DNA of 64,000 nt from Siphonodentalium dalli. Its lineage: Eukaryota > Mollusca > Scaphopoda > Gadilida > Siphonodentaliidae. Below are positions 1 to 64,000 of the stretch, one piece after another. The stretch spans positions 173,484,310-173,548,309 of the forward strand of contig CP136064.1 in assembly GCA_032622095.1 (NCBI GenBank). The letters run 5' to 3'. A model generated the notes under the pieces. It saw nothing but the letters and a program-made list of their open reading frames with translations. It had not been told where the DNA came from and did no database searches. The first letter of the stretch is position 1. The number at the start of each line of letters is the position of its first letter. The position numbers and the translations under genes were made by a program.

Positions 1-341
1 AAGGGCAGCATGTTGCTGTGTTCGCTTAGTATATATTTTAATATCGCGGAAGTCTACCAAATGTGGGTGAAATGTCACCGGCAGCAGCGGTCTTACCGAG
101 TCATCAAGGGAGGTAGGTAAACCCTGCATGTAGTTTACAATTATCAAACCTCGGACAACTATCCTCAATTGGCCGATTGAATAGAAGATTAACCCTTTAC
201 CCAACAAACCGGCCAAAAACGGACAAATAAAGCTGCAACAGCCTAAATTATCTTGGGTCTGTCTCAATAAAACCATACAAATATGGATATAATTGGAACC
301 GGCTCGTTGACCACATTGTGATGGTTACAGTTATGCCCTGT

Positions 342-410
342 GCCAATGCATTCTCTTATATATGCGAGTCGACCATAGGTCGCCTCGCATATATAAGAGA
401 ATGCATTGGC
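342..410. repeat. 69-bp palindrome (core hairpin 1)
   Basis: Arms begin GCCAATGCATTCTCTTATAT and close on the complementary sequence. The centre GTCGACCATAGGTCGCC is the reverse complement of the centre of the second hairpin. It would form a long near-perfect stem. Confidence 0.9.
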
Positions 411-490
411 CTAAAAATAAATCTTTTTTTAACACTTTTTACCATTTTTTCTTACATTCTTTAACAATTTTATAATTTTTAATGTGTTAA

Positions 491-559
491 GCCAATGCAT
501 TCTCTTATATATGCGAGGCGACCTATGGTCGACTCGCATATATAAGAGAATGCATTGGC
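491..559. repeat. 69-bp palindrome (core hairpin 2)
   Basis: Same arms as the hairpin at 342-410, with the centre inverted, so the two hairpins also pair with each other. The flanking CCTGTGCC / GGCACAGG extends the outer pairing. Confidence 0.9.
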
Positions 560-589
560 ACAGGGCCCTTCTGTTGGGTAAAGGGTTAA

Positions 590-1080
590 TTATTGGACGC
601 GTTGTGCTTAATCTGCTAGATCGCGCAAAGCTAACATATCACTGTCCAGGATTATCCAGGCATTGTCATACTATGTCACAACAAACTCGTGGGATATTGG
701 ATGTTAATTTTGAGGTGGTACGCATGATTTATTACACACCTATTGATATCTTTCGGTTGATTACGTTATATTACTTCTGCCCAAATTGTTTACCCAAAAT
801 GCACTCGTGCGATCCCGATAAATGACGCCATGAACGAAACACAACCGGCACTATAACCATCATTCAACATCGTATTGTGTTAAATATAACCATAATTCAA
901 CCTGGTATTGTGTTGAATAGATGACTAACTAGCATGGAAACCAAACCGAAACAATTATTTGATACTAAAGACTATTTACTGCTGATGTGTAATAAACACA
1001 GAACCACACAGGTGTGTGAGAGAGGTGAACTTTATCGCACGAGTTTGTTATGACCGGGCGGTTCTGCATGCACAGGTCTC
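590..1080. other. No gene recognised
   Basis: AT-rich sequence. The only structure seen is an imperfect direct repeat of a TATTGTGTT-containing word near 865-920. Short open frames here have no recognisable content. Confidence 0.5.
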
Positions 1081-1082
1081 CA

Positions 1083-1292
1083 GAACAAAATTTTACCACA
1101 CCTCCAGTAATACTTAATCCTATGGAATTAACTATTACTGTAGTGGGGTCAAATTTAGTTCCCAACACCATTTTGTTCCCACCTCCCATTTTGACCCCAC
1201 CCTAGTAATATTTAATCCTATAGGATTATATATTACTGGGTGTGGGGTCAAATTGGAGGTGTGAACAAAATGGGGGTGGGAACAATCTGGAA
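1083..1292. repeat. Imperfect inverted repeat with partial second copy
   Basis: About 60-bp arms (roughly 1,158-1,221 and 1,226-1,290) pair around a TATA centre. The arms share TTTTGACCCCACC, AATATTTAATCC and ACCATTTTGTTCCCAC with their complements. A diverged copy of the inner part lies at 1,083-1,165. No target duplication was identified, so it is left as a repeat. Confidence 0.75.
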
Positions 1293-1437
1293 CACCTATC
1301 TTGTGCAACTATTGGTTTCTTGTGCAACTATTGGTTTAATGTGGTCGGGTAAAAATAAATGTCAGGGACAGGTGGGCTCTCGTTTTAACATTGCGCCGCA
1401 ACAAACTCATGCGGAAACTTCCACTACATTTCAAACC

Positions 1438-2690
1438 ATCTGCTAACTGGTACCCGGGACTCACTACATATCATACCACCTGTTAACTGGTACCCGGGAC
1501 TCACTACATATCATACAGCCTGTTAACTGGTAACCGGGACTCACCACATTTCATACCACTTGTTAACTGGTACCCGGGACTCATTACATATCATACAGCT
1601 TGTTAACTGGTACTCGGGATTCACTTCATATCTTACCACCTGTTAACTGGTACTCGGGACTCACTTCATATCATACCACCTATTAACTGGTACTCGGGAC
1701 TCACTTCATATCATACAGCCTGTTAACTGGTACTCAGGACTCACTTCATATCATACCACCTGTTAACTGGTACCGAAACTCACCAGATTTCATAACACCT
1801 GTTAACTGGTACTCGGGACTCACTTCATATCATACAGCCTGTTAACTGGTACCGAAACTCGCCACATTTCATACCACCTTTTAACTGGTACTCGGGACTC
1901 ACTTCATATCATACAGCCTGTTAACTGGTACCGGGACTCACCACATTCCATACCACATGTTAACTGGTACTCGAGACTCACTTCATATCATACAGCCTGT
2001 TAACTGGTACCGAAACTCGCCACATTTCATACCACCTGTTAACTGGTACTCGGGACTCACTTCATATCATACAGCCTGTTAACTGGTACCGGGACTCACC
2101 ACATTCCATACCACCTGTTAACTGGTACTCGGGACTCACTTCCTATCATACCACCTGTTAACTGATACCCGGGACTCACTACATATCATAGAGCCTATTG
2201 ACTGGTATCGAAACTCGCCACATATCATACCACCTGTTAACTGGTACTCGGGACTCACTTCATATCATACAGCCTGTTAACTGGTACCGGGACTCACCAC
2301 ATTCCATACCACCTGTTAACTGGTACTCGGGACTCACTTCCTATCATACCACCTGTTAACTGATACCCGGGACTCACTACATATCATAGAGCCTATTGAC
2401 TGGTATCGAAACTCGCCACATATCATACCACCTGTTAACTGGTAACCGGGACTCACTACATATCATACTACATGTTAACTGGTACCCGGGACTCACCACA
2501 TATCACACCACCTGTTAACTGGTACTCGGAACTCACTTCATATCATACCACCTGTTAACTGGTACTCTGGACTCACTTCATATCATACCACATGTTAACT
2601 GGTACCCGGATATATCATACCACTTGTTAGTTGATACCGAAACGTACTACATATCATACCACCTGTTAGTTGGTACGCGGGACTCATATG
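1438..2690. repeat. 40-bp minisatellite, about 31 copies
   Basis: The consensus unit begins TGTTAACTGGTACCCGGGAC and continues with TCACTACATATCATACCACC. Units alternate between a CTCGGGACTCACTTCATA type and a CCGAAACTCGCCACAT type. A five-unit block of 198 bp (about 2,083-2,280) is repeated almost exactly in the next 198 bp, which is a higher-order repeat. The last few units are more diverged. There is no coding content. Confidence 0.95.
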
Positions 2691-3578
2691 CCCAATTTAA
2701 CCGGTATTCAAAAGTCAACAAAAAGGCTGGTACGCAGCTTCTATAACACAAATTTACAATATTACATTTTTAATATTTTCCAACCCAAATGACATATTTT
2801 GATTTAATTCAGTTTGATACTTCTTGGTATAAATCAAGTTATGGAAAATACTTCTGCAAATGTGTGAAAACTGTTAGTGTGAAACTACTAAGTCTTCTAT
2901 TATTCTACACATCTTCTTAATTGGTTCGCAGGGTTAACTGTTATTCAGGATTCGGGTGTAGGTGTGGCAGCCTCATATTTTACCACATTCACACGCCTGT
3001 GCGGTTATATATGGATGTAATTAGACAGAGATCAGCTATGCATTGCCCAAAAATTGTCAGAATGCGGATGTAGCCGAAAGGGTGGCTGCACAGTGGATTA
3101 CCTAATCGACTGCCAAACTGGGAAGGGTGAAAACCGCTGCATGACGTTGTGCCTATTCGTGTTTCAGATTCAATGGTCTTTTGTACCGACAAGGAAGTGT
3201 TCCTCCGCAGTGGTTTATGCTGGTTGGTTGGCGCCAGCTAGCCATTGGGTACATTGAGTACATTGAGTCAATAGCTCAACACTTATGCATACTATGCTCC
3301 AATAATTTAGAAAAGACTCTTTATCGGAACACTACATGGGGCACGATCTCAAGAGGCGAATTATTATTCTTATACATGTTATGTACTGTGCATTAATGCA
3401 TACTTCATTATCTACTTAAAGTGAAACACTCCGGTATGGTGATCAAATAGGAATGGAGAATCATCTTGTTCAAAGTAGTAATTTTTACAAATATAATATC
3501 AAAATTGACATTACACGCCGCCATTCTTATATATTAATCAAATAAAGTGACCATCGATGGCGAAATCGTTTTCGTTAG
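2691..3578. other. No gene recognised
   Basis: AT-rich sequence without a reading frame of recognisable content and without a clear repeat shared with the rest of the window. Confidence 0.5.
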
Positions 3579-4166
3579 TTTATCGCCGATATATCAGGGG
3601 GGGGGGGGTGAAAAAAAAAATTCCGGCACGTATGCCGGGGTGGGTGGGTGGCCAAAGCCACCAACAAGCAATTTTTTCCACAACTAAAAAAAAAATTTCC
3701 TGCTTGTTTTTTTATTGTTTTGGCAATGAGTTGGGCTTCAAAACCACTTTGAATGAGAGAAATAATGTAATTCTAACTGGTAAACTGACTGCAGGCAGTT
3801 ATCGTGTTGTATTTTGTTGCACATTTTGAAATCCAAGATGGCCGCTGGCAGCCATGTTTTTTTGGCCGAATGACCTCAAAATGACTCATTCCTATTTACA
3901 TGTCCATGTTAACATCCATGATAAATAATATGCAAGGAAATTCATATACAGCTGTTTACAGTGAATTTCCCCCCGCAAATCTCTGTTTTAGTGTTAAAAG
4001 GGGGGGGTGGGTGTCAAAAAATGGTCAGAAAAAACTGCCGAAAACGGAAAAAAATTTGGCGGTGGGGGTGGGTGGGTACAAAAAATGATCGAAAGGAAAA
4101 AAAAACCATACGTGCCTGAATTTTTTTTCCGACCCCCCGATCCCCCCCCCCCCCCTGGATATATGC
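3579..4166. mobile_element. Inverted-repeat element with G/C-tract ends
   Basis: About 50-bp terminal inverted repeats. The left one (3,580-3,632) runs CGATATATC, a G tract, an A tract, then CCGGCACGTATG. The right one (4,107-4,166) has the complement with a 14-C tract. Inside are two GTGGGTGGGTGG words in the same orientation and, at 3,829-3,862, an AAGATGGCCGCTGGCAGCCAT hairpin-like word that recurs near 29,810, 30,143 and 62,300. A one-ended relative occurs at 54,090-54,170. No transposase and no convincing target duplication. Confidence 0.6.
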
Positions 4167-4280
4167 GTCCCGAATCGAGTAGTAAATATTTACAATTGAG
4201 CGTAGTTCTGACGATGTTTTCTATGGAGTGGTACGGTCAATTTGCTGATTAGCGCCTGAATACTAAATTATCAGTTTCAC
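4167..4280 (-). repeat. Dispersed 115-bp repeat
   Basis: Reads on the minus strand as GTGAAACTGAT...CATTCAGGCGCT...TTGTAAATATTTACT. The same sequence occurs on the plus strand at 34,523-34,638, with its first 40 bases again at 33,244-33,283. It abuts the G/C-tract element, so it may be part of a larger composite. Confidence 0.75.
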
Positions 4281-7200
4281 GCACCCGAACAAGTACATAA
4301 TATGTCTTTAACGATATGTTTACACGGTGTCAAATATCCAGGAACGTGGTGAGTGGGGTAGGGGTGTATCACCCGACTGGTCAAATTTTCAACAGTTAGA
4401 AATTCCATTCTGGACACAACATTATAGTTGGAAATTTCACACCGAAACACCAAAAATAGGTTGAAAATGTTCTCATAGTTTGATTTTCGAACCAGTATTA
4501 GTGGGGAATTTGTTGTTTTTAGACCGACTGTTTCTACTTTTAATCAAAATTATGGATCAATATGCTATGGCCAGTTGGAAATGTCACAATGCCAGTTGGA
4601 ATATTACAACCTAAGAGGGTAGGGTGCAAATGGAATTTTGCAAACTTGGTCTGGTTCAAGGTGAGTGGTGGTGCAGTTGAAAATTATTTCAAGGTAGACA
4701 CCACAACAGAGACCCTCTAGCCACGCCCCTGAGTGTGCAGGCAAATGCCTGTAGCGAGTCGAAACGTACGTAATGTGGCGCTTATAGTATGAAGAACTTC
4801 ACTGCCAAGAAGTCAGCAATCTGAAACTGAATCAGTTGGTGATCCCATCGATATATTTAAAGGCCCACTTACTTTTCGAACCACCAGATCACATTATATA
4901 CAACATTTTCCATATTATATACCATTTGAAAGAGGAAGCTCCTAAACATTTTTCGCACTGTTAATGTCCCCTTGTAGCCCAAGAAATTACTTTTTGCGAT
5001 CGGTTCGCGGTTTAATCTGATGGTCCCGATTTGACCGAGCCGATTGTGGCTCATTTTATGTTTAGATCTCATCTCCGTATGTATTCCGTGTGTCAACCTG
5101 GGGCCTAAACTATAGAATACAATTTTTGTAATATCAGCGTTAATTGTGATTTACTAATTTTGTAATACATATTTTGTGTTATATAGTATTCGACTGTATT
5201 TCTATCAGTGTATTTCTTTCATTGTAGATTGAAACTCAACATATGCCCAAAACTCTTTATATGCAAATTACCTTGACATGTAATGACTTATAATCTTTTT
5301 GGCGAACCATCTATATACCGGGATTCACTTGACCGGAAAATCTTTGCATTTTGTGGAGAAAAAGGGGTTCTGAAAGTTTCATCTGTTCTTGTTTTCGTAG
5401 TACTCGAACGCTGCAGCTTTGTAATATGTAAAAATTCGCAATACGGAATGATAAAGTACTGGCTAAGCGGGTTCTATAGTACAGCAATAATACCATTTTT
5501 GTGAAAATTCATTATTAGATTACAAATGCACAGGCTACATTATTGATTTTTCACGACGATTATCCGTGCGGAAAATGGTGAGTGCGATTAGCTGGGTACA
5601 TGTTCTTTGTAATGCGGTCACGGAATCTCAATTGTTAACCCATTGAGATGGTTTACGCTCAATGGATTTGAAAGGAGATAGCCATGTCAGCGGCCTAGAT
5701 TTTAATTATGAATGGAATTAAAGAGTCACAGTTGTCGGGCTTGGGCTCAAAACGTATATATATATAAACGATCTTTGTGCGAAGGTACACGGATACGCGG
5801 TGAATCGGGGGTGGTGGCATTTCGTGTTGAAACAGTTACTGATAATTTCAGGCTAAGTTGCGTTAAGAAGCAGTGGACCCCAAATATTTACCATGACATT
5901 ATGTAACATATTTGAACCGCATGGCATTTGTGTGCTCAAGAAGTTTGCGTTCACCTTGTGGTCTAAACAATTTAATTTGGCCAATAGTGCCGCACAGAAT
6001 GTTCCATGAGTGAATTTTTTGAAAAAATCGGGGTCCCCCGATCCTTAACTTACCAATGTAGTAGTGCGTGTTGGTTATATCCAAATGTCATATGTTTACC
6101 TAAATTCAGCCGCTTAGTTGGGTATAAATGGAAGGTACTGAGCAGTAGGTATAGTTTAAGTAGATGGTGCTATATATGTTTTAAAATCGAGGTTGGGTGT
6201 CCCCTGAGACCCTGGACGAGGGAGTGTTGGTCCACATTGGAATTTCCAAATGAACACCCATCCTTTACACAGGTCGAAAATACCAAGTCCGAGAACAGCC
6301 ATCGCACCCCCATCATGGGTTGAATTTTTCCAACTGCATGTTACCTCAAACTTTTCAACTATTAAGGTCTAAATGTTCCCACTAATATTTCAGCCAGACA
6401 AAGCTAGCTAGACAAATTAGGTTCCATCCTTGGTAATATTGCTATATAAAGTTGATGTGGCCATTTGAACGGCAACCGATGTGTGTGTTTGCCGACCCTT
6501 TCGACAAACCGTTAATAAACATGTAACATAAAACATCTGAAAATGGTAAGTGTTCCACACGATATACTGAAAAAAATACTTTTCATCGTGCGCAATTGTG
6601 GTCAAAATAACCCAAGTATCGGAAACTAGTCACACATAATGTACCTTTATTCATCAACAAAATCACCCACCAACTGACACAAATAGGCATTGCCATATCA
6701 TTCGCATATATCATTAGAGTAATTTCCCTTGACAAAATCACAAATGTTTGGATGTGCGTTCAACGAACGGTGGTCGATAGTACTCTATTTGCCGTCTTTT
6801 TGTGATTTACAAGAAATCGCGTTCGCTGTTAGATTACAGTGGTCCATAGTACTCGACACCTTCTGTGCGGCTCAAATAAGCCTGCTATTACAAAAATTGC
6901 ATTCTATAGTATAGACCCTTGGTGGACATGCAAAGTCTACTCTATACAATGAAAACAAGAAGAAGCCCACTATTGTCGTCCCAATTCAGTAAAAAGCCCC
7001 TTTATCTAAGTTTGTCATAAAATATCACGTAACATAAGGTCGCAGAATCGTTAAACTGCCGTAGCACCGTGGTTGTCAAACAGCAGAATCGTGAAATTGG
7101 TCGCAGAATCGTCAACACGAACCTGAAGGGCGTAATAAATAGATAAAAATTAAAGGAGCATGCATAATCACCCCCACATCCTGCTTTCGGTTTGGAAGAG

Positions 7201-7940
7201 CTAACAACAACTTTGAAAGTAAACAAAGAGAAGAGCAGCCGGACATTGCTTTGTATAAATTCATTTTTAACTTATTTTTATTTAAAAACAAATTGTTTTG
7301 GCATGTTGATGATGTTTCGGGTTCGGTAATAGTCGAATTCTAGGCAAATTATTGCGTGATTGCATACAAGTAATATTTTCTTTTCGACAAAACATCGGAT
7401 TAGCAAGAATAACTGAAGACACTTCATACACATCAATAACCTCTCGCTATAATGGCATCATCTACAACTGGTGCGACCTGGCTGTGACACGCTTTACCCA
7501 ATCCACTATCCGTGAATTATTTTGATTACGTCTTGTAAACGGAAATTTGTAATTTAATTTATGACTCCAGTCATAAATTAAATTTATATCAAATCATTAA
7601 CTTTGATTTTAAGATAACCTATAAACCTGAACGTTTACAGAATACATCTTACTTAGTTTTCAAATGCGTTTATTTCTCATCACCGTTTTTCAACGGTATT
7701 TCAAGAAAAGTACAAAATGATTTATACACTGGCTGCCCTTCCCAATAATAACAAAAAACAAACAAAATAGCAATAGATATGAAAAGGCAACATTATGAAT
7801 GTGATACAATAAGAGCGAATATATGGTTCATGCCACCTGCCAGGGGTGAGGTTTGGACTACCAGTGTATATACAATAAATTTACGCATACGCCAAACGGG
7901 CACGCACCGCTACAAGTTCATCGATTTCAGACGTGTAATA
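4281..7940. other. No gene recognised (3.7 kb)
   Basis: Short unrelated open frames only, none with a recognisable domain. Words such as ATTAGTGGG with TTTAGACC occur near 4,500 and 6,370, but the match is too short to call a repeat. A small cluster of GTCGCAGAATCGT words lies at 7,040-7,110. Confidence 0.5.
7551..7584. repeat. Perfect 34-bp hairpin
   Basis: AATTTAATTTATGACT, two-base loop CC, then the exact complement. Too AT-rich and lacking a T tract to call a terminator. No neighbouring gene uses it. Confidence 0.8.
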
Positions 7941-8133
7941 ACGTATTGTTAAACAATTATATGGACACATTACTTTATTAACTGTTTGTTGCTCCTATTC
8001 GACCTGGTTTGAATCGGTGGGAGTTGACACATCTGAAAAGGGATATTGTATTGGGGGGGGTATGTTTACGGTGGGAGGGGGGTGGAGAGGTATTCATTTA
8101 TGGTTCATTTCATATATATTCATTGTGTTTATA

Positions 8134-11100
8134 TTATTTATTATAGTACAGCTTGTTTATTTGAGTTATCAGTTTGCAGATTCCACGCATTACCTTCGCT
8201 TTTGGGTTGTTAAATAGTTGAGCTAAGTTCCAGTTACTCGGGTGTGTGTAGTAATATTTTGCTATATAGTTTCGCCTTAAATCGTTCAAGGCATCGCATT
8301 CAAGAAGTGTATGTAGTTCATTACCTGGCGCGTCTTTGTCGCACAATTTGCAGATTTTTTCATCATCGGGTAAGTTCATCCAGTCTCCTGTTTCTATTGG
8401 TAAGCGATGATTTCGAGTACGGAATTTAAAAATTAAAATAGAATCGTTTGTATGCAATTTCGAAAAATATACCTCTTCTTGGTAGATTGATTTGATATAT
8501 CGATACGTAATATACTTGTCAGAAGAATACAATGTTTGCCACCAACTTTGAATATAAAGATCTTGAAGTTGCTGTTTTGTAGCCTCGCGGAATAGTTTCA
8601 GGGGATTGGGAGCGTGTGTAGCCCATGTGCCACTGAGCCCAAGTTCATTTAATAAAGAGTAAATATAATTGATCCATTTGGATTTGTTATTAACATATCT
8701 GTCCCTTTGGTTGTATCTACTACACAGTGTCCAATATAGAGTATACGCGATCTTGTTTCTACTTCCGCTCACTAAGTGACCCCAATAATTCAACATCTGA
8801 TGTTTGATTTTCATCGTGACTGGGAATATCCCAAGTTCACCGTATAACATAGCATTTGGCGTGGACCGTTTTGCTTTGAGTATATATTTAAGAAACCATA
8901 ATTCCAATCTCTGTATAATATTGTTGTTCCCAAAACCCCAAACTTCTGCTCCATAAGTCAATATCGGGACAATCGATATTTGATAGAGTTCGAGAACGCA
9001 TTTTAAAGGGAGATTCATGGTTCGCATCTTTGATATAAGGCTGAACATTGCGCGCTTTGCTTGTTGACATCGTATTTTTTTTTCTTCGACGAAAGAGCCG
9101 TTACTACTAAATGTCATTCCAAGGTACTTATACGTTTTCGTTACTTCAATCTGCTCACTATTCAGCATAAAATGCCCATCTTTTTTCCTTTTGTTTCCAA
9201 ATATAACTACATTACTTTTTGCATTATTGATTTCCAATTTCCAGATACGGCAATATTCGGCATAATCATTTAACATGCATTGTAGCCCTTCCGCAGAATA
9301 CGATAAAAGAACGGTATCGTCAGCATACAGGAGGCAGAACAATTTCAAGTAATGAAGGCTCGAACCACAAGGCACGTCTGTTAGAACTATACCGCAATTT
9401 TCGTTTTTGCGTAAATACATTTCTAAGTCGTTTGTGTATATGGAGAAAAGGAGAGGGGAAAGATTCTCACCCTGTCGGACGCCCGTTTCGCATGGAAATA
9501 ATGCTGATATAACACCATTATGTGCAACACAAGACTTTATGTTCTTATACATATTTATTATCACGTTTAGAATCCTACCTTCTATTCCAATATGAAAGAG
9601 TTTTCTCCACAGTCCTACACGCCAGACCCGATCGAAAGCCTTCGATAAATCGATGAAAGCACAATATAAGCTACGCTTGCGGGCTTTAACAAGGTCAATA
9701 AGACTATTTAATGAGAATATATGATCCAGTGTTGAATAATTTTTTCTAAATCCAGCTTGATTTTCTTCTAATAGTTTGTTGGTTTCTAGGAAGCTTTGGA
9801 TACGTTCGCTCAAAATAGATGTGAACACCTTTGATATACAACTTACTAGAGTGATTGGTCGATAGTTATTTGGCTTTTTCGGGTCATTTGATTTAAATAT
9901 CGGCTGAATAATACCAATTCCCCAGTCGTCTGGTACAATACCGCTTTTTAGAATCAGGTTAAAATATGTCTGAAGATGAGTCCTTAGTTTTCCAGAAGCC
10001 ATTTTAATGTATTCATTTTTAATTTCATCTATTCCACTGGCCTTACCGAATTTCAAGCTGCGTAGCGCGTTATCGATCTCTTGGAGTTCAATATCACGGT
10101 CCAGATGAGACATATACCATGTGCACGGGAGATATTCATCATAACTGTGATCTACGTTTGTTGAATTTGTTTCTGCAAAATGATTATAAAATTGGTTAAT
10201 TGTGGGCGATTCCACAGGTTGAGTATTTGCGCGCTTCTTTCCAACTAATTTCCAGTAGTCGCGAGCGTTCGTGCGTTTCAAATTTAAAATATTGTCCTGC
10301 AATGTCATATTATAGTTTGCTCTGCACTTTTTTATTTTATTTTTATATGCATTTCGTATGTTGGTCAGATCTATTCTGTTCGCTTCTGTGCGGCTACGCT
10401 GATAACGTTTCAGTGTGGTGCGATATTGTTTTCTGATATTATTACAATCTTTCGAGAACCACGGTTTCGTATTCGATTTGTTTTTCGGTTTGATTTGTTT
10501 CGTTGGCCGGGTACCCAACGCGGAAATTGCGGCATTTCGATAAATTTGTTTCAGGTTGCAATTGGCATCTGTTATATCGTTCTCAGTTATAGTAGCCTTG
10601 ACTTTCAGTGTCTCAAGGTGTTCGGCAAACTGAGTTACGCGCGATTCATCTATGTTTTGTACAAAGTGTATTTCCTTGTCGGTGCTCCAGCTATTGATGG
10701 GAAATACACGATTTGTAGACATGCTATGAGATACGTTGGGAACATTTATATTGTTCTCTAGATTTATATGATGATAGTTTTTTGGCCCATCTCCCATTAA
10801 GAGTTCAAAATACAGAGCACAGTGGACATCACTGGTTAGCGTATTTTGGTCTCTCACTTGAAAATTTACAATATGTGTCATCATCGTGTAATTAAATAGC
10901 AGATAATCAACTATGCTAGCATTCTTGCATGTCAGACGACCAATCCCTTTGTCGAAGCCTAATCTGCCATTAGCAATCAAAATCTCGGCTTGTCTACATA
11001 GATCAATTAATTTATAGCCAAAATTGTTCGTTCGTCTATCTAGAGATGCACGCGGTGGTATATCTGTAACATCCAAAACAGAGTCATCATTTATGTCTCC

Positions 11101-11568
11101 CGGAGAGAAGTCACGAAGCTTGGCAGTTCGTGCGTTGAAATCCCCGAGAAGTAAGATGTTACAACCATGTCCCTTTATTATTGCAATAGAGCCCATAATT
11201 TCATCGAAGCAGTTTTTTGACGCGTATTTTGATCCCTCTGGTGGTATGTATACATTTCCGACAAAGGTTGGGCCACATGGGGTTTTAATTTTAAACCAGA
11301 TAATAAAATCATTTCGGAGCTTCAATACTTCAACATAATTTGTCATATTTTCTCGCACGAGCACACATAGACCCCCAGACCTATATCTTGACACAGTTTG
11401 TCTATTTTGAAATATTAGGACTTTGAAACCTGTAATATCAATTGTGTCTAGATCGTCGGTTTTGGTTTCTTGAAGACAAATAATATCGTAATTGGACATA
11501 ACGTTTACGAATTCCGGGTCGTCAAGACGACTCAAAATACCACCGACATTTAGTGAACAGATTTTCAT
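8134..11568 (-). CDS. LINE ORF2: endonuclease-reverse transcriptase, 1,144 aa
   Basis: Nicks target DNA and copies the element RNA into the genome (target-primed reverse transcription). Residues 1-255 form an APE-like nuclease. Visible are N7 in SLNVGG, E34 in LQETK, Y107 in VYIPP, D143 and N145 in LGDFNAR, D221 in SIVDY and H249 in SDVHC, all the expected active-site positions. Reverse transcriptase spans about 545-820: NNYRPITL, QAGFRKNYST, catalytic D640 in FIDLSKAFD, GVRQGENLSP and LLYADD at 746-751. The C-terminal part has LPIETG and a knuckle C1073-x2-C1076-x9-H1086-x4-C1091. There is no RNase H domain. The start MKICSLNVGG is the natural nuclease N-terminus. No internal stop or frameshift is seen, so the protein is probably functional. 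It begins 30 bases after a stop in the same frame. Homology to LINE proteins is certain; the clade is not. Confidence 0.95.
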   Translation of the reverse strand: MKICSLNVGGILSRLDDPEFVNVMSNYDIICLQETKTDDLDTIDITGFKVLIFQNRQTVSRYRSGGLCVLVRENMTNYVEVLKLRNDFIIWFKIKTPCGPTFVGNVYIPPEGSKYASKNCFDEIMGSIAIIKGHGCNILLLGDFNARTAKLRDFSPGDINDDSVLDVTDIPPRASLDRRTNNFGYKLIDLCRQAEILIANGRLGFDKGIGRLTCKNASIVDYLLFNYTMMTHIVNFQVRDQNTLTSDVHCALYFELLMGDGPKNYHHINLENNINVPNVSHSMSTNRVFPINSWSTDKEIHFVQNIDESRVTQFAEHLETLKVKATITENDITDANCNLKQIYRNAAISALGTRPTKQIKPKNKSNTKPWFSKDCNNIRKQYRTTLKRYQRSRTEANRIDLTNIRNAYKNKIKKCRANYNMTLQDNILNLKRTNARDYWKLVGKKRANTQPVESPTINQFYNHFAETNSTNVDHSYDEYLPCTWYMSHLDRDIELQEIDNALRSLKFGKASGIDEIKNEYIKMASGKLRTHLQTYFNLILKSGIVPDDWGIGIIQPIFKSNDPKKPNNYRPITLVSCISKVFTSILSERIQSFLETNKLLEENQAGFRKNYSTLDHIFSLNSLIDLVKARKRSLYCAFIDLSKAFDRVWRVGLWRKLFHIGIEGRILNVIINMYKNIKSCVAHNGVISALFPCETGVRQGENLSPLLFSIYTNDLEMYLRKNENCGIVLTDVPCGSSLHYLKLFCLLYADDTVLLSYSAEGLQCMLNDYAEYCRIWKLEINNAKSNVVIFGNKRKKDGHFMLNSEQIEVTKTYKYLGMTFSSNGSFVEEKKIRCQQAKRAMFSLISKMRTMNLPLKCVLELYQISIVPILTYGAEVWGFGNNNIIQRLELWFLKYILKAKRSTPNAMLYGELGIFPVTMKIKHQMLNYWGHLVSGSRNKIAYTLYWTLCSRYNQRDRYVNNKSKWINYIYSLLNELGLSGTWATHAPNPLKLFREATKQQLQDLYIQSWWQTLYSSDKYITYRYIKSIYQEEVYFSKLHTNDSILIFKFRTRNHRLPIETGDWMNLPDDEKICKLCDKDAPGNELHTLLECDALNDLRRNYIAKYYYTHPSNWNLAQLFNNPKAKVMRGICKLITQINKLYYNK

Positions 11569-11598
11569 ATTTGAGGAAGGCCTCTCGTCCCCACACCC

Positions 11599-12147
11599 CT
11601 AGCAGGTGGTGACTGAACTAACTGGTTCGACATTTTCATCTGCAAAAACAGATGCCCCTGTCATACACGGTATACCATTTAGGGTTTCTAATCCACTCTG
11701 TGCAGTAACAGTAACCATCTGACTACTAATAGAATAACCCATAGGCCCAGTGGAACACGCACCGCCCGCACATGGTACACTGGGACAAGATGATACAGGT
11801 AGTGGCGTTGCACACCGCGTTCCATAGTTATGCATACCACCACCCGAAGCGATGGATGGGGTAGGCACCACCGGGGCCTCCGAACCTACATCCATCGCGG
11901 CGGGCACAAGTGGTGACGCCCCACCCATCATTTGTGTTTCCATGGCATTGTTTGGAGCGTATCCCACCCAAGCACCCGGGTTAGAGTACAATGCATTCAC
12001 ATTTGTAAACATAGGTGGCCTTTGTGCACCCGCCATTCCCCGGCACCGGAAACCACCATCCACCATCCACGATCCCGCCCGCCCCCCTGATGGGTACACT
12101 AGCTGAATACATTGGTGGTCCGCCAGTAGCCCCCACCATTGGGACAA
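11599..12147 (-). other. Open frame linking ORF1 and ORF2; possible displaced ORF1 C-terminus
   Basis: A 182-codon frame in the same phase as ORF2 and shifted by one base from ORF1, overlapping the last 167 bases of ORF1. Its composition (Pro, Gly, Ala, Met, Ser rich, with words like GAQRPPMF and GGASPLVPAAMD) resembles the Pro/Gly/Ala tail of ORF1 (PSSTAAVPSSVPFVPMVGATGG) more than a random frame. A G-rich stretch with runs of six and three Gs near 12,080 is a likely slip point. Either ORF1 once ran to 11,599 and suffered a one-base indel, or the element uses frameshifting here. It could also be a chance frame in GC-rich DNA. Confidence 0.45.
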
Positions 12148-13363
12148 ACGGTACCGAAGACGGCACAGCCGCAGTGGAAGATGGAGGCGCTGTTCTGAAC
12201 ATATTCACTGGTAATTTGGGGACAGCATCTATTTGCCTTTCAGGGTACCAGCGATATAACGGTGGTTCATCTGGATAAACAAGATGATTGTTCACTATAA
12301 TTTTGTCACCAGAGACGCGTGCCAAATCACCACTTTGGCGGGCGCTTTTAGCCAGGGGTAGCAGGACCTGCTTTCTGTACTCCTGAATTTCCTTCGGGAA
12401 CTGTTCATACACGCGATAGTCATTTGGTCTTGGATAGTCCCTGATCGCTTTTTTAACAAGTTCTTTTTGCTTATGTTTCATAAATCGAGCGATCAGCTGC
12501 CTACTTCTACCGCGTGAGTTATGTGCACTGCCTAGTCTGTGAACGTTTCCAAATTCTATATTTGTTATGTCCAAAGTGTCCTCCAAAAATTTACGCAGAA
12601 CATCCTCAGTGGTTTTGTTATCAGTGTTTTCAGTTTCGGCTATGCCACTGAAGATTAAATTGTATTTCATACTACGTGTTTCCAGGTCTATTATGCGCTC
12701 ATTTGTTTTCATTTGATTCACATTTAGTGTTTGAACCTCATCGATCAGAGAATTTATACGTTTTGACATGAAATTTACCATCTGTCCAATGTCATTTTGT
12801 TTCATAACACCGCTTTGTACTCCCTGTGCATTTCGATCAACCGCACATCGGATATTATTGAGTTCTGCGCCGATTGATCCTACGTGGTTTTCTACTGATT
12901 GCAGCCGCGAACTGACATTTTTGACCTCAAAGTTTACACTATCCAGAGTGTCCAGTCTTTGATTCATGTGAGATAACATTTCAAATATCCTATCGCTTCT
13001 GTTCACAGTTTCAACACTAGATGTTTCGTATTGTTCGAAAATAGGCTGGACATATGTTGATGTTGTGACTGGAATGGAGTTACTGTTCGTGTTCGCGGTA
13101 GTACTAATTGATGGGCTATTGACAACAAATCTGTCTTGGAAGAAACGATTAGCCACTGGGGTTTCTCCATGTATCATCGTCGGGGAGTTCAGGATCATTC
13201 GGGAACTAGATAAAATATTAACGGTCTCACCAATATCTGCAGCTGGCGAATTGTCCAAAATTTGCTCCTTAGATGGTGGCGGTGTCAACTCCAAACTTGC
13301 TTTGCGTTTTTCTCTGTCATTTTCGCTATCCATATTCACAATCTTCGCAGTATTATGTTCCAT
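11981..13363 (-). CDS. LINE ORF1: coiled-coil RNA-binding protein, 460 aa
   Basis: The expected role is binding element RNA as a multimer and chaperoning it. Residues 1-110 are a Ser/Thr/Asn-rich, probably disordered head. Residues 120-235 show heptad-like spacing with few prolines (RLDTLDSVNFEVKNVSSRL, INSLIDEVQTLNVNQMKTN), read as a coiled coil. Residues 230-300 resemble the RRM-like core of L1-type ORF1 proteins: SMKYNLIFSGIAE, then DVLRKFLEDTL, VHRLG and RQLIARFMKHKQK. Residues 300-370 match the following C-terminal domain (RDYPRPNDYRVYEQFP, LAKSARQSGD). A Pro/Gly/Ala tail follows. The last 30 or so residues are Cys/Trp rich and out of character, suggesting a recent shift of frame (see the 11,599-12,147 entry). 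A second Met at residue 11 could also serve as start. Confidence 0.88.
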   Translation of the reverse strand: MEHNTAKIVNMDSENDREKRKASLELTPPPSKEQILDNSPAADIGETVNILSSSRMILNSPTMIHGETPVANRFFQDRFVVNSPSISTTANTNSNSIPVTTSTYVQPIFEQYETSSVETVNRSDRIFEMLSHMNQRLDTLDSVNFEVKNVSSRLQSVENHVGSIGAELNNIRCAVDRNAQGVQSGVMKQNDIGQMVNFMSKRINSLIDEVQTLNVNQMKTNERIIDLETRSMKYNLIFSGIAETENTDNKTTEDVLRKFLEDTLDITNIEFGNVHRLGSAHNSRGRSRQLIARFMKHKQKELVKKAIRDYPRPNDYRVYEQFPKEIQEYRKQVLLPLAKSARQSGDLARVSGDKIIVNNHLVYPDEPPLYRWYPERQIDAVPKLPVNMFRTAPPSSTAAVPSSVPFVPMVGATGGPPMYSASVPIRGAGGIVDGGWWFPVPGNGGCTKATYVYKCECIVL

Positions 13364-13576
13364 AGATAGTGATGTCCACGTACAAACCAGTGTTTGAGAA
13401 ATATTAGCATATATTTTAAGGATGTAATTAGATTTTAAATTTTAGTCGTCGAGAGCTCGAAAAAAATGTCCGGCGGCCACGTTTTCAATATATTATCGAT
13501 TTTAGATCGTTGTTATCACCGGGAATTTATTGAAAATGGCGTACAGTACCCCTTTAAAGATAATCAGAACTAACGT

Positions 13577-13612
13577 TCCTAAATTACTATTTCTTTGGCT
13601 TCGGGGATAAAC
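13577..13612 (-). repeat. Scrap of TTAAAGG-type MITE
   Basis: CCTAAATTACTATTTCTTTG continuing GCTTCGGGG is the complement of the right-hand interior of the MITE at 53,299-53,669 and matches those at 36,518 and 51,326. No ends are present. Confidence 0.6.
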
Positions 13613-13623
13613 GGGAACATGTC

Positions 13624-13731
13624 TCTATTCCGAAGGTTCGCTATTCCGAAGGTTCACTATTCCGAAGGTTCACTATTCCGAAGGTTCGCTATTCCGAAGG
13701 TTCTCTATTCCGAAGGTTCGCTTTTCCGAAG
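13624..13731. repeat. 16-bp minisatellite, about 7 copies
   Basis: The unit is CTATTCCGAAGGTTCG with A/G/T variation at the last positions. Copies are in perfect register over about 108 bases. Confidence 0.95.
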
Positions 13732-14220
13732 ATTTGATTTGATTTTAAAGGTTAATTCTATATTCTAAAGTATTGAGAGGGTTCTTTATGACGAAGACTC
13801 TTTTAATGAAGGAAATAACATAAAACATTGAAACAATAAATGTGATCGGCTTTTTTCTTCGCGGGTTTCCTTGAGATTAAATGTCATTACGTATGACGTT
13901 ATTTCCCAAAACATATTCACCTCAGGCAGCCCACACAATTGCTATGTTTCCATACGATTTAATGTCATCACGTATATATATGACGTTATATATCTCAATA
14001 ATCGTAGAGGCAATAATACGCCAGCTAAAGGCGGATTAAAACAATGGGGCTATAACTCTTAATGAGTACTGCATAGCAAAATGTCGTTGAATAGACGGGT
14101 ATGGGATGAACCTAACTGCAATTGTGAATTTGTATTGAATTTTAAGGCCCACTTAATTTTTGAGTCACCGACTATTTTTGTATAGTGCCTTGATATTATA
14201 CAGTTATCGCCCGCGATTGA
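13732..14220. other. No gene recognised
   Basis: Holds two related semi-palindromic words, AATGTCATTACGTATGACG near 13,880 and AATGTCATCACGTATATATG near 13,962, each reading similarly on both strands. Nothing else is recognised. Confidence 0.5.
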
Positions 14221-14331
14221 GTGAGACACGGGGATTTGTCGCCCGCTCGAGACCTGGAATGTCACCCGAGGGCCGTCAGGCCCGAGGGTGACATTCCAGG
14301 TCGAGAGCGGCGACAAATCCCCGTGTCTCAC
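14221..14331. repeat. 111-bp near-perfect palindrome
   Basis: Arms start GTGAGACACGGGGATTTGTC and run to a centre GGGCC-GTCA-GGCCC. Only one or two mismatches or indels separate the arms, unusual for a GC-rich stem in AT-rich surroundings. A diverged relative of one arm (GATTTATCGCCCGC, with ACCCTCGAGGGT) lies at 47,415-47,460, outside the right satellite array. Confidence 0.9.
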
Positions 14332-15224
14332 GAAAACAAGGGTGATAACTGTTTTGTTATCTGACAATGGAGTACACAAGAACCTCCTTAATAGCAGGCA
14401 TAAATGCGCGCATATATTATTTAATCCAGTTCGAAAAGTTAATTCTATGTTGGAATCATCGCTATTTAGAAAATAAAACATTCATAATCTGGATTAATTA
14501 ACAGACCCGTCATTTGCGCAGATATTCTCCGGTCAGTTTGCTGGTTGCATTGTGGAAATCGGTTCACGGAAAGAGGAGTAAAGCAATTTCGAAGTTGAGT
14601 AGCCATGCAGCGAAATGTTCGGTTTCGTTTCAAATGAGCGTGAAGACGCCGACAGACGTGTTAATTTCCAGAATGCTAAAATGTGGAACTAACACGTTGT
14701 AGTAGTGCGAAAAGAAATTGACATCTGTCACAGATCGTTACGCAACATACGGGTATTCTCTGAAGTCTGATGAATGTATTGAAGAAAAGAAATAATCAAT
14801 TGATAAACAGCAAAGAGTGGCCATTTGATCTATAGTACATAAACGTAGTTGTAACGTATGTACATCGTATGTGCAATTGTCTGCAGCATACCAACTACAT
14901 AATAAGGTTTATATATTTGTCCCACGGTCTTTATTATTGATATAAAAAGGTCCAATATGAATATTACACCTTATAACAGATATGTGTCTATGATAACACC
15001 ATTATACATAGCGTGCTTTAATTGCAAATAAAAAACACACAATTATGCAAATTAGCAAACACCACAGTTCGCGGTTGTTGTGAAACAGTGGGGTTTATAA
15101 AAACAGTGTTTTTCGAAATTATCAGAGAGCTGTCAGAGAATCTCTGCGCGGTGAGTTCTTCGTAGTTCTATGTTTACTGGTAACAGCTGAGCGGTCAATA
15201 ACTGAGACAATGTTACTAATAGGG
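14332..15224. other. No gene recognised
   Basis: AT-rich sequence without shared repeats or recognisable coding content. Confidence 0.5.
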
Positions 15225-15467
15225 AATGCTCCAGACGGGAGACCAACCACCCACCCACAACAAATAATATAAACACACAATGAAAACATCCGCTAGCACA
15301 TGCGCAATACGAGATCTGATATGATATTTTACTACGAATGCAATGATAACGCCTATACTAGCTATCAGTAGTACAGTTGCAATCAAAATAATACAAACAA
15401 TTACCAGATATATATATTCGTTTAGGCCATGTTTATAGTCACAGTTGGCAGGGGGGTTTTGTGTCAT
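15216..15467 (-). other. Small hydrophobic open frame, doubtful gene
   Basis: An 83-residue frame with a long hydrophobic run (YLVIVCIILIATVLLIASIG) and a second one near the C-terminus, as in a two-pass membrane peptide. It overlaps the repeated flank of the mirror block and starts 18 bases before the array. I do not recognise a family. AT-rich DNA often gives hydrophobic chance frames. Confidence 0.15.
15225..15310. repeat. Left outer flank of mirror block
   Basis: On the minus strand it contains CGGATGTTTTCATT and GGGTGGGTGGTTGGTCTCC, preceded by GCGCATG. The same words in the same order stand on the plus strand at about 47,318-47,390. The match therefore lies in inverted orientation just outside the two satellite arrays. 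Confidence 0.65.
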
Positions 15468-15484
15468 ATATTACATATGTTGAA

Positions 15485-18400
15485 AACTGGTTCACTTGGG
15501 ATCTATAATTATGACTTGGGCACATATAACTTATTAGAACCGATTTTGGGCTCAGGGTAGCCTAAGGCAACTATATGTTTTTTTTTAAATATTAAAATTA
15601 GTATCATTCATTTAACTCCAATTTGGGCACTGTACATAACCTATTCCATCACTGTTAGGTATCTACTTCCAGCACTTTTGTTGTTTGTGGATAGGTATGC
15701 ATCTATGCAAATAGTTTGCACAAAGTTTGGGCTCCTCGGTGGGTTTTAAGGGTATGGAGACAGCCCAACACCCACAGCACCCATGATAAAACCATACAGC
15801 ACCCGTGCCTATGAAAACATATTTCTGAGTCAGCCATCTCTCAGACTATACCCATTCTGAAAATGATTCCACATTTCACTTTAGAATATATAGAGGCAAT
15901 GGGAAAAGATGATTTGGGCACCTGAATGGCATTTTGGGCTCTGGTCAGGGGGGAATATATTTTTTTTTTTAATGGTTAAATTGGTATATTTAACTGGAAT
16001 TGGGTCCTGTGACCCATTATAGGTATATACTTCTAGGTCTCCTAGTGTTTTTGGAAAGATCTGCATCATTATAAGAAGATATGCAAAGGTTTGGGCTCCT
16101 TAGTGGGTTTTAAGGGTATGGAGACAGCCCAACACCCACAGCACCCATGACAATTCAAGTTAAATTGGTATATTTAACTTGAATTGGGCCATATGACCCA
16201 TTATATGTATCTACTTCCAGAACTTTTGTTGTTTGTGGATAGGTATGCATCTATGCAAATAGTTTGCACAAAGTTTGGGCTCTTCGGTGGGTTTTAAGGG
16301 TATGGAAACAGCCCAACACCCACAGCACCCATGATAAAACCATACAGCACCCGTGCCTATGAAAACATATTTCTGAGTCAGCCATCTCTCAGACTATACC
16401 CATTCTGAAAATGATTCCACATTTCACTTTAGAATATATAGAGGCAATGGGAAAAGATGATTTGGGCACCTGAATGGCATTTTGGGCTCTGGTCAGGGGG
16501 GAATATTTGTTTTTTTTAATGGTTAAATTGGTATATTTAACTGGAATTGGGTCCTGTGACCAATTATATGTATATACTTCTAGGTCTCCTAGTGTTTTTG
16601 GAAAGATCTGCATCATTATAAGAAGATATGCTAAAAGTTTGGGCTCCTTAGTGGGTTTTAAGGGTATGGAGACAGCCCAACACCCACAGCACCCATGACA
16701 ATTCAAGTTAAATTGGTATATTTAACTTGAATTGGGCCATATGACCCATTATATGTATCTACTTCCAGCACTTTTGTTGTTTGTGGATAGGTATGCATCT
16801 ATGCAAATAGTTTGCACAAAGTTTGGGCTCTTCGGTGGGTTTTAAGGGTATGGAAACAGCCCAACACCCACAGCACCCATGATAAAACCATACAGCACCC
16901 GTGCCTATGAAAACATATTTCTGAGTCAGCCATCTCTCAGACTATACCCATTCTGAAAATGATTCCACATTTCACTTTAGAATATATAGAGGCAATGGGA
17001 AAAGATGATTTGGGCACCTGAATGGCATTTTGGGCTCTGGTCAGGGGGGAATATTTGTTTTTTTTTAATGGTTAAATTGGTATATTTAACTGGAATTGGG
17101 TCCTGTGACCCATTATAGGTATATACTTCTAGGTCTCCTAGTGTTTTTGGAAAGATCTGCATCATTATAAGAAGATATGCAAAAGTTTGGGCTCCTTAGT
17201 GGGTTTTAAGGGTATGGAGACAGCCCAGCACCCATGACAATTCAAGTTAAATTGGTATATTTAACTTGAATTGGGCCATATGACCCATTATATGTATCTA
17301 CTTCCAGCACTTTTGTTGTTTGTGGATAGGTATGCATCTATGCAAATAGTTTGCACAAAGTTTGGGCTCCTCGGTGGGTTTTAAGGGTATGGAAACAGCC
17401 CAACACCCACAGCACCCATGATAAAACCATACAGCACCCGTGCCTATGAAAACATATTTCTGAGTCAGCCATCTCTCAGACTATACCCATTCTGAAAATG
17501 ATTCCACATTTCACTTTAGAATATATAGAGGCAATGGGAAAAGATGATTTGGGCACCTGAATGGCATTTTGGGCTCTGGTCAGGGGGGAATATTTGGGTT
17601 TTTTAATGGTTAAATTGGTATATTTAACTGGAATTGGGTCCTGTGACCAATTATATGTATATACTTCTAGGTCTCCTAGTGTTTTTGGAAAGATCTGCAT
17701 CATTATAAGAAGATATGCAAAAGTTTGGGCTCCTTAGTGGGTTTTAAGGGTATGGAGACAGCCCAACACCCACAGCACCCATGACAATTCAAGTTAAATT
17801 GATATATTTAACTTGAATTGGGCCATATGACCCATTATATGTATCTACTTCCAGCACTTTTGTTGTTTGTGGATAGGTATGCATCTATGCAAATAGTTTG
17901 CACAAAGTTTGGGCTCCTCGGTGGGTTTTAAGGGTATGGAAACAGCCCAACACCCACAGCACCCATGATAAAACCATACAGCACCCGTGCCTATGAAAAC
18001 ATATTTCTGAGTCAGCCATCTCTCAGACTATACCCATTCTGAAAATGATTCCACATTTCACTTTAGAATATATAGAGGCAATGGGAAAAGATGATTTGGG
18101 CACCTGAATGGCATTTTGGGCTCTGGTCAGGGGGGAATATTTGTTTTTTTAATGGTTAAATTGGTATATTTAACTGGAATTGGGTCCTGTGACCCATTAT
18201 AGGTATATACTTCTAGGTCTCCTAGTGTTTTTGGAAAGATCTGCATCATTATAAGAAGATATGCAAAAGTTTGGGCTCCTTAGTGGGTTTTAAGGGTATG
18301 GAGACAGCCCAACACCCACAGCACCCATGACAATTCAAGTTAAATTGGTATATTTAACTTGAATTGGGTCATATGACCCATTATAGGTATCTATTTCCAG

Positions 18401-20335
18401 CACTTTTATAGTTTTTGGATAGGTATGCAACTATGCATCTATGCAAATGGTTTGCACAAAGTTTGGGCTCCACGGTGGGTTTTAAAGTTATGGAGACAGC
18501 CCAACACACACAGCTCCCATGAAAAAAAACCATACAGCACCCGTGCCTATGAAAACATATTTCTGAATCGGTGATCTCTCAGACTATACCCATTCTGAAA
18601 ATTACTCTACAGTTGACTTTTAGAATATATATAGGCAATGAGAAAAAAAATTATTTGAGCATATGAATGGGATTTTGGGCTTTGGTCAGGGGGGGGGGGG
18701 ATATTTGGGTATTTTAAAAGTTAAATTGGTATATTTAACGTGAATTGTGACCCATTATAGATTTCTACTTCCTGTACTTTTAGTGTTTCATCTGTATAAG
18801 AATATGTGCAAAAGTTTTGGCTCCTCAGTGGGTTTTTAGGAGATGGTGACAGCCCAACACCCACGGCACCCATGATGAAACCATACAGCGGCTATGAAAA
18901 CATATTTCTGGGTCAGTGTTCTCTCAGACTATACCTATTCTGAAAATTAATCCAGTTTACTTCAGAATATATGTAGGCAATGGTAAAAAAATTCTTTGGG
19001 CACCTGAATGGTATTTTGGGCTCTGGTCAGGGGGAGGGGAATATTTGGGTTTTTTAATAGTTAAGTTGGTATATTTAACTTGAATTGTGACCCATTATAG
19101 ATATCAACTTCCAGTACTTTTAGTGTTTTTGGAAATATATTCATCTGTTTAAGAAGATGTGCAAAAGTTTGGGCTCCTCAGTGGGTTTTAAGGGTGTGGT
19201 GACAGCCCAACACCCACGGCACCCATGATGAAACCATACAGCACCCGTGCCTATAAAAAAAAAATTCTGGGTCTCAAACTATGCCCATTCTGAAAATGAT
19301 ATATTTTGGCACCTGGAAGTTATTTTGGGCTCTGGTCAAGGGGAGTGGAATATTAGGAATTTTAATAGTCAAGTTGGTATATTTAACTTATATTGTGCCA
19401 TTATTGATATCTACATCCAGGGCTTTTAGTGTTATTGAATAGGTAAGCACCTATGTAAATGATTTCCCGTATTGGATTTAAGAGTATGGAGCCAGCCCAA
19501 CACCCACAGCACCAATGGTAAACCATACAGCATCTGTGCCTATAGAATCATATTTTGGGGTCAGTGTTCAATCAGACAACACTCATTTATGAAACATGAT
19601 TCCACATATGACTTTAGAGTATAGGCAGGCGATCAACAGAAAATATTTTGTTACCTGGAAGGGAATTTGGGCGAGGGGAGAGGAATATTTGTGTTTTTAA
19701 TAGCCATATTGGTATTTTAGGCTTAGGAATCAGTCCAACACCCATACCACCCATGATAAAACATATGGCACTGGTACCTATAAAATAATATTTTGGGGTC
19801 AGTGTTATCTCAGACACCGAAAAAAATATTATTTGGGCACCTGGAAGGGATTTTGGGCTGAGGGGGAGGTGAATATTTGTGTTTAATAGTCAAATGGATA
19901 ATTTTAACTTGAATTGGGCCCAGTAACCCATTTAATGTTTGTGCACGTTGAAGGGATTTTGGGCTCAGGTGAGGTGAATATTTGTGTTTAAAGTCGATTG
20001 GGTATTTTTTAAGTTGAATTGGGCCCAGTACCCATTAATTTGTTAATGGATAGATCTGCATCTGCATAAAATATTTACTGAAGTTTGAGCTCCTGGTTGG
20101 GATTGAAGGGCACGGAGCTGGCCCAACACCTGCAGCACCCATGATAAATTCCAATGGACCATGCAACACCTGTGATTATGAAATCATATTTTGGGGTCAG
20201 TCTCAGACTCTACTCATTCTGAAAATGATTCCACATTTGACTTTAGAATAGAGGCAGGCACTGAACAAAACAATTTGGCCACATGAAAGGGATTTTGGTC
20301 TCAGTGGGGAGGTGAATATTTGTTTGTTCATGGTC
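15485..20335 (+). repeat. Left satellite-like array, about 547-bp unit
   Basis: Landmark GATAGGTATGCATC recurs at about 15,691, 16,239, 16,787, 17,326, 17,873 and 18,419, spacing 539-548. Each unit has a long (about 360 bp) and a short (about 185 bp) module, both carrying AGTTTGGGCTCC and GACAGCCCAACACCCACAGC. Units alternate between GTGACCCATTATAGG and GTGACCAATTATATG variants, so the operating repeat is a dimer of about 1.09 kb. From 18,450 to 20,335 the copies become progressively diverged, shortened and irregular. The outer first copy (15,485-15,690) is also diverged. Short frames inside are repeat translations, not genes. Confidence 0.95.
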
Positions 20336-21596
20336 TAATTGGTATTATTAAATTGCATTTGATGAGCGAAATAAGCTCATATCAATATAGGCTCTGTGTG
20401 GAGATAAACGTCCAATATGGGACCATGATTTCCATACAAATAAGCACGCAACGGTCTTATTTTAATGAGCGAAATAAGTCCCTATTGGTATTATTTAATC
20501 ACAATATACGCTCTATATGGACTTAAAATTCAGTTTTTAAAACAGTCGAATATGGGACTATCTCCGGACGCAAAAAGCCCATATTGGTATTATTAAATCT
20601 ACCGTTTTTGATCGTAACATATCCTCACAAAAATAGGTTCATAGTGGAAATAAATATCAACATATGATTCAATAGACTTATTTGATTCAGAAATAAGCCC
20701 ACAGTGAGCTTATAGCCATTACGCCATTGATTCGCGAGGGTCGCATATATAAAACATAAAGAGTGTGCATCTGATATTGGTCATGTCGATGAAAAAAGCT
20801 AGATTAATAATAATATGGGTTTATTTCGTACGAAAATAGTCCCATATTGGACTGTTTAAAAAAACCGCGTTTTAGGTCCATATATAAAGCTTATATTAAA
20901 TAACGCCAATATGAGCTTATTTCGCACATTAAAATAAAACCGTTATGTGCTTATTTTCACGAGGATGAAATGTACATGGAAAGTCTTGTGTTGGTTTATT
21001 CGTGTTATTTTTCAGCCTGTTCTTGAGAAAATAAGCCCATAATCTGATTCTGAAATAAGCACATATTAAGCTTAAACCCTTATTCCGTTGATTGGCGCGA
21101 GCCACAGTGAGAACACCGTACAAAGAGCGTAGCTTTGGTAAGTCGTGTTGATGGAAAAAGGTTAGATTAAATAATGCCAATATGGGCTTATTTCGTATGT
21201 AAATAGTCCCATATTGTACTGTTTTAAACAGCCTGTTCCAAAAAAAAACGGGCACATTATCTGCTTATAATAAATATTTTTTAGGTAGATAATCTGCTTA
21301 GAATCGCCTCATTTTGAGTCGATAATGTGCTAAAAATGAGAGCATAGTCACATTATCGACTGACAATGAGTCGATTGTAAACAGATTGTGTGCGGAAAAT
21401 GACACAAATAAGCCAACTTACGACTTTCAAGTGTAAGCTCTTTAACATGTGTTTTCAATGTGGCCCGCGCCATAGAACCAGATAACGATATGATCTATTA
21501 TCTGCTTATTTTACAATTAAATAATCATATTATGTACTTATTTCACATTATGGGCCGATTATGTGCGTATTTGCGCGAGGATATGTTGTGACACGA
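20336..21596. repeat. R field, left end: AATAAGC self-complementary modules
   Basis: Modules are built of TTATTTTAATGAGCGAAATA, AAGCTCATATTGG, AACAGTCCAATATGGGAC and their complements, so each roughly 800-bp block folds on itself. 20,345-20,590 is the inverted counterpart of 37,000-37,240 over about 240 bases, including a rare CTCTGTGTGGAGATAAACGT word, which defines the outer ends of the field. From 21,240 a sister module (R2) begins, marked by AGGTAGATAATCTGCTTAG and CGAGGATATGTTG. Confidence 0.85.
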
Positions 21597-24500
21597 GCTC
21601 CATGAATTCCGTTCCCAGTTCCCAGTTCCCTATTCTCCTAAAATTGCACTTTTCGTTTACTAAATCGGCTGCGTAGCCAGAGTCATGGAGACCACCCGGG
21701 AATCCTTGTATTTTCGTGCGGTGCCACACAGCGGGGATCTATATGAAAGGGACGCGACCATGCAGCCCCTTCCAAATTTTCGAAAATTGGGCTGAATTCG
21801 TGCATGGGGTGTCAAAATAGCACTTTTCGTTACTAAATCGGCTGCGTAGCCAGAGTCATGGTGTCCACCCGGAAATCCTTGTATTTTTGTGCGGTGCCAC
21901 CCAGCGGGCATCTATAGAAAAGGGACGCGACCATGCAGCCCCTTCCAAATTTTCGAAAATCGGACTGAAGGCGTGCATGGGGTGTCAAAATAGCACTTTT
22001 CGTCACTAAATCGGCTGCGTAGCCAGAACCATGGCGGCCACCCGGGAATCCTTGCATTTTCGTGCGGTGCCACCCAGCGGGCATCTATTGGACAGGGACG
22101 CGGCCATCTAGCCCCTTCCAATTTTTCGAAAATTGGGCTGAAGTCGTGCATGTAGCTAAACATAGCACGCTTTGTTACTAAATCGGCTGCGTAGCCAGAA
22201 CCATGGCGGCTACCCGGGAATTCTTTCATTTTCGTGCGGTGCCACCCAGCGGGCATCTTTATGACAGGGACGCGGCCATATAGCCTCTTCCAATTTTTTG
22301 AAAATTGGGCTGAAGTCGTGCATGGAGTTAATTTTTTTAACTTTTTGTTACTAAATCAGCTGCGTAGACAGAACCATGGCGGCCACTCGGGAATCCTTGT
22401 ATTTTCGTGCGGTGCCACCCAGTAGACATCTATTGGACAGGGACGAGACCGTATAGGCCTTTTCAATTTTTCGAAAATTGGGTTGAAGTCGTGCATGGAG
22501 CTCCAAATCGCACTTTTCGTTGCTAAATCGCCCGCGTAGGCATAACCGTAGCAGACACGTGGCTATCCTTGCGGGATCTTCTTGTGCCACCACTATTACA
22601 TCTAAAAATCACAAACTAGGTCACATAAACTTGTCCAAAATAGGACATTTTTCGTTAGTCGATAATGTACTGAAAAGGAGACCCTATTACTCACATTATC
22701 GACTCATATAGAGGCGATTCTAAGCAGATTATGTGCGAACAATGACAAGAAATAAGCCAACCCACTACTGTTCAGCTGTACGCTCATTAACATGTGTTTT
22801 CACTGTGGCTCGCGACTTAACACAAAATTATGACTATGACTCCATTATCTGCTTATTTCAGAATCAAATAATCACTTTATGTACCTAATTGGAATTATAG
22901 GTCGAATATGTGCGTATTTGTGCGAGGATATGTTGCTAAATCGCCTGCGTTGGCATAACCATAGCAGCCACTGGGCTATCCTTGTGGATTCTTCTTTGCC
23001 CACCACTAGTCCATCTATAAATCACAAACTGGTTCACATATGCCTGTCCAGCTGTTAATAAATTGGGTGTAAGTCGTGCATCGGATGAAAATAATGAAAA
23101 ACATGTCATTTTTCGTTGCAAATCGTCTGCGTAGGCATATCCATAGCAGCCACGGGGCTCTCGTTGTGGATTCTTCTTATGCCACCACTAGTCCATCGAT
23201 AGATCACAAACTGGTTCACATACGCCTGTCCAGCTGTTCAAAAATTGGGCGTAAGTCGTGCGTGGGGTCAAAATAATGAAACAAAGTTCATTTTTCGTTG
23301 CTAAATCGCCTGCATAGGCATAACCATAGCAGTCACGAGACTATCCGTGTGGATTTTTCTTCTGCCACCACCAGTCCATCTAGAAATCACAAATCAATTA
23401 ACATGCTCCCGTCCAGCTGTTCACAAATTGAGCGTAAGTCGTGCGTGGGGTTAAAATAATGAAAAAAAATTAATTTTTCGTTGCTAAATCGCCTGCGTAG
23501 GCATAACCATAGACGCTACGGGGCTATCCTTGTGGATTCTTCTTGTGCCGCTACAAGTCCATCTAGAAATCACAAAATATGTCATATAAACTTGTCCAGC
23601 TGTTCAACAGTTGGGCGTAAATCGTGCGTGGGGTAAAAATATGACATTTTTCGTTGCTTAATCCTGAAAACCAGCACATTATTTGCTGAGAAGAAACAAT
23701 AATTTAGGTAGATAATCTGCTTAGAATCGCCTCATTTTGAGTCGACAATGTGCTGAAAATGAGTTCCTATTAGTCATATTATCGACTCATATAGAAGCGA
23801 TTCTAAGTAAATTATGTGCTGACAATGACAAAAATAATAACCAAACTTTTCAGGTGTACGCTCATTAGCATGTATTTTCACTGTGGCACGCGCCAAAACA
23901 CGAAATGACGACTATGACTCCATTATCTGCTTATTTCATAACCAAATAATCACTTTAAGTACCTAATTAAAATTTAGGTCGGTTTTGTGCGTATTCGTGC
24001 GAGGATATGTTACTAAATCGCCTGCGTTGGCATAACCATAGCAGCCACGGGGCTACCCTTGTGGATTCTTCTTATACCACAATTAGTCCATCTATAAATC
24101 ACAAACTAGTTCACATACGCCTGTCCAGCTGTTCAAAAATTGGGCGTAAGTCGTGCGTGGGGTCAAAATAATGAAAAAAGAGATATTTTTCGTTGCTAAA
24201 TCGCCTGCGTAGGCATACACATAGCAGCCACGAGGGTATCCTTGTGGATGCTTCTTATGCCACCACTAGTCCATCTAAAAATCACAAACATAGTCACATA
24301 AGCCTGTCCAGTTGTTCAAAAATCGGGCGTAAGTCGTGCGTGGGGTCAAAATAATGAAAAAAATCATTTCTCATTGCTAAATCGCCTGCGTAGGCATAAC
24401 CGTAGCTGCCACGAGTCTATCCTTTTGGAATCTTCTTGTGCCACCAATAGTGCATCGAAACATCACAAACTAGGTCCCATAAAATGCAAGGAATTCCAGG

Positions 24501-25283
24501 GTGGCCGCCATGGTTCTGGCTACGCAGCCGATTTAGCAACAAAAAAATGCAATTTTTAGCTCCATGCATGCACGACTTCAGCCCAATTTTCAAAAAAGTG
24601 GAAGGGCTATATGGCCGCGTCCCTGTCCTATAGATGCGCGCTGGGTGGCACCGCACAAAAATACAAGGATTCCCGGGTGGTCGCCATGGTTCTGGCTACG
24701 CAGCCGATTTAGTAACAAAAAGTGCGATTTTGAGCTCCATGCACGACTTTAGCCCAATCTTCGAAACATTGGAAGGGGCTATATGGTCGCGTCCCTGTCC
24801 TATAGATGACAACTGGGTGGCACCGCACGAAAATACAAGGATTCCCGTGTGGCCATCATGACTGTCTACGCAGCCGATTTAGTAACTAAAAGTGCTATTT
24901 TGACACCCCATGTACGACTTCAGCCCGATTTTAGAAAATTTGGAAGGGGCTGCATGGTCGCGTCCCTTTCCTATAGATCCCCGCTGGGTGGCACCGCACG
25001 AAACTACAAGGATTCCCGGGTGGCCACCATGACTCTGGCTACGCAGCCGATTTAGTAACGAAAAGTGCTATATTGACACCCCATGCACGACTTCAGCCCG
25101 ATTTTCGAAAATTTGGAAGGGGCTGCATGGTCGCGTCCCTTTCCTATAGATGCCAGCTGGGTGGCACCGCACGAAAATACAAGGATTCCCGGGTGGCCAC
25201 CATGACTCTGGCTACGCATCCGATTTAGTAACGAAAGGTGCAATTTTAGGGGAACTGGGAACTGGGAACGGAATTCATGGAGC
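21597..25283. mobile_element. 3.7-kb foldback element with tandem-repeat arms
   Basis: Ends GCTCCATGAATTCCGTTCCC and its complement are flanked by TTGTGACACGA (21,586-21,596) and TTGTGACAGGA (25,284-25,294), an 11-bp target duplication with one mismatch. The left arm holds five roughly 173-bp units (GGCTGCGTAGCCAGA..., GTGCGGTGCCACCCAGCGGG). The right arm (about 24,485-25,240) holds five of the same in reverse. Between them are diverged units (GCTAAATCGCCTGCGTAGGC) and two copies of the R2 module (22,640-22,935; 23,655-24,010). No transposase is present. A 9-11-bp duplication fits Mutator-like or Drosophila FB-like foldback elements; the superfamily is an inference. Confidence 0.8.
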
Positions 25284-25294
25284 TTGTGACAGGA

Positions 25295-26375
25295 CATATC
25301 ACGCTCTTTACTTGCGCCAGTCTATGCTGGGCGCAAGCAATGTTTTCGGTCAGGATCTCTGTTTATCTGTTTATTTGTCTGTCCTTCCACGAATATGTTA
25401 CGTCATACCGGAAGTACAGAATGTAAAGAATGCACATGCGCTAATATGAAATGATGGCACCAATTGTAATTTAAATCCACATTTATACTAAATTTGCATT
25501 GTTATCTCGTTTTATTTTGGTAATAAATCGTTCATAAAAGAACAAAATTGAAAGATTGCTTTCTTTGAAACTCGGAAAATTATTTGAGATCGAGTCTAAA
25601 AGATGCGTGCGGAATCGTTTTTTTTTTCTCGCATAGAAAATGATGTGCGAACAAATTTCTGGAAACTTTCTTCGACGTTCAAAACATTTCCGAAAGACGC
25701 AGGTGCATATAAACCATGTCCGGCCAAACGATCGAGCGCATGGTTCTAGACAAAATTGTACTGAAAAATATGTTGAAACATGGATTATTAAAGCGCCTTA
25801 TTAATTAACTGGGAAAACAAGCTTTCTCATTCTCAAAGCAATTGGCATTTTGATGATATGTTCCCGAAGACCGTAGATCAGTCGCTATAAGGGCATGTTC
25901 ACATTGACACATTGATAATCAAAGACTAACCAATGATCGCGTGTCTTTTATTTAATTGTGTCGGAATTGACTTTGACGTTTTTTGCCGCTGAAGTGCAAT
26001 GACATACACAAAGCATTCTAGTCAAACTAGTAATGTAACCCAATTGGTATATACTATATAGCATCAGCGGCAACCAATCGTATTCACACCCTTCATATGA
26101 GCGATGTCTATATTGTTCTATAAATATGTCAAACAACTCTTACGTCATTACTAAGACCATAATTAGTGTAATAGATCAACTGGAGATAACAGAGATATTC
26201 TGTCCGTACACACAAATATTTCAGCGATGGATGAACTGAAATTTGATATCTAGATTCTCTATCGATCTCTCAAAAGAGGGCCCAGCACCCGTGGTTCAAA
26301 CTGCTGTTGGCAAGATATCACAAAACATGCCATACTGAATGTGTGATGGGTGCATTCTAGTGCAAATGTGTTTTA
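25295..26375. other. Non-repetitive 1.06-kb segment inside the R field
   Basis: R sequence breaks off after CACGCTCTTTA at about 25,311 and resumes at about 26,360 with ATGTGTTTTACTACGG, matching the uninterrupted R2 copy at 36,315-36,400. The segment between shares nothing with the rest of the window, begins with a small hairpin (CTTGCGCC...GGGCGCAAG) and has no coding frame I recognise. It is an insertion of unknown nature. Confidence 0.55.
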
Positions 26376-28849
26376 CTACGGTTCGCGTCATTCAACTGAA
26401 TAGCGGGTATAAGCTCACTAGGCTTATTTTGTATGTAAATAGTCCCATATTGTTCTGTTTTAAACAGCCTGTTCTCCCTAAAATCCGCACATTACCTGCT
26501 TATAATAAAGCTTTTTAGGTATATAATCTGCTTAGAATCGCCTCATATTAAGTCGGTAATGTGCTGAAAATTAGAACATTTTAGTCATAATATCGACTCA
26601 TAATGAGGCTATTCTAAGCAGATTATATGTGGACAATGAAATAAATAAGCGAACCCATGGCTTTTCAGGTGTACGCTCTTTAATATGTGTTTTCACTGTG
26701 GCCCGCGCCATAATACGAAATCACGGCTATGACTCCAGTATATGCTTATTTGAGAATCAAATAATCACAATACGTAACTATTTCACATTATAGGTCGATT
26801 ATGTGCGTATTTATGGGAGGATATGTTTGTTTTAAAAACCGTGTTTTATGTCAATATAGAGCTTATATATATTGCGATTAAATAAGCCAACATTAGCTTA
26901 TATGAATAAAATTAAGTGCTTATTTTCAAGAAAATAGCATGACCTCTGCATGGTAAATGTTGAGTTGTTTAATTGTCTTGTTTTCCAGCCTAGCTGTTCT
27001 CGTGAAAATAAGCACAACACGGGCCAATATCATATTGGTATGTGCTTATTTTCACGAGACCAAGCACAACACGGGCCAATATCATATTGGTATGTGCTTA
27101 TTTTCACGAGACCAGGCTGACATCTGCATGGTAAGTCTTGGGTTGGTTTATTTGTGTTATTTTCAACACGAATTGCTAAAATAAGCATAAGGCGGGCTTA
27201 TCGCATATTGAAATATCCCAAGCATATATTTAGTGTTCAATTAATGACAATATGCAGTCTGTTCTCGTAAAAATAAGCTCATAACGGGCTGATTTTAATG
27301 AGCGAAATAAGCTCATACTGGCATCATTTAACCTCAATATACCTGAACTTTTTATATATTGACCTAAACACGGTTTTTAAAACAGTCAAATGTTGGACTA
27401 TTTTTACACGGAATAAGCCTATCTTTGGTATTATTTAATCTACTTTTTTTTCTTCGCAACACATCCTCATGTAATTAGGTTCATATTGGACCTAAATATT
27501 CACACTGTTCATATGGACTTATTTGATTCTAAAATAAGCCCACGGTGAGGTTATCTCTATCATTCCTTTGAATGGCGCGGGCCACAGTTAACACACATTA
27601 TAAGGAGCGTGAATCTAGTAGGTCGTGTCGATGAAAAAAAGGTAGATTAAATAATGCCAATATGGGCTTATTTCGTATGAAAATAATCCCATATTGGATT
27701 GTTTAAAAAAAAATCCGTTTTAGGTCCATATAGAACGTATATTGCGGTTAAATAATGCCAAAAGGAGCTTATTTCGCTCAGCAAAAAAATCCCGTTATGA
27801 GCTGATAGCTACATGGTAAGTCTTGATTTGGTTTATTTGTGTTGTTTTGCACAACACGAATTGCAAAAATAAGCACAAAACAGGCTTCTCGCATATTCAA
27901 ATATCCCATATAGGGCTGTTTTAATAACTATAGTTTAAGCACATATAGAGCGTATAGTGTTTTCGAATAATGTCAATATGCAGTGATACTGTACCCATGT
28001 ATATGGTGCACATACCCAAATATACCGTGGTATCTACAAAAGTATACCCTCATACCCACATCTATAAGCGTTTTGTGTCCATATATAGCGTATATTGCGG
28101 TTAAATAATGCCAATATCAGCTTATTTCGCTCAAAATGTGCTTATTTTCACAAGAACAATCTGTATGGTAAGTCTTGAGATGGTTGATTCGTGTTTGTTT
28201 TCCACTCTATTGTCATGAAACTAAACACAATATGGGCTTATCTCATATTCAAATATCCAATATACACAAAAAAGGGCTGTTTTAATAGCCAGCGTTAGGC
28301 CCACATGGAGCGTTTTTGAGTTTTCAAATAATGTCAATTTGTAGCCTGTTCTCGTTAAAATAAACACATAACGGGGCTTATTTTAATGAGCGAAATAAAC
28401 TAATATAGTCGTATTATTTAACCTAATATACATGCACGCTATATATATGGACCTATTAAACGCGGTTTTTAAAACAGTCCAATATCTAATTTTTTTAATA
28501 GCAGCATATCCTCGGGTAAATACATGTAGGTTCATATTGGACCTAAGTATTCACATAGGTTAATTTTTGGACTTGATTCTGTAGTAAGCACACAGTGAGC
28601 TTATAGCCATTATTCCGTTGAATGGCGAGGGCCGCATAGAAAACACATTATACAGAGCTTGAATCTGGTAGGTCGTGTCGATGAAAAAAGCTAGATTAAA
28701 TAATACTAATATGGGCTTATTTTGCGTTATTTATAGGTCCATATATAAACCGTATATTGCGGTTAAATAACGCCCAAAGAAGCTTATTTCGCTCATTAAA
28801 AAAAGCCCGATATGAGCTTGTTTTCACGAGAGGCTGAAATGTGCATGTG
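26376..28849. repeat. R field, modules continue
   Basis: An R2 module occupies 26,460-26,830, followed by R modules in both orientations. A 56-bp word that is itself palindromic (AAGCACAACACGGGCCAATA...) is duplicated head to tail at 27,003-27,112. The field breaks at about 28,850 inside the word CTGCATGGTAAGTCTTGAG, where the LINE fragment is inserted. Confidence 0.8.
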
Positions 28850-29198
28850 CATACAACTACATGTATTTGAATCTAATCTGGATTCATCGAGCAGGTCGCT
28901 GTCACAATGTCAACAATTAGTCACATCCATGTCCCCAAGTCACGGTATTAATGACTTCTTCGATAACTCAATACAGAAACAAATATTTAATGATAATATT
29001 CGCACCAAACTTCTCAAAAATAGCAATCGACGTGATCATCCAAGGAACAAACTTAGAACGTATAGAACATTCAAAACGATGACTTCTTTGGAAATATATA
29101 TCAACGTCATTTCCGTCCCAAAATAGCGTGAATCCCTGACAAAATTAAGAATAAGTTGCCACACCTTGGGCATCGAACGCGGACGCTACTTCGATTTC
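28850..29198 (+). pseudogene. LINE fragment, C-terminal coding part
   Basis: Translates to NKLRTYRTFKTMTSLEIYIN, one in-frame stop, then LTKLRISCHTLGIERGRY, which is the conserved stretch before the C-terminal knuckle of many LINE ORF2 proteins. The 5' part of the element is missing, as is normal for 5'-truncated insertions. Coding continues at 31,722 beyond the foldback insertion. Confidence 0.75.
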
Positions 29199-29233
29199 TA
29201 CGGCGGCCTGGAACCGCCACCCCCTCTTCAGTT

Positions 29234-29600
29234 AGTATCCTGATATATCAGGTTACGTATCCTGATATATCAGGTTAGTATCCTGATATATCAGGCTATT
29301 ATCCTGATATATCAGGTTATGTATCCTGATATACTAGATTAGTATCCTGATATATCAGGTTATTATCCTGATATATCAGGTTACGTATCCTGATATATCA
29401 GGTTACGTGTCCTGATATATCAGGTTATTATCCTGATATATCAGGTTACGTATCCTAATATATCAGGTTATTATCCTGATATACCAGGTTACGTATCCTG
29501 ATATATCAGGTTACGTATCCTGATATATCAGGTTATTATCCTGATATATCAGGTTATGTATCCTGATATATCAGGTTATGTATCCTGATATATCAGGTTG
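29234..29600. repeat. CCTGATATATCAGG minisatellite, left arm
   Basis: About 18 units of 19-22 bases, each holding the perfect 14-base palindrome CCTGATATATCAGG with a short spacer (TTACGTAT or TTATTAT). One or two units carry point changes. Confidence 0.95.
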
Positions 29601-29639
29601 TCTCGACCAATCCAGAATGTCGTCTTTCATTGGCGGAGG

Positions 29640-31283
29640 CTTGTGGTTGGTTCCATATTAAGTTTGGTGACGATGAGGATGAGTGATGTGGCATGTACAA
29701 TAGTACATGTAGGCGATTAACCACACACCCTCACCAAACTTCATATGGATCTTCAGGGTGACCTCTAGATGGGAGCCATCTATTTTTTCCCGAAATTCGT
29801 TAGAAAACATGGCCGCCATCAGTCATCTTGGATTTCAAATTTGGATCCATTGGCACACCCAGCAGAACAAATATCGGAACAAATATTTTAAAACTTTATA
29901 CAGGCGTGTTTTGTGTCACCTCTGGGGATATCAAATGTTTCCGAATTTCGTTGAAAGCATTTCCGCCCCTTTTGGATTTTAAACTTTGTATGACTAAATG
30001 ATTTGGCACAAAATACAGACCACATCTTTTATATAGTCCTTACTGAACTTCATATGGATCTTCTGGGAGATGGGAGCCACCAAAAATGTCATTGAAAAAC
30101 ATGGGAGGTATCCAATTATTACGCAATTCATGAAAAGAAAACATGGCCGCCAGCAGGATTTCATTCGCACACCATGCATCCCTCATTTATTGGTGAAATG
30201 TTTTAAATGAAAACAAGAGATGGACTGTCGTCCGGTGCATACCCCCTTGTGGATTACCACCTAGTGTGGGCATATCTATAACTTATGACTGCTATACTCA
30301 GACAGATTGGACCCAAAAAATCTGAATTTTCATATAAACAAAGATGAATAACTATAGAACAAAAAACAAAACAAAACAGTTGAATGTGCCATTAAATGTC
30401 CTCATATTGGTGAACATCCATACAAAATTTCATTGAGATCCGAGCATTACTGTTCAAGTTATGACCTGAACAGACATCGGATGGCCCAAACAGCCAACAT
30501 TTCCAGATAAACAAAGATGAATAACTCTAGTATGGAAAAGCGAAACAGAACAACGGAACCCTCTATTGAATGTCATCATACTAGTGAACATCCATACCAA
30601 ATTTCATTGAGATCCCAGCACAACTGTTGAAGTTACGACATGAACAGACATCAGACGGACCAAAAATCCAAACTTTCCAGATAAACAATGATGAATAACT
30701 CTAGAATGGAAAATCCGAACAAAACGATGGAAACCTCTATTTAATGTCCTCATAGTAGTGAACATCCATACCTAATTTCATTGAGATCTGAGCACTACTG
30801 TTAAAGTTATGACATGAACAGACATCGACGGACGTACTGACGGACGCACATACAGACGCACGGACGGACGGAAAATGGGGTATAACAATATCATCTACAG
30901 AATACAAGCCCATTGCGTACATTATTGTAACTTTTTGACTTTCCTTCTTCTATAGGAGTCCTTTATCATTCTATTGACAGATCAGCATGAAATTAACACC
31001 TACCAACGTTGAGCTACAGTGTCATTGACACTTTCATTTGAACTTATTATCTAATCATTTCCGAAGGGAACTACTCGTCAATGATTATTTAGTATAGAAA
31101 GGGTTAATAATGGACTGGTCATCGCTCAGTGGATGGTTCGGTTCTTGCTAACACTTCCGTGACTGGGGCTCCTTGAAATTTTGCAAAAACCTGTGCCAAT
31201 GAACTCTTTTATATATGCGAGTCTCCTACTGGTAGCCTCGCATATATAAGAGCATATACATTGGCCTAACAATATTGACTAAG
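29640..31283. repeat. Core of the 2.5-kb foldback element
   Basis: 29,640-30,180 has repeated CTTCATATGGATCTTC and ATGGGAGCCA words and AACATGGCCGCCA, and resembles 62,290-62,400. 30,300-30,870 is a tandem of about 180-bp modules (GATGAATAACTCTAG..., CATCCATACCAAATTTCATT) ending in a (GACG/GGAC)n tract; the same family lies at 55,570-56,030. GAGCTACAGTGTCATTGACAC at about 31,011 recurs inverted near 62,230. Confidence 0.7.
31151..31283 (+). mobile_element. Half copy of the TTAA palindrome MITE
   Basis: Begins with the left-end sequence of the 63,230 copy (CTTCCGTGACTGGGGCTCC, TTGAAATTTTGCAAAAACC) and includes one core palindrome at 31,195-31,265. It stops at CCTAACAATATTG, the spacer between hairpins in the full copies. 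The second hairpin and right end are missing. Confidence 0.7.
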
Positions 31284-31340
31284 AATCCAACCAACCACAA
31301 GCCTCCGCCAATGAGACGACACTCTGGATTGGTCGAGACA

Positions 31341-31685
31341 TAACCTGATATATCGGGATAATAACCTGATATATCAGGATACGTAACCTGATATATCAGG
31401 ATAATAACCTGATATATCAGGATACATAACCTGATATATCAGGATAATAACCTGATATATCAGGATACGTAACCTGATATATCAGGATACGTAACCTGAT
31501 ATATCAGGATACGTAACCTGATATATCAAGAGAATAACCTGATATATCAGGATACGTAACCTGATATATCAGGATACGTAACCTGATATATCAGGATAAT
31601 AACCTGATATATCAGGATACGTAACCTGATATATCAGGATACTAACCTGATATATCAGGATAGGTAACCTGATATATCAGGAAAC
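31341..31685. repeat. CCTGATATATCAGG minisatellite, right arm
   Basis: About 17 units. The palindromic core is shared with the left arm and only the spacers (ATAATAA, ATACGTAA) show that the array is inverted relative to 29,234-29,600. Confidence 0.95.
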
Positions 31686-31721
31686 TAACTGAAGAGGAGG
31701 TGGCGGTTCCAGGCCGCCGTA

Positions 31722-32262
31722 GATTTCGACGAAGCGGACCGAATTTGCGAAACATGCAATGAAATCGACAATTATTTACTGTACTTCTTCTGTCAGACGA
31801 GAACATATCACCCAATCTGTTAAACATCCCCAACGAGAAACTATTTAAACAAATAATGATCAGCAGCGACTCAAAAACTATGCGGGCTTTGGTGCACACT
31901 TTGTCCACTATGGATTGAAAAAGAAAGGGGTTTGGCAACAGAGTAACGACTCTTAAATCGAGTACAACAAAAAAGGAACAAAGATTCTTCGACTTGAGAC
32001 CATGTCAGTGTTGCCAGTATCAACTCTGAATGGTATGTTTGCCAATCATCTACATATATTATCTGAACGTATGATAGGCATATACCGGTATAACATATGT
32101 ATATTGTCATATATAAGCATATACCGCCATATATCATTGTTGTTACATTGTACTTAACTTTGTTTCATGTAATCCGTCCATTTTGTCTTGTTATTCTGTG
32201 TTCATGTACATTTGACCATATATGGTGTAACGTACAAATAAACATGATTGGTTGATTGATTG
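31722..32262 (+). pseudogene. LINE fragment, knuckle region and 3' tail
   Basis: Directly continues the 28,850-29,198 fragment: DEADRICETCNEIDNYLLYF gives the C-x2-C knuckle, followed after a shift of frame by NIPNEKLFKQIM. The 3' UTR ends with AATAAACATG and a TTGATTGATTGG microsatellite-like tail instead of poly(A), as in several LINE clades. R sequence resumes at GGTAAGTC. Several stops and shifts show it is dead. Confidence 0.75.
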
Positions 32263-35200
32263 GTAAGTCATGTGTTTATTCGTGTTGTTTTCCAGCCTGT
32301 GTTCGAGAAAATAATCCCATAACGGGCTTATTTTAATGAGCGAAATAAGCTCATATTGGAATTATTAAGACTCATTATATATGTATGCTATATTTGAACC
32401 TAAAACAAGGATGTTAAAACAGTCCAATGTGGGATTATTTCCATAAGAAATAAGCCCATATTGGTATTATTTAATCCACCTTTATTCATCGCAACATATA
32501 TTCTCGTAAAAATAGGTTCATATTGGATCTAAAGATTCACATAGATTCATATTGGACTTATTCGATTCTGAAATAAACCCACAGTGAACTACTACCCGCT
32601 ATTCAGCTAAGTGGCATGGGCCACAGTTAAAACACATTTTAAAGAGCGTGAGTCTGGTATGTCGTGTCGATGAAAACATTGAGGTTAAATAATGCCAGTA
32701 TGAGCTTAATTCGCTCATTAAAATAAGCCCGTTATGTGCTTATTTTTATGAGAACAGGATGAAACATATCCTCGTGCAAATAGGTTCATATTGGACCTAC
32801 ATGTAACTATTCACATGTTTATGTTGGAACTATCTGATTCTGAAATAAGTACATACTGAGTCCCTTATTCCGTTGAATGGCGCCAAACACCCTACAAAGA
32901 GCGTAGCTTTGGTAAGTTGTGTTTATGAAAAAAGGCAGATTAAATCATTCCGATATGGGCTCATTTCGTATGTAAATAGTCCCACATTGTACTGTGTTTT
33001 AAACAGACTGTTCCCCAAAATTCCGCACATTATCTGCTTATAAATAATTTATTTTAGGTAGATAATCTGATTAGAATGTCCTCATTTTCAGTCCATAATG
33101 TGCTGAAAATGAGAATATTTTAGTCACATTATCGACTCATAATGGGGCAATTCAGATTATGTGCGGACAATCACACAACTAAGCCAACCCATAACTTTTC
33201 AGATGTACGCTATTTAAAGACATAATATGGATTTGTTCGGGTATGTGAAACTGATAAGTTAGCATTCAGGCGCTATGTCAACTGGAGGAATGTAGCATTT
33301 TAGTAACATATGGCAATAGTCCCATATTGTACTGCTTTAAAAGCCGAGATTTAGGTCAATATAGAGCTTATAAATATTGCGATTAAATAATGCCAAAATT
33401 ATCGCTCGTTAAAATACGGCCGTTAAGTGCTTATTTTCACGAAAATAGCTTGACATCTGCATGGCAAGTGTTGAGTTGTTTAATCGTGTTGTTTTCCAGC
33501 CTGTTGACGTGAAAATAAGCACACCACGTGCCTATCTCATATTGTTATGTGCTTATTTTCATGAGAACAGGGTGACGTCTGCATGGTAAGTCTTGAGTTG
33601 GTTTATTTGTGTTGTGCCACAACACGAATTGCTAAAATAAGCATGACGAGCTTATCGCATATTGAAATATCTATATAGGGCTGTTATAATAACCAGCGTT
33701 TAGGCCCATATGAAGCTTATTTAGTTTTCAAATAATGGCAGTTTGCAGTCTGTTTTCGTGAAAATAAACACAAAACAGGACTTATTTTAATGAGCGAAAT
33801 AAGCTCATACAGAGGTATAATTTAACTTAATATGTATACATGTACGCTATATATATGGACCTATAAACGCGGCTTTTTAAACAGACAATATCAGACTGTT
33901 CTATCGAACTAGTCCCATGTTGGTATTATTAAATCTAATTTGTTTTCATCGCAACATATCCTCATGTAAATAGGTTCATATTTGACCTTTAAGTATTCAC
34001 ATAGGTTCTTTTGATTCTGATATAAGTCCACAGTAAGCTTATAGCCATTATTCGGTTGAATGGCGAGGGCAGCATTGACTATAAAGAGCTTGAATCTGGT
34101 AGGTTGTGTCGATGAAAAAAGCTAGATTAATAATACTGATATGGGTTTATTTCAGTAAAAACAATACAATTAGGGTAGCTTTGGTAAGTAAGTGATAAAC
34201 TAAGGTAGATAAAATAATGCCAATATGGGCTTATTTCTTATGTAAATAGTCCCATATTGTACCGTTTTAAACAGCCTGTTCCCCAAATTCCCGCACATTA
34301 TCTGCTTATATAAAAAGTAAATATTCTAGGTAGATAATCTGCTTATGAACGCTCTCATTTTGAGTCGATAATGTGCTGAAAATTATATAAAATTAGTCAC
34401 ATTATCGCCTCATAATGGAACAATTCTAAGCAGATTATGAGCGGACAATGACACAACTAAGCCAACCCACAGCTTATCAGATGTACGCACTTTAAAGACA
34501 TATTATGGACTTGTACGGGTATGTGAAACTGATAAGTTAGCATTCAGGCGCTATGTCAAGTAAATCGACCGTACCTCTCCATAGAAATCATCGTCTGAAC
34601 TACGCTCAATTGTAAATATTTACTTCTGGAATCGGGACTATTGGCGACAATACGGGCTTATATCATATTATTATGTGCCTATTTTCACGAGAACAGTCTT
34701 GAGTTGGTTTATTTGTGTTGTATTCCACAACACAAATTGCAAAAATAATCATAAGATGTTCTTATCGCATATTGAAATATCCCATATAGGGCTGTTATAA
34801 TAATCAAATAATCAAATAATGACAATATGCAGCTTGTTCTCGTAAAAATAAGCTCATAACGGGCTTATTTTAATGAGCGAATTAAGCTCATACTGCCATT
34901 ATTGAACCTAAACGCGATTTTTAAAGCAGTCAAATGTTGGACTATTTCCATGTAAGCCCATATTGGTATTATTTAATCTACTTTTTTTCATCTCAACATA
35001 TCCTCAGGTTTATATTGGACCTAAATATTCACACAGTTCATATTGGACTTATTTTATTCTGAAATAAGCCCACGTGAGCGTATACCAGTTATTCCGTAGA
35101 ATGGCGCAGGCCACAGTGAAAATACCTTCTAAAGAGCGTGAATCTAGTAAGTTATCTCGATGAGAATAGGTAGATAGATTAAATAGTGCCAATATGGGCA

Positions 35201-36512
35201 TATTTCGTATGTAAATAGTCCCATGTTAGACTGTCTTAAAACCCGCATTTTCTGTCCATATCGTATACTGCGGTTAAATAATGGCAATATTTAGTTCATA
35301 ATAACATGGCGTTTATGTGCTTATTTTCACGAGAACAGTCTGCATGTTGACATTATTTGAAAACTGAAATACGCTCCATAAGGCCTAAACGCTAGTTATT
35401 AAAACAGCTTTACATGTACATGTATATGGGTTATTTCAATATGAGGAAAACCCGTATTGTGCTTATTTCACGAGAACACGATTAAACAACTCAAGACTTG
35501 TCATGCTGTTCTCATGAAAATAAGTACAAAACGGACATATTTTAATGCGCGATATCAAGCTGATATTGGAATTATTTTGCGACAATATACGCTCAATATG
35601 GATCTAACACACTGTTTTTATAAATAAAACAGTACAATATGGGATTATTTCCATACATATCAAGCCCAAATTGAAATGATTTAATCTGCCTCTTTTCATC
35701 GACACGACTTACCAATTTCACGATCTTTATAATGTTTTCACTGCGGCCATAACGGAATAACGATTTAAGCTCACTATGGAGTTATTTCATAATCAAATTA
35801 TTTCAAATATCAACCTATGCGAATAGCTACATGTAGGTCCAATTTGAACCTATTTGCACGACGATGTGTTTCATCCTGTTCTCGTAAAAATAAGCACATA
35901 ACGCTGCGAAACGGGCTTATTTTAATGAGCGAATTAAGCTCCCATTGTCATTATTTAACAACCTAAACTTGTTTATCGACATGCAGCCTGTTCTCCCGAA
36001 AACCCGCAGATTATCTGCTTATACATAAACATTTTTAGGTAGATAATATGCTTATAATCTCATAAATTTAAGTCGATAATGTGCTGAAAATGAGACAATT
36101 TTAGTCACATTATCGACTGCTAATGAGTCGATTGTAATCAGATTGTGTGCAGAAAATGACACAAATAAGCCAACTCACGGTTTTCATGTGTATGTTCTTT
36201 ATAGCATGTGTTTTCAATGTGGCCGCGCCATAAAACGAAATGACGGATATGATCTATTATCTGCTTATTTCACAATAAATTATGTGCCTATTATGTGCCT
36301 ATTTGAGGGAGGATATGTTGCGACACGACATACCAGATTCACGCTCTTTATAATGTGTTTTAACTGCGGCTCGCTTCATTCAACTAAATAACGGGTATAA
36401 ACTCACTAATGGCTTATTTCCGAATCAATTAAGTCCATTGAAACATATGTTAATATGTATGCCCAATATGAACCTATTTTCGCGAGGATAAGTTGCGATG
36501 AAAAACGGTAGA
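32263..36512. repeat. R field, right half
   Basis: Repeated R and R2 modules in both orientations (R2 at about 33,005-33,235, 34,280-34,520 and 35,985-36,330). Two copies of the 115-bp dispersed repeat (33,244-33,283 partial; 34,523-34,638) sit next to the R2 copies. Copies differ by many substitutions, so the field is old. No gene. Confidence 0.8.
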
Positions 36513-36517
36513 TTTAA

Positions 36518-36995
36518 AGGTACTCAATCCGTAAAAAGGGTCCCCATCTCAACAGATTCCAACAACAACAATCCGATCAGAGGGTCCTATATTACTATTT
36601 CTTTGGCTTTGGGGGTAAAAAACATTTGATTCGAGTCGAGGAACCCATCAAACAAAGCTCAGAGTTATTAGATATTGATTTTTGAAATTTGTTAATTGCT
36701 CGAGATGAGTACTAATAACTGCCGTCAATTTGGTAACCTGCTCGAGATTTTACGCCAAAACTCTATTCAAACAGACAAGGATGGATAACTCTATAATCAA
36801 GTGGTAATAATAACGAAATTTTGACTGTCTTCTGGGCCAGAAAGAATTCCCGATAATGAAAAATAATAGATTTCTAAAATCGATATCTAACAAATCTGAG
36901 CTTTGATGGGTGACTTCCTCGACTCGAATCAAATATTTTTGACCACCGAACCCATTGAAATAGTATTTGATAGGAGTTTTATCGGATTGAGTACC
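36518..36995. mobile_element. TTAAAGG-type MITE, copy 1
   Basis: Ends AGGTACTCAATCCG and complement, flanked by TTAA (or TTTAA) on both sides. The interrupted R word (GTAGATTTAA, then TAATAATG) rejoins across it, proving the insertion. Length 478 bp, non-coding. The ends resemble the TTAAAGG termini of T2-type MITEs known from Xenopus; that link is by motif only. Confidence 0.8.
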
Positions 36996-37000
36996 TTTAA

Positions 37001-37265
37001 TAATGACAATATGGGAGATAGTCCCATATTGGACTGTTTTATAAACTGAGTTTTAGGTCCATATAGAGCGTATATTGTGATTAAATAATACCAATAGGGG
37101 CTTATATCGCTCATTAAAATAAGACCGTTACGTGCTTATTTTTATGGAAACCATACATGTACTCCCATAGTGTACGTTTATCTCCACACAGAGCCTATAT
37201 TGATATGAGCTTATTTCGCTCATTAAAATAAGCCGGGAGTGTGGCTATTTTCACGAGAACAGGCT
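37001..37265. repeat. R field, right end
   Basis: Inverted counterpart of 20,345-20,590, including the same ATAGGCTCTGTGTGGAGATA word on the minus strand. Ends at GAGAACAGGCTGTGAAG. Confidence 0.8.
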
Positions 37266-37664
37266 GTGAAGTAGCATATACATGTACTATACATTCCTTT
37301 TTCATATACATATGTTGTACTTCCGTATATATTCATATTAAAATATTCTTCATATTTCATACAGAATACTATATCATTATGTCCATGCAGTGTATCACAA
37401 CTACAATTTACCATATCTTATCCTAATTTAATTAAAGGTTTAAACCAAAACATAGTTCGTACTTTAATTGGGTCGGGTTGTTCCGGGTCGCTTGGTGTCG
37501 GTTGTGCCCGGGGCGGATGGTCCCGTTCCTGTATATACAACTATATACATGTGTATATAGTACATCTGACTACAGACCGAATCGGGACCACAGGGACAAC
37601 TCGCGCGGGCGTATGTTAGGGTGGGTTGTCCAGATTTTCCGGGGCTGGTTGTCTCACGTTTTTA
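37266..37664. other. No gene recognised
   Basis: Includes a locally GC-rich patch (37,465-37,660) with GGGTCG / CCCGGG words and a short TATATAC palindromic stretch. Nothing coding recognised. Confidence 0.45.
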
Positions 37665-38945
37665 TTAGCTCGTCTCAGGTGGAGCTATTGTCATCACTCT
37701 TCGTCCGTCGTCCGTCCATCGTCCGTCCGTCCGTCCATCCGTCCGTCTACAATTCTTTGAACATCTTCTCCTCTGGAACCATGAAACCGAATGGGTTCAT
37801 ATTTGGTGTGTATGTTTCCTAGGTGACTCTCATTCAGATTTGTTCAAATGAGGACACTGGGTCAAATGGTTGCGAAGCCAGGGCCATAACTCTTTGCCAC
37901 CATAGTAATTCTTACAACGACTTCTCAAATTTCATTGGGCCGAATGGGTTCGTATTTGATACAAAGGGTCCTTGGGGGACTGTTATTCAGATTTGTTCAA
38001 ATGAGGTCACTGGATCGAATGTGGGCTCAATTTAACAAACAAAAAAATTAGTTTTTAAACATTTTATCAAATTTGAAAAAAGTGACACCATTATAACATC
38101 TGCAGAGTTATGAAACTTTAATCTTTAATGAAATTACAGAAATATTCCATTACCCATCCCCCATCCCATATGGCCCAGACCCACCCCACCCTGCAGTGGC
38201 CTGCACCCAACCAACATCCCTTCCAACGGATATCATCTCCAGCTTCCAACTTTAATACCTGTTCTATTAAAGTTGCAGATATATCTTTGTGGATAGACAG
38301 AGAGAGACACATGTCATTAATCTAGATTACAATAAAATGTCACCTGGCAGCTTGTGTAAACATTACTGCTAGCAATTTTAAACAAACTGCCTGAATTTAG
38401 TGTCTGACATTTGCATAATGAGGTCCCCAGAGGGTCAATTTAGTGTTGCAACCCTGTACAGCAGGCTAGCATCACCAAATACACCCTCCATGGACTTAAT
38501 TCTGCTTAGGCATCATCTTCTGGGAAGTATCTTAAGTATCAAATTGAAATTTTGTTTTAGTTACTTTTTTACTTTTTCCCTTCTGTTCAGTTTCTATGCC
38601 CCCCCCCCAATTTGCAGAAGATAAAATGCATAATTGAGGTGCTCAATGGGTGTGCATTACAAACTTCAACTTTAGAACTTAAATCTGTTCCTATATAGGT
38701 TTCCCATGGCTGGTGAGGCCTAATCAGACTGAGGATGAATCTGGTGATGCTAGCACACCTTGCGGAATATTGTCATTAAATTCACCATTTGGGGACCTCA
38801 TTCTGCAAATGTCTGACACACTATATGCAGACATGGCTGGCATATTATTTTCTTAACCACCGCTTATCCAGATGAAATCATACCCTGATTTTTCAAAGAA
38901 ACATTGGGGGGGGGGGGTATATTGGATTGAATTTGTCTTATGTCT
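37665..38945 (+). repeat. Composite (GTCC)n-anchored repeat E, copy 1
   Basis: Order: GTGGAGCTATTGTCATCACT, a (GTCC)n tract, modules with GAATGGGTTCATATTTGGT and GGCCATAACTCTTT, a CATCTGCAGAGTT stretch with CCCACCCC words, and an inner inverted-repeat unit (about 38,395-38,835) whose ends read TGTCTGACATTTGCA / GAGGTCCCCAGAGG. The last part includes ATCCAGATGAAATCATACCC. The same order is found on the minus strand at 55,560-54,175. Non-coding; I do not know its superfamily. Confidence 0.75.
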
Positions 38946-39470
38946 GTCAGGCGGTCCTTCCACTCGTCTGTCTGTTGGGATGTCTATCCATCCGTCTATC
39001 AACAATTGTTTTCTTCTCCATATTAAAGACCAAATATGTTCATATATTTCAGTATGCATGTTCCCTAGGTGACTCACAATAAGATTTGTTCAAATAAGTT
39101 CATCATATCAAATAGGTGCGAAGCTAGGGCCATAACTCTTTCCCTCCATAGTAAATCTTAAAATTTCTTCTCAAGAACCATTGAGCCTATATTAGCTTAT
39201 ATTTGGTATGGATGGGCCTTGGGTGACCGGGTTCAGATTTGTTCAAATTGGGTCATTTTAGGAAATGAGGTCCCCATATGGTGAATTCGTTGATGCTTTT
39301 CCACGTTGTGGAATAGTGTCATTAAATTCACATTTTGTGGACCTCATTCTGCAAAGATCAGACATACTAAATACAGACTTGGCTGTTCCAATATTATTTT
39401 CTTAACCACGTACCACTTATCCAGGTGAAATCATACCCTATTGGATATTGGGGGTATATTGATATTACTA
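38946..39470 (+). repeat. Composite repeat E, shorter copy 2
   Basis: Starts again with a GTCTGTC/CCATCC tract and GGCCATAACTCTTTCC modules, then a shortened inner unit (GAGGTCCCC at 39,262; GGACCTCATTCTGCA at 39,337) and the CATACCCTATTGG end. It follows copy 1 head to tail. Confidence 0.7.
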
Positions 39471-39764
39471 GATGAATGGATCTCATAGATGGGGATTCAC
39501 ATTTGTTCTAATAGGGGCAGAGATAAGAGATTTAACTCTCCTATATCCTTGTACTAGTTGTAAAATTCAACCTAAGAGGGGTGTGCAAAATGATTTCTGT
39601 GAACTTAGTACTGTGGTATGGTTGTCTTCTGTAAAATGTAAGAGGTTGGAGATTTGTCAGTGGTGTGCAATTAGAAATTTCAAGTTGAAGAGCCCTGCTC
39701 ATCGGAGAACCTCCATCTATGTCCATGTTTAGAACTACTTGTCTTAAGTGATATTGTCACGTAC
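39471..39764. other. No gene recognised
   Basis: An 86-codon plus-strand frame has six or more cysteines in pairs, but no known zinc motif spacing and no supporting context. Treated as chance. Confidence 0.4.
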
Positions 39765-40030
39765 GGACTCTTGTAGTCTTCAGAGTCCCATTCTTCTCAG
39801 TCTTTACAGTCTGGTGAGCGACCCACAGTCATTGACTGTCTTGTTAAATATTTGTTGTCATCTTCACATTTTTTGTTTATTTATTCTTGGAAATGTAATT
39901 TTCATATTTTAAGACACTACTGTATTACACGATTTGAGATCCCAATATATTATTATCTTAAATTATTTGCCATCGTTTTGTCGACGTAATCGGTAGTATA
40001 CGGATGGCGACGAGGTCGGTATTTGAGATT
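39765..40030 (+). mobile_element. Possible solo LTR remnant (Ty3/gypsy-like), weak
   Basis: A TGTCACGTAC start, a T-rich middle and a GGCGACGAGG word just after the supposed end recall LTR plus primer-site context of Ty3/gypsy elements. No second LTR and no coding part are present. A fossil if real; age cannot be judged. Confidence 0.15.
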
Positions 40031-40032
40031 GG

Positions 40033-40190
40033 ACACCTGAGAACTATCTGAATATGAACACCAAGTAACAGTCTGTTTATGTGAAACTGAGCTTATTTTA
40101 AAATTGCGCGAAATAAGCTCATGTTGGCAATATTTGAAAACTTAAATAAGCTCTATATGGGCCTAAACGAATAGCGTACAGGAAGGTAAC
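40033..40190. repeat. R field remnant beside the right array
   Basis: Contains GAAATAAGCTCATGTTGG and TATATGGGCCTAAACG, R words seen at 28,300 and 35,370. It shows that the R field once continued to the right array and that 37,266-40,030 was inserted later. Confidence 0.6.
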
Positions 40191-40254
40191 ACCCTGATTG
40201 TATAGATTACCCAGGGTATCCCCCCTGAGTGTATAGAATACCCCGGTTTACATG

Positions 40255-43200
40255 GCCCAATTCAAGTTAAATATACCGACATTAATATTAAAAAACATAT
40301 TTTGTCCTTCACCTGAGCCCAAATATGATTTTAAAGACAAGGGTGCTGTATGATTTATCATGGGTGCTGTTGGTGTTGTGCCAGTCTCAGTAAACTTAGC
40401 GTACATTTGCTCCCATAGTTGCGCACGGTACGAGCGCGACTAGCAATTGTACTTCGAAATTCATTACGACTGGTGTTGTGCCACCTGCTCACCATTAAAT
40501 CACTCCCAGGTGCCCAAACTTTTGCAAACCTTCTTATACTGATGCACATCTTTCCAAAAACACTACTAGTAAGAGACATAGAAGTAGATACCTATAATGG
40601 GTCACAGGGCTCAATTCAATTTGACCATTAAAAAAACCCAAATATTCCCCTCCCCCTGACCAAAGCCCAAAATCCCATTCAGATGCCCAAATAATTTTTT
40701 CCCATTGCCTCTATATATTCTAAAGTGAACTGTGGAATCCTTTTCAGAATGGGTATAGTCTGAGAGATGGCTGACTCAGAAATGTTTTCATAGGCACGGG
40801 TGCTGTATGGTTTTATCATGGTTGTTGTGGGTGTTGGGCAGTCTCCATACCCTTAAAACCCACCGAGGAGCCCAAACTTTGCGCAAACTATTTGCATAGA
40901 TGCATACCTATCCACAAACAACAAAAGTGTTGAAAGTAGATACATATAATGGGTCATATGGCCCAATTCAAGTTAAATATACCAATTTCACTTGAATTGT
41001 CATGGGTGCTGTGGGTGTTGGGCTGTCTCCATACCCTTAAAACCCACCAAGGAGCCCAAACTTTTGCAAATCTTCTTATACTGATGCAGATATTTCCAAA
41101 AACACTAGGAGACCTAGAAGTATATACCTTTACAGGACCCAATTCCAGTTAAATATACCAATTTAACCATTAAAAAAACCAAATATCCCCCCTGAATAGA
41201 GCCCAAAATCCCATTCAGGTGCCCAAATATTTTTTTCCCATTGCCTCTATATATTCTAGAGTGTAATGTGGAATCATTTACAGAATGGGTATAGTCTGAG
41301 AGATGGCTGACTCAGAAATATGTTTTCATAGGCACGGGTGCTGTATGGTTTTATCATGGGTGCTGTGGGTGTTGGGCTGTCTCAATACCCTTAAAACCCA
41401 CTGAGGAGCCCAAACTTTGTGCAAACCATTTGCATAGATGCATACCTATCCACAAACAACAAAAGTGTTGGAAGTATATACATATAATGGGTCATATGGC
41501 CCAATTCAAGTTAAATATACCAATTTAACTTGAATTGTCATGGGTGCTGTGGGTGTTGGGCTGTCTCCATACCCTTGAAACCCACTAAGGAGCCCAAACT
41601 TTTGCAAATCTTCTTATACTGATGCAGATATTTCCAAAATCACTAGGAGACCTAGAAGTATATACCTTTACAGGTCCCAATTCCAGTTAAATATACCAAT
41701 TTAACCATTAAAAAAACCAAATATCCCCCCTGAATAGAGCCCAAAATCCCATTCAGGTGCCCAAATATTTTTTCCCCATTGCCTCTATATATTCTAGAGT
41801 GAAATGTGGAATCATTTACAGAATGGGTATAGTCTGAGAGATGGCTGACTCAGAAATATGTTTTCATAGGCACGGGTGCTGTATGGTTTTATCATGGGTG
41901 CTGTGGGTGTTGGGCTGTCTCAATACCCTTAAAACCCACTGAGGAGCCCAAAGTTTGTGCAAACCATTTGCATAGATGCATACCTATCCACAAACAACAA
42001 AAGTGTTGGAAGTAGATACATATAATTGGTCATATGGCCCAATTCATGTTAAATATACCAATTTAACTTGAATTGTCATGGGTGCTGTGGGTGTTGGGCT
42101 GTCTCCATACCCTTAAAACCCACTAAGGAGCCCAAACTTTTGCAAATCTTCTTATCCTGATGCAGATATTTCCAAAAACACTAGGAGACCTAGAAGTATA
42201 TACCTTTACAGGACCCAATTCCAGTTAAATATACCAATTTAACCATTAAAAAAACCAAATATCCCCCCTGAATAGAGCCCAAAATCCCATTCAGGTGCCC
42301 AAATATTTTTTTCCCATTGCCTCTATATATTCTAGAGTGAAATGTGGAATCATTTACAGAATGGGTATAGTCTGAGAGATGGCTGACTCAGAAATATGTT
42401 TTCATAGGCACGGGTGCTGTATGGTTTTATCATGGGTGCTGTGGGTGTTGGGCTGTCTCAATACCCTTAAAACCCACTGAGGAGCCCAAACTTTGTGCAA
42501 CCATTTGCATAGATGCATACCTATCCACAAACAACAAAAGTGTTGGAAGTAGATACATATAATGGGTCATATGGCCCAATTCAAGTTAAATATACCAATT
42601 TAACTTGAATTGTCATGGGTGCTGTGGGTGTTGGGCTGTCTCCATACCCTTAAAACCCACTAAGGAGCCCAAACTTTTGCAAATCTTCTTATACTGATGC
42701 AGATATTTCCAAAATCACTAGGAGACCTAGAAGTATATACCTTTACAGGACCCAATTCCAGTTAAATATACCAATTTAACCATTAACAAAACCAAATATC
42801 CCCCCTGAATAGAGCCCAAAATGCCATTCAGGTGCCCAAATATTTTTTTCCCATTGCCTCTATATATTCTAGAGTGAAATGTGGAATCATTTACAGAATG
42901 GGTATAGTCTGAGAGATGGCTGACTCAGAAATATGTTTTCATAGGCACGGGTGCTGTATGGTTTTATCATGGGTGCTGTGGGTGTTGGGCTGTCTCAATA
43001 CCCTTAAAACCCACTGAGGAGCCCAAACTTTGTGCAAACCATTTGCATAGATGCATACCTATCCACAAACAACAAAAGTGTTGGAAGTAGATACATATAA
43101 TTGGTCATATGGCCCAATTCATGTTAAATATACCAATTTAACTTGAATTGTCATGGGTGCTGTGGGTGTTGGGCTGTCTCCATACCCTTAAAACCCACTA

Positions 43201-46200
43201 AGGAGCCCAAACTTTTGCAAATCTTCTTATACTGATGCAGATATTTCCAAAAACACTAGGAGACCTAGAAGTATATACCTTTACAGGACCCAATTCCAGT
43301 TAAATATACCAATTTAACCATTAAAAAAAACAAATATCCCCCCTGAATAGAGCCCAAAATCCCATTCAGGTGCCCAAATATTTTTTTCCCATTGCCTCTA
43401 TATATTCTAGAGTGTAATGTGGAATCATTTACAGAATGGGTATAGTCTGAGAGATGGCTGACTCAGAAATATGTTTTCATAGGCACGGGTGCTGTATGGT
43501 TTTATCATGGGTGCTGTGGGTGTTGGGCTGTCTCAATACCCTTAAAACCCACTGAGGAGCCCAAACTTTGTGCAAACCATTTGCATAGATGCATACCTAT
43601 CCACAAACAACAAAAGTGTTGGAAGTAGATACATATAATGGGTCATATGGCCCAATTCAAGTTAAATATACCAATTTAACTTGAATTGTCATGGGTGCTG
43701 TGGGTGTTGGGCTGTCTCCATACCCTTAAAACCCACTAAGGAGCCCAAACTTTTGCAAATCTTCTTATACTGATGCAGATATTTCCAAAATCACTAGGAG
43801 ACCTAGAAGTATATACCTTTACAGGACCCAATTCCAGTTAAATATACCAATTTAACCATTAAAAAAACAAAATATCCCCCCTGAATAGAGCCCAAAATCC
43901 CATTCAGGTGCCCAAATATTTTTTTCCCATTGCCTCTATATATTCTAGAGTGAAATGTGGAATCATTTACAGAATGGGTATAGTCTGAGAGATGGCTGAC
44001 TCAGAAATATGTTTTCATAGGCACGGGTGCTGTATGGTTTTATCATGGGTGCTGTGGGTGTTGGGCTGTCTCAATACCCTTAAAACCCACTGAGGAGCCC
44101 AAACTTTGTGCAACCATTTGCATAGATGCATACCTATCCACAAACAACAAAAGTGTTGGAAGTAGATACATATAATGGGTCATATGGCCCAATTCAAGTT
44201 AAATATACCAATTTAACTTGAATTGTCATGGGTGCTGTGGGTGTTGGGCTGTCTCTATACCCTTAAAACCCACTAAGGAGCCCAAACTTTTGCAAATCTT
44301 CTTATACTGATGCAGATATTTCCAAAATCACTAGGAGACCTAGAAGTATATACCTTTACAGGACCCAATTCCAGTTAAATATACCAATTTAACCATTAAC
44401 AAAACCAAATATCCCCCTGAATAGAGCCCAAAATGCCATTCAGGTGCCCAAATATTTTTTTCCCATTGCCTCTATATATTCTAGAGTGAAATGTGGAATC
44501 ATTTACAGAATGGGTATAGTCTGAGAGATGGTTGACTCAGAAATATGTTTTCATAGGCACGGGTGCTGTATGGTTTTATCATGGGTGCTGTGGGTGTTGG
44601 GCTGTCTCAATACCCTTAAAACCCACTGAGGAGCCCAAACTTTGTGCAAACCATTTGCATAGATGCATACCTATCCACAAACAACAAAAGTGTTGGAAGT
44701 AGATACATATAATGGGTCATATGGCCCAATTCAAGTTAAATATACCAATTTAACTTGAATTGTCATGGGTGCTGTGGGTGTTGGGCTGTCTCCATACCCC
44801 TAAAACCCACTAAGGAGCCCAAACTTTTGCAAATCTTCTTATACTGATGCAGATATTTCCAAAATCACTAGGAGACCTAGAAGTATATACCTTTACAGGT
44901 CCCAATTCCAGTTAAATATACCAATTTAACCATTAAAAAAACCAAATATCCCCCCTGAATAGAGCCCAAAATCCCATTCAGGTGCCCAAATATTTTTTCC
45001 CCATTGCCTCTATATATTCTAGAGTGAAATGTGGAATCATTTACAGAATGGGTATAGTCTGAGAGATGGCTGACTCAGAAATATGTTTTCATAGGCACGG
45101 GTGCTGTATGGTTTTATCATGGGTGCTGTGGGTGTTGGGCTGTCTCAATACCCTTAAAACCCACTGAGGAGCCCAAACTTTGTGCAAACCATTTGCATAG
45201 ATGCATACCTATCCACAAACAACAAAAGTGTTGGAAGTAGATACATATAATGGGTCATATGGCCCAATTCAAGTTAAATATACCAATTTAACTTGAATTG
45301 TCATGGGTGCTGTGGGTGTTGGGCTGTCTCCATACCCTTAAAACCCACTAAGGAGCCCAAACTTTTGCAAATCTTCTTATACTGATGCAGATATTTCCAA
45401 AATCACTAGGAGACCTAGAAGTATATACCTTTACAGGACCCAATTCCAGTTAAATATACCAATTTAACCATTAAAAAAACCAAATATCCCCCCTGAATAG
45501 AGCCCAAAATCCCATTCAGGTGCCCAAATATTTTTTCCCATTGCCTCTATATATTCTAGAGTGAAATGTGGAATCATTTACAGAATGGGTATAGTCTGAG
45601 AGATGGCTGACTCAGAAATATGTTTTCATAGGCACGGGTGCTGTATGGTTTTATCATGGGTGCTGTGGGTGTTGGGCTGTCTCAATACCCTTAAAACCCA
45701 CTGAGGAGCCCAAACTTTGTGCAACCATTTGCATAGATGCATACCTATCCACAAACAACAAAAGTGTTGGAAGTAGATACATATAATGGGTCATATGTCC
45801 CAATTCAAGTTAAATATACCAATTTAACTTGAATTGTCATGGGTGCTGTGGGTGTTGGGCTGTCTCCATACCCTTAAAACCCACTAAGGAGCCCAAACTT
45901 TTGCAAATCTTCTTATACTGATGCAGATATTTCCAAAATCACTAGGAGACCTAGAAGTATATACCTTTACAGGACCCAATTCCAGTTAAATATACCAATT
46001 TAACCATTAAAAAAACCAAATATCCCCCCTGAATAGAGCCCAAAATCCCATTCAGGTGCCCAAATATTTTTTTCCCATTGCCTCTATATATTCTAGAGTG
46101 AACTGTGGAATCATTTACAGAATGGGTATAGTCTGAGAGATGGTTGACTCAGAAATGTGTTTTCATAGGCACGGGTGCTGTATGGTTTTATCATGGGTGC

Positions 46201-47035
46201 TGTGGGTGTTGGGCTGTCTCAATACCCTTAAAACCCACTGAGGAGCCCAAACTTTGTGCAAACCATTTGCATAGATGCATACCTATCCACAAACAACAAA
46301 GGTGTTGGAAGTAGATACATATAATGGGTCATATGGCCCAATTCAATTTAAATATACCAATTTAACTTGAATTGTCATGGGTGCTGTGGGTGTTGGGCTG
46401 TCTCCATACCCCTAAAACCCACTAAGGAGCCCAAACTTTTGCAAATCTTCTTATACTGATGCAGATATTTCCAAAATCACTAGGAGACCTAGAAGTATAT
46501 ACCTTTACAGGTCCCAATTCCAGTTAAATATACCAATTTAACCATTAAAAAAACCAAATATCCCCCCTGAATAGAGCCCAAAATCCCATTCAGGTGCCCA
46601 AATATTTTTTCCCCATTGCCTCTATATATTCTAGAGTGAAATGTGGAATCATTTACAGAATGGGTATAGTCTGAGAGATGGCTGACTCAGAAATATGTTT
46701 TCATAGGCACGGGTGCTGTATGGTTTTATCATGGGTGCTGTGGGTGTTGGGCTGTCTCAATACCCTTAAAACCCACTGAGGAGCCCAAACTTTGTGCAAA
46801 CCATTTGCATAGATGCATACCTATCCACAAACAACAAAAGTGTTGGAAGTAGATACATATAATTGGTCATATGGCCCAATTCATGTTAAATATACCAATT
46901 TAACTTGAATTGTCATGGGTGCTGTGGGTGTTGGGCTGTCTCCATACCCTTAAAACCCACTAAGGAGCCCAAACTTTGTGCAAACTATTTGTATATAGAT
47001 GCATACCTATCCACAAACAACAACAACAACAGTGT
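40255..47035 (-). repeat. Right satellite-like array, about 538-bp unit, 12 regular copies
   Basis: Reverse complement of the 15,485-20,335 array. Landmark TGCATACCTATCC recurs from 40,901 to 46,814 every 536-538 bases. The same long plus short module structure is present (355 + 184). Every regular unit has CTTTACAGG where the left array has the 8-base-longer ATAATGGGTCACAGG; only the innermost copy (about 40,595-40,610) keeps the long form. Variants such as TGCAACCATTTG (42,497; 44,108; 45,720) and ACAGGTCCCAATTCC (41,664; 44,897; 46,510) recur every three units, so the operating repeat is a trimer of about 1.61 kb. The last copy is cut short at 47,035. Confidence 0.95.
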
Positions 47036-47317
47036 CTATAGTATAGTATTTGAGGAGCATTGCCATTATGGAATTTATTCTGTCATTTGTCAACTATTTA
47101 CAGCTTATTTTTTTATATAAATAACTAAACACCTTATGAGATGTCTGGAAAATAATGATATATTATTGTGACCCATTATAGGTATATAACTGTAAGGAAA
47201 CACAGATTTATAAAACTTTAGTCATGTTATCTGAGAGATAGATGTCTTTGTTAGCTATTCTGGTCATTACTGTATACTGATATTCTGAAATTACGATCTT
47301 GCGCCGTTGCGCATGCC

Positions 47318-47465
47318 CGCCCGGATGTTTACATTATTAGCATTGTTTGTATACAATCGGTTTGTTATGGGTGGGTGGTTGGTCTCCGAGCTCGAGCTTT
47401 ATGTCTCTCCAATGTTACCCTCGAGGGTAATATGGTGATTTATCGCCCGCCATGTGACGCACTCT
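47318..47465 (+). repeat. Right outer flank of mirror block
   Basis: Carries GCGCATG, CGGATGTTTACATT and GGGTGGGTGGTTGGTCTCC in the same order as the minus strand of 15,225-15,310. It is followed by ACCCTCGAGGGT and GATTTATCGCCCGC, which resemble an arm of the palindrome at 14,221-14,331. It supports inverted flanks outside the arrays. Confidence 0.55.
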
Positions 47466-48354
47466 CAGCCAATCAGAAGAGAGGGAAATGGGATGAAGGA
47501 TAACAACAGGTTTTAATAACAATCTGCGCAGATTATTTTATTCGAAAGCTCACAGTTATCATTACCAGATATCGATTTTGAAATCTGTTATTTTTCACCA
47601 CCTGGACTATTTGGCGGCCTAGCAAATTTTCGACGAACCGACCGATATCTACTCTCGATACCAAATTGCGTTGAACAAAATGTTCATATATAACACGTTT
47701 TGGAAAATTTTATGTTCGAGTTGACAGTAGATGGTATTATTTTTTGGTAATTAATCGATTCTGATAACTAAAGCGTCATTTGAAGTAATGTTGTTGTTGT
47801 TGGTGTTGTTGTTTTAAGCTACTGATAGGATGACCGTCGAATCGGATTGTGTACATTTAAATGTCACAAATATCAAAATATTTATGTTGGTCTGAAATTT
47901 CCAACCGCTGTTGATTCAGGCATGAGATGCCAACATTCAAATCAAATTTATGTCACAACTACAGTGTATGCATTTATGGATAAGGAATGTGCACAAAAAG
48001 GTACACGTATTAGTCAGTCAAATGTAAAGCAAAAATTCCGAAACATTCTCAATTGTATCTGTCGAATAACATTTTACTTGAAAGGATCAAGTTCACATGA
48101 AAACTATCACAATGGATTTATTTTTGTTATAATAGCAATACATATATAACTGTTTTGTTGGTATCTATATGTCTTCTGTAGCTATTCTGTGAAGATTAAA
48201 GTTTGTTCCATATCCCCTGTGTGGAAGATAGGTGTCAAATTGTTGTACATTTCCTCCCTCTAGCCAGTACTACGGTGACACTGCACACCATCCTGACCCC
48301 CCCCCCCCCCCCACGTCAATAATTAGTGTCCCCGGAACTTTTTTCGGATGACTA
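47466..48354. other. No gene recognised
   Basis: Begins with GCCAATCAGAAGAGAGG, a CCAAT-box-like word with no recognisable gene after it. A 100-codon frame at 47,847-48,149 has no domain I recognise. A 15-C run lies at about 48,298. Confidence 0.4.
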
Positions 48355-50480
48355 TTGCAATCAGCCGCGTCCGTCCGTGCGTCCGACCTTGTGTCCGTAC
48401 GTCCGTCTATAATCATTGTCCAGACGTTACCTCCAGTTAAAAATTATCCGATCGAAACGAAACATGGTAATAGGAATAACCATTATTGCGGTCCGATGAT
48501 TTTTGACGGAGCTATGCCTTGTTTCGACTTAGAAATGGTCGCTTTCGTGTTGTCCGCGTGGTAGCTTGAGCAATATTCAAGATAAGTTCTATTTGTTATT
48601 GAGTATACGTGGTTCTCATTTGAGAAGATGCAGGCCTAGTTCGCTACGGTTACGGTCTGATGATTTTTGACGGAGTTACGCCCATTTTTTACTTAGAAAT
48701 CGCTGTTTTCGGCTTTTCCTCATAGTAACTTGAGCAACATTCAACAGATTTTTTTTATATTTGGCGCATGATTCTTATTTGAGAACACGCAGGCCAAATT
48801 CTATTTTATTCCATTTTCATTGATAAAGTTTGAGTCAAATTTTGCCAGAATTTTAATACTTTGTTCTTTAAAAATACCAACGTCCCAAAAAGCCACCTCG
48901 ATCGGGGAGGTGGGATCTGCGACTTGTATATATTTAAACTTATAAAAATCGTAGTTTTTAGTTTGTCCGGATGACAACTTGAGAAATATTCAACAGAATT
49001 TCTTGATATTTGGTACGTGATTGACATTCAAAAAGACGCAGGACAAATTCGATTTTGGTCATGGTCCGGTAAATTTTGACTGAGTTATGCCACTTTTTTA
49101 CTTATAAATTGACGTTTTTTGTTGTCCGGATTATAATTTGAGCGATTTCCAACATAATTTCTTGATATTTGCTATATATCGGTTCACATTAGAGAAGACA
49201 CAGCTCAAAATTGAATTTGGTCATGGTCCGGTGATTTTTGACGGAGTTAGGTCCCTTTTCGACTCAGAAATATTTAATATTTGGGTTGTCCGGATGATAA
49301 CTTGAGCAATATTCTACAGTATGTCTTGATATTTACTACGTGGACACGTCACACGTGGTTCACATTTGCGAAGACGCAGACCATGTTAGATGTTGGTCAT
49401 GGTCCGATGATTTTTGAAGGAGTTATGCCAATTTTTTACTTAGAAATTGCAGTTTAATTTGGGTTGTGCGGATGGTAACTTGAGCACTATCCAACAAAGT
49501 TCTTGACATTCACTGATTCAGTTAGCTATGTGATTCACATTTGAGAAGACACAGTTCGAATTTGGTCATGGTCCGATGATTTTTGACGGAGTTATGTCCA
49601 TATTCGACTCAGAACTCTATTATATATTTTGGAACTTCTGTCTGTATGTGTGTATGTGTTATAGACTCGAAAACTGCTCTACCGATCCGACTCAAATTTG
49701 GTATGTAGGCCTACTTTGATCTCTGGAACAATATGGGATGGTCCAATTTCACGTGCGACCGTGTGCTTGACCTTGTTCATATACGCTCATATAGGCATGT
49801 TTCTGGACCTCGACCGATGCGACTCAAATTTGGTATGGAGAAAAACTTTGATCCCGGGAACAATATGGGCGGATTCAATTTCACGTGCGACCGTGTCCTT
49901 GGCCTTGACCTCGCACATATACGCTCATATAGGCATGTTTCTGGACGTCGACCGTTCCGAATCAAATTTGGTATGGAGGTCTACTTTGATCCCAGTAACA
50001 ATATGGACGGGTCCAATTTCACTTGCGATCGTGTCCTTGACCTTGACATTGACCTCGCTCATATACGCTCATATAGGTATGTATCTGGACCGATTGAACA
50101 ATAGTTTGTCCAGACGCTGTATATTCTGCCCAGGCGGAGGAGATCACAAAGAAATCCCTAAACATCCCGGACGAAGTCGGGCACATCAGCTAGTAATTAA
50201 TATTTGGTTGTCCGCATGATAATTTGGACAATGTTTAACATAATTCTTGATATGTGTTAAATAGTTTATAGTTCTGAAAACACAGGTCAAGTTCAAATTT
50301 GGTCACGGTCCCAGGACGGTCCAATGATTTTTTATGGATTTATGCGCCTTTGTTCGACTTATAAATTCTAACTTATCTATTGTTTAAATGATAACTTGAG
50401 CAATCTTCAAAAGAATCTGACATTTGGTATGTGGTTCACCTTTGAGAACATGCAGGTCATCGTCAAGCTGAACTCGTTTT
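48355..50480. repeat. (GTCC)n-anchored tandem-module element
   Basis: A CGTCCGTCC tract at 48,365-48,410 is followed by about nine diverged modules of 180-200 bases. Each has GGTCCGATGATTTTTGACGG, a GTTATG...CGACTTAGAAAT stretch, and GATAACTTGAGCAATATTC. A distinct three-unit block (49,690-50,095) is embedded. Non-coding. Confidence 0.8.
49640..50205 (+). repeat. 132-bp tandem block with conserved ends
   Basis: CTCGAAAACTGCTCTACCGA, then three units starting at about 49,690, 49,822 and 49,960 (spacing 132 and 138), each with ACTCAAATTTGGTATG, TTTCACGTGCGACCGTGT and ATACGCTCATATAGGCATGT. It ends CGGACGAAGTCGGGCACATC then AGCTAGTA. Because both spacings are multiples of three, two frames stay open (173 and 123 codons), but similar module words occur in non-coding repeats elsewhere in the window, so it is read as an inserted dispersed repeat. 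Confidence 0.7.
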
Positions 50481-51321
50481 TCTCATAATGTGACTTAGAA
50501 AATCCAACGCCACAAACAGACACCTCTTTTTTTTGGGAGACATGGGGTGTGTGACGTTTTATTTTGGTGAGTGTTATGTTGCATCCTATGTTTCTAAGTT
50601 CACACACAATCTCAGAGTGTATATGACGAAAAACATTCCATCATCTATGTTGTATATTTAATACGAGTAATTATCAGGTATTATCATAATTTATATATAT
50701 ATTTTTTTGGACAAAGATAAAAATGATTGAGTACATTTTAGTGGCTGACATATTCAAGGAATCTTAGAATTAGTTATATTTCTTTAAAACGACCAAGGTA
50801 TGAAATACATATGCAATTGCTTTAATCGGCAAAAATACCCCCCCCCCCCCCCCCCCTATGATATTTAGATGTTAAATCAAATATAATTGTCAACTAATTC
50901 GAGTTCTTGATATTTGAAGATAGTGAGATTTATTGTATTCTACTTTACTCATAAAAATAAATCACAAGAAATGTCCTTCTCATATTAAATTGTACATGTG
51001 TAGTGTTTCTGAAAACACGTGCCACGTGTATTAATGTATTTATCACAACTCTGGCATAATAATTCCGGAAAAGGGAATAGATAATTACTACCATTTTGGT
51101 GATATCACAAGACGAGTGACGAGGGCGTGCGTGAAGGTGGAGGAGAATTAAATCCAGGATCCAGTTGAAGATTCATAAGGAATATATGGATATAATTTGG
51201 AGAAAAACATTGTTGGCAGTAAATTAAGGGCAAGACGCACTTTTTGACTAAATTCTTGATATTTCAAAATGAATTTTCACAAATTTTGTATGGACTGTGT
51301 TTTTAAATTTGGTACATGTGA
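50481..51321. other. No gene recognised; 20-C tract
   Basis: AT-rich. A run of about 20 Cs at about 50,839 is the longest homopolymer of the window. Nothing else is identified. Confidence 0.5.
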
Positions 51322-51325
51322 TTAA

Positions 51326-51765
51326 AGGTACTCAATCCGATTCGATGGTCCCCATATTATCAGATTCCAACAACAACAATTTATTGGGAAATGCCGCTTC
51401 AGTTATCAGAATCGACTAAATGCACCAAAATAATGCTAACCACGGTCCACTATGGTATAAAATTGCCCAAAACCTGTTATTTATCAACATTTTGTACAAT
51501 GAAATTTTGCCGGTTCGTCAAATATCTGACACAAAAAGGCCACTTGAGTTTAGAGTTATCCATCTTCATCAGCTATTTGGTCTTCTCATCGACTTTTACT
51601 GGGCCACTGAATATTGCAGGTGGTGAAAAATAATAGATTTTAAAAATCGATATCTGCTCACTCTGAGCTTTGATGAATGGGTTCCTCGATTCAAATCAAA
51701 TTTTTTTTTTACCCCCGAAGCCAAATAAATAGTAACTGAGGGGTGCTTAATCGGATTGAGTACCT
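51326..51765. mobile_element. TTAAAGG-type MITE, copy 2
   Basis: Perfect TTAA on both sides (51,322-51,325; 51,766-51,769), ends AGGTACTCAATCCGAT and complement. The interior shares TCAGATTCCAACAACAACAA, GAGCTTTGATG and the CGAAGCCAAA...AATAGTAA word with copies 1 and 3. A middle stretch of about 200 bases differs between copies. The open frames inside are not genes. Confidence 0.88.
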
Positions 51766-51889
51766 TTAATAACATAACATAACATATAATTATCAGAAGT
51801 AAGTGTCTCTATGACTTTTTTCCGATAGTACATAATTATACAAAAATCTACATAACGTATGGTATAAAAAAAATAATGTTGTTACATAA

Positions 51890-52800
51890 TAAAGTTATAA
51901 AGTATCTAAGACGGCTCAGGTGCTCATCTAGATTCCGCTTAAATGCGATGATGGTGTCTGATTCACAAACTACTGTGGAAGTGCATTCCAAGACTTCAAC
52001 ACTCTCTGGATGAAGAAGTACAGTCGGACACCATTCGTGCAGCTGTCTATTTGGAGTTTGAATGAATGTCCTCGTGTTCTAGCCGTCATCGTTTGGTTAT
52101 ATAAAACAGGCAACTGACATCTATATTGTACATACATTATGCAAGTGTGTATGTTTCTATAACATCGCCTCTTATTCTACATTATTTGAGAGACATTATA
52201 GCTCGATGTGTATAAGCCTCTCACGGTATGGCAATGTTCGAATGCTATATAGGTATATAAGACGTGTAGCTCTTCTTGGTTGGAATGTTTAATCAGGTTC
52301 AAGTTCCTGATCCCGTTGCCATATTCCCAAATAGGTCGTATGAGTGAACGTGTGAGAGGAATAACAATGTTTTTATCCAGAAAAGTTAATGTTCTTTTTA
52401 TGATAAATAGTATGCGATTAGCTTTTGAAACAGCTGCGTTCACATCTTTGTCGAATAATTTTTTGTCGTCGGCAAATATTTTACAATAACAGTTTCCCTC
52501 GAGAAGTAAGTCATCGATAAATATCAGAAATAAAACGGGTCCTAACATATTTCCTTGAGGGACTCCACTGGTCACGTTGGTCCAATCCAAAGTCGAATTT
52601 CCTAAGTACACACATGTGACGTTGCTTTCTGCTACTGAGAATGACTTTGTGATCATCTTAGAACTTTTCCATTTATCCCCAATTATTCAATTTCCCGAAG
52701 TAATCTTGCATTTGGAACAGAATCAAAGGCTTTTTTGAAATCCAAATATATCACATCCATCGGTTCATTCTTGTCGAGCGCATAAGAAGAATATTTTCAA
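51890..52800 (-). pseudogene. Dead LINE ORF2 fragment (jockey/CR1-like)
   Basis: Minus-strand translation gives, from high to low coordinates, LDFKKAFDSVPNARLLREI (RT motif around the first catalytic Asp), then after stops GVPQGNMLGPVLFLIFIDDL and CKIFADDKKLF (second catalytic motif). An internal deletion follows, then KANRILFIIKRTLTFLDK, RSLIRPIWEYGN and finally TRGHSFKL...YFFIQRVLKSWNALP, the usual C-terminus of such proteins. Several stops and frame changes are present. It is a different family from the intact LINE at 7,940-13,480, which has the LPIETG and knuckle C-terminus. Confidence 0.88.
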
Positions 52801-53294
52801 AATATTCAAATAGTTGTGTTTTTGCACGATCTTTGAGTTCTGAATCCATGTTGACAGTTTGAAAATAGGTTATTGACGTGGTTAATGACAAGTGATTTCT
52901 TCAAGGTTTATATAATTCTTCACACATAATGAAAACTTATCAATTAGTTGGAATTTATAAATCCATTTTTTAATAAATAATACTTTAATGACACAAAAAT
53001 TATTTTTTTAAATCACATTTTTCAGGAAACCACGAGCGTCTGCAAATATTGAATCTTTTACTAGAGCAGTTTATATATCATATCTGGATATCATGAGAGG
53101 GAACGTTATTTTTCTTGATTCAGCAATTTCATGATTATTTTCATTTAGAAAGACAACTACCCATAAATTATGTATTATATTTGATAATAGTCATGTCATA
53201 TGCATGATGCCTGCTGATAGAAATATGGCTGATAAAAAATGAGCTGAGAAGAAATAAGAAATCACGAGTTCATCATACCTAAATCCAAGCTGTA
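52801..53294. other. No gene recognised
   Basis: AT-rich. It may include decayed upstream sequence of the LINE fragment, but no further motif could be read. Confidence 0.4.
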
Positions 53295-53298
53295 TTAA

Positions 53299-53669
53299 AG
53301 GTACACAATCTGATTCGATGGTCCCTATATCATCAGATTCCAAGAAGAAGAATAACAAAAACATTTCTTGAAATGCCGCTTCAGTTATCAGAATCAATTG
53401 TCAACCTCGGATAAATTTGCCCAAAAAGTGTTATATATAAACATGTTGTTCAATGCAATTTGGAATCGAGAGTATGTCGGTCGGCATTTGTCGAATATTT
53501 GCCAGGCTGATAAATATTCGAGGTGTTGAAACATAACATATATCAAAACTCAAAACCTAATAACTCTGGGCTTTGATGGGTGGGTTCCTCGACTCAAATC
53601 TAATATTTTTTTTTACCACCGAAGCCGAAGAAATAGTAATTTAGGAGCGTTAAAGCGGATTTAGTATCT
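53299..53669. mobile_element. TTAAAGG-type MITE, copy 3
   Basis: TTAA at 53,295-53,298 and 53,670-53,673, ends AGGTACACAATCTGATTCG and a diverged complement. It shares TCAGATTCCAA and GGGCTTTGATGGGTGGGTTC with copy 1. Shorter (371 bp) and more diverged at the right end than copies 1 and 2. Confidence 0.8.
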
Positions 53670-53673
53670 TTAA

Positions 53674-54059
53674 ACTGTGTATTAATAATTAAATCGTAGC
53701 TATTATCATCCCATCGCCGACCTTCCGTCTACAAGGTGACATTCATATATTCTGATTTCACCCCAATATATCCACATATATCTTCTGGTTTGTTGATTCA
53801 TAATTCTTTTACTTCTGTAATTTCCAGAGAATTTTGAAAAAGAATTTGCCAGGGCACAACTTTCCGTTGTCCGACCACTATGGAGTATTGGTGGACGTTC
53901 GTAAGAAATCATTTTGGAGGATACTGATGGAGTACGTCGCTGTGCATGTGCATCATGCGTACCGTTATCTTGGTGGCAACTGATCGATGTCAATCAATCA
54001 CATTCAATAAAACATAAAATGTGTTAGATAACTTCATTCTTTTAATTGTCAACATAATG
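53674..54059. other. No gene recognised
   Basis: The 95-codon minus-strand frame here has no recognisable content. Confidence 0.4.
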
Positions 54060-55560
54060 TATGAGGCACGCTCGTTATAGTTTTAGCTATAATGTCGGGG
54101 GGAATTTTCGGGCACGTATGTCGGGGTGGGTGGGTGGTCGATGGGACCAACAAATGTTTTTTTCAACAACCCAATAGACGGGAGGACAGTCTGACAGACA
54201 AATTCAATCCAATATAACCCCCAATTTTTCTTTGCAAAATCAGGGTATAATGAGTTCATCTGGATAAGTGGTTTAGGAAAATAATATTTGAACAGACGAG
54301 CCTGAAAATAGGCGGACTAGCATCACCAAATTCATTCTCTGGGGACCTCATTTTGCTTAGTCCTCAACTGCTATGGGAGACATAGGAACAGATTGAAGTT
54401 CTCCAGTTGAAGTTGGTGATGTGCACCCATTGGGCACCTCAATTATGCATTTTATATTCTACAAATTAGGGGTATATAGAAACTAAATAGAATGGAAAAA
54501 GTAACTAAAAAAATGTCTATTTGAGACTATATACTTCCCAGAAGATGAGACCCAAAGAAGAATGAGGTTCCCGGATGGTGTATTTTGTGATGTTAGCCTG
54601 CTGTGTGGGGTAGCATCACTAAATTTACCCTCTGGGGACCTCATTCTGCAAATGTCAGACACACTAAATTCAGGTTTGGGAACAACATTTTGTTTTTATT
54701 TGATTTTAATGACGCACAAACACATCAGTGCTATGCATTTGTTTACACATGTCTGTCAGATAACATCTCAATTGATGACATGTGTACTATTAACTCTCTT
54801 TGTCTGGAGCTAATACCATTGACTGAATTTACTGGTGGGAGAGGAGAGTTGGGAGATGAGATGGGGTGGGGTGCTGTTGGTTGGGGGTGGTGGTCTGGTC
54901 ATGTGGAGGGGTGATGGAAAGGGAAAGTTTCCATGATTTCATGAAATAATAAAGTATCACAACTCTGCAGATGTTACAATGCTGTTAGTTTAAAAAAAAA
55001 TTATTGAGCAAGAAGTTCAATCTGATTTATTTTTGGGAGTTATGTCCCTGGCTCCACCCACATTTGACCCAGTGACCTCATTGGAACAAATCTGAACCGC
55101 AGTCATCCAAGGACCCTTCATACCAAATATGAACCCAATCAGCCCGATTGTATATGAGAAGTCGTTTTAAGAATTACTATGGAGGGAAAGAGTTATGGCC
55201 ATGGCTTCGCAACTATTTGACTTGGTTTAAACAATATTTTATTTGAACTAAACAGAACAGAATTACAAACAATAAATACATAACATATAATCTTAAATTG
55301 TTATATGTTATGTATTTATTGTTTGTAATTCTGTTCTGTTTAGTTCAAATAAAATATTGTTTAAACCAAGTCAAATAGTTGATTTGACTTGGTGAACTCA
55401 TTTTAACAAATCTGAATGCGAGTCACCTTGGGAACATCTGCACCAAATACGAACCCATTCGGTCTTATGTTTCTGGAGAAGATGTTTAAAGAATTGTTGA
55501 CAGAGGGATGGACGAAGAGTGATGACAACAGCTCCACTGGAGACTTCATCTCAGGTGAGA
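54060..55560 (-). repeat. Composite repeat E, copy 3
   Basis: Minus-strand counterpart of 37,665-38,945. From 55,560 downward: GTGGAGCTGTTGTCATCACT, a CGTCC tract, GAATGGGTTCGTATTTGGTG, GGCCATAACTCTTTCC, CATCTGCAGAGTT, CCCACCCC words, the inner inverted-repeat unit (about 54,680-54,310) and CTTATCCAGATGAACTC. Beyond it, 54,090-54,170 is related to the G/C-tract element at 3,579. A 170-bp palindrome interrupts it at 55,211-55,380. Confidence 0.75.
55211..55380. repeat. 170-bp near-perfect palindrome
   Basis: About 80-bp arms around a 7-base centre (TCTTAAA). The first 16 bases of the left arm (AACTATTTGACTTGGT) belong to the surrounding E repeat. They are copied in reverse at the far end of the right arm, after which ATTTGACTTGGT appears again and E continues. 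Confidence 0.9.
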
Positions 55561-55569
55561 TATAAACGA

Positions 55570-56030
55570 TTGAACACTCAATAAAATGATTGTACACTGA
55601 ATTGATTGCCCTCATAGTCATACAAAATTTCATTAAGATTCATCAACCGGCGGTGGAGACATCTACCCGGGATGGACACAAAAACAACATTTCCAGATAA
55701 ATAAAGATGAACAATTCAGGAACGAAAAATCAGGGAAAATACAATTGAACACTCCGTTGAATGCCCTCATAGTACTGAACATCCATACCAAATTTCATTG
55801 AGATTCGTCAACCGGGGGTGGAGATATCTGCTCAAGACGGACAAAAAAACAATATTTCCAGATAAACAAAGATGAATAACTCTAGAACTGAAAATCCAGA
55901 AAAAAACAATTATTCATTCAGTTGAATGCCCTCATGGTAGTGAACATACATACCAAATTTCATTCAGATCCGACAACTGATACTGAGATATCTGCCGGAC
56001 AGATGCCAAAAACAATGGAATGATGTACAA
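55570..56030. repeat. Tandem of about 165-bp modules
   Basis: Three units, each with ATACCAAATTTCATTGAGAT, a CAACCGG...GGTGGAGATATCTG stretch and AACATTTCCAGATAAA followed by AAGATGAATAACTC. Same family as 30,300-30,870. Ends with a CAATCCAGTGTACCCCCCAT word. Confidence 0.85.
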
Positions 56031-56094
56031 GGTCAATCCAGTGTACCCCCCATTCTCTTTGAGAGTGCAGGTATAACAAGAAAAAGAAACTTTC

Positions 56095-56215
56095 TAAAGA
56101 AACAAAAAATAATTATTAATTTGATAATAAAGATATCTTCCAGAAAAGATGAGGCCTAAGCAGAATGAGGTTTCCAGAGGAGACCTCATTCTGCCAATGT
56201 CGAGCACCATATTTT
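56095..56215. repeat. Fragment of the E inner unit
   Basis: GAGGCCTAAGCAGAATGAGG and GAGACCTCATTCTGCCAATG are the juxtaposed ends of the unit at 38,395-38,835, with the middle lost. Confidence 0.6.
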
Positions 56216-56280
56216 GAGGCCTGCATATCTCTATGCATGTTGCAAATCTTGGATGTTTTAGCAGTGCAACACATGAGAAA

Positions 56281-56502
56281 TACAGTAATGCTCGAAATAA
56301 TTGACTCCTTAACCACAGCAGAATTATGGGTAACTTTTCAGGATTTAGTCGGAAAAATGGCTTCTTGTCATTCATCGGAAAGCTCTCACCTCACCGAGAG
56401 CTTTCCGATGAATGGCAACAAGCCATATTTCCGACTAAATCCTGAAAAGTTACCCATAATTCTGCTGTGGTTAAGGAGTTGATTATTTAGAGCATTACTG
56501 TA
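56281..56502. mobile_element. Palindromic TA-flanked MITE, copy 1
   Basis: The element is nearly all inverted repeat: TACAGTAATGCTC at the left and its complement at the right, arms of about 108 bases, centre CTCACCTCACCGAG. TA at each end and CAGTAATG-type tips fit a Tc1/mariner-type non-autonomous element (inference from ends). Non-coding. Confidence 0.85.
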
Positions 56503-57179
56503 TATGATATCACATGTTTGATTTGTCTCTTGAAAAGCCGACGATAATCCAAACGGATGTATGTCTCTAGATGTGTCCATTATAGTTCATTTCTACAATG
56601 ATGCGGCATTCCCAACATGATGCAATAAACTGTTTCCAAATATGGAGTGCATTCCTGACGTAGTAAATGTTTGTGAGAATCATAGTATTCAGAATTAGTT
56701 ATAAATACATCAAGATACGAAAGAATATCGTTGACTGATAAAAAACTCGAAGATGTCTTTTTTTGCGATGAATAAAATGAATCAAGGATATATCGCCTGT
56801 ATTCAATTTTCCAACAATAGTTGAGTTTGACAATGCATGGGAAAATTGTCAACACGTCATTGACCTCTGATCTACATAGTGGTTTGTTATGCCATAATAA
56901 GCCAATGAAATCACATGCGTGCTTCGCCACTCTCCAATGAAATGGAGGGAATCCCATCAATTCAGTAACTGATATGAATGAGATATCCAGAGATGTAAAT
57001 ATGGTAAAATTTTCGTTGTCTTTTTAAAAGAGACTGATGTTTGATATAAAACAAATTAAAGAGATATGAGGGATTTTCAATAAAAAAAAATAATGGATGT
57101 GGACAATTTATAAAAATCTGTAAAAACATCACCAGCGAGATTAATAAATTTTAATAAGAATGAAACCTATCTATTTTTA
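56503..57179. other. No gene recognised
   Basis: A 126-codon minus-strand frame (56,580-56,960) has no recognisable domain; codons and composition look like neighbouring non-coding DNA. Confidence 0.4.
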
Positions 57180-57590
57180 TACACTCTTTTGAAAAAAGAT
57201 CGAATTATGTAATCAGTCTGTCTGTCCATCCATCTGTCCGTCTGTCCATTAAAAATTTTGGTTTCCAATCGATAACTCCAGTTTGGATTATTTGATCTGA
57301 ACCAAAGTTGGTATGTGTATTTCCCAGCTAGCGATGCAGGCCAAGTTCGAATATGGGTTCCGTCCAATTATTTTTACATGAGTTACAGCCCTTTTTCGAC
57401 TTAGAATTTGACCAATTTCATAACATTTCGGTTTCTGACCGATAACTCCAGTTTGGATTATTTGATCTACACCAAAGCTGGTATGTGTATTTCCCGTCTA
57501 AAACTACAGGCCAAGTTTGAATATAGGTTCTGTCTAATTATATTCACATGAGTTACAGCCATTTTTCGACTTAGAATTTGACCGCATTTT
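57180..57590. repeat. (GTCC)n-anchored tandem, about 165-bp modules
   Basis: A TCTGTCTGTCCATCC tract, then two full modules with CGATAACTCCAGTTTGGATT, AAAGTTGGTATGTGTATTTC and TTTTTCGACTTAGAATTTGA. It shares the CGACTTAGAA word with 48,355-50,480. Confidence 0.8.
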
Positions 57591-57792
57591 GGCATTGAAA
57601 TTAGGGGTATATCAGATACTCTTCAAATGTAAGCCCAAAGTATTATTTTATTTTGCGGTAGTACAATTCGAAATAGCTAAAGGGCATATTTTTCCACGCC
57701 CTAGCGATGCTCTTGTTTTTACATGTTTTACAGACTTTTATAGAATTAATACTATCATAAGAACCCACTTCAAATGCGTTGAGTCCCTTTAA

Positions 57793-58043
57793 TCCTTTCA
57801 TGACTGGAGTGCACTGGTGTAGCATTAAAGATCCTGTGCCAGTGCATTCTCTAATATATGCGAGTCTCCCATAGGGAGCCTCTCATATATAAGAGAATGC
57901 ACTGGCTTACAAGGTCAAAGTAAATATTGTTAGGCCAATGAATTCTCATATATGGGAAGTCCCTGTGGGAGACTCACATATACAAGAGAATACATTGGCA
58001 CAGGGTTTTCGCAAAATTTCAGAAAGCTCCAGTCATGGAAGGG
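57793..58043 (-). mobile_element. TTAA palindrome MITE, copy 2
   Basis: TTAA at 57,789-57,792 and TTTA at the right. Ends TCCTTTCATGAC and complement. Two core palindromes (57,838-57,906; 57,934-57,999) are separated by a spacer. Reverse orientation relative to the 63,230 copy. It lies directly after GAGTCCCTTTAA, a TTAAAGG-type end without a visible partner. Confidence 0.82.
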
Positions 58044-59335
58044 TTTAGCTATGCCTACTCAATCTGTTCATATATTTTATTATCATTGTCAATTTTCATT
58101 TTTTTTTTGCTTGCTTTCAATGTGCACATTACCCTGCAGATGAGGATGTATGGGTTGGATATGAAACAAACAACAAATATCTGTCACTTGGACATTTTTT
58201 ATGACAATGAATGATTGATGCTGATTTTTTTTTTTTTTTTACACTTTTTACATTTCAACATTAATATACAAAATAGAACAATTTGAAATTTCATAGTACA
58301 AATTATGATTCTCACATGTACATATATGTAATAAGTCAATCTTTACAAGCCATGCTAAACTTCCAAAAATTATGGTAATTTCCTCATCTCTGTGATGACC
58401 CAGCTACGACAACCTGTCCCAGGACAATGTGAAAGAGTTAGATTTATAACTTTTTCCCAAACCAAAGGATTCCGCATCAGTAGCACTAAATGAGAACTCC
58501 CTATTAGTAGCTAAAAGATAAGTGGCCAATCGAAAAAATTAATGTAACGCAACGGGATATAATTTAGGGGAAGCCTGCACGCATCTGAGATATTATATTT
58601 GGACTTGAGTGTATGTTTACAGACGGGTCATCCCTGTGGTACAAACTGAATGCAATATTTGTGTCGTCTATACTATCGCTGGTGCGGGTTGTTGCTGGGG
58701 CAGGTCATCAGGTTCCCATTCATTGTGTGCATATAGGCTAATATACGTCGGTACTGAGTATGGACATAAAATATCACACTGTGTGCAAAATGTCTATACT
58801 GAGTATGGACCTACTTCATCACTCTAGCAAACGTCCATCACTCATAATAGGAATAAAGAAATTAGTGCTTCGGAACCAGGGTATTTTGAAGTTTTAAACC
58901 ATGTGTGATGTTCCAGGATTGTGTATCATGTATGGTAATGATAAATAACCTTTGCATGGAGTCAAGTTTTAGAGTTTTTGTGAAATTTCAGTTATATTTT
59001 TCCCACTGCAAAATTTCCATAATGTTGACTGCCCAGCACACATCAATTGGCAGAGATGTTGAAAACAAGCTGGATTTCCAGAGTTTCTGTATATCATTAT
59101 TACTCTCAACATCGTGAAATTGTTTATTGTTAAAAGTTTATAACACTGGTACGATGTAATCCTGGTGCATAAAACCTACAGTTATATGTCAGCTCATCTG
59201 CTTACAAACTTAATTATTACTTGAATCACACAATATGACATTTTGAGTATCAGAATTACACCTACTCAGCAATAAATGAAGATCATATTTAAACGTTAAA
59301 AGATGTACTCAGGGTTCCAGAATCAGAATAGTTTA
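58044..59335. other. No gene recognised (1.3 kb)
   Basis: Not obviously repetitive within this window. It holds a poly(T) run near 58,227 and a short repeated ACTGAGTATGGAC word near 58,757 and 58,797. Possibly intergenic or intronic sequence. Confidence 0.4.
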
Positions 59336-59985
59336 TTCTTCCACCATTATAAATGGTACAAAGAATGGATCAAACAATACATGATACGATACATACATAA
59401 AAGACAATAGACAACAGTGTGTGTGCATCCGATTAGGGACCAGATAGCCCACCCTGTTGCTTGCTCTCAGAACATTCCCACCGCTGTGTTTGGATTTTAA
59501 GACTCGATCTCAGCAGCTCTGGTTATATGATGGTAGCACCTAACAGCATGAGCTATAGTTCAGAATCAAAATTGTTCAGATGTTAAATTATGGAAAGACA
59601 GTGTATAACATATGGATGCATCTCAACCGTTTACTCAGAACTACTAGTTTTTTTCATTTGAAAAATTAACAAATTTACTCAGTTTCTTCTCGACGTGAGC
59701 AAGATTCAGAATTTTGCATTATTAGGATATGTGTGGTATGCCTTTGGGATATACTGCTCTCTTTCATGAGACATTTCTGTGCAATGAAAGATAATCTCCC
59801 AACAAGTTCTTTTTACAGAGTTTACAGGTACTATCGTAACACAGCGTCCCATTGCAACAGCCTGTTTCGATAGGTAAATGGTGATTACTAGTTCTAAACC
59901 TGGTTATGTTGAAAAGAATGTTATCTGTTAAATGGAGCTAATTTTCAGGATTAAATTCACATTTGATATAAAGCGTATACGTTAT
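59336..59985 (-). pseudogene. Dead LINE fragment, C-terminus and 3' UTR
   Basis: Minus-strand translation includes LFNITRFRTSNHHLPIETG and CKLCKKNLLGDY, matching FKFRTRNHRLPIETG and the knuckle of the intact LINE ORF2. Stops follow soon after. The lower part (59,336-59,640) is read as 3' UTR. It is 5'-truncated and probably the same clade as the 7,940-13,480 element. Confidence 0.8.
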
Positions 59986-60086
59986 ACGTATTTCCACACT
60001 TCCAGTTACAACATCCAAAATGTTAAAACTTGCTTTGTTCTGAAGAAAAAAATGGTGAAAATTAAATATGACATATATACCAGACC

Positions 60087-60302
60087 TACAGTAATGTCCT
60101 AAATAATCAACCCCTAAACCACAGCAGAATTATAGGAAATTTTTCAGGATTTAGTCGGAAATATGGCTTGCTGCCATTCATCGGAAAGCTCTCGGTGAGA
60201 GCTTTCCGATGAATGGCAACAAGCCATATTTCCTACTAAATCCAGAAATTTTTCCATAATTCTGTTGTGGTTAAAGGGTCATATACTTTGGGCATTACTG
60301 TA
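60087..60302. mobile_element. Palindromic TA-flanked MITE, copy 2
   Basis: Same arms as 56,281-56,502 (TACAGTAATG, CCACAGCAGAATTATAGG, GAAAGCTCTCGG centre), 216 bp, arms slightly more diverged from each other. Confidence 0.85.
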
Positions 60303-60453
60303 TATATACCAAATGTCAATATTATACAGAAGAAAAAAACTGTCCTTTTAAAAATTCGAACAATATGAAATAAATGGATAAATTAAATATCAAATAAGAT
60401 TTTTCAGGTGGCACTTCTCAGTCAAGGTGTTATTTTATACACTTGAATCTTAA

Positions 60454-61513
60454 AGGGACTCTAGGCAATCACAGTGAGTTCATGTGAAATAACACTATAG
60501 TCTGTAAATACACAGAATGGCAGGAGTGTGTTAAGGGTTTGTTGATATGGCACGAGTGCTAGCGCGGAAAGATATTATGAGAGGCACAGCCTCAAGTTTG
60601 TCCCTCCAAGATGGCATTAACACACATGTTATTCTGTGTTTATTACACCACCCATCATAGAATCTGTCAATTAAAAAACAGACTAACAAGGTTTATTTAG
60701 GCACATACACAGCTTGTTTTGTCATGCGTGATGATGCTTTTATGTATAGTTGTATTTTTATGGTTGAGGCGAATGTCATTTACATTGTGTGATGTCAACA
60801 CAGAGCCTTTATTTATCTGGGACTATTTCTTCACATGGGCAAACAACGCATAGTTATGTGAAACGTCATCGCATACCTCATAGAAGCCAATGTTAGTTTC
60901 GCGTCCCATTTGTTGATTTAAGTATGTTTTGTCGAGGTTGTGGATCATGTAATAAATAGAATCAACAACTAGTCACCAGTTTATAATGAAATTTACAAAA
61001 CTCATCCAGTAAATTAGGTCTGGACTTGTTTTGTAAATTCTGCTATAAATTGAGGACTCGTTGTAGATCCTCTACATAGTTACCAAAGTACATGAAAAAT
61101 AGATTGATTTTGTTCTTAGTAGTATTTTAATTATTAATAACTCTCCAATAATGGATCTTGCATGTCAACACAAATTTTACATAAACTTGTGCAGTGGAAT
61201 TAGCAATAAAAATCCAATAAGATATCAATGTTTTATCAAACCTTGACTGTAAACATTTGAAAAAGGTCAAAGCATTGAAAAAAATAAAAAAAAATATTCT
61301 GAAAATCATATTCAGACTACTAAACGATTAGCGATGTTGGTTGACAAATCACCAAAAGTTTTGTTTATTTAACAATGGCACAACATGCGAACTTTTCTTA
61401 TTGAAGAACTATCAATAATGAATAAATTTCTCCATGTTCTTCTCAGTGGTGATGTTTTTACAACCTTTAATTTTTTCTTGCACATATAACCACTGCGAGT
61501 GCCTTGGGTCCCT
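60454..61513. mobile_element. 1.06-kb TTAA-flanked element
   Basis: TTAA at 60,450-60,453 and 61,514-61,517. Ends AGGGACTCTAGGCAATCACA and, on the other strand, AGGGACCCAAGGCACTCGCA, about 20 bases with few mismatches. The interior has no transposase frame. Ends are of the same TTAAAGG style as 36,518 / 51,326 / 53,299 but a different family. Confidence 0.6.
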
Positions 61514-61517
61514 TTAA

Positions 61518-62951
61518 TACAAAGTAAAATAGGTTTGATAAAACTTGACTTGGATTCCTGAGTACATATTTAATGCTTCACATACTATCAACTTGAATGG
61601 GGAGGATTCATTTGATTACCATCCCAGAACAATTATTTCAACAAATGCCTGAATCTCACTGAGAACAGAGATATCGTTTAGCAAAAAGAAAAAAAAACAA
61701 TAATACTGCACAATTGGACTGGTTTCACATTAAAAACTGAATATTAATATAAAGATTGACCTGTTCATTGTATACCCACGCTATTGTTGAAATCAAGTAA
61801 ACTTTGAAAGCTTAGTCAGAGTTGGACAACAGATGATATGTGTACAGTATTTCAGTTTTCCACTGACTACAGACTTTTGTATTGCAGTTGAACTTGTGAA
61901 TGGCTCAAGGATATATTTCCCCAAGAGACGAAGTGAAATATGGCAGCACAAATGACGAGCTTGATAAATGATTCCTGGTCTTGACGGGCCGTTAGTTGGA
62001 GTGATATTAACATATTAAGTTTTTGAGCAGCGATATGCACTTGATGACAATTTGGAAAAATGTCACACAAACTGAAAAGTGCCTATTTCAATCTTATTAT
62101 AAGCAACTCCACTCAGTATTTCGGTCATTTCTAAGCAATTTCCAGCTGACTGCTGCTAATGCCAGCGAGTACTCATTCTTCTTGAGTAGTTTACAAACAC
62201 CATACTAATATGATAGCGTCAATAGTGTCAATGACACTGTAGCTCTATTTGGGGAGGGAATAATTTGGATAGGGTGTGCAAAGGATTTAGTTATGCAAGG
62301 AGTTAAATGCAAGATGACTGCTGGCAGTCTTGTATTTCATTGATAACTTTTTCAAATTTAATAGCTCCCATCTAGAGGTGATCCTAAATATGCCTGTAAA
62401 TTATAAGAAAATCTCCCCAATAAATGTTAGCTCAATTTTAACACTTTGAGGGACATCCTTTCTGAGAATTGTTTGTACATAGTTGTCAAAATCTCAGATA
62501 AGATGTAGGCAATTATGTACTAACATGTCACCAGCAAAATAATATTGCTGAAGTGTTGAAGTTTAAACTACTATTGAAATCAATAACTGATTATTCAAGA
62601 AGAGGTTTTCGCTGGTACCTGCTGGAAGTTTCTTTGAAATGACTAGTGCAGTCACATATGAAATGTCAGTAATCAGATTTGTGTGACATTTTTTATTCAC
62701 TTCCAATTGTCGTGCAAGGGCATACTGATGGACAAAAATTCATGTTAATACTGGTTAATATCACTGTAACTAACGAAAGTGAATATATTTATATGTGGCC
62801 CTAAAAAATCTGTATTAAGCACGCAGATCAGAATTGTGGGTGCAGATCAGGCTGTTTGATTACGAGGTGTTTATTTTGGTAAGGATGCAGGTTGGTGGGG
62901 ATAATTGAATTATTCTTGTCAAGAAATAAATACATGTGGCCAAAATCAAAA
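61518..62951. other. No gene recognised (1.4 kb)
   Basis: GTGTCAATGACACTGTAGCTC (62,227) and GCTCCCATCTAGAGGTGATC (62,362) are inverted matches to words in the core of the 29,199 foldback element, and AAGATGACTGCTGGCAGTCTT near 62,310 belongs to the AAGATGGCCGC hairpin family. The rest is unassigned. Confidence 0.45.
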
Positions 62952-63050
62952 TACAGTAATGCCCTAAATAATCAACTCCTTAACCACAGCAGAATTATGG
63001 GTTATTTTTCAGGAGATAGTTGGAAATATGGCTTGTTGCCATTCATCCTG
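62952..63050 (+). mobile_element. Half copy of palindromic TA MITE
   Basis: One arm only, from TACAGTAATGCCC to GCCATTCATC. The second arm is absent. Confidence 0.8.
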
Positions 63051-63229
63051 AAAACTTGATGGGCTATAGTGTTGAATGAGTTTGCTTGTGAAATATTTTT
63101 ATAGTTAATAGTAAGAGCAACATTAAATTATTTTATGAGTAACAATCCAAATAAAAATAACCATGAAAGGGACAAAATAGAGAGGATGATAATCTCGTAT
63201 TTTATATTGCCCAAGGGGTGAAATATTAA

Positions 63230-63481
63230 CCCTTTCATGACAGCTTCCTGAAATTTTGTGAAAACCCTGGGCCAATGCATTCTCTTATATATGCGAGTCT
63301 CCCACAGGGAGCCTCACATATATAAGAGAATGCATTTGCCAAACAATATTTACCTTCACCTTGTAAGCCAGTGAATTCTCTTATAAATGAGAGACTCCCT
63401 ATGGAAGACTCGCATATATAAGAGAATGCACTGGCACATGATATTTAATGCTGCACCAGCGCAGCTCCCATCATGAAAGGG
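63230..63481 (+). mobile_element. TTAA palindrome MITE, copy 3
   Basis: TTAA at 63,226-63,229, TAAA at 63,482-63,485. Ends CCCTTTCATGA and complement, 252 bp, two core palindromes (63,271-63,339; 63,367-63,435). Nearly colinear with the reverse complement of the 57,793 copy. Confidence 0.88.
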
Positions 63482-64000
63482 TAAACCCATTCAGTTCTAA
63501 AAAGTATACATTGGAAAAGCTATTAGTAATTTGTGGGCTGCTTAGATACCATATGCAGGCAGACAGGCAATGTGGATTCCTATTCGTTAATTTGTAAATA
63601 TCTTCAGATATACACAGAACTGAACTTGTGTGTTACTGACAGTCAGTTTATGGCATGAATGAGATGGCGTAAGAATAGCAAAAGAGGCCGCCAAAGGACT
63701 CGAATATTTGTCATTCTTCCATGATCGAAAGAGTACCATAAATTATTGGCCAGTGACAAACTATTAACATGTGTGGTTCTGTATTTCTTACAAGCCTTAC
63801 CAACATCTCCTAACTCAATTTTATCTGATGCTAAAAGATTTTTCATAGTATTATCTTATCTTTCCAATATACTTCTATTTTTAAAGTTCTGGTTTCATTG
63901 TTGAGTTAAACTTCATTAGCACTATGTGATGTCATCGTTGTTTTTTCAGAGACGGCCTTGGCATAAAAAAAAATCAATATTTGTGATAAGCACCACTGGA
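63482..64000. other. No gene recognised
   Basis: AT-rich end of the window without an identifiable feature. Confidence 0.4.

What the first reader, a model, noticed from the sequence alone, without database searches (positions are those of the whole stretch)
15225..47465. A roughly 32-kb mirror-like block bounded by inverted satellite arrays
Four layers match in inverted orientation from outside in: a short flank (15,225-15,310 vs 47,318-47,390), a satellite array (15,485-20,335 vs 40,255-47,035), the ends of the AATAAGC R field (20,345-20,590 vs 37,000-37,240), and the modules within. This could be one giant foldback-type element, or an ancient inverted duplication grown by array expansion and later insertions. 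The layers are seen in sequence; a single-element origin is inference.
Basis: partly seen in the sequence, partly recalled or inferred. Interest (0 to 1): 0.78.

Follow-up and report, generated by a model that had tools for sequence, protein, structure and literature searches.

The report
Giant gene-less foldback transposon
The block is one copy of a family of giant jumping DNA elements, mostly about 30 to 70 thousand bases long, that carry mirrored satellite arrays and, in the copies read, no genes, and that have recently inserted at many places in this genome.

Summary
The mirror-like block is real and is one mobile element, window 15,216-47,409 (32,194 bp), flanked by an exact 8-bp target duplication, CAATGTTA. 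The genome holds 138 left ends and 130 right ends (22-mers, up to 2 mismatches). Of the 100 + 100 places listed, 81 pair up in consistent orientation: one is 1.76 kb, 75 are 24.6-81.5 kb, five are longer; median 41.9 kb. Of 27 copies with both flanks read, 21 show a perfect adjacent 8-bp duplication and two more carry each other's. Four other copies read in full are largely collinear with the window, with 0.5-0.8% interior substitutions, so spread is recent. Size differs mainly through two inverted ~540-bp-period satellite arrays. No ORF exceeds 147 aa in the five copies read; a transposase from elsewhere is implied but was not found. In 11-12 of 27 copies the insertion lies in the same 16-bp centre of a palindrome inside one ~505-bp MITE-like repeat (13,635 near-matches). 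Best description: a giant non-autonomous foldback-type DNA transposon of undetermined superfamily, remarkable for its size without genes.

The parts
15208..15215 (+). left copy of the 8-bp target duplication CAATGTTA
15216..47409 (+). whole transposon copy, 32,194 bp, no ORF over 147 aa
   Evidence: ends common to the loci read; pairing; ORFs
15216..15264 (+). left terminal inverted repeat, ~49 bp: outer 22 bp poorly matched, inner 27 bp 26/27 identical to the right end
   Evidence: left-end 22-mer 138 times in the genome
15265..15484 (+). left subterminal non-tandem stretch
   Evidence: 40 scored copies at 97-100% identity
15485..20335 (+). left satellite array, higher-order period ~538/548 bp, inner part more diverged
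20345..21580 (+). R field (AATAAGC-rich diverged repeats), left end
21580..25300 (.). local inverted module: 173-bp tandem blocks (21,640-22,547 and inverted 24,481-25,247) round 183-bp tandem blocks (22,932-23,641; 24,009-24,482)
25300..26420 (+). core stretch used as a probe
   Evidence: best 40 matches 99-100%, 34 of 40 inside paired elements
26420..29184 (+). R field, central part
29231..29599 (+). 22-bp minisatellite with palindromic unit core (CCTGATATATCAGG)
30325..30833 (+). 174-bp tandem block
31341..31689 (-). inverted partner of the 22-bp minisatellite
32290..37266 (.). R field, right part; its end 37,014-37,227 mirrors 20,358-20,565 at 91.6%
37267..40254 (.). spacer without a found mirror partner; present in the other four copies read
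40255..47035 (-). right satellite array, period 538 bp, inverted relative to the left one
47036..47360 (+). right subterminal non-tandem stretch
47361..47409 (-). right terminal inverted repeat, ending ...TTTATGTCTCTC
   Evidence: 22-mer 130 times in the genome
47410..47417 (+). right copy of the 8-bp target duplication CAATGTTA

Best explanation
The block is one copy of a recently active family of giant non-autonomous DNA transposons of foldback architecture. Shown: fixed ends, 8-bp target duplications, near-identical copies at many loci, no coding capacity in the five copies read, inverted arrays of variable length, and a strong preference for one site in an abundant repeat. Inferred: a transposase encoded elsewhere recognises the two ends (a TIR core set 22 bp inside each end), cuts out or copies the whole element, and joins it to an 8-bp staggered cut. 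Unequal exchange or slippage inside the two satellite arms makes copies grow and shrink, and pairing between inverted arms or copies would flip cores and neighbouring chromosome segments.
For: Ends: 138 left and 130 right 22-mers, reversed-pattern controls 0 and 1; 81 of 100 listed left ends pair with a listed right end in the right orientation. TSDs: 21 of 27 copies exact at 8 of 8; outside the recurrent target 10 of 15 own pairs match against 2 of 210 cross pairs, those 2 being the reciprocal exchange; over all copies 20 of 702 cross pairs match. Four copies read in full are largely collinear, with 0.47-0.81% interior substitutions over 16.2-19.9 kb aligned. No ORF over 147 aa in five copies; none of 10 element ORFs passes a Pfam cut-off. 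Modules travel together. Array size: in the 48 copies with the core in normal orientation the part left of the core is 7.7-67.9 kb and the part right of it 12.2-109.9 kb; without the three pairs over 100 kb, 7.7-41.3 and 12.2-34.6 kb. Target: 11 of 27 at one site in the ~505-bp repeat, 12 with a diverged relative, against 13,635 genomic matches.
Against: No transposase source found: of scored matches 0 of 150 MULE (813 first-look candidates), 0 of 62 Merlin and 0 of 20 KDZ domains lie inside the 81 paired intervals. The outermost ~12 bp of the two ends hardly match each other, unusual for a TIR transposon. Four of 40 core matches (three in tandem at C8:157.61-157.68 Mb, one at C9:103.25 Mb) have no listed end nearby. 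Six of 27 copies lack an exact adjacent 8-bp duplication. 38 left and 30 right ends were not listed and so not paired. Array lengths and flips depend on an assembly that may err in long near-identical repeats.
Confidence: 0.93

Rival explanations
1. The gene-less copies are derivatives of an autonomous giant element of the same family whose transposase sits in a few copies that I did not read, such as the 95-211 kb pairs.
For: Five pairs span 95-211 kb; only 5 of 81 paired copies, the window's included, were read in full; both parts of the 180-kb pair are enlarged.
Against: In the copies with the core located, size differences are consistent with array length, shown directly only in the copies read; 0 of 150 MULE, 0 of 62 Merlin and 0 of 20 KDZ domains inside the intervals, the >90-kb pairs included. 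hAT, P and other superfamilies were not searched.
Confidence: 0.2
2. Ancient inverted duplication at one locus, later enlarged by array growth, not a mobile element.
For: Mirror architecture with diverged arms (92%).
Against: The same ends recur on all nine contigs, with exact 8-bp duplications at sites on eight of them; the one copy tested on C3 agrees at 7 of 8.
Confidence: 0.01
3. Satellite arrays and R fields are independent repeats that happen to cluster, and the ends are a common short repeat.
For: The first look listed 2,003 and 4,256 mostly unscored candidates for core and R field, so weaker relatives may exist elsewhere.
Against: 34 of 40, 33 of 40 and 8 of 8 best matches lie inside paired elements, which cover 4.15 Mb of 2,227 Mb.
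Confidence: 0.02
4. Part of the size variation, the four flipped cores and the exchanged target duplications are assembly errors inside long near-identical repeats rather than biology.
For: Long arms and ~40-kb copies exceed typical accurate read lengths (general knowledge); an assembly misjoin inside two inverted copies would give the same exchanged duplications.
Against: The 21 exact duplications show that most tested copies have matching left and right junctions.
Confidence: 0.35

Closest known systems
Foldback elements (FB of Drosophila, recalled; Tetris of D. virilis, PMC4079207, passages read)
   Same: Long inverted arms made of tandem repeats, a variable middle, no conserved ORFs in the copies, 8-10 bp TSDs (Tetris), no autonomous partner found, tandem units linked to satellite DNA.
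   Different: Here median 41.9 kb per paired copy; 8-bp TSD; 81 paired copies, with sub-1% interior divergence in the four compared; multi-module interior of ~20 kb; preferred insertion site in a MITE-like repeat. For Tetris three structurally complete copies are reported (PMC4079207).
Galileo of Drosophila (P superfamily; PMC2775673, PMC3573991, passages read)
   Same: Foldback-like, internal tandem repeats in the arms that vary in number, two opposite copies with exchanged TSDs as mark of an inversion by ectopic recombination.
   Different: Galileo has TIRs of about 0.3-1.2 kb, 7-bp TSD (GTAGTAC consensus) and a known transposase; here the window's arrays are 4.9 and 6.8 kb and other copies have far longer ones, TSD is 8 bp and no transposase is known.
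Sea urchin TU elements (recalled; no paper found with the three terms searched)
   Same: Foldback arms with tandem outer domain and, from memory, 8-bp TSD.
   Different: A few kb, from memory; no sequence comparison was possible.
Satellite-carrying non-autonomous Helentrons of oyster (PMC7492417, listing and start of abstract only)
   Same: Non-autonomous mobile elements that carry satellite-like arrays.
   Different: Rolling-circle elements make no TSD (general knowledge); here 8-bp TSD and inverted arms.
Giant coding transposons (review PMC6431247, passages read; Polinton/Maverick and Teratorn recalled)
   Same: Tens of kb in length.
   Different: Those are large because they carry genes; [quoted passage not shown]

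Membership tests
Foldback-type DNA transposon (structural class) | long inverted arms built of tandem repeats at both ends | tested here: met
Foldback-type DNA transposon (structural class) | discrete insertions with target site duplication | tested here: met
   21 of 27 exact 8-bp; cross-pair control 2 of 210 outside the recurrent target
Foldback-type DNA transposon (structural class) | middle domain without consistent coding capacity | tested here: met
   no ORF over 147 aa in five copies; no Pfam match above cut-off in 10 ORFs
Mutator/MULE (to which PMC4079207 says most foldbacks seem to belong) | 9-bp (8-11) TSD (recalled) | tested here: inconclusive
   TSD is 8 bp, at the edge of the range
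Mutator/MULE (to which PMC4079207 says most foldbacks seem to belong) | MULE transposase in the element or a relative with the same ends | tested here: inconclusive
   MULE domains exist in the genome, but 0 of 150 scored lie in the intervals or within 20 kb of a listed end; 813 were candidates
hAT | 8-bp TSD of form nTnnnnAn (recalled) | tested here: not met
   0 of 26 TSDs fit; nAnnnnTn fits 7 of 14 outside the recurrent target
Merlin | 8-9 bp TSD and terminal 5'-GG-3' (PMC8101967, passages) | tested here: not met
   TSD length fits; ends are CT... and GA...; 0 of 62 domains in intervals
P superfamily (Galileo) | 7-8 bp TSD and P-type transposase | not tested
   transposase not searched; length of TSD compatible
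KDZ/Zisupton | 8-bp TSD (recalled) and KDZ transposase in an element with these ends | tested here: inconclusive
   20 KDZ matches in the genome, 0 of 20 inside the intervals
Helitron/Helentron | no target site duplication | tested here: not met
   8-bp TSD
Polinton/Maverick | polymerase, integrase and capsid-type genes (recalled) | tested here: not met
   no coding capacity in five copies

The most novel reading that the evidence does not exclude
A DNA transposon family in which much of the length is inverted satellite arm, freely growing and shrinking, moved in trans by an unidentified transposase that homes on one site in an abundant MITE-like repeat. It would show that transposition of 30-80 kb of gene-free DNA is routine in a eukaryote genome, spreads satellite arrays chromosome-wide, and creates a network of long inverted repeats that rearranges chromosomes.
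Probability: 0.5. Interest if true: 0.85.

Novelty: new variant of a known kind. Interest (0 to 1): 0.74.

Why it matters
Non-autonomous DNA transposons are usually short, and the usual view is that efficiency falls with length (general knowledge). Here the common form has a median paired length near 42 kb, with no genes in the copies read and 0.5-0.8% interior divergence in those compared. It gives a direct route by which satellite DNA is dispersed, a natural test of how transposases handle very long substrates, and about 80 long inverted-repeat elements that could drive inversions, for which one candidate with exchanged duplications is visible.

Tried and rejected
A general preference for hairpin targets was tested and not supported. 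One search compared 15 empty sites of 56 bases with 836 control windows of 64 bases (p = 0.52 and 0.27), an unequal length that works against finding a preference. With 950 windows of equal length the values are 0.070 (folding energy) and 0.10 (inverted-repeat score) for 15 sites, and 0.14 and 0.20 for 14 after leaving out a diverged relative of the recurrent target; a weak preference stays possible. A 9-bp duplication was my first reading of the window (note); other copies showed that the ninth base (C) is the element's first base. The idea that array units repeat the TIR core as extra binding sites is not supported: alignment scores of 27 and 26 were reached by 18 and 17 of 200 shuffles. Rfam found nothing in the window at gathering threshold. 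The two weak hits (zf-C2HC5 17 bits, Rep3_N 13 bits) are below cut-off. Literature: searches listed, by title and start of abstract, no gene-free foldback element of tens of kb; this covers only the open library searched.
Full report
What was checked. The window is G000:C4:173,484,310-173,548,309 in a 2.23-Gb genome of nine contigs. Self-BLAST confirms the inverted layers: a 26/27-bp match near the outer ends, inverted arrays alignable over 3.2 kb at 92%, R-field ends at 91.6% over 214 bp, and local inverted modules inside. The inner modules have their own centres of symmetry, and for 37,270-40,250 no inverted partner was listed, so the mirror holds for ends and arrays only.

Ends. Seven other loci that match the left flank stop being similar at window 15,213-15,216. 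Thirty fetched right-end loci, the window's included, run to ...TTTATGTCTCTC and then differ from copy to copy, several sharing the recurrent target repeat. The element is therefore 15,216-47,409. The two ends share an inner core (GGAGACCAACCACCCACCCAYAACAAA) exactly 22 bp from each terminus; the outermost dozen bases hardly match.

Copies. The left-end 22-mer occurs 138 times and the right-end one 130 times at up to 2 mismatches; the reversed-pattern controls give 0 and 1. The tool lists 100 places of each. Of those 100 left ends, 81 pair with a listed right end in the expected orientation within 300 kb. One copy is 1,758 bp, 75 are 24.6-81.5 kb, five are 95-211 kb; the median is 41,851 bp; 19 left and 19 right ends stay unpaired. 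The 38 left and 30 right places not listed were not examined. Paired intervals cover 4.15 Mb, or 3.54 Mb without those over 100 kb.

Target duplications. For 27 copies both flanks were read; they are mostly top-scoring matches, not a random sample. Twenty-one have an exact 8-bp duplication next to the ends. One has the exact 8 bp with two extra bases on the left (C6:80.86 Mb). Two have 7/8 and 6/8 agreement. One right end abuts a second, inverted right end and shows none. Two copies, C6:159,466,430-159,508,280 (+) and C6:159,572,359-159,611,518 (-), carry each other's duplication: CATCAATG/GCCACGGA and GCCACGGA/CATCAATG. Control: outside the recurrent target, 10 of 15 own pairs are identical, against 2 of 210 cross pairs, these being the exchange itself; with the recurrent target 20 of 702 cross pairs match. 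[quoted passage not shown] here an assembly misjoin between two ~40-kb inverted copies would look the same.

Same element throughout. Four copies (28.5, 26.1, 71.8, 41.9 kb) tiled from fetched stretches are largely collinear with the window. Interior substitutions against the window (20,345-40,250) are 94/19,862, 120/19,869, 90/16,196 and 158/19,580. The 71.8-kb copy differs mainly by longer arrays and lacks about 3.7 kb of the middle; the 41.9-kb copy has small gaps and a local duplication of ~1 kb near 37,540-38,560. Fifty-two paired copies have the core located. In the 48 with normal orientation the part left of the core is 7.7-67.9 kb and the part right of it 12.2-109.9 kb (7.7-41.3 and 12.2-34.6 kb without three pairs over 100 kb). 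Four of the 52 have the core inverted relative to the ends, as recombination between inverted arms, or misassembly, would give.

Independence test. Of the 40 best genome matches of core 25,300-26,420, 34 lie inside paired elements; of the 6 outside, 2 lie near an unpaired end. For the R field (27,000-28,200) 33 of 40 lie inside; of the 7 outside, 5 lie near an unpaired end. The 8 scored array loci are all inside. The exceptions are three tandem core matches at C8:157.61-157.68 Mb and one locus at C9:103.25 Mb. Most first-look candidates (2,003 and 4,256 in all) were not scored, so older relatives may exist elsewhere.

Coding. The longest stop-to-stop frame in five copies is 147 aa. Ten of the 14 ORFs of at least 90 aa in the window element were scanned; none reaches a Pfam cut-off. 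The family is therefore non-autonomous as far as read. MULE (150 scored matches of 813 candidates), Merlin (62) and KDZ (20) transposase domains are present in the genome, but none lies in the paired intervals. The TIR core occurs 221 times at up to 3 mismatches, no more than the known ends explain, so no abundant second family shares it closely.

Target choice. In 11 of 27 copies, and 12 with a diverged relative, the duplication falls within the same 16 bp (GAAAAGTAACTTTTTA), the centre of an imperfect palindrome inside a ~505-bp repeat that has TTAA at its ends and short terminal inverted repeats. The site lies ~313 bp from one end of that repeat and ~190 from the other. The repeat has a predicted DNA fold of -68 kcal/mol (no shuffle control). 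A 29-mer across the site has 13,635 matches at up to 3 mismatches, well under 0.1% of the genome, so the preference is strong. One further copy (C1:257.08 Mb) lies in a relative of the repeat about 180 bp off the site. A general preference for hairpins is not supported, though the equal-length test comes near (p = 0.07 and 0.10 for 15 sites; 0.14 and 0.20 for 14). Outside this target the duplications favour A at position 2 and T at position 7 (7 of 14; background 9.9%; P = 1.7e-4, motif chosen after seeing the data); the hAT form nTnnnnAn fits 0 of 26.

Mechanism. Shown: insertion with an 8-bp duplication, recent spread, array plasticity, no coding capacity in the copies read. Inferred: mobilisation in trans by a transposase binding the ends, array change by unequal exchange, flips by recombination between inverted arms. 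Galileo's internal tandem repeats hold extra transposase sites (PMC3573991, passages; PMC3688188, listing), but I found no sign that these array units repeat the TIR core.

Comparison. Architecture and lack of genes match foldback elements, best Tetris (PMC4079207, passages). [quoted passage not shown] Superfamily is undetermined: hAT and Merlin each fail one tested feature, MULE stays open at the edge of its TSD range, P was not tested.

Noticed in passing
window 8134-13441 (-): Apparently intact non-LTR retrotransposon outside the element: 1,154-aa frame with endonuclease (PF03372) and reverse transcriptase (PF00078) domains, preceded by a 486-aa ORF1-like frame without a Pfam match above cut-off.
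   Followed up: partly
window 1422-2686: 40-bp minisatellite of about 32 copies, also seen with period 198 bp.
   Followed up: no
G000:C2:149946886-149988096 (+) and 149995578-150036789 (-): Two copies of 41,211 and 41,212 bp in opposite orientation 7.5 kb apart: a large palindrome or an assembly duplicate.
   Followed up: no
G000:C8:157608574-157684309: Three core matches in direct orientation about 36-38 kb apart without listed ends: a tandem array of whole elements or a segmental duplication.
   Followed up: no
G000, 63-66 kb size class: Ten paired copies cluster between 63.2 and 65.7 kb, which may be a subfamily with long arrays.
   Followed up: partly
L022 and L017 flanks: The preferred target is a ~505-bp MITE-like repeat with TTAA at its ends and 13,635 near-matches to its target site; it could host other insertions too.
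   Followed up: partly
L009/L006 flanks of the window copy vs L013 right flank: The window copy itself sits in another dispersed repeat (96% match over 660 and 97 bp) beside a perfect 16-bp palindrome TTACCCTCGAGGGTAA.
   Followed up: no
L027: A right end abuts a second, inverted right end with a slightly altered tip: two ends joined head to head.
   Followed up: no
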